Assembly: GCA_026932235.1 (NCBI GenBank)
Contig: JAIXKR010000162.1
Location: 191,970 to 237,902, forward strand
Source: Burkholderiales bacterium
GTDB lineage: Bacteria; Pseudomonadota; Gammaproteobacteria; Burkholderiales; Burkholderiaceae_C
Length of the DNA: 45,933 nucleotides
Reading direction: 5' to 3'
Below are positions 1 through 45,933 of this stretch, in pieces (the stretch's first letter is position 1; each line of letters opens with the position of its first letter). A program made the position numbers and the translations under genes. The notes under the pieces were generated by a model, which was not told where the DNA came from, did no database searches, and saw nothing but the letters and a program-made list of their open reading frames with translations.

Positions 1-71
1 CGCCGATCAACAACGAGATGCTGATGAACTACATCGGCGAGCATGTGCTGGGGCTTCCGAAGTCCTATTGA
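1..71 (+). CDS. acyl-CoA dehydrogenase, C-terminal end only (partial)
   Basis: The window opens inside a gene; codons in phase from base 3 read PINNEMLMNYIGEHVLGLPKS followed by Y and a TGA stop. This tail closely matches the C-termini of two complete acyl-CoA dehydrogenases in this window (18021-19187 and 24301-25467), which end in the same I-x-E-x-V-x-GLP-K/R-SY pattern. It is therefore the 3' end of a third member of that subgroup, which should oxidise an acyl-CoA to the enoyl-CoA with FAD. Only about 23 residues are visible, so no catalytic residue can be judged. The MerR gene starts 16 bases downstream. Confidence 0.75.
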   Translation, partial: PINNEMLMNYIGEHVLGLPKSY

Positions 72-87
72 GTCGGGCAGCGCGAAC

Positions 88-549
88 ATGCCAGTTGCTG
101 CCGGCCACCGCGCCGCGAAGAGTTTGGAGTCCGCATCGACGGTCGGCCCAGACACGTGCCTTGGAATCGTCGAGACCTGCCGCCGGTTCGGGATCTCGCT
201 GCGCGCGATTCGGCACTACGAGGCCTTCGGGCTGCTCAGCCCGCGCCGCGTGGAAGGTGCGCGTGTGTACGGTAGCGCCGAGCTTCGTGCACTCACGCTG
301 ATCCTTCGCTTCAAGGCCATCGGGTTGTCGCTGGCCGAGATGCGAAGGCATCTTCGTCTCTACGGCCTGCCCTCACCCCGTGCTTGCTCCCCGTCTGCGC
401 ACACCGTTGCTGAGGGCGAACAGGCCGTGGCTGAGCTGGAGCGTCGGCGTCAATGCATTGACGCCATGCTGATGGAGCTGCGCCTGATTCGCGGCAACGT
501 GGCGCAAAGGCTGTCCGCGCGGACCAGCGCTTCGTCCGACGGGCCTTGA
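88..549 (+). CDS. MerR-family transcriptional regulator
   Basis: A 153-residue protein with a MerR-type winged helix-turn-helix near residues 25-95. The first helices read GISLRAIRHYEAFGLLSPRR, the signature of the family's DNA-recognition region, followed by the R-x-Y wing and an L-x-L-x-E-M-x-x-HL helix. The C-terminal part (about 110-140) is a short coiled-coil-like helix with many E, R and L residues, as expected for the MerR dimer helix; no cysteine cluster for metal binding is seen. I chose the ATG at 88 because an upstream in-frame start at 43 would lie inside the preceding gene. It probably controls the flanking ACAD and hydrolase genes, but its effector cannot be read from the sequence. 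Confidence 0.8.
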   Translation: MPVAAGHRAAKSLESASTVGPDTCLGIVETCRRFGISLRAIRHYEAFGLLSPRRVEGARVYGSAELRALTLILRFKAIGLSLAEMRRHLRLYGLPSPRACSPSAHTVAEGEQAVAELERRRQCIDAMLMELRLIRGNVAQRLSARTSASSDGP

Positions 550-570
550 GACCACAACCGAAGAACCACG

Positions 571-1356
571 ATGCAACAGCAAGAATTCGTCGCCGGCGGG
601 CACCGTCTGAGCGCCTGGACCTGGGGCCGCATCGACCGCACTCGCCCGGTCGTCGTGATGCTGCACGGCGGCCTGGATTGCACCAGCACGTGGAAGGACC
701 TCCCGCAGGAGATCGCAGACACGATCCAGCTGCCCGTGCTGTCTTACGACCGTTGGGGTTATGGAGGCTCTGACGCGTTGACCGGCGGCCGCGAGCGCAG
801 CTATCGCTTTGACGAGTCCGGCCCCGTGTTCGGCGACCTGCTGGGCCACTTCGGCATCGAGCGCGCGGTGCTGTTCGGCCACAGCGACGGCGGCGCCATG
901 TCGATGCTGGCGGCCGCAGCGCACCCGCAGGCGGTGCTGGGCGTCTGTGCCTGCTCGCCCACCATCGCGCTGGATCTGCACATGGTGCGCGGCATGGAAG
1001 CCGCGCGCCACGCTTTCGAGCACGGTGGACTGCGCGAGCGCCTGATGCGCCACCACGGCGACAAGACAGATTCGATGTTCTGGGGGTGGCACGGGCCGTG
1101 GTCGACCGACGATGCGGTCCACTGGACGATGGCCGAACAGATTGCCGCGGTGCGCTGCCCGGTGGCGGCGATTTTCGGCCAGGCCGACGACTACGGTTGG
1201 CGCCCGAGTGCCAGTGCCCTGGTCAACCACGGCAAGATGCGTATGGAAGTCACGGCCCTGCCCGGCGTCGGGCATGACCCGCAGCACAAGGCGCGGGATG
1301 TGGTGCTGGCCGCACTGCAACGCATCCTGCGCGCCGCGACATCCGATTCGGGTTGA
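571..1356 (+). CDS. alpha/beta hydrolase
   Basis: A 261-residue single-domain alpha/beta hydrolase. The oxyanion-hole HGG motif is at about residues 32-34, the nucleophile elbow GHSDGG has Ser105, an acidic residue lies in the GQADD segment and the catalytic His is in the PGVGHD segment near the C-terminus. No signal peptide is present, so it should be cytoplasmic. The family hydrolyses esters, thioesters or C-C bonds; the substrate cannot be told. It lies 21 bases after the MerR gene in the same direction and converges on bioF. BioH (pimeloyl-ACP methyl ester esterase) has the same fold and the biotin genes are next door, but nothing here is specific for BioH. Confidence 0.8.
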   Translation: MQQQEFVAGGHRLSAWTWGRIDRTRPVVVMLHGGLDCTSTWKDLPQEIADTIQLPVLSYDRWGYGGSDALTGGRERSYRFDESGPVFGDLLGHFGIERAVLFGHSDGGAMSMLAAAAHPQAVLGVCACSPTIALDLHMVRGMEAARHAFEHGGLRERLMRHHGDKTDSMFWGWHGPWSTDDAVHWTMAEQIAAVRCPVAAIFGQADDYGWRPSASALVNHGKMRMEVTALPGVGHDPQHKARDVVLAALQRILRAATSDSG

Positions 1357-1462
1357 CTTGACCCGTGACATCAGCACAGCCCGGCGGCGGAAGCGCCCTG
1401 TTCGACTGAAGCGGAACTGAGGCGGAACGACCTGGCCGCTCCCCGCGGTCTTGCAGCAGGGG

Positions 1463-2668
1463 TCACAGCCCGCGGGCGGCGCTGCGCAGCGCGCCCAGCA
1501 GTTCGTCGACGTCGGCGCGCCGGTGCGCGGCGGACAACGCGATGCGCAGCCGGGCGGTTCCGGCCGGCACGGTCGGCGGGCGGATGGCCGGCACCCACAG
1601 GCCATGTTCGTGCAGCCGCGCCATCACGGCCAGCGCTGTCGCGTTGTCGCCGATGACGAGCGGCTGAATCGCCGTGTGCGAAGGCAGCAGCGCCCACCCG
1701 GCCGCATCGACTGCCGCGTCGGCGCCGGGCGCGAGGCCATCACGCAGTTGCGCGATGCGCGCGCGCAACTGCTGGCGGCGGCGCTCGCCCTCGTCCGTCA
1801 GCACGCAGCGCAGGCTGGCGCGCACTGCCTCGGCGAGCAGCGCCGGCGCGGCGGTGGCGTAGGTGTAGCTGCGGGCCTTCTGCAGCAGCCATTCGACCAG
1901 CACCTCAGGCCCGGCCACGAAGGCGCCGGCCACACCCAGCGCCTTGCCCAGCGTGGCCATGTAGAGCAGGCGCGGCGAGGCGGCCGCGCCGGTGATGCCG
2001 GCCGCTGCGAGCGCGCCACGGCCCTGCGGGCCGAGCACGCCGAAGCCGTGCGCGTCGTCCAGCAGCAGCAGCGCGTCGTGCCGCTCGCACAGAGCGAGCA
2101 GGCCGGGGATGTCGGCCACGTCGCCGTCCATGCTGAACACTGCGTCGCTGAGCACCAGCTTGCGGCGCGCTGGGCTGGCCGCGAGCAGCGTGTCGAGCTG
2201 CGCGAGGTCGGCATGCGCGAAGCGCTGCACCTGCGCCTTCGACAGCCGTGCGCCGTCGATCAGGCAGGCGTGGTTCAGCACGTCGGAAAACAGCGCGTCG
2301 CCCGCGCCGACCAGCGCCGGCACGATGCTCGCGTTGGTCGCGTAGCCGGCATAGAAGTACAACGCACGGGGCAGCTGCACGGCTTCGGCCAGCTCCCGTT
2401 CAAGCGCCGCGTTGGCGACGCTGTGGCCGCTGACCATCGGCGAAGCGCCGGCGCCCACGCCGTACACCTCCACGGCGGCGTGCACCGCGGCCTTCAGCGC
2501 CGGGTCGTTGGCCAGGCCGAGGTAGTCGTTGCTGCAGAACGCGAGCAGCGATTGGTCATCGACGTTCAGGCGCGCACCGGCTTCCGGCCGCACGGCGCGG
2601 CGGCGCCGGCGTAGCGCCTGCGCGTCGAGCGCGGCCAGGCGATCGTCGAACTCATCCAGCCAGCTCAC
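1463..2668 (-). CDS. bioF: 8-amino-7-oxononanoate synthase (BioF)
   Basis: PLP-dependent alpha-oxoamine synthase, 401 residues. It condenses a pimeloyl thioester with L-alanine to give 8-amino-7-oxononanoate in biotin synthesis. Visible motifs are FCSNDYLGL (about 44-52), the glycine-rich [21 protein letters not shown], the cofactor Asp/His in [10 protein letters not shown] (about 201-210) and the Schiff-base lysine in TLGKALG (Lys242). The start is a GTG at 2668 that overlaps the bioD stop as GTGA; longer in-frame starts would run through bioD. It is the last gene of the minus-strand run; no bioB or bioC follows. Confidence 0.93.
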
Positions 2669-3348
2669 CGGAAGTCCTCGGGCAGTTGCAACTCGATCGA
2701 GCGCGGGTCGGGCGCGTCCAGCCACGGCAGCACGCCGAGCAGCGGCGCGGCCAGGCGCCGCTGCAGCGTGGCGATGTTCCCGTCGCGGCACTGCATGGCC
2801 GGGTCGATGCTGTTGGCGACCCAGCCCGCCAGGCGCAGGCCGTCGGCCTGGATGGCCTCGGCGCTCAGCAGCGCGTGGTTCAGGCAGCCCAGGCGCAAGC
2901 CGACCACCAGCACGACCGGCGCGGCCATCGCGACGGCCAGGTCGGCCAGCGTCTCGGTGTCATTGATCGGCACGCGCCAGCCGCCGGCGCCTTCGACCAG
3001 CACCACTTCGGCGTACGCGAGCAGCGCGCGCTGCGCCGCCAGCAGCTCGGCTACCGTGATGCGCCGGCCGGCCCGCGCCGCCGCCAGGTGCGGCGACCAG
3101 GGCTCGGGCAGCGCCACCGGGTTGTCGAGCGCGGGCGGCACCGCGACGGTCGACGCCGCGCGCAGCGCCAGCACATCTTCGCTGATCCAGCCCTCGCCTC
3201 GGCGCACCAGCCCGGCGGCGACCGGCTTCATGCCCACCACCCGGGGGTGGTGGCGTGCCAGTGCGTGCAGCATCGCGGCGCTGACCAGCGTCTTGCCGAC
3301 GCCGGTGTCGGTGCCGGTGACGAACAGCGAACGCGGCTCAGACGCCAT
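2665..3348 (-). CDS. bioD: dethiobiotin synthetase (BioD)
   Basis: An ATP-dependent carboxylase of 227 residues that closes the ureido ring of dethiobiotin from 7,8-diaminononanoate and CO2. The P-loop GTDTGVGKT stands at the N-terminus, followed by the MKPVAAG substrate segment, the [10 protein letters not shown] motif and [14 protein letters not shown], all typical of BioD. I chose the ATG at 3348, which has a GGGTGAGG-like ribosome site just upstream; a GTG three codons earlier is also possible. The gene starts inside the end of bioA and its stop overlaps the bioF start, so the three are translationally coupled. Confidence 0.93.
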
Positions 3349-4804
3349 CGACCTCACCCTGGGTTGGCATGTGACCGGCGGCTTCCTCCGCCAGCGTCGC
3401 CTCGAGTGCGGCCAGCGCGCCGGTCGCCAGGTGCTCGCCCTCGGCCTCGGAGATCACGTAGGGCGGCATCGCATACAGCGTGGAGCCGATCGGGCGCAGC
3501 AGCACTCCTTGCTCGAGCGCGTGGCGAGCATAGCGGCGCGCGAAGTCGGGCAAGCTGCTCGCCACGTCCCACGCGAAGATCATCCCCTGCCGGCGTGCAT
3601 GGCGCACCCTGGGGTGCATCGACAGCGGCTCGAACAGCGCGGCAAGGCGCGCGGCGGTGACAACGTTGCTGCGCAGCGCATCGGTCTGCTCGAACAGGTC
3701 CAGCGTGGCCAGCGCGGCGCGGCAGGCCAGCGGGTTGCCGGTGTAGCTGTGCGAATGCAAGAAACCGCGCGCCACCGCATCGTCGTAGAAGGCGGCGTAG
3801 ATCGCATCGGTGCTCAGCACGACCGAGAGCGGCAGCGTGCCGCCGGTCAGGCCCTTGGACAGACACAGCAGGTCGGGCCGGATGCCGGCCTGCTGGTGCG
3901 CGAACAGGGTGCCGGTGCGGCCGAAGCCGACCGCAATCTCGTCCAGCACCAGGTGCACCTGGTAACGATCGCAGAGTTCACGGGCGCGCTGCAGGTAACG
4001 CGGGTGGTGCATGGCCATGCCGGCGGCGCATTGCACCAAAGGCTCGACGATCAGCGCGGCGGTCTGCGCGTGGTGCGCGGCCAACCAGTCGGCCAGCGCG
4101 GCCGCGGCACGCTCGGCCGCTGCGGCGGCGTCCTCGCCGTCGCCGGCCGCGCGCGCATCGGGGCTCGGCACCGTCGCAGCCAGGCGCAGCAGCGGCGCGT
4201 AGGCCTCGCGGAACAAGGCGATGTCGGTCACCGCCAGCGCGCCGACGGTTTCGCCGTGATAACCGCCGGCCACGCCGACGAAACGGCATTTGGCCGGCCG
4301 GCCGGCGTTGCGCCAGTGGTGCGCGCTCATCTTCAGCGCGATCTCGACGGCCGAGGCGCCGTCGCTGGCGTAGAAGGCGTGGCCAAGGCCGGTCAATGCG
4401 GCCAGACGTTCGGACAGCTGGACCACCGGAGCGTGTGTGAAGCCGGCCAGCATCACATGGTCCAACTCGTTCAGCTGCTCGACCAGCGCGGCGCGGATCG
4501 CCGGGTGGTTGTGGCCGAACAGGTTCACCCACCAGGAGCTGATGCCGTCGAGCAGGCGCCGGCCTTCGAAGTCGTGCAGCCAGACTCCCTCGGCGCGAGC
4601 GATCGGGACCAGTGGCTGCGCGGCGCCGTCGGCCGCGTGCAGCTTCATCTGCGTGCAGGGATGCCAGACCGCCGCCAGGCTGCGGCGCCGCCAGTCCTCG
4701 TTCAGGCCCGTCAGCGGGCCGACGCTTGGCGCGCCATCGGGCCCCGTGACGGAGCCGGCCAGCGCCGAACTCGGTCGCGCGGGACGCTCAGCCTTGGGGT
4801 ACAT
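3338..4804 (-). CDS. bioA: adenosylmethionine-8-amino-7-oxononanoate transaminase (BioA)
   Basis: Class III PLP aminotransferase of 488 residues that makes 7,8-diaminononanoate using SAM as amino donor. Motifs include WHPCTQM (about 47-53), DGISSWWVNLFGHNHP (about 86-101), the YASDGASAVEIALKM segment, LDEIAVGFGRTG and the Schiff-base lysine in LCLSKGLTGG (Lys317). It is about 60 residues longer than E. coli BioA. Roughly 35 extra residues stand at the N-terminus, where the sequence is low in complexity; an internal Ala/Glu-rich insert lies near 220-240. The ATG at 4804 has GGAAGG just upstream and overlaps the 3' end of the TauD-like gene by 17 bases, so coupling is likely. Confidence 0.93.
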   Translation of the reverse strand: MYPKAERPARPSSALAGSVTGPDGAPSVGPLTGLNEDWRRRSLAAVWHPCTQMKLHAADGAAQPLVPIARAEGVWLHDFEGRRLLDGISSWWVNLFGHNHPAIRAALVEQLNELDHVMLAGFTHAPVVQLSERLAALTGLGHAFYASDGASAVEIALKMSAHHWRNAGRPAKCRFVGVAGGYHGETVGALAVTDIALFREAYAPLLRLAATVPSPDARAAGDGEDAAAAAERAAAALADWLAAHHAQTAALIVEPLVQCAAGMAMHHPRYLQRARELCDRYQVHLVLDEIAVGFGRTGTLFAHQQAGIRPDLLCLSKGLTGGTLPLSVVLSTDAIYAAFYDDAVARGFLHSHSYTGNPLACRAALATLDLFEQTDALRSNVVTAARLAALFEPLSMHPRVRHARRQGMIFAWDVASSLPDFARRYARHALEQGVLLRPIGSTLYAMPPYVISEAEGEHLATGALAALEATLAEEAAGHMPTQGEVDGV

Positions 4805-5627
4805 CGCCTTCCAGCGTGATGCGGTGCATCACGCGGCGGTGCCCGTGATAGTCGTTGATGGGGTAGTGCTGCACACAGCGGTTGTCCCACAACGCGAGCG
4901 AGCCTTCCTGCCAGCGAAAGCGGCAGGTGAATTCCTCCTTCTTCTGATGCTCGAAGAGGAAGGCCAGCAATGGCGCGCTCTCGGCTTCGGTCATGCCGGC
5001 AAAGCGCACCGTGTGGCCGGCGTTCATGTACAGCGCGCGCTGGCCGGTTTCGGGGTGAACACGCACCGCCGGGTGCACGGCCTCGTAGCTGCGCCGCTCG
5101 CCGCGGCCACCTTCCGCGATGCGGTCTTCACGGGTGCGCGAGGTGTCGGCCTTGTCCGAACTGTTCACGCACCCCAGGGTCGCCAGCAGGCGCTTCATGC
5201 CGTCCGACAAGGCCTCGTAGGCCGCCACCTGGCTGGCAAACAAGGTGTCGCCGCCCTGCGGAGGCACCTCGCGCGCCAGCAGCAGCGTGGCCATCGGAGG
5301 CCGCTCGAGATAGGCTGTGTCGGTGTGCCAGACACCGCCGAAGTTGACCGTCTCATGCGCGAGCTTCTTGATTTCGATGATCTTCGGGTAGCCGGCGATG
5401 CCATGGACGAAGGGGTACTCCACCGGCGTACCGATCACCTGGGCAAAGGCCATGAACTGGTCCGGCGTCAGCGGCTGGTCGCGCAGGAACACGACGCCGT
5501 GCTCGAGCCAGATGCGGCGCACTGCAGCGCGCTGTTCGGCAGACAGGGGTTCACGTAGATCGACGCAGGAGATCTCGGCGCCGATGGCGCCGGCCAGGCG
5601 CGCCACGTGAATTGTGGCTGTGTTCAT
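4788..5627 (-). CDS. TauD/TfdA-family Fe(II)/2-oxoglutarate dioxygenase
   Basis: A 279-residue non-haem iron oxygenase that couples 2-oxoglutarate decarboxylation to hydroxylation of a substrate. The facial triad is visible: His101 and Asp103 in VWHTDTAY and a distal His254 in CVQHYPINDY; the 2-oxoglutarate-binding Arg is in the RRVMHR segment near 264-269. The length and motifs fit the TauD/TfdA family, which acts on sulfonates, aryloxy acids, carnitine-like and other carboxylates. The ATG at 5627 overlaps the stop of the sensor kinase as ATGA, and the gene runs into bioA. It is not a known biotin enzyme, so it more likely serves the catabolic cluster. Substrate unknown. Confidence 0.85.
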   Translation of the reverse strand: MNTATIHVARLAGAIGAEISCVDLREPLSAEQRAAVRRIWLEHGVVFLRDQPLTPDQFMAFAQVIGTPVEYPFVHGIAGYPKIIEIKKLAHETVNFGGVWHTDTAYLERPPMATLLLAREVPPQGGDTLFASQVAAYEALSDGMKRLLATLGCVNSSDKADTSRTREDRIAEGGRGERRSYEAVHPAVRVHPETGQRALYMNAGHTVRFAGMTEAESAPLLAFLFEHQKKEEFTCRFRWQEGSLALWDNRCVQHYPINDYHGHRRVMHRITLEGDVPQG

Positions 5628-7541
5628 CGCAAACTCTCCATGCGCTCCGATGCTGCGCGAATGATGGCGCGCTCGAGCTTGTGCGGTTCGATCGGCTTGA
5701 CGACGAAGTCGTTCATCCCGGCAGCCAACGCCTCGGCCCGCTCGGAGGCAAAGGCCGCAGCGGACAGGCCGATGATCGGCAACTCGAAACGCTTGTACTC
5801 CACACGCAGCAGCCGCGTCGCCTCCAGCCCTCCCATCACGGGCATCTGCAGGTCCATCAGCACGAGATCGATGGCCCGCCCTTGTGCAGCGTGCTCCCGG
5901 ACGGCCTGCAGCGCCAGCCGGCCGTCTGCCGCTTGAACCACACGCGCGCCGCGCTGCTCGAGCAGGGCCACGCAGATCATCATGTTGACGTCGTTGTCCT
6001 CCACCACAAGAACGTTCAGGTCGGCGAGTGCGGCGGCGTCGAGCCCGGCGAAGTCGGACGCCGAAGGCGGGCGCGCGGACGGTGGCAAGGGCAACTCGGC
6101 CCAGAAGACGCTTCCCTGCCCGGGCACGCTGTCCGCGCCGACGGCTCCGCCCATCAGGGCAGCCAGTTCGCGGCAGATGGACAGACCCAACCCCGTGCCG
6201 CCGAAGCGGCGTGTTGTGGATTCGTCGGCCTGGCTGAACGGCAAGAACAGCCGTTGACGGGTCGCGTCGTCAAAGCCGGGTCCGGTGTCGTGTACCGCCA
6301 GCCGCACGTTCGACCCGGCAGCGCACTCGATACGGATCTGCACCGAGCCTGTGGCCGTGAACTTCAGCGCATTGTTGATGAAGTTGGCCAGGATCTGGCG
6401 CACCCGCAGCGGGTCGCCCTCGACCACCTCGGGCACCCCAGGGTCGATGTGGAGGCTGAATTCGAGTTCGCGCGCGCGACAGAACGCCGAACGAGCGGTG
6501 CAGCGAGTGCGCCAGTTGATGCAGGTCCATGGGCGTCACATCGATGTCGAGCCGCCCGGCCTCGATCTTGGAGAGGTCGAGAATGTCGGAGACGATGGAC
6601 GACAGGCTCTTGGCGCTGTCGGCCATCAGGTCGAGGTACTCGCGCCGGCGCTGCCGGCTGCCCGCGCCCTGCTGAAGCAGGCGCGCCAGACCCAGCAGCG
6701 CGTTCAGCGGTGTGCGCAGTTCATGGCTCATGTTGGCGAGGAACTGGCTCTTGGTGCGACTGGCCTGTTCGGCGCGGTTGCGAGATTCCTCGAGGTGGCG
6801 CGTCAGCTGGAGGCGCTCGGTGATGTCCTCGCAGATCCACAGCGTCCCGCCGTCGGCGCCGCGCTCGGGCTCCACCGCCTGGGCCAGCAGGCGCAGCGCA
6901 CGCGTTGTGCCGTCGGGCCGCACCATGTCGGGGAACTCCAGTTCAACCGGCTCGCCGCGGGCCAGGCCCGGTCCGATGCGGCGCCCGATGTCGGCGTAGA
7001 CCTCATCGCTGGGCCACAACACGCGGCCGGGCTGCCCGGCCAAGCTGCCCGGCACCCAGCCGAAGATGCGGTCGAAGGCCGGGTTGGTGTGGACGAAAGT
7101 GCCGTTGCGGGTGAGCGCGACGCCCGCAGGCACGTGCTTGAACATCAGCTCGTGCTCCAGCCGCACCGACCCCATGTCGCGGCGCCGGCTGGTGATGACC
7201 TGCAGATAGCTGGCCCCGCCGCTGGCCTGCAGCACCGTGGCACGGGCCCGGGAGCGCAGGCTGCTGCCGTCGCGCGTGCGTACGGTGGCCACATGCTCAA
7301 CCACGCCGCCGGCGGCCGCGTCGGCGATGAACTGCTCCATCACGGCGACGTCGGGCCACCAGCCACCCTGCTGGGGCGTGCAGCCGATCACCTCATGCGG
7401 CGCGTAGGCCAGCGTATCGAAGAACAACCGATTGACCTGGACCAGGCGGCGCGAAGGCAACTCGATCAGTACCGCCGCTTCGGTCAGCAGCGACGTGGTG
7501 CTGGCAAACACGCTGACCAGTTCTGGTACCGTGTCGCTCAC
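5624..7541 (-). pseudogene. hybrid sensor histidine kinase/response regulator, split by a frameshift
   Basis: Two overlapping frames together make one hybrid kinase of about 640 residues. The first (from the GTG at 7541) has two PAS-like domains (about 20-120 and 130-245) and a HisKA domain with the phospho-acceptor in MSHELRTPLN (His273), then loses homology. The second frame resumes with the ATPase domain (GDPLRVRQILANFINNALKF, DTGPGF, GGTGLGLSI). It ends with a receiver domain (VLVVEDND, phospho-acceptor Asp in VLMDLQMPVMGG, VVKPI). The switch falls at a (CG)5 run at 6469-6478; restoring one CG unit gives a continuous S-R-A-R-E-L-E-F reading. No transmembrane segment is evident, so it would be a soluble sensor. 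It is either a true null allele, a slippage-variable gene or a base-calling error. Confidence 0.8.
6469..6478. repeat. (CG)5 dinucleotide run at the kinase frameshift
   Basis: Five CG units in a row at the exact place where the sensor kinase changes reading frame. A sixth unit would restore the frame. Short dinucleotide runs are known slippage sites, so this may be a mutation hot spot or a sequencing artefact. Confidence 0.7.
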
Positions 7542-7581
7542 TGGGGATGCACCGTGTCAAGACGGCGGTCGGCAAGCGCTG

Positions 7582-8814
7582 CTACAGCCCGCCGCGCCCG
7601 GCCAGCAACTGGCGAGCGATCGTGCGGCGCTGGATCTCGGCAGTGCCGTCGGGGATGCGCATCACGCGGGCAAAGCGGTATCCTTCCTCGATGCGCAGCT
7701 CGTTGGTCAGGCCCATGGCGCCATGCACCTGGATGCTGCGGTCCATCACCCGGCCCAGCATCTCGGTGGAAAACGCCTTGACCATGCTGACCTGCGCGGT
7801 GGCCGGCTGACCCTGATCGATGCGCCATGCACAGTTCTGGATCATCGACTTGGCGGCGTAGATGTCCATGGCGCAATCGGCAAGCATGAACTGCACCGCC
7901 TGGTGCTCGGCGATCGGCACGCCCGAGGTCTTGCGCACCTTGGCATATTCGATGGCCTGGTCCAGCGCCCAGCGCGCCAAGCCCAGGCAGGTGGCGGCCA
8001 TGCCCATGCGGCCGGCGTTGACTCCGTCCATCGCCACCGCGAGGCCGCGGCCGACGGCACCCAGGCGGTGATCGTCGGGCACGCGAACGTTGTCCAGCAC
8101 CACCACGCCGGTGTCACCGCCCAGGTGGCCGACGGTGTTGATCAGTCGCGGCACGCTGAAACCCGGCGTGTGCGTGTCGACGAAGAAGCCGGTGACGCCA
8201 CCCTTGTGCTGCGCTGCGGCCTCGGGGTCGGTCAGCGCGAACACCATCGCATGGTCGGCATATGGCGAGTTGGTGATCCACTGCTTTGTGCCACTGAGAA
8301 CCCAGTGCTCGCCGTCGCGTACGGCGCGGGTCTTCATCGCAAACACGTCGGACCCGGCGTCGGGCTCGCTGAGCGCAAAGCACAGCGTCTTCTCGCCGCT
8401 GGCGATGCCGTCTCGGTAGCGCTCGAAGACGCTGGCGTCCAGGTGGCGCAGCACCGGCGACAGGCCGTTGGTGAACGGCGATGGCAGCACCACGGTCTGG
8501 ATCAGCGGATGCCCCGGCCCGAAGCGGTGGTTGATGGCCTCCTGCACATGGGCCATCACCTGCGCGCCCTGGCCGGCGCCGCCGAGCTTCTCGTCGCCGA
8601 ACAGGTTGTAGTAGCCGAGTTCGGCCGAGCGCATGCGCACCTGGCGGCGCAGCGCCAGCGCCTCGGGCACGTAGCGGCCGTCGGCGTGGAACAGGGAGCG
8701 CTCGCTGCCCAGCACGGCCTGGTGTCGGGCCTCCAGCGGCAGCACCTCGCGCTCGATGAAACGCAGCACGGCCTCGGCAATGGCCGTGGTGTCGGGCTCG
8801 ATGTCGAAATTCAT
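7582..8814 (-). CDS. acyl-CoA dehydrogenase (ACAD10/11-like group)
   Basis: A 410-residue flavoprotein that should introduce a 2,3-double bond in an acyl-CoA, passing electrons to ETF. The FAD/substrate loop reads CFALSEPDAGSDV, followed by KQWITNS and the C-terminal RIPDGTAEIQRR. At the usual catalytic position before GT the residue is Asp389 instead of Glu, as I recall for ACAD10/11-type enzymes. The N-terminal 60 residues (helical, ending AELGYYNLFGDEKLGGAG) also fit that group. The ATG at 8814 overlaps the DUF35 stop as ATGA, so the dehydrogenase, the OB-fold protein and the thiolase-like protein form one unit. Confidence 0.9.
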   Translation of the reverse strand: MNFDIEPDTTAIAEAVLRFIEREVLPLEARHQAVLGSERSLFHADGRYVPEALALRRQVRMRSAELGYYNLFGDEKLGGAGQGAQVMAHVQEAINHRFGPGHPLIQTVVLPSPFTNGLSPVLRHLDASVFERYRDGIASGEKTLCFALSEPDAGSDVFAMKTRAVRDGEHWVLSGTKQWITNSPYADHAMVFALTDPEAAAQHKGGVTGFFVDTHTPGFSVPRLINTVGHLGGDTGVVVLDNVRVPDDHRLGAVGRGLAVAMDGVNAGRMGMAATCLGLARWALDQAIEYAKVRKTSGVPIAEHQAVQFMLADCAMDIYAAKSMIQNCAWRIDQGQPATAQVSMVKAFSTEMLGRVMDRSIQVHGAMGLTNELRIEEGYRFARVMRIPDGTAEIQRRTIARQLLAGRGGL

Positions 8815-9224
8815 GCCGGATCTCGGGCCAGCCTGAACTTGGGCAGCGTGATGTCGTCGGTGACGGCATCGAAATGCACTGCCACCCGCTGGCCGATGCG
8901 CACCGCCTCGACATCGTCGATGACGATGTTGGTCAGCATGCGCGCACCCTCGTCGAGGTCGATCACGGCCACCACGTAGGGCGCGTCGGCCTTGAAGGCC
9001 GGGCCGGCCGGACGCCGGGCGATGGTGAAGCTGTAGATGGTGCCGGTGCCACGCGCATCCGACCATTCGAGCGCGTCGGAGTGGCAATGCGGGCACAGCG
9101 CGCGCGGGTAGAAGTGGTGCCGTCCGCAATCGCGGCAGTACTTGAGGATCAGGCGCTTGTCCTTCAGCGCCGACCAGTAAGGTGCGCTTTCGGGGTCGAC
9201 AACGGGCAGGGGCTTGTCGTACAT
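8811..9224 (-). CDS. DUF35 OB-fold zinc-ribbon protein (acyl-CoA-associated)
   Basis: A 137-residue protein with a rubredoxin-like zinc ribbon (Cys30-x2-Cys33 and Cys44-x2-Cys47) followed by an OB fold from about residue 55 (GTGTIYSFTI). Such DUF35 proteins pair with thiolase-fold partners, for example in the Ltp2-ChsH2 aldolase of steroid side-chain degradation and in acetone or HMG-CoA enzymes, where they help bind or channel the acyl-CoA. It sits 15 bases after the lipid-transfer-type thiolase and overlaps the ACAD, the expected arrangement. Its role as a partner subunit is inferred from this context. Confidence 0.88.
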   Translation of the reverse strand: MYDKPLPVVDPESAPYWSALKDKRLILKYCRDCGRHHFYPRALCPHCHSDALEWSDARGTGTIYSFTIARRPAGPAFKADAPYVVAVIDLDEGARMLTNIVIDDVEAVRIGQRVAVHFDAVTDDITLPKFRLARDPA

Positions 9225-9239
9225 GGTGGTCGTCGCTGC

Positions 9240-10409
9240 TCAGCGGGTGGAAAGGATGCAGGTGGCGCCGCTGGACAGCGTTCCGCCGGTGCCGTGGACG
9301 AGGGCGGTGACGGCGTCCTTGATCTGCCGCTCGCCGCACTCGCCGCGCAGCTGGCGCACGGCCTCGATCAGCAGGAAGATGCCGTACATGCCCGGGTGGG
9401 CGTAGGAGAGTCCGCCGCCGTTGGTGTTCAGCGGGAACGGGCCACCCGGCGCGGTGCGCTGGCCGGCAACGAAGGCCCCGCCCTCGCCGCGCTGGCAGAA
9501 GCCCAGGGCCTCGAGCGTGAGCAGCACGGTGATGGTGAACGAGTCGTAGAGCTCGACCACGTCGATGGCCTCGTGGCCGATGCCGGCCATCGCGAAGGCA
9601 TCGCGTCCGGCCACCTCGGCGGCCGTCAAGCGTGCCAGGTCGGGCATCGCGGCGATGGTCCAGTGGGTGTGCGCCTCGCCGTAGCCGCGCACGTGCACGG
9701 CCTTGCGGCCCAGCGCCTTGGCATGCGCCGCGGTGGTCATGACGATGGCGCCGCCGCCGTCGGTGACCAGGCAGGCGTCGAGCAGGTGCAGCGGGTCCGA
9801 GATCATCGGGCTGTTCAGCACGTCGTCGATCGACAGCGGCCCGCGATTCGTCGCACCCGGGTTCAGCGCTGCCCACTTGCGCGTGGCCACTGCAATCTCG
9901 GCCAGGTGTTCCGAGGTGGTGCCGAACTCGTGCATGTGGCGCATCGCCGCCAGCGCGTAGCCCCCAATGGGCGTGGGCATGCCCCAGGGTGTCTCGTATT
10001 GCATGGTCAGCACGGAAGGCCGCCCAGCCAGGTTGCGGCTGGCTTCGCTGCGCTGCAGGCTGCCGTAGGTGATCAGCGCCACCTCACAGCGCCCGGCCTC
10101 GATGGCCATGGCCGCGTGTGCGACATGGGCCTCGAAAGCCGAGCCTCCGATGTTGGTGCCGTCGACGAAGCGTGGCACGATACCCAGGTACTCGGACAGC
10201 GTGACTGTGGCGAGTTGCCCTGGCCCCGGCACACCCCACATGCCGGCCGTGAGCAGGCCGTCGACCTCGCGCATCGGGATGCCGGCGTCGGCCAACGCAT
10301 CGCGCGCCGCCAGTGCCTGCAGCTGCAGCACCGACATCGGCGTCAGTACCTTGCCGTCTTTCAACGCGACGTCGGCGACACCGACGATCACGGCTTCGGG
10401 TTTTCCCAT
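9240..10409 (-). CDS. lipid-transfer-type thiolase (SCPx/LTP family)
   Basis: A 389-residue thiolase-fold protein. The N-terminal half has the DALADAG helix and the DGTNIGGSAFEAH segment, where biosynthetic and degradative thiolases carry the nucleophilic Cys. Here that place is Gly (about 88-89), so classical thiolysis with an acyl-Cys intermediate is doubtful. The C-terminal half keeps NTNGGGLSYAHPG, matching the thiolase GHP motif, and VHGTGGTLSSG. With an adjoining DUF35 protein it resembles acyl-CoA retro-aldolases of the Ltp2 type. The ATG at 10409 was preferred to an upstream start because of the nearby GAGGAG and GAGG sequences. An operator-like site lies 33 bases upstream. Confidence 0.85.
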   Translation of the reverse strand: MGKPEAVIVGVADVALKDGKVLTPMSVLQLQALAARDALADAGIPMREVDGLLTAGMWGVPGPGQLATVTLSEYLGIVPRFVDGTNIGGSAFEAHVAHAAMAIEAGRCEVALITYGSLQRSEASRNLAGRPSVLTMQYETPWGMPTPIGGYALAAMRHMHEFGTTSEHLAEIAVATRKWAALNPGATNRGPLSIDDVLNSPMISDPLHLLDACLVTDGGGAIVMTTAAHAKALGRKAVHVRGYGEAHTHWTIAAMPDLARLTAAEVAGRDAFAMAGIGHEAIDVVELYDSFTITVLLTLEALGFCQRGEGGAFVAGQRTAPGGPFPLNTNGGGLSYAHPGMYGIFLLIEAVRQLRGECGERQIKDAVTALVHGTGGTLSSGATCILSTR

Positions 10410-10441
10410 CGACCTCAAACTCCTCGACAATGCCATTGAAC

Positions 10442-10458
10442 CAAACAACCGTTAGGTC
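10442..10458. promoter_or_regulatory. putative TetR operator, site A
   Basis: The sequence CAAACAACCGTTAGGTC lies in the 65-base gap between the divergent thiolase-like gene (start 10409, minus) and the SDR (start 10475, plus). It matches the shared pattern CAAACGWACGNTWGKTW found at four other promoters here. A single regulator site could serve both directions. Confidence 0.55.
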
Positions 10459-10474
10459 GCACGATAGGACGAAC

Positions 10475-11263
10475 ATGCAAACACTTCAAGATCGGATTGC
10501 CCTCATCACCGGTGCCACGGCCTATATCGGCCGCGCTGCAGCGCAGGAACTGGCGCGCCGCGGCGCCCATGTCATCGTCAACGGCCGCAACGCCCACAGC
10601 GGTCAGGCCGTGGTCGAAGAGATCCAGAACGCCGGAGGCCGCGCCGAATTTGAAGCCGCCGATCTGACGGACCCCGAGGCGGTGCGGGCGATGGTCGGGC
10701 GTATCGTGCAACGCCACGGCCGGCTCGACGTGCTGGTGGCCAGCGGCGCCGGCGCCAGCAGCGACTCCCTGGCCTTCAAGTTGTTCATGGAGATGGAAGA
10801 AGCCGACTTCGAGACCTATATCCGCTCGCACTGGCTGACGCGTGCGCACGCCATCCAGGCTGCGGCGGCGGCGATGCGCGCACAGCGCCGCGGCAAGATC
10901 GTGACCATCGGCACCGATGCCGGGCGCGTTGCCACGGTGGGCGAGTCCTTCATCGGTGGCGCCACGGGCGGCATGATGCAGATGTGCCGGGTGCTGGCGC
11001 GCGAACTCGGGCGCGACGGCATCCGCATCAACGCCGTGGCGATGAGCTACATCTGGGACGCCGAACCTCGCTGGGGCGGCGGCTCGCCCGCGCTGGCCGG
11101 CGCGCACGGCCAAGGGATGATCGACAACCTGAGAAAGCGCATGCTGTTTCCGGTGCACTGCGCCGACATCGCGCAGGCTGTGGCGTTTTTCGCCGGCCCG
11201 GAGTCCGATGCCATCACCGGCCAGACGCTGAGCGTCAACGGCGGGCTGAGCACACCGGGCTGA
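10475..11263 (+). CDS. atypical short-chain dehydrogenase/reductase lacking the Y-x3-K pair
   Basis: A 262-residue Rossmann protein starting with the nucleotide-binding ITGATAYIGRAAAQ and ending like FabG-type SDRs (SDAITGQTLSVNGGL). The catalytic part is unusual. By eye alignment the Tyr-x3-Lys positions read Ile160 and Thr164 (ESFIGGATGG), the usual NNAG reads ASGAG (about 89-93), and the catalytic Ser is replaced by Thr in TIGTDAG. The protein can probably bind a dinucleotide, but ordinary SDR chemistry is unlikely. It stands alone on the plus strand, divergent from the thiolase/DUF35/ACAD unit and convergent with the acyl-CoA ligase. It may be a non-catalytic partner, or an enzyme with different chemistry. 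Confidence 0.82.
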   Translation: MQTLQDRIALITGATAYIGRAAAQELARRGAHVIVNGRNAHSGQAVVEEIQNAGGRAEFEAADLTDPEAVRAMVGRIVQRHGRLDVLVASGAGASSDSLAFKLFMEMEEADFETYIRSHWLTRAHAIQAAAAAMRAQRRGKIVTIGTDAGRVATVGESFIGGATGGMMQMCRVLARELGRDGIRINAVAMSYIWDAEPRWGGGSPALAGAHGQGMIDNLRKRMLFPVHCADIAQAVAFFAGPESDAITGQTLSVNGGLSTPG

Positions 11264-11266
11264 CAT

Positions 11267-11302
11267 GGCCGTCAGGCCGCGGCATGCGCGGCCTTGACGG
11301 CC
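11267..11302. terminator. strong hairpin between convergent genes (probable bidirectional terminator)
   Basis: GGCCGTCAGGCCGCG pairs with CGCGGCCTTGACGGCC around a GCATG loop, with one bulged T: about 15 base pairs, nearly all GC. It begins 4 bases after the SDR stop and covers the last codons of the convergent acyl-CoA ligase (end 11272). There is no T-run, so intrinsic termination is plausible rather than certain. Confidence 0.6.
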
Positions 11303-12789
11303 GCCCGGTCAATGCCGCCCGCGGCCGTCTTCGGCAGCGCGGCGACGAAGACGACGTGCTTGGGCTTCTTGTAGCGTGCGATGCGCTGGCCGACGAACTC
11401 GATCAGCGCGTCGGCCGCCAGCGTCTGGCCGAGCTGGAGCACGCACACCGCCTTGATCGCCTCGCCCCACTGCGCATCAGGCACCCCGAACACGACCGCC
11501 TCGCTCAGTGCCGGGTGCTCGCGCAGCGCACGCTCGACCTCGGCCGGGTAGACGTTTTCGCCGCCTGGCTTGATCAGTTCCTTGGCCGGCGAGCGGCCGA
11601 CGTACCAGAGGTAGCCGTCGGCGTCGAAACGGCCCATGTCGCCGGTGTGGTGCCAGCCGCCGCGGAAGGTGAAGGCGTTGTCGGCGTCGCAGTTCCAGTA
11701 GCCGTTGAAGACCATCGGCCCGCGCACCACGATCTCGCCCGCCATGCCTTGGGCGACAGGCCGGTCTTCGTCGTCGACGACGGCCACCGTGTGCTGCTCG
11801 ACCGGAAGGCCCGCGCTGCCGGGCCGGTCGGCATAGCGGGAGGTCGATACCGAGCCGGAGGTCTCGGTCTGGCCATACGCGACCCAGAAGCTGGCATGCG
11901 GGCAATCGGCTGCGAAGCGCGCCAGCGTGTCCGGCGCATCAATGCCCGTCATGATGCGCAGGCCCCGGAGCTTGGATCCTGCGGCCGCAGCGGCGTCGAG
12001 CACGGCGCCCAGCATCGGTGGGAACGAACCCATGACGCTGCCGCGCTGTTCGTCGATCAGCCCCACGACGGCCTTGGGATCGAATCGCGGCAGCAGGACC
12101 GTGGCGCCGGCGGCGACCATCAGGGCCAGCGTCATTCCGATGCCGGCGAGGTGAAACAGGGGCAGCACACCGACCTGTACGTCGGCGACAGTCAGGTTCC
12201 ACGCGTGGGCCGACTTGGTCGCCGCTGCCAGCAAGCCGCGGTGCGACAGCACCGCGCCGCGTGGCCGTCCGCCGACGGCGGCGGTGTGCACGATCAACAG
12301 CCCGGCATCGTCACCGATCGCCGCGGGCGTCGGGGCGGCGCCCTCCAGATACAGGCTTGCCAGCGCCGACCCGGCCGCACCGGCATCCGCGCCGGGGCCG
12401 GTGGTGTACTTGCGCACCCCAGCGATGTCGGCACCTGCCACCAGCGGCTGCAGGTCCGGCGCGACGATCAGCAGCTTGGGCGTGGTATCCGACAGCACAT
12501 GGGCCACTTCCTCGGCAGACAGGCGCCAATTGATCGGCACCACGAGGGCGCCCAGACGGGCTGCGGCGCCGATGACGTCGACATAGGCCTGACCGTTGTG
12601 CGCCAGGATGGCAACACGATCGCCCACCGTGATCCCTTCACCCGCCAATCCGGCGGCCAGGCTCGCAACGCGCGCTGCGTACTGCGCGTGGGTGATCGAC
12701 TGCCCGTCGGCGACGAAGGCCGTGCCGCTGCCATGCAGCAGGGCATTGCGTTCGATCTGGTCGTGGAGTGTGAAGGATCTGAGGGTCAC
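11272..12789 (-). CDS. AMP-dependent acyl-CoA synthetase/ligase with altered catalytic motifs
   Basis: A 505-residue ANL-superfamily protein, normally making acyl-AMP and then acyl-CoA. The fold motifs are clear: a YGQTETSG core near the middle, HTGDMGRFDADGYLWYVGR, KELIKPGGENVYPAEVE, and a C-terminal domain. Two key motifs differ. The phosphate loop usually written TSGTTG-x-PKG reads HTAAVGGRPRGA, and the invariant C-terminal lysine of PKT-x-x-GK is Gly492 (LPKTAAGGIDR). I recall related proteins with the TAAV-type loop, so this may be a subfamily trait. Adenylation activity is in question. The GTG start at 12789 overlaps the upstream hydrolase stop as GTGA. Confidence 0.85.
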   Translation of the reverse strand: MTLRSFTLHDQIERNALLHGSGTAFVADGQSITHAQYAARVASLAAGLAGEGITVGDRVAILAHNGQAYVDVIGAAARLGALVVPINWRLSAEEVAHVLSDTTPKLLIVAPDLQPLVAGADIAGVRKYTTGPGADAGAAGSALASLYLEGAAPTPAAIGDDAGLLIVHTAAVGGRPRGAVLSHRGLLAAATKSAHAWNLTVADVQVGVLPLFHLAGIGMTLALMVAAGATVLLPRFDPKAVVGLIDEQRGSVMGSFPPMLGAVLDAAAAAGSKLRGLRIMTGIDAPDTLARFAADCPHASFWVAYGQTETSGSVSTSRYADRPGSAGLPVEQHTVAVVDDEDRPVAQGMAGEIVVRGPMVFNGYWNCDADNAFTFRGGWHHTGDMGRFDADGYLWYVGRSPAKELIKPGGENVYPAEVERALREHPALSEAVVFGVPDAQWGEAIKAVCVLQLGQTLAADALIEFVGQRIARYKKPKHVVFVAALPKTAAGGIDRAAVKAAHAAA

Positions 12790-13706
12790 GGCGCGGGTTC
12801 TCCGTTGGCGGCTGACAAAGTGGTGGATGGCTCGGACGGCGCTGGCACTGATGGCGTCGAAGGCGGCATGACCTCTCGCAGGAACTCGATCAGGGTGGCG
12901 GTGAAAGCATCGTTGGCGTCGCCTGCCACCATGTGCCCGGCGCCGGCCAGCGCGACGAATCGGGCCAGCGGAAACGTCTGCTGGAACTGCTCTGCGCCCG
13001 CTGGGCTGATCACGTCGCTGCGCGCGCCGCGCACCAACATCAGCGGGCCTGCATAGCCCGCCAGGGCGCGCTCGAAGAACGCCGGATCGTTGCGGTGGTT
13101 GTGGTTCTCGTCGTTCATCAGGCGTTGGTCCCAGTGCCAGGTCCAACGCCCCGCCCGATTCAGGCGCAGGTTCTTCCGCAATCCGCGCGGGTGGGCCATG
13201 ACCGGGCGGCCCCGGTAGCTGGCGATGTGGCGAGCCGCATCCTGCAGCGTCGCAAAGCCATCCGGATGCGCGCGCATGAACTCGACGATGCGGTCGACAC
13301 CCTTGGCCTCGACGCGCGGAGCAATGTCCACCAGGGCCAGGGCAGCGATGGGCGGTGCGTCGCTCCGCGCGGCCATCGCCATGCCGATCATGCCGCCGAG
13401 CGAGGCACCCACCAAGGCGAGCGGCGATCCCAGAGCGTGGCAGAAACGGGCCATGTCGCGCGACATCGTCTCGATGCGGTAGTCCCCGTGCACCGACCAG
13501 GCCGACTCGCCATGCCCTGGAAGGTCCAGCGCGACGGAGCGCCATCCGGCCTGCGCCATGGCGAGCGCCGTGCCGCCCCAGGCATGCCGGGTCTGGCCAC
13601 CGCCATGCAGCAGCAGCACGGTGGGCGCAGCTTCGGGCCCGGCAACATCGGCAACCCACGAGCCGCCGTCGAACCCGCAGAACTCGCGACGCTCAGCCAC
13701 ATCCAT
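12786..13706 (-). CDS. alpha/beta hydrolase
   Basis: A 306-residue alpha/beta hydrolase with HGGGQTRHAW (oxyanion region), LPGHGES and the nucleophile elbow GASLGG (Ser102). An acidic residue is in RGARSDVISP and the catalytic His in GAGHMVAGD. The last 25 residues are Pro/Ser/Ala-rich and probably disordered. No signal peptide. The family includes esterases, thioesterases and C-C hydrolases; it could hydrolyse an ester or a CoA thioester in the pathway. The stop overlaps the GTG of the ligase, so the two are coupled. It lies 114 bases downstream of the ligand-binding protein gene. Confidence 0.82.
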   Translation of the reverse strand: MDVAERREFCGFDGGSWVADVAGPEAAPTVLLLHGGGQTRHAWGGTALAMAQAGWRSVALDLPGHGESAWSVHGDYRIETMSRDMARFCHALGSPLALVGASLGGMIGMAMAARSDAPPIAALALVDIAPRVEAKGVDRIVEFMRAHPDGFATLQDAARHIASYRGRPVMAHPRGLRKNLRLNRAGRWTWHWDQRLMNDENHNHRNDPAFFERALAGYAGPLMLVRGARSDVISPAGAEQFQQTFPLARFVALAGAGHMVAGDANDAFTATLIEFLREVMPPSTPSVPAPSEPSTTLSAANGEPAP

Positions 13707-13820
13707 GGAGCCGACGCATCAACGGCGCCCCTCGGTTGTACGGCCGACCTCTTGCCCGCGATTCTCGTGATTCGACGATGCACCGCGGCGGTGACACTCG
13801 ATGGCTGCTGGGACCGTTCA

Positions 13821-15044
13821 TCAGTAGACAAACAGCGACTTGCCAGGGCGGATCATGGTCAGCTCGACGTAGCGCCCCCCGTGATGCTGGCCGGCCGCAA
13901 AGCTCAATTGGAAACCATTCAGGTCCATGCTGCGGCTGTTTTGGACTGCAACGATGAACCGTTCGCGCGTCGGTTCGGGGCCTGCAAGTAGCAGCGCCTT
14001 CGCGAATGCCTTGGCCGCGACGAAGCCTGTCATCGCTGCATAGCCGATGTGATCGTCCTTCCCGGCTGCCTTCATCAGCGTTCTGAACTCTTTCGACAGA
14101 GGAGACTTCTCTAGGAACGGTGCTGGCATCGTCTGCGCTACCACGATCCCGGCGGCCTGCTTTCCGAGTTCGCGCAAGAGCTGATTGGTGTCAGCCACCG
14201 AAAGCATCAGCACTTGCGCGGCGGTGTCCAGCTTTCTGAACTCGCGCGTGAACTCAATCGTCGCCTTGCCGGCCATCATGACGAGCACGGCCTGCGGTTT
14301 GGCTCGCGCTATCGTCTGCGCCGCGGTGATGGCATCGCGCGCATCCGTCTCGATCGAAGCCGCGACCACTGGCGTCATCTGACGCTTCTTCAGCGCGGCC
14401 TCTGCGCCCGCCAGTCCATCCTTGCCGAACGCATTATTCTGGTACGCCACGGCTATCGACTTGTGGCCGATGGTCGTCAGATGCTGAACCATCTTCTCGG
14501 CTTCAACGCCATATGACGCCATGACCGTGAACAGGTATCGATTGTGTTCGCGGCGCAAACTGTCGGCACCGGTGAACGCCGCAAACAGCGGCACCCGGCG
14601 TTCGGCGATCAAGGGTAGCACCGCCGCGACGGGCGCGGTGCCCAGACTGCCGACGAGCATGAACACGCCGTCTTCGTCCAGCATCTTCACGGTGTTCGCC
14701 AATGCCCGTGGCGCCGCATAGCCATCGTCCATTTGAATCAGCTTGATGCTGCGGCCGTGAACACCTCCCCGCCGGTTGACGTCCTCCAGGCCGACCTTGA
14801 ATCCTTCGCTGTAGTCCGTGCCAATGGCGCCCAGGGGCCCAGTGAGAGAAACGCTCTGTCCGATGAGCACGCTCTGCGCCGTCACGCCCGGCTCGGCGAT
14901 TGCTGACTGCACGTAAAAAAGCGCGATACCCGCGGCGATCACCGCCGCAGCATCCCGCAGAACACCAACGACCCTCGCTGAACAGCGCCATGCAGCTTTC
15001 CGCCAACCCAATGGATGGACGCGATCACCTGATCCTCGCTGCAT
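13821..15044 (-). CDS. branched-chain amino acid-type ABC transporter substrate-binding protein
   Basis: A 407-residue LivJ-like periplasmic binding protein (Peripla_BP_6 type). The N-terminus has a long basic stretch followed by a hydrophobic segment near 35-50 (AAAVIAAGIALFYV) ending SAIAEPG, read as an export signal. The mature part begins with GQSVSLTGPLGAIGTDYSEG and continues with the family's VGSLGTAPVAAVLPL and YQNNAFGKDGL segments. The ATG at 15044 has AAGGAG 6 bases upstream. No permease or ATPase genes are present in the window, so it must work with components elsewhere. In this context it probably binds an aromatic or alicyclic acid rather than an amino acid; that is inference. 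Confidence 0.87.
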   Translation of the reverse strand: MQRGSGDRVHPLGWRKAAWRCSARVVGVLRDAAAVIAAGIALFYVQSAIAEPGVTAQSVLIGQSVSLTGPLGAIGTDYSEGFKVGLEDVNRRGGVHGRSIKLIQMDDGYAAPRALANTVKMLDEDGVFMLVGSLGTAPVAAVLPLIAERRVPLFAAFTGADSLRREHNRYLFTVMASYGVEAEKMVQHLTTIGHKSIAVAYQNNAFGKDGLAGAEAALKKRQMTPVVAASIETDARDAITAAQTIARAKPQAVLVMMAGKATIEFTREFRKLDTAAQVLMLSVADTNQLLRELGKQAAGIVVAQTMPAPFLEKSPLSKEFRTLMKAAGKDDHIGYAAMTGFVAAKAFAKALLLAGPEPTRERFIVAVQNSRSMDLNGFQLSFAAGQHHGGRYVELTMIRPGKSLFVY

Positions 15045-15072
15045 GGGAACTCCTTGTTGGATCACAAAGGGG

Positions 15073-15768
15073 TTAGGAACGCCGTCCGACATCCGTCTCG
15101 AAGTCGGCGCTGCCGGTATGCTGCATCCAGCTCCGGTAGTTGGGGTACAGGCGTTCGAAGGCCCGCAGCATTTCCTCTCGCGGCACATCGACATAGGCGC
15201 CACGGTCGCTGATGTACTCCATGTGGCGCCGCCCCTGGTTGTCGAACTCGTGGAAGATCGAATCGGCGCTGCCGTCGAACTCCAGCGGCTTGACGCCGGC
15301 CTTCTGGCACAGGCTCAGGTTGAAGGCCGGGGTGGCCTTGAGCCAGCGGCCGTCGATCAGCAACTCCGTGTAGCCGTGGTAGGCGAACACGTCGCTCTTC
15401 ATCATCTCGCGCAGTCGCGGGCTGGTGAGGTGGTTGCGCACGTCGGCAAAGCCCAGGCGGGCCGGCACACCGAGCACGCGCGCCGCAGCGGCCAGCAAGG
15501 TCGCCTTGGGCACGCAGAAGCCGCGCCCACTCGCCACCACCTGGCTGGCCTTGAGACCCGCTTCCGACATGTCGAAGTGATACGGGTCGTAGCGGAAGCC
15601 GTCGCGCACGGCGTAGTACAGCTTGACACCAATGTCGCGTGGCGTCATCGCGGCGTCGGCATGGGCATGGGCGAACGCCTGCACCGCCGGATGGTCGCTG
15701 TCGACGAAGCGCCCGGGCGCGAGGTAGTCGGCAGTGGGAACGGCGGGTTCGTGGGCAGCGGCAGTCAT
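15073..15768 (-). CDS. transglutaminase-like (cysteine protease fold) protein
   Basis: A 231-residue protein with a transglutaminase-like core: the Cys in GRGFCVPKATLLAAAARVLG (Cys85) and the His in YHGYTEL (His131). The third catalytic position, usually Asp in a D-P-x-x-N segment, reads KATPAFN with Thr146. The Cys/His pair supports hydrolase or acyl-transfer activity on amide or peptide bonds, though the missing Asp makes activity uncertain. No signal peptide. It heads the minus-strand unit with the ligand-binding protein, hydrolase and ligase. It faces the FadH-like gene across 171 bases containing operator-like site B. Function in the pathway unknown. Confidence 0.75.
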   Translation of the reverse strand: MTAAAHEPAVPTADYLAPGRFVDSDHPAVQAFAHAHADAAMTPRDIGVKLYYAVRDGFRYDPYHFDMSEAGLKASQVVASGRGFCVPKATLLAAAARVLGVPARLGFADVRNHLTSPRLREMMKSDVFAYHGYTELLIDGRWLKATPAFNLSLCQKAGVKPLEFDGSADSIFHEFDNQGRRHMEYISDRGAYVDVPREEMLRAFERLYPNYRSWMQHTGSADFETDVGRRS

Positions 15769-15892
15769 GTCTGGACCTGATGAAGCTTCTTGCAGGGTTG
15801 TTGACGAGCATCGCACTGCAGGTCACCGGCGGCTACCACCCGGGGCCGTGGAAACCCTAGGGGCCTGGCGACTGTCGCAGGCAGAGATCGAC

Positions 15893-15917
15893 TATATCAT
15901 CGAACGTACGTTAGTTA
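15893..15917 (+). promoter_or_regulatory. putative TetR operator, site B, with adjoining -10-like box
   Basis: CGAACGTACGTTAGTTA at 15901-15917 matches the shared 17-bp pattern and lies 23 bases before the FadH-like start. Directly upstream is a -10-like TATATC/TATCAT (15893-15900); no good -35 box is seen. A bound repressor would cover the start point of the long plus-strand run and could also affect the divergent transglutaminase unit. Confidence 0.6.
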
Positions 15918-15939
15918 GCTGTAGGATGCCGACTCTGCC

Positions 15940-18003
15940 ATGACCGCCCCACCCGCATTCACCACCCTCCTCTCGCCGCTGCGGCTGGGCGCCCATACCG
16001 TGCGCAACCGCACCCTGATGGGTTCGATGCACACCGGCCTCGACGGTCTGGAGCGCGGTGTCGAGCGGCTCGCCGCCTTCTACGCCGAACGCGCACGCGG
16101 CGGCGCCGCGTTGATCGTGACCGGCGGCTTCGCAATGAACCTGGAGGCGCTGCTGGACGACCACGGCCCCCGGCTCATGACACCAGAACAAGCCCATGCG
16201 CTGCGGCCCATCCCGCACGCGGTGCATGCCGAAGGCGGCAAGATCCTGCTGCAGGTGCTGCATACCGGACGCTACGGCAAGACGGCGCAACTCGTCGGCG
16301 CGTCCAGCATTCCGTCGCCGATCAACCGCCGCGTGCCGCGCACCCTGAGCACCGCCGAGGTCTGGCAAACGATCGACGACTTCGTCAACTGTGCCGAACT
16401 GGCGATGCAAGCCGGCTTCGACGGCGTCGAGGTGATGGCCTCGGAAGGCTACTTGATCAACCAGTTCACCACCACGCGCTGCAACAACCGAACCGACGAA
16501 TTTGGCGGCAGCATGGCCAACCGCCACCGCCTGCCGGTGGAAATCGTGCGCCGCACTCGCCGGCGGCTGGGGCCCGAGGCCCTGATCATGTACCGCCTGT
16601 CGGCGCTCGACCTGGTCGAGGGCGGCGCACCGGCGCACGAGGTCATCGCGCTGGCTCAGGCCGTCGAGGCCGCCGGCGCCGACGTCATCAACACCGGGTT
16701 CGGCTGGCACGAGGCCAAAGTCCCGACCATCGCCTACCTGGTGCCGCGCGCCGCCTTTCGTTTCGCCGCGGCACGCATCAAGCGTGCCATCGGCATCCCG
16801 CTGATCGTCTCCAACCGCATCAACACCCCGGACGTGGCCGAGGAGATCCTGGCCAGCGGCGACGCGGACATGGTGTCGATGGCGCGGCCGTTCCTGGCCG
16901 ACGCCGACTTCGTGCGCAAGGCGGCGGCCGGTCGCCCGGACACCATCAATACCTGCATCGCCTGCAACCAGGCTTGCCTGGACTTCATCTTCAACGGCCG
17001 GCCCACGTCCTGCCTGGTCAACCCACGCGCTGGTCGCGAGTTGGAGTTCCTTCAGATGCCGGCGCCCAAGGCCAAGCATCGCGTCGCGGTCGTCGGCGCC
17101 GGGGCGGCCGGGCTGGCCTGCGCGGTGACCGCAGCGGAGCGCGGCCATGAGGTGACGCTGTACGAGGCCGCCCCGTCCATTGGTGGCCAGCTCAACCTGG
17201 CTCGCGCGGTGCCTGGCAAGGAGGAGTTCCACGAGCTGGTTCGCTACTTCGAAGCCCGCACGGAGCAAGAGGGAGTGCAACTGCGCCTCGGCCAGCGGCC
17301 GGGCGCGGACGAACTGGCTGCGGCGAAGTTCGACCACATCGTCGTGGCCACCGGCGTGCGTCCGCGTTCCCCACGAATCGAAGGCCTGGACCATCCCAAG
17401 GTGATGGGCTATGCCGACCTGCTCTCGGGGCGCAGGCAGGCGGGCCGTCGCGTGGCCATCATCGGCGCGGGCGGCATCGGCTTCGACGTGGCCGAGTACC
17501 TGCTTCACGAGCTGGCGCCCCATGGTGCAGAGAACAGTGCCGACCACGGCGCCGCCGAGGGCGTCGGCGCCTTCTTCTCCGAATGGGGCGTCGACACCGC
17601 GCCCGACGCACCCGGCGGCCTGAAGCCGCCGCTGTCACCCCGGCCGCTTCGCAGCGTCACGCTGCTGCAGCGCAAGCCGGAGAAGCCCGGCCGCACGCTG
17701 GGCCTGTCGACCGGCTGGGCGCTGCGCGCCCGGCTCGAACAGCGCGGGCTGCAGACCCTGTCGGGCTGCACTTATGAACGCATCGACGACGCCGGGTTGC
17801 ACCTGCGCGTCGGCGCGGAGGCCCGCGTGCTGGACGTCGACACCATCGTCATCTGCGCCGGGCAGGAGTCCGAGACCACGCTGGCCGACGCCTTGCGCAG
17901 CCAGGGGCTGGCACCCCAGGTCATCGGCGGCGCCGAGCTTGCCGCCGAACTCGATGCACTGCGTGCCATCGACCAGGGCACGCGCCTGGCCATGACCTTT
18001 TAG
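15940..18003 (+). CDS. 2,4-dienoyl-CoA reductase (FadH-like FMN/FAD/4Fe-4S enzyme)
   Basis: A 687-residue enzyme with the FadH layout: an N-terminal FMN TIM barrel (1 to about 335), a 4Fe-4S motif (Cys339, 342, 346 and 358, the E. coli FadH spacing) and an FAD/NAD(P) part starting at VAVVGAGAAGLAC. The FadH catalytic residues align: Tyr171 in SEGYLINQF and His257 in GWHEAKVPTI. It should reduce a 2,4-dienoyl-CoA, removing double bonds that block beta-oxidation of unsaturated or ring-derived acids. An acidic, Pro-rich insert (about 525-570) makes it slightly longer than E. coli FadH. First gene of the 17.5-kb run; related ring-reducing flavoenzymes are the main alternative. Confidence 0.9.
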   Translation: MTAPPAFTTLLSPLRLGAHTVRNRTLMGSMHTGLDGLERGVERLAAFYAERARGGAALIVTGGFAMNLEALLDDHGPRLMTPEQAHALRPIPHAVHAEGGKILLQVLHTGRYGKTAQLVGASSIPSPINRRVPRTLSTAEVWQTIDDFVNCAELAMQAGFDGVEVMASEGYLINQFTTTRCNNRTDEFGGSMANRHRLPVEIVRRTRRRLGPEALIMYRLSALDLVEGGAPAHEVIALAQAVEAAGADVINTGFGWHEAKVPTIAYLVPRAAFRFAAARIKRAIGIPLIVSNRINTPDVAEEILASGDADMVSMARPFLADADFVRKAAAGRPDTINTCIACNQACLDFIFNGRPTSCLVNPRAGRELEFLQMPAPKAKHRVAVVGAGAAGLACAVTAAERGHEVTLYEAAPSIGGQLNLARAVPGKEEFHELVRYFEARTEQEGVQLRLGQRPGADELAAAKFDHIVVATGVRPRSPRIEGLDHPKVMGYADLLSGRRQAGRRVAIIGAGGIGFDVAEYLLHELAPHGAENSADHGAAEGVGAFFSEWGVDTAPDAPGGLKPPLSPRPLRSVTLLQRKPEKPGRTLGLSTGWALRARLEQRGLQTLSGCTYERIDDAGLHLRVGAEARVLDVDTIVICAGQESETTLADALRSQGLAPQVIGGAELAAELDALRAIDQGTRLAMTF

Positions 18004-18020
18004 GCCCCGAGACCAAGAAG

Positions 18021-19187
18021 ATGGACTTCAGCGACAACCGCGAACACGAGGCCATCCGCGAGGCGATCGGCCGCATCTGCGCCAACTTCGGCGACGACTA
18101 CTGGCTGCAGCGCGACCGCGACGGCGGGTTCCCGCACGAGCTGTACGACGCCCTCGCCGCCGGAGGCTGGCTGGGCATCTGCATGCCGACGGAGTACGGC
18201 GGCAGCGGCATGGGCATCGCCGAAGCGACGGTCATGATGACCGCCATCGCTCGCTCGGGCGCCGGGCTGTCGGGGGCCTCGTCGGTGCACATGAACATCT
18301 TCGGCCTGCAGCCGGTGGTCGTGTTCGGCAGCGATGCGCAGAAACGCCGCATGTTGCCGCCGCTGATCGCCGGCAAGGAAAAGGCCTGCTTCGCCGTCAC
18401 CGAGCCCAACACCGGCCTGAACACCACCAAACTCAAGACGCGCGCCGAACACCGGGGCGACCACTACGTCCTGTCGGGGCAGAAGGTCTGGATCTCGACC
18501 GCCCAGGTGGCCAACAAGATGCTGATCCTGGCCCGCACCACCGCCGCCGAGGACTGCCCGAAACCGACGCTCGGCCTGAGCCTGTTCTACACCGACCTCG
18601 ACCGCCAGTTCGTCGAGGTGCGCGAGATCGACAAGATGGGTCGCAAGGCCGTCGATTCCAACCAGCTGTTCATCGACGGGCTGAAGGTGCCGGTCGAAGA
18701 CCGCATCGGCGAGGAGGGACGCGGCTTCGAGTACATCTTGCACGGCATGAACCCCGAGCGCATCCTGATCGCCGGCGAGGCCGTCGGCCTGGGCCAGGCG
18801 GCGCTGGAGCGGGCCGTCAAGTACGCCAGCGAACGCATCGTCTTCGACCGCCCGATCGGCCAGAACCAGGCCATCCAGCACCCGCTGGCGCAGTCATGGA
18901 TGGAACTCGAGGCGGCATGGCTGATGGCCATGCGCGGCGCCTGGAAGTACGACCATAAGCTGAACTGCGGCGCCGACGCCAATGCCGCCAAGTACATGGC
19001 CGCCGAGGCCGGCTTCAACGCTTGCCAGCGTGCCATGGCCACGCTGGGCGGCTTCGGATACGCCAAGGAGTACCAGGTCGAGCGCTACCTGCGCGAAATG
19101 CTGATCCCGCGCGTGGCCCCCATCAGCCCGCAGCTGATCCTGTGCTTCATCGCCGAGAAGGTGCTGGGCCTGCCCAAGTCATATTGA
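18021..19187 (+). CDS. acyl-CoA dehydrogenase
   Basis: A 388-residue acyl-CoA dehydrogenase with CFAVTEPNTGLNT in the flavin loop and KVWISTAQ. The C-terminal segment lacks the usual E-G-T-x-E/Q motif and reads IPRVAPISPQL instead. A Glu is present at position 246 in NPERILIAGEAVG, the place of the catalytic base in isovaleryl-CoA and long-chain dehydrogenases, so activity is likely. Its ending (IAEKVLGLPKSY) groups it with the partial ACAD at 1-71 and the one at 24301. It lies 17 bases after the FadH-like gene. The substrate is likely a branched or alicyclic acyl-CoA, judged from context only. Confidence 0.9.
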   Translation: MDFSDNREHEAIREAIGRICANFGDDYWLQRDRDGGFPHELYDALAAGGWLGICMPTEYGGSGMGIAEATVMMTAIARSGAGLSGASSVHMNIFGLQPVVVFGSDAQKRRMLPPLIAGKEKACFAVTEPNTGLNTTKLKTRAEHRGDHYVLSGQKVWISTAQVANKMLILARTTAAEDCPKPTLGLSLFYTDLDRQFVEVREIDKMGRKAVDSNQLFIDGLKVPVEDRIGEEGRGFEYILHGMNPERILIAGEAVGLGQAALERAVKYASERIVFDRPIGQNQAIQHPLAQSWMELEAAWLMAMRGAWKYDHKLNCGADANAAKYMAAEAGFNACQRAMATLGGFGYAKEYQVERYLREMLIPRVAPISPQLILCFIAEKVLGLPKSY

Positions 19188-19227
19188 TCCTTCGAAACCC
19201 GCAACCCGCACCATCGCATCGCGTCCC

Positions 19228-20415
19228 ATGTCCGCCGTCATCGCCGATCCAGACCGCCCGCAGCAACTCGAAATGCTGCGCTCCAGCGCCCTCACCTTCG
19301 CCACCCGGGAATCACCTGCCACGCGCGCGCGCGCGCTGCGCTCCAAGGCGCCGGGCTTCGACCTGCGCTTCTGGAATGCCTTGGCAACTCAGGGCTGGAC
19401 CGGGCTGCTGGTGCCCGAGTCCGCCGGCGGCTACGGACAGGGCTTTGCCGAGATGGCCGAAGTGGCCGCGGCTCTGGCCGCGCAGGCCGCACCCGAGCCC
19501 GTGACCCCGGTGCTGGTGTTCGCCGGCCGCCTGCTGCAGAGTTGCGCCGGCAGCACGACGGCGAACGCACTGCTCGCGGAGTTGGGCGATGGCCGCGCGC
19601 TGCCCGCCGTGGCCTGGCAGGAGGACGCCTCCGGCGCTGCCAGCTTCGACGCTCGGGGCCGCCCCGCCGAACCGGCCGCGGTCTGTGTTCGCGAGGGCGA
19701 TCAGCTCATGCTGCGCGGGGGCAAGCGTCACGTCCGGCCGGGCGCGGCCGCCACCGGCTACATCGTCAGCGCTTCATCGTCGGAGGGCATGGCGCTGGTC
19801 TGGCTGCCCGCGCAGTGCGCTGGGCTGGTCAGGAACGTGGACCGGCTCGCCGATGGCACGTTCGCCGCGCGCCTGCAGTTCGACAACGTCACCGTGCCTG
19901 CGACCCACCTGCTGGCCATCGGCCCGGCCGCAGGCGACGCGCTCGCCGCGGCCTACGACGAAACGCTGGTGCTGACCGGCGTCGAGCTGGTGTCGGTGGC
20001 CAGACGGATGCTGTCGATGACGCTGGACTACCTGCGCACGCGCAAGCAGTTCGGCAAGCCGATCGGCAGCTTCCAGGCCTTGCAGCACCGCGCGGTGGAC
20101 ATGCTGATCCAGCAGGAACTGAGCGCCGCCCTCGTCGCCCAGGTGCTGGCCGAACTCGACCGGGGCTGCGCCGGCAGCGAGCGGGCATTGCTCGCCGCCC
20201 GCGTCAAGGCGCGCTGCTCGGAGGCCGCGCTGACGATCGCCCGTGAGTCGATCCAGCTGCACGGGGCCATCGGCGTCACGGACGACTGCGACCTGGGTCT
20301 GTACGTGCAGCGCGCGCTGGTGCTGTCGGCCTGGCTGGGCAACGCCGGCGTGCAACGCCGCCGCTTCGCGGCCCTGAGCCGCAACGCTGCGCGGCTGCCG
20401 GGAGCCTCTGAATGA
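19228..20415 (+). CDS. acyl-CoA dehydrogenase, probable non-catalytic subunit of a heteromeric pair
   Basis: A 395-residue ACAD-fold protein with LVPESAGGYGQGFAEMAEV near the N-terminus, RKQFGKPIGSFQALQHRAVDM and HGAIGVTDDCDLGLYVQRA at the C-terminal domain. The flavin loop in the middle is divergent, and neither the Glu before GT nor the isovaleryl-type Glu is recognisable. The stop overlaps the next ACAD start (ATGA). Such pairs form alpha2beta2 dehydrogenases in steroid side-chain degradation and probably in PimCD-type pimeloyl-CoA oxidation, where one subunit lacks the base. I infer the same here. The start ATG at 19228 leaves a 40-base gap after the previous ACAD. Confidence 0.87.
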   Translation: MSAVIADPDRPQQLEMLRSSALTFATRESPATRARALRSKAPGFDLRFWNALATQGWTGLLVPESAGGYGQGFAEMAEVAAALAAQAAPEPVTPVLVFAGRLLQSCAGSTTANALLAELGDGRALPAVAWQEDASGAASFDARGRPAEPAAVCVREGDQLMLRGGKRHVRPGAAATGYIVSASSSEGMALVWLPAQCAGLVRNVDRLADGTFAARLQFDNVTVPATHLLAIGPAAGDALAAAYDETLVLTGVELVSVARRMLSMTLDYLRTRKQFGKPIGSFQALQHRAVDMLIQQELSAALVAQVLAELDRGCAGSERALLAARVKARCSEAALTIARESIQLHGAIGVTDDCDLGLYVQRALVLSAWLGNAGVQRRRFAALSRNAARLPGASE

Positions 20416-21566
20416 GCACCACCGACTGGAACAGCCTGGACACCGAGGACTTCCGCGCCAGGGTGCGCAGTTTCTTCGAGCACAACTACCCCGAAGCCCT
20501 GCGTTACCCCAAACGTCGCCTGCGCTGGGCCGAGATCCGAGACTGGACGCTCAAGCTTTCGGCCCAGGGCTGGCTGGCGCCGAGCTGGCCGGTGCGCTAC
20601 GGCGGCATGGGTCTGGCGCCCGACAAGCTGATTGCCTTCATCGAGGAGCAGGAGCGTCACGGGGTCGCCCGGGCGCCGGACATGGGCATTTCCATGGTCG
20701 GCCCGCTGCTCATCCAGCACGGCAGCGACGAACAACGCGCGCACTACCTGCCCCGAATCCTGTCGTGCGAGGACATCTGGTGCCAGGGCTATTCCGAGCC
20801 CAACTCGGGCTCCGACCTGGCGAGCCTGCGCACCGAGGCGGTGGAAGACGGCGACGACTTCGTCGTCAATGGCCAGAAGACCTGGACCACGCTGGCCCAG
20901 GACGCCACCCACATCTTCCTGCTCGTGCGCACCGACAAGAACGCGAAGAAGCAGGAGGGCATCAGCTTCCTGCTCGCCGACATGAAGACGCCGGGCATCA
21001 CCGTGCGCCCGATCCGCAACATCGCCGGCAACGAGGACTTCTGCGAGGTCTTCTTCGACAACGTGCGCGTCCCGCGCAGCCAGCGCGTCGGCGAGCTGAA
21101 CAAGGGCTGGACGATCGCCAAGGCGCTGCTCAGCTTCGAACGCATCTTCCTCGGCAGCCCCAAGCAGAGCCAGTACGCGCTGGCCCGGGTGCGCGAGGCA
21201 GCCGAACTGCTGGGCTTGTTCGACGATCCCGTGTTCATCGATCGCTACACGCAGCTGGCGCTGGACGTGGCCGATCTGGGGACGCTGTACACCCGTTTCG
21301 TCGACCAGGTCAAACGCGGCGAGACGCTGGGCCCCGACGTGTCGATACTGAAAGTCTTCGCCACCGAGACCTATTCGCGCCTGGCCAACCTGCTGGTCGA
21401 GATCGCCGGCGCCAGCGGCGGCACGCCGGGTGACATCGAGGTCGAGGGCGGCTGCATCGATGTGCTGACCACCTTCTACAACGCCCGGCCCGCCACCATC
21501 TACGGCGGCAGCAACGAGATCCAGCGCAACATTCTCGCCACCCAAGTGCTGCAGCTGCCGGCCTGA
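20412..21566 (+). CDS. acyl-CoA dehydrogenase, probable catalytic subunit of a heteromeric pair
   Basis: A 384-residue ACAD with WLAPSWPVRYGGMG, QGYSEPNSGSDLASL in the flavin loop and QKTWTTLAQDA. The likely base is Glu243 in LLSFERIFLG. The C-terminal motif TIYGGSNEIQRNILA has Gly where medium-chain enzymes have Glu, as in the FadE proteins of steroid degradation. It is translationally coupled to the preceding ACAD, which appears to lack a base, so the two probably form one heterotetramer. This class of enzyme takes bulky or dicarboxylyl CoA esters; with the BadI-like ring opener in the same cluster, a pimeloyl-CoA-like substrate is a reasonable guess. Confidence 0.9.
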   Translation: MSTTDWNSLDTEDFRARVRSFFEHNYPEALRYPKRRLRWAEIRDWTLKLSAQGWLAPSWPVRYGGMGLAPDKLIAFIEEQERHGVARAPDMGISMVGPLLIQHGSDEQRAHYLPRILSCEDIWCQGYSEPNSGSDLASLRTEAVEDGDDFVVNGQKTWTTLAQDATHIFLLVRTDKNAKKQEGISFLLADMKTPGITVRPIRNIAGNEDFCEVFFDNVRVPRSQRVGELNKGWTIAKALLSFERIFLGSPKQSQYALARVREAAELLGLFDDPVFIDRYTQLALDVADLGTLYTRFVDQVKRGETLGPDVSILKVFATETYSRLANLLVEIAGASGGTPGDIEVEGGCIDVLTTFYNARPATIYGGSNEIQRNILATQVLQLPA

Positions 21567-21621
21567 CACGCGGCGATTCACCGCCGATTCATTGCATTCA
21601 ACGAGACAGGAGTTTGGAACC

Positions 21622-22542
21622 ATGAACCAAGGCACGATGCTGGAAGGCAAAGTGGCGGTGATCACCGGCTCGGGCCGCGGCATCGGCCGCGACATCGCGC
21701 TGCAGATGGCGGCCCAGGGCGCCAGGATCGTCATCAACGACATCGGTGCTTCGGTCAGCGGCGAAGGCAGTGACGCCAGCCCCGGCCAGCAGGTGGTGGA
21801 CGAGATCAAGGCCGGCGGCGGCGAGGCGGTGCTCTCCACCGACAGCGTGTCCGACTGGAAGGCGGCCAACCGCATCATCCAGTGCGCCGCAGACAGCTTC
21901 GGCCGCATCGACATCGTCGTCAACAACGCCGGCATCCTGCGTGACAGGCTGTTCTTCAACATGTCGATCGAGGAGTGGCACGCCGTGATCGACGTCCACC
22001 TGCACGGCACGTTCTACGTCTCGCGCGCCGCGGCACCGCACTTCAAGACGCAACAGTCGGGTGCCTATGTGCACATGACATCCACCTCGGGCCTGATCGG
22101 CAATCTGGGCCAGGCCAACTACGGTGCTGCCAAGCTCGGCATCGTGGCCCTGTCGCGCTCGATCGCGGGCGACATGAAGCGCTACAACGTGCGCTCCAAC
22201 TGCATCTCGCCGTTCGCATGGAGCCGCATGATCGGCTCGATCCCGACCGAGACGCCTGAGCAACAGGCGCGTGTCGAGAAACTCAAGAAACTCGACACCG
22301 CGCAGATCGCTCCGGTGGCCGCCTTTCTCGCCAGCGACGCCGCGGCCGAGGTGACGGCGCAGATCTTCGCCGTGCGCGGCAACGAGATCTTCCTGATGAG
22401 CCAGCCGCGCCCGGTGCGCGGCATGCACACTGCAGAAGGCTGGACGCCCGAGACCATTGCCGAGCGCGTGCTGCCGGCCATGAAGCAGAGCTTCTTCCCC
22501 CTGGAGACGTCGAACGTCGTCTTCTCCTGGGATCCGGTCTGA
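21622..22542 (+). CDS. SDR dehydrogenase, MFE-2-type 3-hydroxyacyl-CoA dehydrogenase
   Basis: A 306-residue SDR with ITGSGRGIGRDIA (cofactor binding), NNAGILRDRLF, and the catalytic Ser and Tyr-x3-Lys in TSTSGLIGNLG and NYGAAKLG. The NAGILRD-x-x-F segment and the length fit the dehydrogenase part of peroxisomal MFE-2-like proteins, which oxidise (3R)-hydroxyacyl-CoA. A MaoC-type hydratase follows 10 bases downstream, giving the matching hydratase/dehydrogenase pair found in MFE-2. The ATG at 21622 has AGGAG upstream; an earlier in-frame start at 21592 lacks one. The last 60 residues extend beyond the usual SDR fold. Confidence 0.88.
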   Translation: MNQGTMLEGKVAVITGSGRGIGRDIALQMAAQGARIVINDIGASVSGEGSDASPGQQVVDEIKAGGGEAVLSTDSVSDWKAANRIIQCAADSFGRIDIVVNNAGILRDRLFFNMSIEEWHAVIDVHLHGTFYVSRAAAPHFKTQQSGAYVHMTSTSGLIGNLGQANYGAAKLGIVALSRSIAGDMKRYNVRSNCISPFAWSRMIGSIPTETPEQQARVEKLKKLDTAQIAPVAAFLASDAAAEVTAQIFAVRGNEIFLMSQPRPVRGMHTAEGWTPETIAERVLPAMKQSFFPLETSNVVFSWDPV

Positions 22543-22552
22543 GGTCGACACG

Positions 22553-23410
22553 ATGGCGATCGACTACGACAAGCTGATGGCCTGGCCCTTCGAGGACGTG
22601 CGCCATCGCTACACCCGGCGCGACACCATGCTGTATGCGCTCGGGCTGGGTCTGGGCGCCGACCCCACCGACGAGGGTGAACTGCGCTACGTCTACGAGA
22701 AGGATCTGGTCACGCTGCCGACGCTGCCGGTCGTGCTCGGCTACCCCGGCATGTGGCTGAAGGACCCGGCCACCGGCGTCGACGCGGTGCGCCTGGTCCA
22801 TGGCGAGCAGAGCCTGACGATCCACCGCCACCCGGCGCCCGAGGGCGAAGTGATCGGCCGCACCCGGGTCACCGGCATCGTCGACAAGGGCACCGGCAAG
22901 GGCGCGCTCATCTACACCGAACGCCGCATCACCGACGCCGCCAGCGGCGAGCCGATCGCCACGCTCGGCTCCACCACCTTCTGCCGCGCCGACGGCGGCT
23001 TCGGCGGGCCAACCGGACCGACCAAGCCGGTGCACGAGTTGCCGACGCGAGCGCCGGACCACGTCGTCGATCGCAAGACCCCGCCCGGCCTGGCCCTGAT
23101 CTATCGGCTGTCGGGCGACTACAACCCGCTGCACGCCGAGCCCGCCCTGGCCCGCGCCGCAGGATTCGAGCGCCCCATCCTGCACGGCCTGGCCACCTAC
23201 GGTATCGCCGGCTGGGCGATCACCCAAGCGGCCGGCGCAGGCGACCCCGCGCGCATCGTCTCGATCGAGACGCGTTTCTCGTCACCGGTCTATCCCGGCG
23301 AGACGATCAGTACCGAGGTCTGGCTCGACGGCGGCGTCGTGTCGTTCCGGGCGCGTGTCGTCGAGCGCGATGTCGTCGTGCTCAACAACGGCCGCGCCGC
23401 ACTGCGCTGA
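22553..23410 (+). CDS. MaoC-family enoyl-CoA hydratase 2 (two hotdog domains)
   Basis: A 285-residue double-hotdog hydratase resembling the hydratase-2 part of MFE-2. The C-terminal domain has the full hydratase-2 motif: GDYNPLHAEP with Asp189, Asn191 and His194, followed by GFERPILHGLATYG. It should add water to a trans-2-enoyl-CoA to give the (3R)-hydroxyacyl-CoA, which the preceding SDR can oxidise. Cytoplasmic; the start is 10 bases after the SDR stop. The N-terminal domain (1 to about 150) is a degenerate hotdog that normally forms the acyl-binding tunnel for long or bulky chains. Confidence 0.9.
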   Translation: MAIDYDKLMAWPFEDVRHRYTRRDTMLYALGLGLGADPTDEGELRYVYEKDLVTLPTLPVVLGYPGMWLKDPATGVDAVRLVHGEQSLTIHRHPAPEGEVIGRTRVTGIVDKGTGKGALIYTERRITDAASGEPIATLGSTTFCRADGGFGGPTGPTKPVHELPTRAPDHVVDRKTPPGLALIYRLSGDYNPLHAEPALARAAGFERPILHGLATYGIAGWAITQAAGAGDPARIVSIETRFSSPVYPGETISTEVWLDGGVVSFRARVVERDVVVLNNGRAALR

Positions 23411-23450
23411 GTTGCGAACTTCTCTTCCACCCTGCAACAGGACCATTCCC

Positions 23451-24254
23451 ATGAACTACTCCGACTTCCAGTTCCTCCAGTTCGACCACAAGCCCAACGG
23501 CATCCTGCTGATCACCATCAACCGCCCGGAGGTGATGAACGCCACCAACGCGCGGCTGCACTGGGAACTGACCAAGGTGTGGGGTGTGGCCAACGACGAC
23601 CCGAAGACCAAGGTGGTCGTCATCACCGGCGCCGGCGACAAGGCGTTCTCGGCCGGCGGCGATCTGAACTGGGTCAACGACATGGTCGGCAACCCCGCGA
23701 CCATCGGCAACGTGATGAACGAGGCCTCCGACATCGTCTACAACGTGATGGCCTGCGACAAGCCGGTGATCTCGGCGATCAACGGCGTGGCGGTCGGCGC
23801 GGGCCTGGCCGTGGCGATGATGGCCGACATCAGCATCATGGCCGAGGAAGCCAAGATCACCGATGGCCATGTCAAGCTCGGCGTGGCCGCCGGTGACCAC
23901 GCCGCGATCTGCTGGCCGCTGCTGTGCGGCATGGCGAAGGCCAAGTACTACCTAATGACGGCCGAATTCGTGTCCGGCAAGGAAGCCGAGCGCATCGGCC
24001 TGGTGAGCCTGTGCGTGCCGCGTGCGCAACTGATGGACAAGGCGATGGAAGTGGCCAACAAGCTGGCCTCGGGCAGCCAGCAGGCGATCCGCTTCACGAA
24101 GCGCTCGCTCAACGGGTGGATGAACATGGCGCGCCCGATCTTCGAGAGCTCGCTGGCCATGGAGATGCTGTGCTTCTTCGGCGACGACGCGAAGGAAGGC
24201 GTGGCCGCGGTGCGCGAGAAGCGCGCCGCGAACTTCCCGTCGGCCAAGGTCTGA
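23451..24254 (+). CDS. crotonase-superfamily protein lacking both classical hydratase Glu residues
   Basis: A 267-residue crotonase with the N-terminal [17 protein letters not shown] (oxyanion loop) and the [15 protein letters not shown] turn. At the positions of the two catalytic glutamates of rat enoyl-CoA hydratase (Glu144 and Glu164) I read Ala120 and His140 (TDGHVKLG), so water addition by the standard mechanism is unlikely. The [20 protein letters not shown] stretch recalls a widespread but poorly defined subgroup. It may be an isomerase, decarboxylase, hydrolase or C-C lyase. It lies between the MaoC hydratase and an ACAD, with gaps of 40 and 46 bases, so it probably acts in the same chain. 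Confidence 0.87.
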
Positions 24255-24300
24255 GCGCAACGCACGACGGCAGCACCGCATCACGTCACAGGAGTCACGC

Positions 24301-25467
24301 ATGGATTTCGCCCTCACCCAGGAACAACGAATGGTCTACGAGTACGGCGACCGCGTGTCGCAACGCTTCGACCACAAGTACTGGAAGGCCTACGCCGAGA
24401 AGAGCGAACCGCCGGCCGAGCTGTACCAGCAGATCACCGACGACGGTTTCCTCGGCATCATGGTGCCCGAGGCCTACGGCGGCGCCGGCCAGGGCATGAC
24501 CGAGATGCTGCTGTTCATGGAGGGGCTCGCCAACAACGGCATCCCGCTGCTGAACCTGGTCGTCGGCCCCACCATGACGATGGGCCTGCTGGCCAAACAC
24601 GCCAGCGAGACCATGAAGCGCCGCCTGCTGCCGGGCGGATGCGCCGGCGACATCAAGTTCTGTTTCGCGATCACCGAGCCCAACGCCGGTTCGAACTCGA
24701 TGGAGATCACCAGCATCGCGAAACCGGACGGCAAGGGTGGATTCCGCCTGACCGGCCAGAAGGTCTTCATCACGGACGCCAACCGCGCGGACTACGCGAT
24801 GGTCGTCACGCGAACCACGCCGCGCTCGGACGTGAAGAAGAAGACCGACGGCTTCACGATCTTCATGGTCGACATGAAGAAGAAGGGCATCAGCATGACG
24901 CTGATCCCGGTCGCCTTCCCGGTACCCGAAACGCAGTGGCAGGTGTTCTTCGACGACGTGGCGCTGACGGAGGACGACGTGCTGGGTGAGGTGGACAAGG
25001 GCTTCGGCATCCTGTTCGACACCCTCAACCCGGAGCGCATCATCCTGTCGGGCCTGTGCACCGGCATCGGCCGCTTCGCACTGAAGAAGGCGGTGGCCTA
25101 CGCCAACGAGCGCAAGCTGTTCAACAAGACCCCGATCGGCGCCTACCAGGGCGTGCAGCATCCGCTGGCGATCGCGCGCAGCGAGATCGAGATGGCCTCG
25201 CTGATGGCGCTGAAGGCAGCATGGACGTTCGACCAGGGCCAGCCCGCGGGCGAGTTCGCCAACATCGCCAAGTACGCCGGTGCCGAGGCCGGCATTCATG
25301 CCGTCGATGCCGCCATCCAGACGCACGGCGGCAACGGCTTCACCAAGGAGTACGGCATCTACGACCTGTACGGCCTGGTACGGCTGTTGCGCACCGCACC
25401 GTTGAACCGCGAGATGGTGCTGAACTACATCGCCGAGCACGTGATGGGGCTGCCGCGGTCGTACTGA
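24301..25467 (+). CDS. acyl-CoA dehydrogenase
   Basis: A 388-residue ACAD with MVPEAYGGAGQGMTEM, CFAITEPNAGSNS (flavin loop), KVFITDAN and HGGNGFTKEYGIYDLYG. The C-terminal motif reads RTAPLNREMVLNYIAEHVMG without the usual Glu; Glu245 in NPERIILSG stands at the isovaleryl-CoA dehydrogenase base position. It is a paralogue of the 18021 gene and of the partial gene at 1-71. The start ATG at 24301 follows an ACAGGAG ribosome site. Together with its neighbours it suggests several successive or parallel oxidation steps on branched or cyclic acyl-CoAs. Confidence 0.9.
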   Translation: MDFALTQEQRMVYEYGDRVSQRFDHKYWKAYAEKSEPPAELYQQITDDGFLGIMVPEAYGGAGQGMTEMLLFMEGLANNGIPLLNLVVGPTMTMGLLAKHASETMKRRLLPGGCAGDIKFCFAITEPNAGSNSMEITSIAKPDGKGGFRLTGQKVFITDANRADYAMVVTRTTPRSDVKKKTDGFTIFMVDMKKKGISMTLIPVAFPVPETQWQVFFDDVALTEDDVLGEVDKGFGILFDTLNPERIILSGLCTGIGRFALKKAVAYANERKLFNKTPIGAYQGVQHPLAIARSEIEMASLMALKAAWTFDQGQPAGEFANIAKYAGAEAGIHAVDAAIQTHGGNGFTKEYGIYDLYGLVRLLRTAPLNREMVLNYIAEHVMGLPRSY

Positions 25468-25530
25468 ACCTCGATGCACGGTCGCCATGTTGCCGCCGAG
25501 CAGACCCCGGGAAGCCCACAGGAGATCACC

Positions 25531-26514
25531 ATGTCACTCAGTCGCAGACAGCTCCTGCATGCCCTCACCGTGGCGGGTTCGACGGCCTTGACCTGGCGCA
25601 GCGCCTCGGCCCAGGACATCTACCCGAGCAAGCCCCTGCGCTTCGTCATCCCTTTCGCTGCCGGCGGACCGGCGGACATTGTCAGCCGCCTGGTCGGCAC
25701 GCGGCTGCAGGAACAGCTCGGGCAAGCCGTGGTGATGGACAACCTGCCGGGTGCGGGCAGCACGCTCGGAGTGGGCCGCCTGGCCAAGATGCCCGCCGAC
25801 GGCTATGCCATCGGCTTCGCCCACACCGGCTCGATGGCCATCGGGCCGCAGCTGTACAAGAACGTCGGCTACGACCCGCTGCGCGACCTGACGCCGATCG
25901 CCCGGCTGTGCAACTACGTGAACCTGCTGGTCGTCAATGCCAACAGCCCCTATCGCACGCTGGCCGACTTGCTGGCTGCGGCGAGGGCGACACCCGGCGC
26001 GTTGACCTACGGCTCGGCGGGAATCAGTTCATCCAATCACCTCTCGGGTGAGCTGCTGGCCATGAAGGCGGGCGTGTCGATGACCCATGTCCCCTACCGC
26101 GGAAGCGCCCTGGCGATGAACGAGTTGCTCGCCGGCGGGCTGCAGTTCATGTTCGACGCGCCCAACACGTCGACCCCGCTGCTGCGCGCAGGCAGGCTGC
26201 GCGCCCTCGGAACGACGGGCCGCGAACGACATCCCAAGTTCCCGGATCTGCCAACCATCGCGGAAACGGTCCCCGGTTACGAGTTCAGCGGCTGGATGGG
26301 CATCATGGCGCCAGCAGGCCTGCCCAGGATGCTGCAGGCGCGACTGACCGCCGAGGTCGAGAAGTCGCAGGCTGCCCCCGAAACGGGCGACCGCCTGGCA
26401 GCGCTGGGCCTGGACGTCAGCTTCGGCCAGCCCGCCGAGGTCACGCGCACCATCACGACCGAACTGGCGCTGTGGGGGCCGCTGATCAGATCACGCGGAT
26501 TGCGGGTCGAGTGA
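25531..26514 (+). CDS. Bug-family tripartite tricarboxylate transporter receptor (TctC-like)
   Basis: A 327-residue periplasmic solute receptor. The N-terminus has SLSRRQLLHALTVAGS, a twin-arginine-like export signal ending near ASAQD. The Bug motifs follow: YPSKPLRFVIPFAAGGPADIVSR, DNLPGAGSTLGVG, a PADGYAI segment and HVPYRGSALAMNELLAGG. Bug receptors bind carboxylates and hand them to TctAB permeases; no tctA or tctB is found in this window. The start at 25531 has AGGAG 8 bases upstream. Position inside the degradation run suggests it binds the acid or a breakdown product. Confidence 0.9.
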   Translation: MSLSRRQLLHALTVAGSTALTWRSASAQDIYPSKPLRFVIPFAAGGPADIVSRLVGTRLQEQLGQAVVMDNLPGAGSTLGVGRLAKMPADGYAIGFAHTGSMAIGPQLYKNVGYDPLRDLTPIARLCNYVNLLVVNANSPYRTLADLLAAARATPGALTYGSAGISSSNHLSGELLAMKAGVSMTHVPYRGSALAMNELLAGGLQFMFDAPNTSTPLLRAGRLRALGTTGRERHPKFPDLPTIAETVPGYEFSGWMGIMAPAGLPRMLQARLTAEVEKSQAAPETGDRLAALGLDVSFGQPAEVTRTITTELALWGPLIRSRGLRVE

Positions 26515-26628
26515 GTCGTCCCTCGATGGATCGGTACGCATGAAGACCGGCGACAGAGCGGCCGGCCCGCTTCCGCAGACTCGGCGCCGACTCGATGCAC
26601 CGGCTCACGAACTTGCAACGGAGCAGCC

Positions 26629-27606
26629 ATGACCCACACGCTGACACTCGCTTTCGCCGCGCTGCTGATCGCGCTGGGACCGCAGGCGGCCCGCGCCGAC
26701 CCAGCTGCCGACTTCCCGAGCAGACCCATCCGCTTCATCGCACCGATCCCCCCTGGCGGCAGCACCGACGTTCTGACCCGCGACATCGCCCGCCGTCTGC
26801 AGGAGCGCTGGGGACAGCCGACGCTGGTCGAGAACAAGCCCGGGGGCGCCGGCAGCATCGGCGCCGCCGTGGTGGCGCGTGCGCCGGCCGACGGCTACAC
26901 GCTGCTGCTGGTGAATGCGGGCCACGCCATCAACGGCCACGTCTACAGCAAGCTGCCTTACGACCCGCTCAAGGACTTCACGCCGGTGGTCCACGCCACC
27001 AGCATCGCAATGGGCCTGTTCGTGAACCCGTCGGTACCGGCGAAGAATCTGGCCGAGTTCATGGCGCTGGCGCGCAGCAAGCCGGGCGGCTTCAGCTTCG
27101 CCACGTCCGGCAATGGCGGTGCCGGTCACCTGGGCGGTGAATCGTTCAAGGCTGCCACCGGCATCGACATGGTGCACGTGCCCTACCGCGGCAGCGCGCC
27201 GGCAATCGCCGATGTCGTCGCCGGCCAGGTGCAGGTGTCGTTCGCCGACGTCCCGCTGGCGGCACCGCACGTCAAGTCCGGCGCCCTGAGACCGCTTGCC
27301 CTCGCCGCCCCACGGCGTTCCGCCACCCTGCCCGACATGCCGACGTTCGCAGAGTCGGGGGTGGCCAACCAGGAGTTGTCGGTCTGGGTCGGATTTCTCG
27401 CCCCAGCGGGAACGCCCAAGGAGATCGTCGACAAGCTGAACCGAGAGATCGTGGCCATCATCCGCGAGCCGGCGATGACGGCGCGGCTGATCGAGCTGGG
27501 CTTCGAGATCGTCGCCAGCAGCCCCGATGCCTTCGCGCAGACCATGAAGACCGACTACGAACGTTTCGGTGTCATCGTCCGCAGCGCCAGGATCAAGGCT
27601 GATTGA
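26629..27606 (+). CDS. Bug-family tripartite tricarboxylate transporter receptor (TctC-like)
   Basis: A 325-residue receptor with a Sec-type signal (TLTLAFAALLIALGPQAARAD) and the Bug features FPSRPIRFIAPIPPGGSTD, ENKPGGAGSIGAAVVARAPADGYT and HVPYRGSAPAIADVVAGQV. It is a different protein from the receptor just upstream, not a duplicate of recent origin. The pair in tandem suggests two ligands, or old duplication with divergence. Permease genes must lie elsewhere. A 114-base gap with no recognised feature separates it from the previous gene. Confidence 0.9.
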   Translation: MTHTLTLAFAALLIALGPQAARADPAADFPSRPIRFIAPIPPGGSTDVLTRDIARRLQERWGQPTLVENKPGGAGSIGAAVVARAPADGYTLLLVNAGHAINGHVYSKLPYDPLKDFTPVVHATSIAMGLFVNPSVPAKNLAEFMALARSKPGGFSFATSGNGGAGHLGGESFKAATGIDMVHVPYRGSAPAIADVVAGQVQVSFADVPLAAPHVKSGALRPLALAAPRRSATLPDMPTFAESGVANQELSVWVGFLAPAGTPKEIVDKLNREIVAIIREPAMTARLIELGFEIVASSPDAFAQTMKTDYERFGVIVRSARIKAD

Positions 27607-27701
27607 TTCGACGACGAACTGCGACATGCCCGCCTGCACTGGCCATCGACTTCGGCGGCGTCCATACCACGGTGGCGGCGACCGATAGCGAAAGGCCGGA
27701 C

Positions 27702-29120
27702 ATGTCCCACTCCCTCACGCCTTCGGTCAATGGCACGACCATCGCCGCGACGCTGGCGACATTCGTCGCCGACCTGACGCCGAATCAGATTCCAGCGGCC
27801 GTGCTCGAACGGGCCCGCCACCTGATCCTCGACGCGGTCGGCATCGCCCACGCCTCGACCCATTACGACTTCGCGCACCGTTCGCTGTCGGCGATGACCG
27901 AGTTGTCGGCCGGTGCCGGCGACACGCCGGTGATCGGGCTGGTGGCGAAGCTGTCGCTGCGCGACGCGATGCTGATGAACGGCATCCTGATCCACGGCCT
28001 GGACTACGACGACACCCATGCCGCGGGCGTGATCCACGCCACCTCGAGCACCTTCCCCTGCGCCCTGGGCGCCGCAGCACGCGCCGGCCTGGACGTTGAC
28101 ACGCTGCTGTGCGCCTACGTCGCCGGCATGGAAGTGGGCACCCGGCTGGCGTCGGTGGCGCGCGGCGGTTTCCACCAGGTGGGTTTCCACCCGACCGGGA
28201 TGATCGGCACCTTCGCCTGCGCGCTGGTGGCCGGGCGCCTGTTCGGCCTGAACGCGCAGCAACTGAGCATGGCGCAGGGCATCGCCCTGTCGATGGCCTC
28301 GGGCAGCCTGGAATTCCTCCAGGACGGCGCCTGGACCAAGCGCATGCACCCGGGCTGGGCCGCGGTCGCAGGCTTCACTGCGGCGACGCTGGCACGCCAC
28401 GGGTTCAAGGGCCCGCGCGCGACCTACGAAGGCCGTTTCGGCGTCTTCAACAGTTACCTTGGTCCGCTCGCCAAAGACTGCGACCTGGGCCTGGCCACCG
28501 CCGGTCTGGGTGAGGTCTGGGAACTGGCCAAGGTCACCGTCAAGCCGCTGCCGGCCTGCCACTTCACGCATGCCTGCGCCGACGCGGCGGCGATCCTGCG
28601 CGAGCGCCACGGCCTGCACGTGGCCGACATCGCGTCGGTGCGCTCGCTCGTGCCCGCGGAGGTCGTGAAGACCGTGTGCGAGCCGGTCGCGACCAAGAAG
28701 CGTCCACAGAACAGCTACGACGCACAGTTCAGCATCCCCTACGCCGTGGCCACCGCGCTGGCCAAGGGCCGCTTCGGCCTGGCCGAGCTCGACGACGCCG
28801 CGCTGCGCGACGAACAGGTGCTGGCGCTGGCCGCCAAGGTCGAGTACGAGATCGACCCCGACTCGCCGTTCCCGACCTACTACTCGGGCGAAGTGGTCGT
28901 GACGCTGAACGACGGTCGCGAACTGCGGCATCGCGAGCACATCAACCGCGGTGCAGCCGATCGGCCGATCAGCAACGCCGATGTCGAGCGCAAGTTCTTC
29001 GAGAACATGCAACTCGTCACCTCCACCGCCCGCGCCGCACAGGTTCGCGACCTGGTGCTGGCGATCGGCCGCGACAGCGCAGCGGTCGATGTCCAGCGCG
29101 GCCTGGCCGCCCGCGGCTGA
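27702..29120 (+). CDS. MmgE/PrpD-family protein
   Basis: A 472-residue MmgE/PrpD protein. The family includes 2-methylcitrate dehydratase, aconitate decarboxylase and iminodisuccinate epimerase. Family features are the helical N-terminus with ILDAVGIA, LIHGLDYDDTHAAGVIHATS with acidic and His residues, HPTGMIGTFA, MHPGWAAVAGFTAATLARHGFKGP and KPLPACHFTHA. In the context of a Bug receptor and acyl-CoA dehydrogenases it may hydrate or dehydrate a polycarboxylic or cyclic acid intermediate; the exact reaction cannot be read. I chose the ATG at 27702, which has AAGG upstream; a longer in-frame start (27603) would add about 33 atypical residues and overlap the receptor gene. Confidence 0.88.
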   Translation: MSHSLTPSVNGTTIAATLATFVADLTPNQIPAAVLERARHLILDAVGIAHASTHYDFAHRSLSAMTELSAGAGDTPVIGLVAKLSLRDAMLMNGILIHGLDYDDTHAAGVIHATSSTFPCALGAAARAGLDVDTLLCAYVAGMEVGTRLASVARGGFHQVGFHPTGMIGTFACALVAGRLFGLNAQQLSMAQGIALSMASGSLEFLQDGAWTKRMHPGWAAVAGFTAATLARHGFKGPRATYEGRFGVFNSYLGPLAKDCDLGLATAGLGEVWELAKVTVKPLPACHFTHACADAAAILRERHGLHVADIASVRSLVPAEVVKTVCEPVATKKRPQNSYDAQFSIPYAVATALAKGRFGLAELDDAALRDEQVLALAAKVEYEIDPDSPFPTYYSGEVVVTLNDGRELRHREHINRGAADRPISNADVERKFFENMQLVTSTARAAQVRDLVLAIGRDSAAVDVQRGLAARG

Positions 29121-29141
29121 AGCCTCTTGATCGATCGCCCC

Positions 29142-30293
29142 ATGACCACCGACCCCGAACAAGAGACCCTGATCCTCGACGCCATCGAGCGCTTCCTGAA
29201 AACCGAGGTGCGGCCGCACGTGAAGCGCCTGGAGCAGGCCGACGAGTACCCGGCCGAGATCGTCGAGCAGATGAAGAAGATGGGCCTGTTCGGCGCCATC
29301 ATTCCGGCGGACTACGGCGGCCTGGGCCTGTCCACGGCCACCTACGCCGCCATCGTAGCGCGCATGGCCGCGGTGTGGATGTCGCTCTCGGGCATCATCA
29401 ACTCGCACCTGATCATGGCCTCGGCCGTGATGCGCCACGGCACCGAGGCACAGAAGCGCGACCTGCTGCCCCGCTTCGCCAGCGGCGCGCTGCGCGGCGG
29501 CATCGGCCTGACCGAACCCGACGCCGGCACCGATTTGCAGGCCATCCGCACGCGCGCCGTGCGCGACGGCGACCACTACGTCATCAACGGCAGCAAGACC
29601 TGGATCACCAACAGCCTGCACGGCGGCTGCCTGGCGCTGCTCGTCAAGACCGACCCGCAGGCCGAGCCTCGGCACAAGGGCATGAGCCTGTTCATCGCCG
29701 AAAAGGGCCACGGCTTCATTGTCACGCGCAAGCTGAAGAAGCTGGGCTACCGCGGCATCGACACCTGCGAGCTGCAGTTCGACAACTACCGCGTGCCGGC
29801 TGACCGGCTGATCGGCGGCGTGGAAGGGCGCGGCCTGCAGCAGGTGCTCTCGGGGCTGGAACTCGGCCGCATCAACGTGGCCGCGCGCGGCCTGGGCGTG
29901 GCCACGGCTTCGCTGCACGATGCCGTGGCCTATGCGCAGCAGCGCAAGACCTTCGGCAAGCCGATCTGCGAACACCAGGCCATCCAGCTCAAGCTCGGCG
30001 AGATGGGCACCAAGGTCGAGGCCGCGCGGCTGCTGATCGAGGCCGCGGCGCGTGCCTACGACCGCGGCGAGCGCTGCGACATGGAAGCCGGCATGGCCAA
30101 GTACTTCGCGACCGAGGCGGCGATGGACAACGCGCTGGAGTGCATGCGCATCCACGGCGCCTATGGCTATTCGCCCGAGTTCGACGTCGAGCGCTACTAC
30201 CGCGACGCGCCGCTGCTGCTGATCGGCGAAGGCACCAACGAGATGCAGCGCATGATCATCGCGCGCCAGCTCATCCAGCGGCACCCGGCTTGA
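29142..30293 (+). CDS. acyl-CoA dehydrogenase
   Basis: A 383-residue ACAD of the classical type. It has IPADYGGLGLS, GIGLTEPDAGTDLQ in the flavin loop, KTWITNS, RKTFGKPICEHQAIQLKL and the canonical C-terminal motif LIGEGTNEMQRMIIARQL, with the catalytic Glu363 before GT. This differs from the other ACADs here, which use other base positions. It may be the general short- or branched-chain enzyme of the pathway. The ATG at 29142 was preferred to a TTG five codons earlier. The MFS gene follows after 18 bases. Confidence 0.9.
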   Translation: MTTDPEQETLILDAIERFLKTEVRPHVKRLEQADEYPAEIVEQMKKMGLFGAIIPADYGGLGLSTATYAAIVARMAAVWMSLSGIINSHLIMASAVMRHGTEAQKRDLLPRFASGALRGGIGLTEPDAGTDLQAIRTRAVRDGDHYVINGSKTWITNSLHGGCLALLVKTDPQAEPRHKGMSLFIAEKGHGFIVTRKLKKLGYRGIDTCELQFDNYRVPADRLIGGVEGRGLQQVLSGLELGRINVAARGLGVATASLHDAVAYAQQRKTFGKPICEHQAIQLKLGEMGTKVEAARLLIEAAARAYDRGERCDMEAGMAKYFATEAAMDNALECMRIHGAYGYSPEFDVERYYRDAPLLLIGEGTNEMQRMIIARQLIQRHPA

Positions 30294-30311
30294 TGCGCCG
30301 CAGAACCCGGC

Positions 30312-31505
30312 ATGTCTGAATGGCGCGGGGTGCTGATGCCGGTGGCCGCGATGCTCGCGGCCCAGGCGCTGCTGTCGATGGCCACCGTCACGCTGCCGGT
30401 GCTGGCGCCGGCGGCCGCCGCCGAGATCGGCGCGCCCCTGGCGTGGATCGGGCTGTTCGTGGCCATCATCTACGCCAGCAGCATGGCCTGCGGCCTGGCC
30501 AGCGGCGCCCTGGTGCGGCGCTGGGGTGCGCTGCGCCTGGCCCAGCTGTGCCTGCTCAGCGCCGGCGCCGGGGTGGCCCTGCTCAGCACCGGGCAGGTGG
30601 CTGGCGTGGCCGCCGGCGCGGTGCTGATGGGCATGGGCTACGGGCCGCTGAATCCGGCCAGTTCGCATCTGCTCAACCGCGTCTCGCCGCCGCGCCACCT
30701 GTCGAAGATCTTCTCGCTCAAGCAGACCGGCGTGCCGCTCGGCGGTGTGCTGGCCGGCGCGCTGTTGCCGCCCCTGGTGCTGTGGGGCGGATGGCGCGTG
30801 GCCGCGCTGTGCGTCGCCGGGGCCTGTGTGCTGCTGGCCGCCGCACTGCAGCCGCTGCGTGCCGGCTTCGACGTTGATCGCACGCCGGGAACGCGGGTCG
30901 GCCTGGGCAGCCTGGCGGAGCCCGCCCGCGTGGCGCTGGCCGACCGCGCCGGCCGGCCGCTGGCGCTGAGCTCGTTCTTCTTCGCCGCGCTGCAGCTGTG
31001 CCTGGGCACCTACCTCGTCGCCTACCTCACGGCGCAGCAGGGCTACGACCTGGTGCAGGCCGGGCTGACCCTGGCCGTCACCCAGGGCGCAGGCATCGCC
31101 GGGCGCCTGCTGTCAGGTGCGCTGGCCGACCGCAGCGGCCGGCCGCGCGTGGTGATGGGCGCGATGGGCTGCACAATGGGCGCCTGCGCCATCGCCTCCG
31201 CCTTTGCCGGCCACTGGCCCACGCCGCTGCTGCTGTTGCTGTATGCCGTGTTCGGCGCCAGCGCCATCGGCTGGAACGGCGTGTACCTGGCCGAGGTGGC
31301 GCGGCGCGCGCCGGTCGGTGCCGTCAGCGCGGCCACCGCGGCGGCGCTGTTCGTCACCTTCGCCGGCGTGTTGGCCGGGCCGCCGGCGTTTTCGTTCATG
31401 CTGCAGTCGGGCCTGAGCTATGGCGCGGCCTTCGTGGCCGTGGCCGCGCCGGCCCTTTTGTGCGGCCTGGTCCTGCTGCGCTCGCCGCGGCCTGCCGCAG
31501 GATGA
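30312..31505 (+). CDS. MFS transporter
   Basis: A 397-residue integral membrane protein with about 12 hydrophobic segments rich in Ala, Leu and Gly. The loop between helices 2 and 3 has the basic GALVRRWGALRL pattern of the major facilitator superfamily. A second typical loop reads GALADRSGRPRVV in the C-terminal half. The segment MGYGPLNPASSHLLNR and SLKQTGVPLGG recall the cyanate/nitrate/aromatic-acid permease group. It is probably an inner-membrane proton-linked carrier for the acid degraded by the cluster, or an exporter; direction cannot be told. Confidence 0.87.
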   Translation: MSEWRGVLMPVAAMLAAQALLSMATVTLPVLAPAAAAEIGAPLAWIGLFVAIIYASSMACGLASGALVRRWGALRLAQLCLLSAGAGVALLSTGQVAGVAAGAVLMGMGYGPLNPASSHLLNRVSPPRHLSKIFSLKQTGVPLGGVLAGALLPPLVLWGGWRVAALCVAGACVLLAAALQPLRAGFDVDRTPGTRVGLGSLAEPARVALADRAGRPLALSSFFFAALQLCLGTYLVAYLTAQQGYDLVQAGLTLAVTQGAGIAGRLLSGALADRSGRPRVVMGAMGCTMGACAIASAFAGHWPTPLLLLLYAVFGASAIGWNGVYLAEVARRAPVGAVSAATAAALFVTFAGVLAGPPAFSFMLQSGLSYGAAFVAVAAPALLCGLVLLRSPRPAAG

Positions 31506-31566
31506 CCCGGCCGGGTGCCGGGCCGCACCGCTTTTCTTTTCCCACCCATTCGATCGGAGACCGCAC

Positions 31567-32256
31567 ATGGCATCGATGATTTCCTACCCCCGCCCCGATG
31601 GGCAAACCGTCAACGCCTACCTGGCCGAACCCGAGGGCGGCAGCGGCCCGGGCGTGGTCGTGATCCAGGAATGGTGGGGCCTGAACGATCAGATCCGCGG
31701 TGTCGCCGACCGCCTGGCTGCGGCGGGGTATGTCGCGCTGGTGCCCGACCTGTACCGCGGCAAGTCGACGGTCGAGGCCGAAGAGGCCCACCACCTGATG
31801 AGCAGCCTGCAGTTCGGCGAAGCCGCCACCCAGGATGTGCGTGGCGCGGTGCAATTCCTGAAGACGCGCTGCCCGAAGGTGGGTGTCACGGGCTTCTGCA
31901 TGGGCGGCGTGCTGACCCTGATGGCGCTGGCCAACGTGCCCGAGGTCGATGCCGGCGTCGCCTGGTACGGCTTCCCCTCGCCCGAGCACCTCGACGCTGG
32001 CAAGATCCGCGTGCCGCTGATGGGGCACTGGGCGACGCAGGACGCCGCGTTCGAGATCGCCACGGTCGACGTGCTGGAAGAGAAATTCCGCGCCGCGAAG
32101 CTGGACTACACCGGCCACCGCTATCTCGCCTACCACGCCTTTGCCAACGAGACGGCAGTAGGGCGCGGCCGCATCCCCATCACCCAGTATGACGCCGCCT
32201 GGGCGCAGATGGCCTGGGACCGCACGCTGCGCTTCTTCGGCCGCCACCTCGGCTGA
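31567..32256 (+). CDS. dienelactone hydrolase family protein
   Basis: A 229-residue alpha/beta hydrolase with the dienelactone hydrolase arrangement. Glu35 lies in IQEWWGLN, the nucleophile Cys111 in GFCMGG, Asp159 in the TQDAAF segment and His190 in YHAFAN. The classic enzyme opens dienelactones from chlorocatechols; many homologues act on other lactones or esters. Here it stands in an acyl-CoA pathway, so a lactone intermediate (for example from hydroxylated acids) is possible. It starts 61 bases after the MFS gene with GGAGA upstream. Confidence 0.9.
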   Translation: MASMISYPRPDGQTVNAYLAEPEGGSGPGVVVIQEWWGLNDQIRGVADRLAAAGYVALVPDLYRGKSTVEAEEAHHLMSSLQFGEAATQDVRGAVQFLKTRCPKVGVTGFCMGGVLTLMALANVPEVDAGVAWYGFPSPEHLDAGKIRVPLMGHWATQDAAFEIATVDVLEEKFRAAKLDYTGHRYLAYHAFANETAVGRGRIPITQYDAAWAQMAWDRTLRFFGRHLG

Positions 32257-32271
32257 ACCTTCGGAATCTTC

Positions 32272-33486
32272 ATGCCACCCGAACACTTGCTCAGCGGTGT
32301 CGTCGTCGTCGACTTCACCCAGTTTCTCGCCGGCCCCTCGGTCAGCCAGGCCATGGCCGAACTCGGCGCCGAGGTCATCAAGGTCGAATCGGCGCCCACG
32401 GGCGACCCGGGCCGCTACCTGCCGCTGCAGCGCGACGGGCGCAGCGGCTACTTCGTGCAGCAGAACACCGCCAAGGAAAGTCTGTGCGTGGACCTGCGCC
32501 ACGCCGACGGCAAGGCGCTGGTGAACCGCCTGCTGCAGCGCGCCGACGTGATGGTCGAGAACTTCTCGCCCGGCGTGATCGAGAAACTCGGCTTCGGCTG
32601 GGACGCGGTGCACGCGCTGAACCCGCGCCTGGTGATGGCCTCGGTGTCGGCCTTGGGGCAGGACGGGCCGCTGGCCAAGATGCCGGGCTTCGACTTCACC
32701 GGCCAGGCCTACTCAGGCGTGGCCAGCATGGCCGGCGATGCCGACGGCGCGCCGGCGCTGATCGGCGTGGCGGTCGGCGACCTGGGCACGGGCATGAGCG
32801 CGCTGGCCGCCGTGTGTGCCGCGCTGTACCACCGCGAGCGCGGCGGCCAGGGCACGCGCGTGGAGGTGTCGCTGCTCGACTTCCTGTTCCGCAGCCACGA
32901 GGCCAACGTCGAGATGCACACGCTCAGCGGCGGCAGCATCAAGCCGCACCGCAGCGGCTCGCAGTCGACCGCCTACGCGCCGGTGGGCTACTACAAGGCA
33001 CGCGACGGCTACGTGAATCTGGTGATCCCGGGCCCGATGTGGCCCAAGCTGTGCGAGGCCATGGGCCATCCGGCGCTCGCGACCGACCCACGCTTCCAGA
33101 CCAACGAGGACCGGGTTGCCCATCTGGCCGAGTTGGTGGCCATCATCGAGACCTGGATGGCGGGTTTCGAGAGCGTCGATGCGGTGGTCGCGCACTGCGC
33201 GGGCTTTCGGCTGCCGGCCGCGCCGGTGCTGTCGGTCGAGCAGGCCGTCAAACACCCGCAACTGGCGGGGCGGGGCACGGTGCGCACCGTGGCCGACCCC
33301 ATCCTGGGCGAGGTCACCATCGCCGGCCAGCCGATCCGCGCGCACGGCTTTGCCCACCACACCGGCAAGCCTGCGCCGCTGCTGGGCGAGCACAACGCTG
33401 CGGTGCTGAAGCGCCACCTCGGGCTGGGTGACGCCGACGTGGCGCGGCTGACGCAGGCCGGCGTGCTGGCGTCGGCGCGGGTCTGA
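32272..33486 (+). CDS. class III (CaiB/BaiF) CoA-transferase
   Basis: A 404-residue family III CoA-transferase. It starts with LLSGVVVVDFTQFLAGPSVSQ and has LGAEVIKVE, DLRHADGKAL, VENFSPGVIEKLGFGWD and the catalytic Asp170 in GVAVGDLGTG. It moves CoA from a donor such as succinyl-CoA to a carboxylic acid without ATP. It is the last gene of the long run and could be the entry step that activates the growth substrate, which matters because the window's acyl-CoA ligases are a degenerate one and a remnant. It ends 32 bases from the convergent GST gene. Confidence 0.92.
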   Translation: MPPEHLLSGVVVVDFTQFLAGPSVSQAMAELGAEVIKVESAPTGDPGRYLPLQRDGRSGYFVQQNTAKESLCVDLRHADGKALVNRLLQRADVMVENFSPGVIEKLGFGWDAVHALNPRLVMASVSALGQDGPLAKMPGFDFTGQAYSGVASMAGDADGAPALIGVAVGDLGTGMSALAAVCAALYHRERGGQGTRVEVSLLDFLFRSHEANVEMHTLSGGSIKPHRSGSQSTAYAPVGYYKARDGYVNLVIPGPMWPKLCEAMGHPALATDPRFQTNEDRVAHLAELVAIIETWMAGFESVDAVVAHCAGFRLPAAPVLSVEQAVKHPQLAGRGTVRTVADPILGEVTIAGQPIRAHGFAHHTGKPAPLLGEHNAAVLKRHLGLGDADVARLTQAGVLASARV

Positions 33487-33518
33487 AGCGCGGCGGCGGG
33501 CGCAGGCTGCCTCAGACC
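33480..33518. terminator. possible bidirectional terminator hairpin
   Basis: GGTCTGA at the CoA-transferase stop (33480-33486) can pair with TCAGACC (33512-33518) just before the convergent GST stop. The GC-rich stretch between can fold further but imperfectly. No T-run; weak evidence. Confidence 0.3.
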
Positions 33519-34127
33519 TCAGCGCGCCGGCGCCGTCTGCCGCGCGCTCGGCCGCTCCAGCAGGCGTGCCGCCCACGCAGCCACGGCCGGCGGCGGCGTG
33601 ATCTCCATGAGCGCAAGGAACTGCAGGAACGGCGTGTAGCACAGGTCGGCCAGCGAATAGGCATCGGCCACCAGGTACGAGCGCCCCGCGAGTTGGGTCT
33701 CGAGGATCGCCAGGTGGTCCTCGATCTCGCCCTTGGCGAGCGCCATCGCATCCTTGTTCCAGCGCGCCGGCGGCAGGAAGCGCTTGGGGAAGATGATGAT
33801 GCCGGTCTGGCGTGCCATCTGCAGGTCGCACAGCTTCATGTGCATCGCCACCAGCGCGCGGCCCTGCACATCGGCCGGCACGAGTGCGGGCGCCGGGAAG
33901 CACGCCTCGAGGTAGTCGAGGATCGCGGTCGACTCGCTGAGGACGAAGCCGTCGTCCACCAGCGTCGGCACCCGCCCGTACGGGTTCAGCGCCCGGTAGG
34001 CCGGGCTGCGGTGCTCGCGCGCGGCCATGTCGACCAGCACCTTTTGGTGCGGGATGTCCTTCTCGATCAAGGCCATCGTGACGCGGCGCGCGAAGGTGGA
34101 ATCGGGGTGGTGGTGGATCGTGATCAC
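33519..34127 (-). CDS. glutathione S-transferase
   Basis: A 202-residue GST with an N-terminal thioredoxin-like domain (HHHPDSTFARRV, NPYGRVPTLVDDG, LSESTAILDYLE: the glutathione-binding cis-Pro and ES motif) and a helical C-terminal domain (YSLADLCYTPFL). It conjugates or transfers glutathione, or isomerises cyclic acids, as in some aromatic pathways. The start is a GTG at 34127, since no in-frame ATG is near; GGAGA lies upstream. It is downstream of a crotonase gene in the same direction, 18 bases away, so the two form an operon. Confidence 0.88.
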   Translation of the reverse strand: MITIHHHPDSTFARRVTMALIEKDIPHQKVLVDMAAREHRSPAYRALNPYGRVPTLVDDGFVLSESTAILDYLEACFPAPALVPADVQGRALVAMHMKLCDLQMARQTGIIIFPKRFLPPARWNKDAMALAKGEIEDHLAILETQLAGRSYLVADAYSLADLCYTPFLQFLALMEITPPPAVAAWAARLLERPSARQTAPAR

Positions 34128-34145
34128 GGCATGTCTCCTCGGCTG

Positions 34146-35021
34146 TCACCAGGGATAGAACGGCGGCATGTCCTTCGACGGTGACGACATGAACTTCGGC
34201 TCGCGCCGCTCGCGGAACGCCGCCACGCCTTCCGTGCCGTCCTTCTGGCTGGTGTAGAAGACGCCCAGCGATTCGAGCTTGTGCACGCGGTCGCGGTCGG
34301 CCGTGCCCAGGCCGGTGTAGACCAACTGGCGCGTCAGCGCCGCCGACACCGCCGAGCGAGCGCCCATGAAGCCGCGCGCCATGCGCTCGGCCTCGGCGCG
34401 CAGTTCGGCCGCCGGCACCACGGCGCGCAGCAGCCCGCCACGAAGCGCTTCCTGCGCGTCGAACACATCGGCACGGTAGAACCACTCCAGCGCCTGCGAC
34501 ACGCCGACGATGCGCGGCAGCAGCCAGCTCGAGCAGGCCTCGGGCACGATGCCCACGCGCCCGAAGATGAAGCCGAAGCGCGCCTGGTCCGAGGCCAGCC
34601 GGATGTCCATCGACAGCAGCATCGTGGCACCGATGCCGACCGCCGGCCCGTTGACGGCCGCGATCACCGGCTTCCTGCACCCCATGATGGCGAGCGCCAC
34701 CCGCCCGCCGGAGTCGCGCACGCCGTCGGCAGAGGCCGGCTCGTCGTGGCAGATGTCCATGTCGGCCAGCGTCGGTGTCTTGTCGTGCGCAAAGCCGAAA
34801 GGGTTGTCGCCTTCCTTGCCCAGATCCATGCCGGCGCAGAAGCCCTTGCCCTCGCCGGTGACGATGACGACGCGCACCGCATCGTCGTCGCTGGCGCGGC
34901 CGAAGGCGTCGATCAGTTCGTCGGCCATCTGCAGCGTGAAGGCATTCAGCATCTGCGGGCGGTTCAGCGTCAGCCACAGGATGCCGTTGTCGTGGTCGAG
35001 TCGGATGGTGTCGTAGTTCAT
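34146..35021 (-). CDS. enoyl-CoA hydratase/isomerase family protein
   Basis: A 291-residue crotonase with LTLNRPQMLNAF, GKGFCAGMDL (oxyanion loop) and AVNGPAVGIGATMLLSMD. At the second Glu region it reads FGFIFGRVGIVPEACSSWLLPRIVG, where the Glu sits five residues later than in rat hydratase; this pattern is frequent in isomerase-like and actinobacterial-type crotonases. An insert after the oxyanion loop (about 75-100) makes it longer than usual. It probably hydrates or isomerises an enoyl-CoA. About 90 bases upstream is a fragment of an acyl-CoA ligase in the same direction, a likely former operon partner. Confidence 0.87.
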   Translation of the reverse strand: MNYDTIRLDHDNGILWLTLNRPQMLNAFTLQMADELIDAFGRASDDDAVRVVIVTGEGKGFCAGMDLGKEGDNPFGFAHDKTPTLADMDICHDEPASADGVRDSGGRVALAIMGCRKPVIAAVNGPAVGIGATMLLSMDIRLASDQARFGFIFGRVGIVPEACSSWLLPRIVGVSQALEWFYRADVFDAQEALRGGLLRAVVPAAELRAEAERMARGFMGARSAVSAALTRQLVYTGLGTADRDRVHKLESLGVFYTSQKDGTEGVAAFRERREPKFMSSPSKDMPPFYPW

Positions 35022-35112
35022 GGTCGGTGCGCGCGTGGTGGGATGCAGGCGGGGCGTCGCTGCGGCATGCTAGCAAACGCGTGCACTTGAACGGCTGCGC
35101 CGCCGCGTCGCA

Positions 35113-35240
35113 TCAGGGCGCCTCGGCGGCACTTGCGGCGAGCTCGGCCCGCCGGATCTTGCCGGTCGACGTGAGTGGGAAGTCGTCGACGATTCGCACC
35201 TGGCGCGGCACCTTGAAGTCGGCCATCAGGGGGGCTTGCA
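35113..35240 (-). pseudogene. remnant of an acyl-CoA synthetase C-terminus
   Basis: On the minus strand this reads MADFKVPRQVRIVDDFPL and then TSTGKIRRAEL followed by a short tail and stop, the classical end of an AMP-dependent acyl-CoA ligase with its catalytic Lys. Upstream of about 35240 the frame (open to 35376) has no similarity to ligases, so more than 90 percent of the gene is gone. It stands before the crotonase and GST genes, so the original operon was probably ligase-crotonase-GST, truncated by a deletion next to the mutase cluster. Confidence 0.75.
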
Positions 35241-35257
35241 GTACGCGACGATGCCGT

Positions 35258-35278
35258 GCCACTTGCGTCGCAAGTGGC
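35258..35278. repeat. perfect 10-bp inverted repeat around one base
   Basis: GCCACTTGCG-T-CGCAAGTGGC is a perfect dyad with a one-base centre, so it is a protein-binding palindrome or recombination mark rather than an RNA hairpin. It lies in the 460-base interval between the crotonase and TetR genes, beside the broken end of the ligase fragment. The rest of 35241-35345 is GC-rich with no gene that I can support. Confidence 0.6.
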
Positions 35279-35347
35279 GGCCCTTCGTTGCGGGCCGTCG
35301 TTGCGCCGCGGCGGCCCGCCGCACCGCTGCTTGCGCAACGCCTCTGG

Positions 35348-35397
35348 TTGACAGCGACCCTGGTGTGCCGCATCATAAACCAAACGAACGATTGTTT
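35348..35397 (+). promoter_or_regulatory. promoter of the TetR-mutase operon with overlapping operator, site C
   Basis: A consensus -35 box TTGACA (35348-35353) is followed after 17 bases by CATCAT (35371-35376, four of six to TATAAT). Directly after it lies CAAACGAACGATTGTTT (35381-35397), one of the best copies of the shared 17-bp pattern, placed over the expected start point. This is the expected arrangement for autorepression by the TetR protein encoded about 85 bases downstream. Confidence 0.6.
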
Positions 35398-35481
35398 TTC
35401 GGTTCCCGCGGCGGCGCTCCTGCAAGTCGCGGCGCGCGCCGAGCCTGCCGGCCCCGTTCGACGCTCGAATCACGCCACATC

Positions 35482-36072
35482 GTGTCCTCCCGCCCGCTGC
35501 GCACTCCCCGCTCCGACAGCCGCCTGCATGGCCTGCTGGACGTGGCCGCGAGCCTGTTCGCGCAGCGCGGCTATGCCGCGACCTCGATGCGCGACATCGC
35601 GCTGGGCGTGAAGATGCTGCCGGGCTCGGTCTACTACCACTTCGCGTCGAAGGAAGAGCTGCTGGTTGCCGTCTACGAGGCCGGTGTCGGCGAGCTCGAG
35701 GGCGCCGTGCAGGCAGCCCTGAAGCCCGGCGCCGAACCCTGGGAGCGGCTCGAAGCCGCCTGCCTGGCGCACCTGCAGACCGTGCTCAAGAGCAGCGACT
35801 ACGCGCAGGTGTTGATCCGCGTGCTGCCCGAGGACGTGCCGCCGGTGGCCGAACGCCTGCGCACGCTGCGCGCCGGTTACGAGCGGGTGTTCCGCGAGCT
35901 GGTGGCCGCCCTGCCCCTGCCCGCAGGCACCGACCGGCACGCGCTGCGATTGATGTTGCTCGGCGCGCTCAACTGGGCGCGCTTCTGGTTCGATCCGCAA
36001 GGCCGCGAGACCCCGCGCGGCCTGGCACGCAAATTCGTGGGGCTCCTGAGAGAAGCACAACATGCAGCATGA
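35482..36072 (+). CDS. TetR-family transcriptional regulator
   Basis: A 196-residue TetR protein. The N-terminal helix-turn-helix spans about residues 15-60: LLDVAASLFAQRGYAATSM, RDIALGV and PGSVYYHFASKEELL, all standard. The C-terminal helical part (70-190) binds an unknown ligand, in such clusters usually an acyl-CoA. The GTG start at 35482 is inferred from the family's N-terminal length; the frame is open further upstream but that would cover the promoter and operator. It is the first gene of the mutase operon, overlapping the small mutase subunit by 11 bases. It most likely represses the five units that carry the 17-bp operator pattern. Confidence 0.88.
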   Translation: MSSRPLRTPRSDSRLHGLLDVAASLFAQRGYAATSMRDIALGVKMLPGSVYYHFASKEELLVAVYEAGVGELEGAVQAALKPGAEPWERLEAACLAHLQTVLKSSDYAQVLIRVLPEDVPPVAERLRTLRAGYERVFRELVAALPLPAGTDRHALRLMLLGALNWARFWFDPQGRETPRGLARKFVGLLREAQHAA

Positions 36073-36487
36073 ACACCCGCCCAAGGTCATCGTCACCAAG
36101 ATCGGCTTCGACGGCCATGACCGCGGCAGCCGCGTCATCGCCGCCTGCCTGCGCGATGCCGGCATGGAGGTCATATACACCCCGCCGTGGCAGGAGATCC
36201 CCACCGTCGTCAAGCTGGCGATGGAAGAGGACGCCGACGTCATCGGCATCTCGTCACTGGCCACCGACCACCTGATCGTGCCCCGGCTGATGGACGCGCT
36301 GCGCGCCGCCGGGCTGGCCGACATCCAGGTCATCGTCGGTGGCATCGTGCCCGCCAAGGACGAGAAGGTGCTGCTGGCGGCTGGCGTCGCCCAGGTCTTC
36401 CACCCCGGCGCCGCGCTCGACGACATCGTCACCGCCGTGCGCGCGCTGGCCGCCGCGCGCCACGCCCGCCAGGGAGCCTCCGCATGA
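36062..36487 (+). CDS. acyl-CoA mutase small subunit, cobalamin-binding
   Basis: A 141-residue B12-binding protein. The motif D-x-H-x2-G is complete (Asp17, His19, Gly22 in [11 protein letters not shown]), so adenosylcobalamin should bind base-off with His19 as cobalt ligand. The SSL (GISSLATDH) and GG (VIVGGIVP) segments complete the site. The size fits separate small subunits such as IcmB or HcmB rather than the fused methylmalonyl-CoA mutase. It overlaps the TetR gene and shares ATGA with the large subunit, so the stoichiometry is translationally coupled. Confidence 0.94.
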
Positions 36488-38166
36488 ACAAGCCCGTCCC
36501 GCAAATCGCTGCCGCCGATCTGTCGCTGGCCCAGGCCCGCTGGGAGCAGGAATTCGCCGCCGGAGCCGGGCAAGCCGAGCCGCTGCGCAACCGCTCCGGC
36601 GTCGAGATCAAGCCGCTGTACACGCCGCGCGACTGGTCGGGCGCGGCCTATGCCGACAGCCTGGGCTTCCCCGGCGAGTTCCCCTACACCCGCGGCATCT
36701 ACCCCACGATGTACCGGGGGCGCAGCTGGTCGCAGCGCCAGCTCATCGGCCTGGGGGTGCCCGAGGACTACAACAGCCGCGTCAAGGAGATGCTGGCGCT
36801 GGGCGCGTCGGCGCTGTCGCTGATCCCGTGCAACTCGGTCTTCCGCGGCTACGACGCCGACGAGGTGCCGGCCGAACTGCTGGGCACCTGCGGCACGGTG
36901 ATCAACCACGTCGGCGACATGGACCGCGCGCTCGACGGCGTGCCCATCGGCGACCTGTCCACGGCCATGAACGACCCCACGCCGTTCACGCTGCTGGCCT
37001 TCGAACTGGCGGTGGCCAAGCGGCGCGGCGTGCCCTGGACGCGCATCACCGGCACCTCGAACCAGAGCGACTGCATCTCGCACTTCGTCGCCAACCACAT
37101 GTTCTTCCGCATCGCGCTGCAGGGTGCGCGGCGCATCGTGGTCGACCACATCGCCTTCGCCAACGAACAGGTGCCGGGCTGGAACCCGCTGTCCATCGTC
37201 GGCCAGCACATGCAGCAGGCGGGGGCCACGCCGGCAGAGGCGATGGCCTTCACGCTGTGCTCGGCCATCCAGTACGCCGAAGACTGCATCGCCGCGGGCA
37301 TGGACCCCGACCGCTTCCTGCCGCGCTTCACCTTCTTCTTCGACATCTCGGTCAGCCTGTTCGAAGAGGTGGCCAAGTTCCGCGCCGGCCGCCGCGTCTG
37401 GGCCAAACTGTGCCGCGAACGCTTCGGCGCCAAGGACCCGCGCTCGTGGCGCTTCAAGTTCCACGGCCAGACCTCGGGCGTGGACCTGACGCGCCAGCAG
37501 CCGCTGAACAACATCGCCCGCGTCACCACGCAGGCCATGGCCGGCATCTTCGGCGGCCTGCAGTCGCTGCACACCGATTCCTACGATGAGGTCTTCTCCA
37601 CCCCCACGACGGAGGCCGCGCGCATCGCCGTGGCGACGCAGAACATCCTGCGCGAGGAAGCCCACCTCACCGACGTCATCGACCCGCTCGGCGGCTCGTA
37701 TTACGTCGAGTCGCTGACCGACGCGATGCAGCAGAAGATCGAGGCCATCATTGACCTGATCGACGCTGCGGGCGGCATGTACAAGGCGGTCGAAAAGGGC
37801 CTGGTGCAGAAGATGATCGGAGACTCGGCGCTGGCCTTCCAGAAACGCGTCGACGCCGGCGCGGAGACCGTGGTCGGAGTCAACAAGTACACCGTCGAGG
37901 AAGACGCGGCCGACTACCCCGCGCTCGACTACCCGGACCGCGCCCGCATGGACGCCTACCTGATCCGGCTCAAGGCCTTCAAGGCCGAACGCTCCGCCGC
38001 CGCGGTGTACAAGGCGCTCGCTGCGCTGGCCGCGGCCGCGCAGTCGAAGCGCGACAACGTGTTCGCGCAGGTCGTCGCCGCAGCCGAAGCCAGCGCCACG
38101 CATGGCGAGATCTGCGCCACGCTGCGCCGTGAAATGGGCTTCGGTCAGCCCTTGACGATCGTGTGA
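36484..38166 (+). CDS. B12-dependent acyl-CoA mutase large subunit, unusual active site
   Basis: A 560-residue TIM-barrel subunit, the length of IcmA and HcmA. The family's substrate-binding region reads [20 protein letters not shown]; Tyr77 stands where methylmalonyl-CoA mutase has Tyr89, isobutyryl-CoA mutase Phe and 2-hydroxyisobutyryl-CoA mutase Ile. The second specificity position (Arg207 in methylmalonyl-CoA mutase, Gln in isobutyryl-type) reads Asn204 in HFVANHMFF. The His244 equivalent is kept (His242), but the adjoining Tyr243 equivalent is Gln241 (VGQHMQQAG). The end of the barrel [11 protein letters not shown] is typical. It should rearrange a CoA-linked carbon skeleton by a radical route, but on a substrate different from the known ones. 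Positions come from alignment by eye. Confidence 0.93.
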
Positions 38167-39389
38167 TGAACGCCGAAACGAACCCGCTCGAAGCCATCCT
38201 GGCAGGCGACCGGCGCGCGGTGGCGCGCGCCATCACGGCGCTGGAAAACGACAGCGACAGCGCGCACGCCGTTCGCGCCGGGGTGGCCGCGCACGTGGGC
38301 CGCGCGCATGTTGTCGGCGTCACCGGGCCGCCGGGGGGCGGCAAGTCCACGCTGGTGTCGGGCCTGATCAGGCAGTTGCGCGTGCGCGGCCACACGGTGG
38401 CAGTGGTCGCGGTCGATCCGTCCAGCCCCTTCACCGGCGGCGCCGTGCTCGGCGACCGCATCCGCATGGGCGAGCACCAGGCCGACGAAGGGGTGTTCAT
38501 CCGCTCGCTCGCCTCGCGCGGCCACCTGGGCGGGCTGGCACGCTCGGCCACCGACGTCGTCGATGTCTTCGATGCCGCCGGCTACCACACGGTGATCGTC
38601 GAAACCGTCGGCGCCGGGCAGTCCGAGGTCGAGGTCACGCGCATCGCCGACACACGCCTGGTGGTCTGCCCGCCGGGGCTGGGCGACGACATCCAGGCCA
38701 TCAAGGCTGGCGTGCTGGAGATCGCCGACGCCTTCGTCGTCAGCAAGGCCGACCTGCCCGACGCGCAGCGGACCGAGAACGAATTGCTGTCGATGCTGAC
38801 GCTGCGCCGCGGCCCGGCTGCCAAGCCGCCGGTTCTGCGCACCATCGCGACCACCGGCGAAGGCTTGCGCGAACTGGTCGACTGGCTGGAACAGCGCACG
38901 CAGCGCGGCAGCCGCCACGCCGCCACCGAGGACCGCGCCGCGCGCGACCTGGTCGCACGTTCGATTGCCGCCGACGGCTACGGCAGGCATCTGGGGTTCG
39001 AACTCGTGGCTGCGGCCCGCGGCACGGCCACCGTGCGCATGCGGGTCGGGCCGCAGCATCTGAACTTCAACGGCCGCTGCCACGGCGGCGCCATCTTCTC
39101 GCTGGGCGACATGGCGCTCGGCCTGGCCTGCAATTCGCACGGCACGATCGCCGCGTTGATCGACGGCAACATCAGCATCTCGACCGGCGTCGAGCCGGGC
39201 GACTGGCTGGTGGCGCATGCCACCGAGGTGTCGCGCTCGCGCAAGGTCGGCGTGTACCGTGTCGATGTGAGCCGCGCCAGCGACCAGGCGCACATCGCCT
39301 GCCTGTCGGGAACGGTCTACGTCACCGGCAAGCCGGTGCCGGTCGCAGCGCCGGGCGAGCGGCCGGGCCTCGCGCCGCTGCTGAACTGA
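38166..39389 (+). CDS. MeaB-like GTPase chaperone fused to a PaaI-type hotdog thioesterase
   Basis: A 407-residue two-domain protein. Residues 1 to about 250 are a G3E GTPase of the MeaB/ArgK type: Walker A GPPGGGKS (54-61), AVDPSSPFTGGAVLGDRIRM (82-101), ETVGAGQSE (146-154) and a base-specificity SKAD (193-196). MeaB proteins load and protect the B12 cofactor of acyl-CoA mutases. Instead of the usual C-terminal dimer arm, residues from about 270 to 390 form a hotdog domain with NFNGRCHGGAIFSLGDMALG (HGG at 306-308, Asp315), the PaaI thioesterase signature. The ATG overlaps the mutase stop (TGATG). I infer a chaperone that also removes acyl-CoA esters, perhaps dead-end ones. Confidence 0.9.
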   Translation: MNAETNPLEAILAGDRRAVARAITALENDSDSAHAVRAGVAAHVGRAHVVGVTGPPGGGKSTLVSGLIRQLRVRGHTVAVVAVDPSSPFTGGAVLGDRIRMGEHQADEGVFIRSLASRGHLGGLARSATDVVDVFDAAGYHTVIVETVGAGQSEVEVTRIADTRLVVCPPGLGDDIQAIKAGVLEIADAFVVSKADLPDAQRTENELLSMLTLRRGPAAKPPVLRTIATTGEGLRELVDWLEQRTQRGSRHAATEDRAARDLVARSIAADGYGRHLGFELVAAARGTATVRMRVGPQHLNFNGRCHGGAIFSLGDMALGLACNSHGTIAALIDGNISISTGVEPGDWLVAHATEVSRSRKVGVYRVDVSRASDQAHIACLSGTVYVTGKPVPVAAPGERPGLAPLLN

Positions 39390-39727
39390 TGGCCCGTCCG
39401 CCGATCCGTCTACTCAAACGCAGCCTGGCCGTAGGCGCGCGCCCCGACGCGTGCGCGCCGGCTGCGGCGGCAGCACAGGCCAGTGCGCTGGCCTTGCTCG
39501 CACGCAGCGTTGCGATGGGGCACCGTCGCCTGGCTTTGTTGCGGCTGCTGGCCGCGGTGCGTGTGCGTGCGCTCGTCCCGGCGTCCGACTGGGCCTATTG
39601 CGGCGAGGTTGCATCGCAAGCGGCGGACGAGGCCCTGCGCGGCCTGTTTGCCGAGGCCGAGCAAGCCGTGGGCCTGGGGCACGGCAGCGCCCGAGGCGCC
39701 GATGCCGCCCCTGCACGCCCCGCCTGA
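39389..39727 (+). CDS. short protein of unknown function
   Basis: A 112-residue open frame whose ATG shares one base with the stop of the MeaB fusion gene, suggesting coupling. The sequence is Ala/Arg/Leu-rich: a basic N-terminus (RPPIRLLKRSL), a hydrophobic helical middle and SDWAYCGEVASQAADEAL near 66-83. No family is recognised and no signal or clear membrane segment is seen. In such GC-rich DNA an open frame of this size can occur by chance, so it may not be a gene; the tight spacing is the only argument for it. Confidence 0.4.
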   Translation: MARPPIRLLKRSLAVGARPDACAPAAAAAQASALALLARSVAMGHRRLALLRLLAAVRVRALVPASDWAYCGEVASQAADEALRGLFAEAEQAVGLGHGSARGADAAPARPA

Positions 39728-39775
39728 AGGCGCCCACGTCCGCTGCCAAGCCCACAGTACCGACCGGAGAACTCC

Positions 39776-40960
39776 ATGAACAAGCCCGAAATCTATGTCG
39801 TCAGCGCAACGCGGACCGCCATTGGCAGCTTTGGCGCTGCGCTGAAGGACGTGCCGCTGTCGCAACTGGCCAGCACGGCGGTACGCGAGGCCATCGCCCG
39901 CGCCGGCACCGACGCCGCCAGCATCGGCCACGTGGTGCTGGGCAACGTCATCCCCACCGAACCGCGCGACGCCTACCTGGCGCGCGTGGCCGCCATCGAG
40001 GCCGGCATTCCGAACGAGACGCCGGCATTCAACGTCAACCGGCTGTGCGGCTCGGGCCTGCAAGCCATCATTTCTGCGGCGCAAACGCTGCTGCTTGGCG
40101 ACGCCGAGATCGCCATCGGAGGTGGCGCCGAGTCGATGAGCCGCGGGCCCTACCTGCTGCCTGCCGCGCGCTGGGGGGCACGCATGGGCGATGCGCCCAT
40201 GACCGACTACATGCTCGGCGTGCTGCACGACCCCTTCCATGCCATCCACATGGGCATCACGGCCGAAAACGTTGCTGCCAGCGCAGGCATCACGCGCGAA
40301 ATGCAGGACGCGCTGGCGGTGGCCAGTCAGCAGCGCGCGGCCCGCGCCATCGCCGAAGGCAGGTTCAAGAGCCAGATCGTCGCCGTCACCATGGCCACGC
40401 GCAAGGGCACTGTGGTCTTCGACACTGACGAGCATGTGCGCGGCAATGTGACCCTGGAGCAGTTGGCGGCCATGAAGCCGGCTTTCAAGAAGGACGGTTC
40501 GGTGACGGCCGGCAACGCCTCGGGTCTGAACGACGCCGCATCGGCCGTGGTTCTGGCCACCGGCGCCGCCGTCCAGGCGCGCGGGCTCAAGCCGCTGGCT
40601 CGGCTGGTGGCCTACGCCCACGCCGGCGTGGACCCCAAGCTGATGGGCCTGGGCCCGGTACCGGCCTCGCGCCTGGCCCTCAAACGCGCCGGCCTCGGCG
40701 TCAACGACCTCGACGTGGTCGAGTCCAACGAAGCCTTTGCCGCGCAGGCCTGCGCCGTGACGCGCGCCCTCGAACTCGACCCCGCCAAGGTCAACCCGAA
40801 CGGCTCGGGCATCTCGCTCGGCCATCCGGTGGGCGCCACGGGCGCGATCATCACCACCAAGGCGCTGTACGAGTTGCAGCGCATCCAGGGGCGCTACGCG
40901 CTGGTGACGATGTGCATCGGCGGCGGGCAGGGCATCGCCGCGATCTTCGAGCGCGCCTGA
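39776..40960 (+). CDS. acetyl-CoA acetyltransferase (thiolase)
   Basis: A 394-residue degradative/biosynthetic-type thiolase with the complete active site: nucleophile Cys91 in NRLCGSGLQAI, His350 in SLGHPVGATGA and the second Cys380 in MCIGGGQG. It cleaves 3-ketoacyl-CoA with CoA to release acetyl-CoA or propionyl-CoA. It closes the mutase operon and is the only canonical thiolase in the window, so it is the probable terminal step for beta-oxidation in the cluster. The start has CCGGAG upstream. Confidence 0.94.
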   Translation: MNKPEIYVVSATRTAIGSFGAALKDVPLSQLASTAVREAIARAGTDAASIGHVVLGNVIPTEPRDAYLARVAAIEAGIPNETPAFNVNRLCGSGLQAIISAAQTLLLGDAEIAIGGGAESMSRGPYLLPAARWGARMGDAPMTDYMLGVLHDPFHAIHMGITAENVAASAGITREMQDALAVASQQRAARAIAEGRFKSQIVAVTMATRKGTVVFDTDEHVRGNVTLEQLAAMKPAFKKDGSVTAGNASGLNDAASAVVLATGAAVQARGLKPLARLVAYAHAGVDPKLMGLGPVPASRLALKRAGLGVNDLDVVESNEAFAAQACAVTRALELDPAKVNPNGSGISLGHPVGATGAIITTKALYELQRIQGRYALVTMCIGGGQGIAAIFERA

Positions 40961-40963
40961 CGC

Positions 40964-40994
40964 GGCCCGCCGAGGCGCTGGCGCCTGGGCGGCC
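40964..40994. terminator. hairpin between convergent thiolase and SDR genes
   Basis: AGGCG pairs with CGCCT around CTGG; after one G-G mismatch CGCC pairs with GGCG, then GGC with GCC after a bulge. This stable stem fills the 39 bases between two convergent genes, fitting a bidirectional terminator. No T-run is present. Confidence 0.55.
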
Positions 40995-40999
40995 TTGGC

Positions 41000-41758
41000 C
41001 TACAGGAACTCGGTGCCGCCGTCGACCATCAAGGTCTGCCCGGTCATGAAGTGGCTGTCGGCCGACAGCAGGAAGGCAATGGTGCCGACCAGGTCACCGG
41101 CCTCGAGGTTGCGTTGCAGCGCCTGGCTTCCGGCAATGGCCTTGGTGACCTGCTCGTGCTTGGCGCCGAAGTAGCTCGTCGTTCCCTCGGTCAGCACCAG
41201 CGACGGCGCCACTGAATTGACGCGGATCCAGTCGCGCCCCAGTTCGCGCGCCAGGCAGCGCGTGATGCCGATGACCGCCGCCTTGGACACGCCGTAGTCG
41301 ATGGCATACGCCATGCCGTGCACGGCGGCCAGCGACGAGATGTTGACGATGCTGCCGCCGCCGGCCTTGCGGATCTGCGGCACGGCTGCCTTGCACATCT
41401 GCCAGATGCCCTTCACGTTGACGTTCATCACCGCGTCCCACTGCTTCTCCTCGATCTGGTCGAAGCGGGCACCCTTGATGTCGGCGTAAAGCGCAGCGTT
41501 GTTGACCAGGCCGTCGAGCCGGCCGAACTCGGCCACGGCCACCTCGACCGAGGCCAGGCAGGACGCCATGTCGGTCACGTCCAGACGCAGCGCCACGGCG
41601 CGACCGCCTGCGCCGCAGATCGCGGCAACGGTTTCGTCGCACGGCCGCAGGTCGCCACACACCACCGCCGCGCCCTCGGCGGCGAGCCGCTCGGAAAAGC
41701 CTCTGCCCAAGCCGCGCGCGGCGCCGGTGACGATGACGACTCGTTCCTTCATTGTCAT
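41000..41758 (-). CDS. short-chain dehydrogenase/reductase
   Basis: A 252-residue classical SDR with VTGAARGLGRGF (NAD(P) binding), NNAALYADIKG, a Ser in NISSLAAVHG and the catalytic Tyr-x3-Lys in DYGVSKAAV. The C-terminus (HFMTGQTLMVDGGTEF) is typical of FabG-like enzymes. It overlaps the stop of the Rieske oxygenase as ATGA, so it likely oxidises the alcohol or dihydrodiol made by that oxygenase. The exact substrate is unknown. The ATG at 41758 was chosen because of the overlap; a second ATG lies two codons on. Confidence 0.9.
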   Translation of the reverse strand: MTMKERVVIVTGAARGLGRGFSERLAAEGAAVVCGDLRPCDETVAAICGAGGRAVALRLDVTDMASCLASVEVAVAEFGRLDGLVNNAALYADIKGARFDQIEEKQWDAVMNVNVKGIWQMCKAAVPQIRKAGGGSIVNISSLAAVHGMAYAIDYGVSKAAVIGITRCLARELGRDWIRVNSVAPSLVLTEGTTSYFGAKHEQVTKAIAGSQALQRNLEAGDLVGTIAFLLSADSHFMTGQTLMVDGGTEFL

Positions 41759-42930
41759 GCTGTCTCCCCTGGTGGGCTGGTGTCACCGACGGCCTGCGCC
41801 ACGGTACGCTGAAAGTAGGCCAGCGCGGGTTCGTTGCGCCCGTAGGTGGCATGGGTCTGGGCCCCGGATGCAAAGCCGCGTTGCATGCCTTCGCTGGCCG
41901 GGAAGTCCTCGTCGCAGACGGTGCGGATGGTCAGATCCATGTTGCGCTGCCAGTGGCGGCGCGCGCTGTCGGAGTCGACCGGATGGGGCACGTGGAAGTC
42001 GAGGTACATGGTGCACTCGTCGACCTTGCCCGCCGTCGGGTAGACACGCCAGGTCTCGACATGGTCGACCTGCACGACGAAGACCGTGTTCGGGAACAGC
42101 ACGTAGACGAGGGTGTGGTGGGCGATCAGGTCCCACTCGCTTTCGGGCAGGCCGCGCTGGCGCTCCAGGCTGCGCCGCGGCAGTACCTCGCGCAAGTGCA
42201 GGCCGAATGGTTTGAACAGACACAGGTTGGGGTGGAAGAGCGGCGCCACCGAGTCGCGATGCAGCACGCTGAAATGGTAGCTCTCGAGGAAGGTGTCGAT
42301 GACCAGCTTCCAGTTCATCTGGCGCTGGATCTGGCGCGTCTCGTAGTGGTGGTAGCCGGCCAGGCCGAAGGACGCGAACTCGGCGTCGAGTTCCCCCAGG
42401 AAGCCCTGGGCATCGATCTCCAGGCCCTCCGGGCCGACGCTGGGCTGCACCCACAGCATGCCGTGGCGTTCGGCCAGCGGCAGCGGCGCCAGGCCGTAGG
42501 CGGCCTTGTCCACACCGGGGAAGTTGCGCTGGTCGGGAATGCCACGCAACTCGCCCTCCAGGCCGTAGGTCCAGCCGTGGTAGGGGCAGACGAAATTATT
42601 CTGCCGACCACAGCCTTCGGCCAGGCGTGCACCACGGTGCCGGCAGACATTGTGGAAGGCCCGCGCCCGGCCGTCCTTGCCGCGCACCACCAGGATCGGG
42701 ATGCCGCTGAGGTCATCGGTGAAGTGGTCGCCCGGCTGCGGGATCTGGTTGGACAGGCCCATCAACAGCGGGTACTTGCGGAACAGCAGCGCCGACTCGC
42801 GCGCCAGGCGCTGCGGGCAGGTATAGGCCGTCACCGGGTTGAAGCTCACCGCGTCGGCCAGATCGGTGGTGCCGGCGTCGAGGTGGGCGAATGCCTGGCG
42901 CATCAGCGCCACCTGTTCGTCGCGGTTCAT
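41755..42930 (-). CDS. Rieske non-haem iron oxygenase, alpha subunit
   Basis: A 391-residue oxygenase. The N-terminal Rieske domain has Cys96-x-His98 in VCRHRGARL and Cys115-x2-His118 in CPYHGW for the 2Fe-2S cluster. The C-terminal catalytic domain has the mononuclear iron ligands in ESYHFSVLH (His219 and His224). The bridging acid appears to be Glu216 rather than the Asp of naphthalene dioxygenase, as in CntA-type oxygenases. No beta subunit, ferredoxin or reductase is present, so electrons come from elsewhere. It should hydroxylate a ring or alkyl position and pass the product to the coupled SDR. Operator-like site D lies 43 bases upstream. Confidence 0.9.
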   Translation of the reverse strand: MNRDEQVALMRQAFAHLDAGTTDLADAVSFNPVTAYTCPQRLARESALLFRKYPLLMGLSNQIPQPGDHFTDDLSGIPILVVRGKDGRARAFHNVCRHRGARLAEGCGRQNNFVCPYHGWTYGLEGELRGIPDQRNFPGVDKAAYGLAPLPLAERHGMLWVQPSVGPEGLEIDAQGFLGELDAEFASFGLAGYHHYETRQIQRQMNWKLVIDTFLESYHFSVLHRDSVAPLFHPNLCLFKPFGLHLREVLPRRSLERQRGLPESEWDLIAHHTLVYVLFPNTVFVVQVDHVETWRVYPTAGKVDECTMYLDFHVPHPVDSDSARRHWQRNMDLTIRTVCDEDFPASEGMQRGFASGAQTHATYGRNEPALAYFQRTVAQAVGDTSPPGETA

Positions 42931-42972
42931 GGCTTCTCCCGATGCATTTGCGGGAACGCGATGTTAGTTTGC

Positions 42973-42989
42973 CAAACGTACGCTAGGTA
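42973..42989. promoter_or_regulatory. putative TetR operator, site D
   Basis: CAAACGTACGCTAGGTA lies in the 167-base gap between the divergent Rieske (minus) and Bug receptor (plus) genes. On the minus strand a -35-like CTGACA (43014-43009) precedes it; the -10 is weak (TCTACC). The site would cover the start point of the oxygenase transcript. The pattern is shared with sites A, B, C and E. Confidence 0.6.
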
Positions 42990-43097
42990 GACCATCCACC
43001 AAGCGACCTGTCAGTCGACGGTGGGCCTAACGCAATCTCGCGTCGGCCGGCACTACGGCCGCGCGGCCTGCCCAGGCATAGCGGCAACGGAGGAATC

Positions 43098-44072
43098 ATG
43101 TTCAGACTCAAATTCTCGGCGGTCGCGCTGCTCACACTGGCCTGCTTGGCCGATGTTCACGCGCAGACCGCACAGACCTACCCGGCCAAGCCGATTCGTT
43201 TCATCGTGCCCTATGCCCCTGGCGGCAGCACGAGCCAGGTGGCACGGCTGGTGGCGGACAAGATGACCGAGAGCTGGGGCCAGCAGGTGCTGGTCGACAA
43301 CCGGGGCGGGGCCAACACCGTGATCGGCACCGACGCGCTGGCGAAATCAGCGCCCGACGGCTACACGATCGCGCTGCACACATCCACCCTGGCCACCTTG
43401 CAGCACCTGCTGCCCACGCTGCCGTTCGACCCGATCAAGGATTTCATGCCGGTGACGACTCTCGTCACCACCCAACTGGTGCTGGTCCTGCACCCGTCGG
43501 TGCCGGCGAACAGTGTCAAGGAGTTCATCGCCCTGGCCAAGGCCAAGCCGAACGAGCTGAACTTCGCTGCCGTCGGCACCGGCAGCTCGACCCACCTGGC
43601 GGGCGAGATGTTCAAGACTGTGGCCGGCGTGAAGATGCAGCATGTGCCTTACAAGGGCACGGCACCGGCGTTGACCGATCTGATCGGCGGCCAGATTCAG
43701 CTCAATTTCGATACGCCCATCACCTCGTTGCCGCACATCCGCGCCGGCAAGCTCAAGGCGATCGCGGTGACCGGCAAGGCGCGCCTGGCCAGCATGCCGG
43801 ATGTGCCCACGTTCGCCGAAGCCGGTCTGCCCGACTACGACTTCCAGTTGTGGTTCGGGGTACTCGCGCCGGCCGGAACACCGAAGGACATTGTCGACAA
43901 GCTGGCGACCGAGATCACCAGAATCCTGGCGCTGCCCGATGTGAAGGAGAACTTGACGGCGCAGGCGATCGACCCTCAGAGCATGGGACCCGCCCAGTTC
44001 GGCGCGATGATCAAGAACGACATCGAACGCTACGGCAAGGTCATCAAGGCCGCCGGGATCAAGATCGAGTAG
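43098..44072 (+). CDS. Bug-family tripartite tricarboxylate transporter receptor (TctC-like)
   Basis: A 324-residue periplasmic receptor with a Sec signal (about 1-22, ending DVHAQT) and the Bug motifs YPAKPIRFIVPYAPGGSTSQ, DNRGGANTVIGTDALAKSAPDGYT and HVPYKGTAPALTDLIGGQI. It is the third such receptor in the window and again has no TctAB partners nearby. A strong GGAGGA ribosome site stands before the ATG. It reads towards the BadH/BadI-like genes, which have their own operator-like site, so it may be separately controlled. Ligand probably a carboxylate of the pathway. Confidence 0.9.
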   Translation: MFRLKFSAVALLTLACLADVHAQTAQTYPAKPIRFIVPYAPGGSTSQVARLVADKMTESWGQQVLVDNRGGANTVIGTDALAKSAPDGYTIALHTSTLATLQHLLPTLPFDPIKDFMPVTTLVTTQLVLVLHPSVPANSVKEFIALAKAKPNELNFAAVGTGSSTHLAGEMFKTVAGVKMQHVPYKGTAPALTDLIGGQIQLNFDTPITSLPHIRAGKLKAIAVTGKARLASMPDVPTFAEAGLPDYDFQLWFGVLAPAGTPKDIVDKLATEITRILALPDVKENLTAQAIDPQSMGPAQFGAMIKNDIERYGKVIKAAGIKIE

Positions 44073-44086
44073 GCGGCGCCCCAAGT

Positions 44087-44115
44087 CAAACTAACACCTG
44101 TTCGGTTGTTATACT
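44087..44115 (+). promoter_or_regulatory. putative TetR operator, site E, with -10 box
   Basis: CAAACTAACACCTGTTC (44087-44103) matches the shared 17-bp pattern; the overlapping reverse strand (44108-44092) reads CAACCGAACAGGTGTTA, a second match. It is followed by TATACT (44110-44115), a good -10 box, about 45 bases before the BadH-like gene. No clear -35 box is seen. Binding would block RNA polymerase access. Confidence 0.55.
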
Positions 44116-44159
44116 GAAAAACCGGCGCCCGGAGGCGCTCTCACAGGCAAAGGAACATC

Positions 44160-44954
44160 ATGGATCTCGAACTGAAAAACAAGTCCGTCATCGTCACCGG
44201 CGGCGGCTCCAACATCGGCCGTGCCATCGTGCTGGCGTTCGCCGGCGAAGGCGCCCACATCACGATTGGCGATGTCGACACCGCGCAGGCCGACAAGACG
44301 GCCGAGTTCGCCACCAAGCTGGGCGCTGCATCGGTGCAGGTGATCAAGACCGACGTCACCAGCCTCGAGCAGGTGCAGGCCATGTTCAAGGCGGCGACCG
44401 ACAAACACGGGCGGGTCGACGTGCTGGTCAACAACGTCGGCTGGGACAACCTGATGTTCTTCACCCAGACGACGCCCGACTTCTGGCGCAAGGTGATCGA
44501 CATCAACTACGTCGGCGTGCTCAACTGCACCAAGACCGCGCTCGACCTGATGATCAAGCAGAACGGCGGCGCCATCGTCTCGATCAGCTCCGACGCCAGC
44601 CGCCAGGGCGAGCCGCGCGAAGCCGTCTATGGCGGCGTGAAGGCGGCGGTCAACAGCTTCATGAAGACGATCGCCAAGGAGAACGGCCGCTACGGCATCC
44701 GCTGCAACGTGGTCTGCCCCGGCGTGACCATCCCCGAAACCACCGACGAGGTGGGCGGCAACAGCATGTGGACCAACGCCGGAGCCATGTTCACGCCTGA
44801 GCAGATGGAGAAGGTCACCAAGAGCCTGCCGCTTCGCAAGGTCGGCCGGCCGCAGGACATCGCCAACGCCGTGGCCTTCCTGGCGTCGAGCAAGGCCGGC
44901 CACGTGACCGGGCAGGTGCTGTCGGTCTCCGGTGGCTACAGCATGATCGGCTGA
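44160..44954 (+). CDS. badH: BadH-like 2-hydroxycyclohexanecarboxyl-CoA dehydrogenase (SDR)
   Basis: A 264-residue SDR. Cofactor binding VTGGGSNIGRAIV, the NNVGWD-x-x-x-FF segment and SISSDASRQG with catalytic Tyr-x3-Lys in VYGGVKAAV are as I recall for BadH of Rhodopseudomonas palustris. BadH oxidises 2-hydroxycyclohexanecarboxyl-CoA to the 2-keto form. The BadI-like hydrolase follows 11 bases downstream, the natural next step, and supports the assignment. Ring substituents may differ from plain cyclohexanecarboxylate (for example terpenoid rings). The start has AAAGGAA upstream. Confidence 0.85.
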   Translation: MDLELKNKSVIVTGGGSNIGRAIVLAFAGEGAHITIGDVDTAQADKTAEFATKLGAASVQVIKTDVTSLEQVQAMFKAATDKHGRVDVLVNNVGWDNLMFFTQTTPDFWRKVIDINYVGVLNCTKTALDLMIKQNGGAIVSISSDASRQGEPREAVYGGVKAAVNSFMKTIAKENGRYGIRCNVVCPGVTIPETTDEVGGNSMWTNAGAMFTPEQMEKVTKSLPLRKVGRPQDIANAVAFLASSKAGHVTGQVLSVSGGYSMIG

Positions 44955-44965
44955 GGGGCAGGCCC

Positions 44966-45757
44966 ATGAGCTACCAGGACATCGTCTACGAGGAGCGCGA
45001 CCAGATCGCCTACATCTCGATCAACCGGCCCGACGTGATGAACGCGTTCCGCGGCCAGACGGTCGAGGAGATGCTGCACGCCATGATGAAGGCGGGCTGG
45101 GACAAGAACATCGCAGCCATCGTGATCGGCGGCACCGGTGATCGCGCGTTCTGCACCGGCGGCGACCAGTCTGCGCACTCCGGCCAGTATGATGGCCGCG
45201 GGACTGCTGGCCTGCCTATCGAGGAACTGCACAGCGTGATCCGCGACGTGCCCAAGCCGGTGATCGCGCGCGTACAGGGTTATGCCATCGGCGGCGGCAA
45301 CGTGATCGCCACGCTGTGCGACATGACCATCGCTTCTGACAAGGCGGTGTTCGGTCAGGTCGGCCCCAAGGTCGGCTCGGTCGATCCCGGCTGGGGCACG
45401 GCCTACCTGGCACAGGTGGTCGGCGAGAAGAAGGCGCGCGAGATCTGGTACATGTGCCGGCGCTACAGCGCACAAGAGGCACTGGCCATGGGGCTGGTCA
45501 ACGTGGTCGTGCCTCACGCACAACTCGATGCCGAGGTTGCCAAGTGGGGGCGCGAGATCGTCGAGAAGAGCCCGACGGCCATCGCCATCGCCAAGCGCTC
45601 GTTCAACGCCTCGACCGAGAACATCCGCGGCATCGGTAGCCTGGGCATGCAGGCGCTCAGCCTGTACTACAACACCGACGAGTCCAAGGAGGGCGTGCGC
45701 GCCTTCCTGGAGAAGCGCAAGCCGAACTTCCGCAGGTTCGGCGCCGAAGAGGCCTGA
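44966..45757 (+). CDS. badI: BadI-like 2-ketocyclohexanecarboxyl-CoA hydrolase
   Basis: A 263-residue crotonase-superfamily protein of the BadI/MenB group. It has SINRPDVMNAFRGQTVEE, DRAFCTGGDQS, YAIGGGNVIATLCD and the diagnostic FGQVGPKVGSVDPGWGTAYL followed by VGEKKAREIWYMCRRYSAQE. BadI opens the ring of 2-ketocyclohexanecarboxyl-CoA by hydrolysis, giving pimeloyl-CoA. MenB is a close relative, but no other menaquinone gene is near and the BadH-like gene directly precedes it. The product could be an alkylated pimeloyl-CoA that enters the beta-oxidation genes upstream. Confidence 0.88.
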   Translation: MSYQDIVYEERDQIAYISINRPDVMNAFRGQTVEEMLHAMMKAGWDKNIAAIVIGGTGDRAFCTGGDQSAHSGQYDGRGTAGLPIEELHSVIRDVPKPVIARVQGYAIGGGNVIATLCDMTIASDKAVFGQVGPKVGSVDPGWGTAYLAQVVGEKKAREIWYMCRRYSAQEALAMGLVNVVVPHAQLDAEVAKWGREIVEKSPTAIAIAKRSFNASTENIRGIGSLGMQALSLYYNTDESKEGVRAFLEKRKPNFRRFGAEEA

Positions 45758-45782
45758 CCTCGGGGCGGTGGCACGCCGGACG

Positions 45783-45796
45783 GCGGGTTTCCCCGC
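45783..45796 (+). terminator. possible weak terminator hairpin
   Basis: GCGGG-TTTC-CCCGC, a 5-bp stem, 26 bases after the BadI-like stop and before the insertion element. No T-run; low confidence. Confidence 0.25.
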
Positions 45797-45813
45797 AATC
45801 GAACGAAACCTAA

Positions 45814-45933
45814 GGAAGGTCTGCAAAACCTCTCGTCAATCCGACTGGCGCGTTGCTTGATGGCGTAGGACGATGCAGGGCATGGATCAGATGACGTTTG
45901 GCCTGGACCCGCTGCCCAAGAAGACCCGCAAGG
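45814..45933 (+). mobile_element. IS5-family insertion sequence, left end (partial)
   Basis: GGAAGGTCTGCAAAACCTCT looks like the terminal inverted repeat of IS5-family elements of the IS5 subgroup and is preceded by CTAA (45810-45813), a fitting 4-bp target site. The transposase start lies 59 bases inside. The element runs beyond the window, so the right end and the second target copy are not visible. Confidence 0.7.
45873..45933 (+). CDS. IS5-family transposase, N-terminal end only (partial)
   Basis: The frame from the ATG at 45873 reads MQGMDQMTFGLDPLPKKTRK and runs off the window. The MDQMTF start and basic K-K-x-R-K segment recall IS5-family DDE transposases. Later in-frame ATGs at 45882 and 45891 are also possible starts. 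No catalytic residue is visible. Confidence 0.6.
   Translation, partial: MQGMDQMTFGLDPLPKKTRK

Follow-up and report, generated by a model that had tools for sequence, protein, structure and literature searches.

A shared operator type and, probably, two TetR regulators at acyl-CoA catabolic promoters of a Burkholderiales bacterium

Genes and operators of the window

The window is a stretch of 45,933 nucleotides from a Burkholderiales bacterium (GCA_026932235.1, JAIXKR010000162.1, positions 191,970-237,902 of the forward strand), whose assembly has 81% completeness and 5.8% contamination. A preliminary description had reported related 17-mers at 10442, 15901, 35381, 42973 and 44087, and all five were read there, in the gaps before genes. 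Their common unit, which starts one base later, is a 16-bp near-palindrome of roughly NAAC-N3-YG-N3-GTTN. As the description had it, the sites all fall outside likely genes; the long ORFs that run across them are start-codon extensions or wrong-frame, to judge by codon-position GC and homology.

The first operator, AAACAACCGTTAGGTC (P1, 10443..10458, plus strand), was recognised as a matrix match, with a second, overlapping register, AACCAAACAACCGTTA, from 10439; two registers 4 bases apart are possible at several of the sites. The first gene leftward encodes a thiolase of the lipid-transfer/acetyl-CoA acetyltransferase type (9240..10409, minus strand; Pfam, and NCBIfam NF004811 over cut-off). 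On the same strand lies a gene for a ChsH2/DUF35-type OB and zinc-ribbon protein (8811..9224; Pfam), whose ChsH2 domain would presumably point to a steroid-type pathway, an idea that was set aside. The first rightward gene encodes an SDR (10475..11263, plus strand; Pfam). The second operator, GAACGTACGTTAGTTA (P2, 15902..15917, plus strand), precedes the acyl-CoA dehydrogenase run, which begins with a FadH-like 2,4-dienoyl-CoA-reductase flavoprotein, named by its domain make-up (15940..18003, plus strand; Pfam), and same-strand genes continue as far as 33486.

The third operator, AAACGAACGATTGTTT (P3, 35382..35397, plus strand), stands before the mutase operon and the TetR gene of the window, TetR-A (35482..36072, plus strand), whose product has Pfam TetR_N and TetR_C_24 domains over cut-off. 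Three genes follow on the same strand. They encode a B12-binding small subunit of an acyl-CoA mutase (36062..36487; Pfam, and NCBIfam TIGR00640 over cut-off), a methylmalonyl-CoA-mutase-like large subunit (36490..38166; TIGR00641 over cut-off, Pfam scan on 36187-38166), and a MeaB-type GTPase joined to a 4HBT thioesterase domain in a single ORF (38163..39389; Pfam). The nearest solved chain to the large subunit is that of 2-hydroxyisobutyryl-CoA mutase, 4r3u.

The fourth operator, AAACGTACGCTAGGTA (P4, 42974..42989, plus strand), separates a leftward Rieske oxygenase alpha subunit (41755..42930, minus strand; Pfam) from a rightward TctC-type substrate-binding protein (43098..44072, plus strand; Pfam). 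The fifth, AAACTAACACCTGTTC, which reads GAACAGGTGTTAGTTT on the other strand (P5, 44088..44103, minus strand), lies before two plus-strand genes. The first encodes a BadH-like SDR (44160..44954; Pfam) for which BadH, TIGR03206, is the best NCBIfam model, at 211 bits and thus below the cut-off of 431.2; the second encodes BadI, 2-ketocyclohexanecarboxyl-CoA hydrolase (44966..45757; TIGR03210, 468.9 bits against a cut-off of 467.6). The statement that this site also occurs on the reverse strand holds in the sense of an imperfect palindrome and in no other. Three sites had been said to adjoin -10 or -35 boxes. A good promoter pair, TTGACA-N17-CATCAT ending at 35376, was found only before the 35382 site; pairs near 10443, 15902 and 44088 are weak (8 of 12 letters), and a promoter-box search near 42974 gave no pair. 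Each of the five sites has a counterpart at the matching promoter of Caenimonas sedimenti (genome G202 of the comparison set).

Frequency of the motif

The loose consensus CAAACNNACGNTNGKT, with up to 3 mismatches, has 29 matches in the window against 31.3 expected and is therefore not enriched, as would be the case if these AAC...GTT words were chance palindromes that lie in promoter gaps but serve no common regulator. Because of this, the counts were moved to matrices from other genomes, built from 13 TetR-A-type and 6 TetR-B-type words with the genome under study and its close kin (loci L001-L004) left out. At a threshold of 12.7, the score of the weakest site (42974), these matrices match the window at the five loci and nowhere else, with six positions in all, of which 10439 and 10443 overlap. 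Among the training words, however, one is the same as the 35382 word and a second is one base off the 15902 word. Sixty dinucleotide-shuffled windows gave a mean of 0.28 positions and a maximum of 1, an excess of about 18-fold for the strict motif. A search of the whole genome for AAACNWWCGWWNGTTW, allowing 2 mismatches, gave 47 strand-hits at 22 separate places, against 10 for a reversed-pattern control. Matches at C46:962, C67:9036 (which falls in an ORF), C124:56539, C125:5326, C147:38116 and C158:6676 were set aside as probably due to chance. The recurrence of sites at matching promoters of other genomes also speaks against chance, which is scarcely credible for the set as a whole and hardly tenable for 15902 and 35382.

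Two TetR paralogs with different operators

An operator before the TetR gene of the window had been claimed, and the 35382 site is kept in relatives. A like word, with at least 9 of 12 consensus letters (counted without a shuffled control), precedes a TetR-A relative at 17 of 17 loci (L001-L017). In G199, which belongs to another genus, the TetR-A ortholog (75% identity) carries a AAACGAACGATTGTTT word identical to that before TetR-A and the mutase operon here. The recognition-helix region reads MLPGS in 18 of the 25 TetR-A relatives listed.

The genome holds several related TetR genes with look-alike operators. One of them, TetR-B (C117:17695-18318), a paralog of TetR-A at 38% identity, also has TetR_N and TetR_C_24 domains over cut-off, and its neighbors are an acyl-CoA dehydrogenase (ACAD) gene with carboxylases and an HMG-CoA-lyase-like gene. 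Contig C117 could be foreign sequence in this assembly; in Caenimonas the TetR-A and TetR-B regions lie on one contig. The operator of TetR-B itself, GAACATACGTTAGTTA (C117:17604), equals the 15902 site at 15 of 16 bases, and in G199 a TetR-B ortholog (79%) has the identical word, which recurs exactly at the FadH promoter. By matrix, P2 scores 26.3 under the TetR-B model and 16.8 under the TetR-A model. The recognition helix is (I/V)KAGS in all eight TetR-B orthologs of at least 70% identity. The two paralogs keep different operators in this genome and in G199, and the proposal that TetR-A is the sole regulator of all five units is unsupported.

The FadH-promoter site is kept, and is of TetR-B type, in all nine other genomes examined (G199-G203, G205-G207 and G135; FadH orthologs with 71% identity or more). 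The G135 genome is 99% complete; its TetR-B is 71% identical, and nothing like TetR-A exceeds 39% there. There, GAACAGTTGTTAGTTA lies before the FadH ortholog (71-72%), in a promoter common to a divergent carboxylase/ACAD cluster; directly before the G135 TetR-B gene no site was recognisable. In a survey of 200 genomes of the family, GAACRNNYGTTAGTTA without mismatch, a pattern partly derived from the genomes it found, occurred in three, all among the four with TetR-B at 71% or more. The fourth, G056, lacks the exact site, and the sites before its TetR-B gene have diverged. Eight genomes with TetR-A and without a close TetR-B (G209-G216) have FadH homologs of 55-60% identity, which may be paralogs, and no TetR-B-type site was found in the 400 bases upstream of any of the eight.

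That TetR-A alone represses all five units, as first described, is quite improbable on this evidence. Its gene does lie inside the cluster and adjoins a site, and BadH-BadI follow the mutase operon in G199. In the MAGs G200 and G207, moreover, the FadH site occurs together with TetR-A, and no TetR-B exceeds 38% identity (missing contigs are a possible cause), which also weighs against control of the FadH run by TetR-B. Against the TetR-A model stand the TetR-B type of the 15902 site and its presence in G135, where TetR-A has no close counterpart. In addition, the TetR-A flanks of nine loci without close TetR-B (L008, L009, L011-L017) show by matrix the TetR-A operator only, apart from one match in L016 at 9.2, in flanks that may lack the other units; BLAST matches contain no BadHI stretch at these loci, so that the comparison of flanks with and without TetR-B is confounded. 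What stands of the first proposal is the shared operator type, the TetR family, the operator before TetR-A itself and the position of sites before several acyl-CoA catabolic units.

The thiolase, Rieske and BadHI promoters

Sites at the P1 promoter are also present in G202 (AAACAATCGTTAGGTC), G199, G203, G206, G207 and G200, and P1 scores 16.9 under the broad TetR-A model and 10.1 under the TetR-B model. P4, the weakest of the five in the scan of the window, scores 15.2 under the TetR-A model and 13.2 under the TetR-B model; the Caenimonas counterpart TAACGTACGATAGGTA is in the same place, and G203 has only a weak GACCGAACGACCGTTA before TctC. P5 scores 20.8 under the TetR-B model and 16.8 under the TetR-A model; its form in L002 and L004 is AAACTAACACCTGTTT, and that of G201 and G202 scores 17.1 and 22.2. 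The scores lean to the TetR-A model for 10443 and slightly so for 42974, without a clear assignment of either, and the assignment of 44088 differs between genomes. These three promoters were not placed by matrix alone because the TetR-A model is broad, with sites of another TetR of the genome (C162) also scoring 22-25 under it, and because the TetR-B words are few and nearly identical.

Gene order was considered for BadHI. In G135, BadH-BadI are in a row with TetR-B, with 456 bases from BadI to TetR-B, and the site before BadH is weak and its score not beyond chance for that stretch (one place scores at least 15, against 0.20 in shuffles, where the highest count is 2). In G199 the pair lies behind the TetR-A/mutase operon in the same orientation and lacks its own site, and directly before BadH in G199 and G203 no site scores above 11. 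An assignment of BadHI to TetR-B is weakened by the G199 order and the weak G135 site.

These ambiguities would be expected if most sites were bound with graded affinity by both TetR-A and TetR-B, and possibly by the TetR of C162 as well, the hybrid sites 10443, 42974 and 44088 being tuned for several regulators. The two possible registers at several sites, the high scores of C162-TetR sites and the conflicting BadHI gene orders all fit such overlapping control. It is nonetheless unlikely, as P2 is of TetR-B type and P3 of TetR-A type in G199, G202 and G203, where both genes are present, and the recognition helices of the two proteins differ.

Proposed regulation

The units share one operator type, probably served by two TetR regulators, and the comparison with related bacteria suggests that at least the FadH run, the largest, is governed by another TetR gene on a different contig. 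In the reading we prefer, at a probability of about 60%, TetR-A controls the mutase operon, TetR-B controls the FadH run, and all five sites are operators of related TetR_C_24 repressors. TetR-A would bind AAACGAACGATTGTTT just downstream of the -10 box and repress itself and the acyl-CoA mutase operon. TetR-B would bind the GAACRNNYGTTAGTTA form and repress itself, the adjoining biotin-carboxylase/ACAD cluster and, through 15902, the FadH/ACAD run. The thiolase/SDR (10443), Rieske/TctC (42974) and BadH-BadI (44088) sites would belong to the same operator group and respond to TetR-A, TetR-B or both. A pathway acyl-CoA may release the repressors, and a dispersed acyl-CoA breakdown pathway would therefore be switched on together.

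A wider view is advanced only tentatively: a dispersed TetR regulon of some ten or more promoters, with two paralogous repressors and graded, partly shared operators, may serve a new alicyclic or branched acyl-CoA pathway. Its parts would be the BadI ring hydrolase, FadH-like reductase, ChsH2-thiolase, biotin-dependent carboxylase and divergent B12 acyl-CoA mutase, with one repressor sensing the mutase branch and the other the ring-opening and carboxylation branch. The catabolic operons of an uncharacterised acyl-CoA breakdown pathway become one predicted, testable regulon, with targets added on other contigs, beyond the reach of the window alone, and with the regulator assignment corrected for its largest gene run. 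Look-alike operators of paralogous TetRs can mislead when only one TetR gene is in view.

Comparison with known systems

BadR, a MarR repressor of the bad-ali genes, controls BadH-BadI, and a CoA ester of the pathway releases it; its operator is CAAN4TTG, whereas the BadHI promoter here has a 16-bp TetR-type near-palindrome (PMC9795900). Inspection of the 44073-44159 gap by eye showed no CAAN4TTG, and the window proteins scanned, which come from part of its ORFs, include no MarR. The mrc genes of Castellaniella defragrans, for monoterpene ring cleavage, are alike by description, with BadH/BadI-like ring opening, 2,4-dienoyl-CoA reductase, acyl-CoA dehydrogenase and MaoC-type hydratases; the extracts of that paper used here name MarR- and LuxR-type regulators, as against TetR in the window, and do not name for mrc the B12 mutase, ChsH2/thiolase pair and Rieske gene of the window (PMC4109377).

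The solved TetR repressors KstR2, FadR and Mce3R are detectable but distant sequence relatives (KstR2 match, E 2.4e-13 for TetR-A and 2.6e-13 for TetR-B). Their ligands are acyl-CoA or lipid-linked, and an acyl-CoA inducer is plausible by analogy within the family.

LiuQ and FadP, TetR proteins predicted to regulate the degradation of branched-chain amino acids and of fatty acids in betaproteobacteria, resemble the present case in family, in host group and in having several acyl-CoA catabolic operons per operator type (PMC5343134). Here, by contrast, a B12 mutase operon accompanies TetR-A, and the neighbors of TetR-B form a carboxylase/ACAD set. No isovaleryl- or methylcrotonyl-CoA genes adjoin TetR-A; a LiuQ-like origin of TetR-B is kept as a possibility because ACAD, carboxylases and an HMG-CoA-lyase-like gene adjoin it. 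The genome also has a TetR beside a liu-type cluster with ACAD and carboxyltransferase (C162) and another beside fad-type genes (C158:172674-173312, L130), both with TetR_N and TetR_C_24 over cut-off.

A conserved operator at five promoters

The five 17-mers that the preliminary description reported are all present where it placed them, and they share a 16-bp near-palindrome, roughly NAAC-N3-YG-N3-GTTN, which begins one base later. By 16-mer start and Pfam and NCBIfam gene assignments, the sites lie at 10443, between a thiolase/ChsH2/acyl-CoA dehydrogenase (ACAD) unit and an SDR gene; at 15902, upstream of a FadH-like reductase gene (15940..18003, named by domain make-up) and a gene run that includes several acyl-CoA dehydrogenases; at 35382, upstream of the genes for a TetR protein (TetR-A; 35482..36072, forward strand), a B12 subunit, a mutase large subunit and a MeaB-4HBT protein; at 42974, between Rieske oxygenase and TctC protein genes; and at 44088, upstream of a BadH-like SDR and BadI. 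BadI scores just over its curated NCBIfam cut-off, and BadH falls below its own.

The loose consensus first proposed is not enriched (29 matches vs 31.3 expected). Counts were made instead with matrices built from words outside the own genome and its close kin L001-L004, 13 of them TetR-A-type and 6 TetR-B-type; one of these training words equals the 35382 site. Only the five loci (six positions, two overlapping) score at least 12.7 in the window, vs a mean of 0.28 positions and a maximum of 1 in 60 dinucleotide shuffles of it. In the own genome, an assembly of 3.86 Mb in 169 contigs that is 81% complete and 5.8% contaminated, a strict pattern yields 47 strand-hits (22 places), vs 10 strand-hits for the reversed control. 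By a raw count with no shuffled control, all 17 loci L001-L017, and 36 of the full set of 80, have a TetR-A-type word (at least 9 of 12 consensus letters) upstream of the TetR-A relative. All five window sites are present in Caenimonas sedimenti, and the FadH-promoter site is present in all nine other genomes with a FadH ortholog of at least 71% identity. The operator group is real, conserved and of a known kind.

A further site, AATCTAACGGTAGTTA (C134:67385), lies upstream of an ABC transporter gene. This gene is at the end of contig C134 (region C134:66509-67456, the site included), and the window end (45933) is the end of contig C158. Because the equivalent site and transporter gene directly follow BadI in Caenimonas, C134 probably continues the window. 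Other own-genome sites lie between two carboxyltransferase genes (C13:11812), upstream of ETF-QO (C78:32425), between a monooxygenase-like gene and a carbonic anhydrase gene (C134:39720; the gene pair recurs in relative L240) and upstream of an enoyl-CoA hydratase gene (C117:52407; recurring in G199, locus L241). Biotin-synthesis-like genes (aminotransferase and AAA_26/CbiA-type, 1463-5627) are found left of histidine kinase and response regulator genes, on the strand of the thiolase at the 10443 site.

TetR paralogs and their own operators

Of 15 TetR_N matches in the own genome, 14 exceed the cut-off. Four of the matching TetR genes have such sites just upstream: TetR-A, its paralog TetR-B (C117:17695-18318), and one each on C162 and C28. 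TetR-A and TetR-B share 38% identity across the part that matches. The recognition-helix region reads MLPGS in 18 of 25 TetR-A relatives among the matches listed (MLAGS, ILPGS, ILSGS, ILGGS or MASGS in the remainder) and (I/V)KAGSIYYHF in all eight TetR-B orthologs (at least 70% identity), with MKAGS or MQAGS in three more distant TetR-B relatives. G199, of a different genus in the same family, possesses both genes; its TetR-A ortholog (75%) is preceded by AAACGAACGATTGTTT and its TetR-B ortholog (79%) by GAACATACGTTAGTTA, each identical to the respective own-genome word. The C162 TetR adjoins liu-type acyl-CoA dehydrogenase and carboxyltransferase genes, with two or three operators of broadly this form (C162:33233-33333). 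A TetR-A at 67% also occurs, together with the mutase operon, in the MAG L008; its label, Propionibacterium, may stem from an error in binning or naming.

Which TetR acts at which site

The preliminary description made TetR-A the one repressor of all five units. This appears right for the mutase operon, and either TetR, or both, may act at 10443, 42974 and 44088. For the FadH run it is probably mistaken: the site there is of the TetR-B type and is kept in G135. That genome (99% complete) has TetR-B at 71%, while its best match to TetR-A does not exceed 39%. Its FadH ortholog is still preceded by GAACAGTTGTTAGTTA, in a promoter that also serves a divergent cluster whose own-genome counterpart adjoins TetR-B on C117. 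The same word precedes an enoyl-CoA hydratase gene there, as a site does its own-genome ortholog (C130:7519). FadH promoters carry the TetR-B word itself in G199 and G203, and GAACGTACGTTAGTTA in the own genome and Caenimonas. In G056, TetR-B is present at 74% and no match to TetR-A exceeds 37%. Four places within 18 kb score at least 15 there, vs 0.04 in shuffles. They include GAACAATCGTTAGGTT upstream of an ACAD gene, a word similar to the 10443 site as it stands in Caenimonas, and GAACGGACGTTTGGTA upstream of a thiolase gene. In G209-G216, with TetR-A and no close TetR-B, none of eight FadH homologs (55-60% identity) has the site upstream; these may be paralogs. Against TetR-B control of FadH, however, the MAGs G200 and G207 have the FadH site and TetR-A, with no TetR-B above 38%.

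Three of 200 family genomes (own, G199, G135) contain the exact TetR-B pattern, and all three belong to the four that have TetR-B; the fourth, G056, is without it. The exact TetR-A pattern AAACGAWCGWTTGTTW occurs in four: the own genome, G199 and G164 (three of nine with TetR-A of at least 54%), and G125, which is without a close TetR-A.

With a broad TetR-A model, matrix scores favor TetR-A at 10443 and, by a small margin, at 42974. At 44088 the own-genome site scores higher for TetR-B (20.8 vs 16.8), whereas its G201/G202 form scores higher for TetR-A (22.2 vs 17.1). The TetR-B half-site TAG(G/T)T is found in 10443, 15902, 42974 and 44088 and is absent from 35382; it also occurs in one C162-TetR site and two TetR-A training words. 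Gene order pulls both ways for BadH-BadI: in G135 the three genes BadH, BadI and TetR-B are consecutive and share one orientation (456 bases from BadI to TetR-B), and in G199 BadH and BadI come after the TetR-A/mutase operon, in its orientation. TGCCAAACGATAGTTA lies upstream of BadH in G135, with a score not beyond chance for that stretch, and no site scoring above 11 is found directly upstream of BadH in G199 or G203.

Predicted mechanism and pathway

The 35382 site comes after a good -35/-10 pair, 15902 lies downstream of a weak pair and 44088 overlaps another, positions that fit repression in which a bound TetR would block RNA polymerase. By analogy with the family, a pathway acyl-CoA would release the repressor; KstR2, FadR and Mce3R are distant relatives of these TetRs. 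We infer a catabolic pathway behind these units. The Castellaniella defragrans mrc genes have a similar enzyme mix (PMC4109377).

The mutase large subunit (36490-38166) has RQLIG, vs RQIAG in 2-hydroxyisobutyryl-CoA mutase and RQYAG in methylmalonyl-CoA mutase, at what we take to be a position with a role in the enzyme, followed by an altered 13-residue stretch. These two features suggest that its substrate may be that of neither known enzyme. The next reading frame (38163-39389) holds both a MeaB chaperone GTPase and a 4HBT thioesterase domain.
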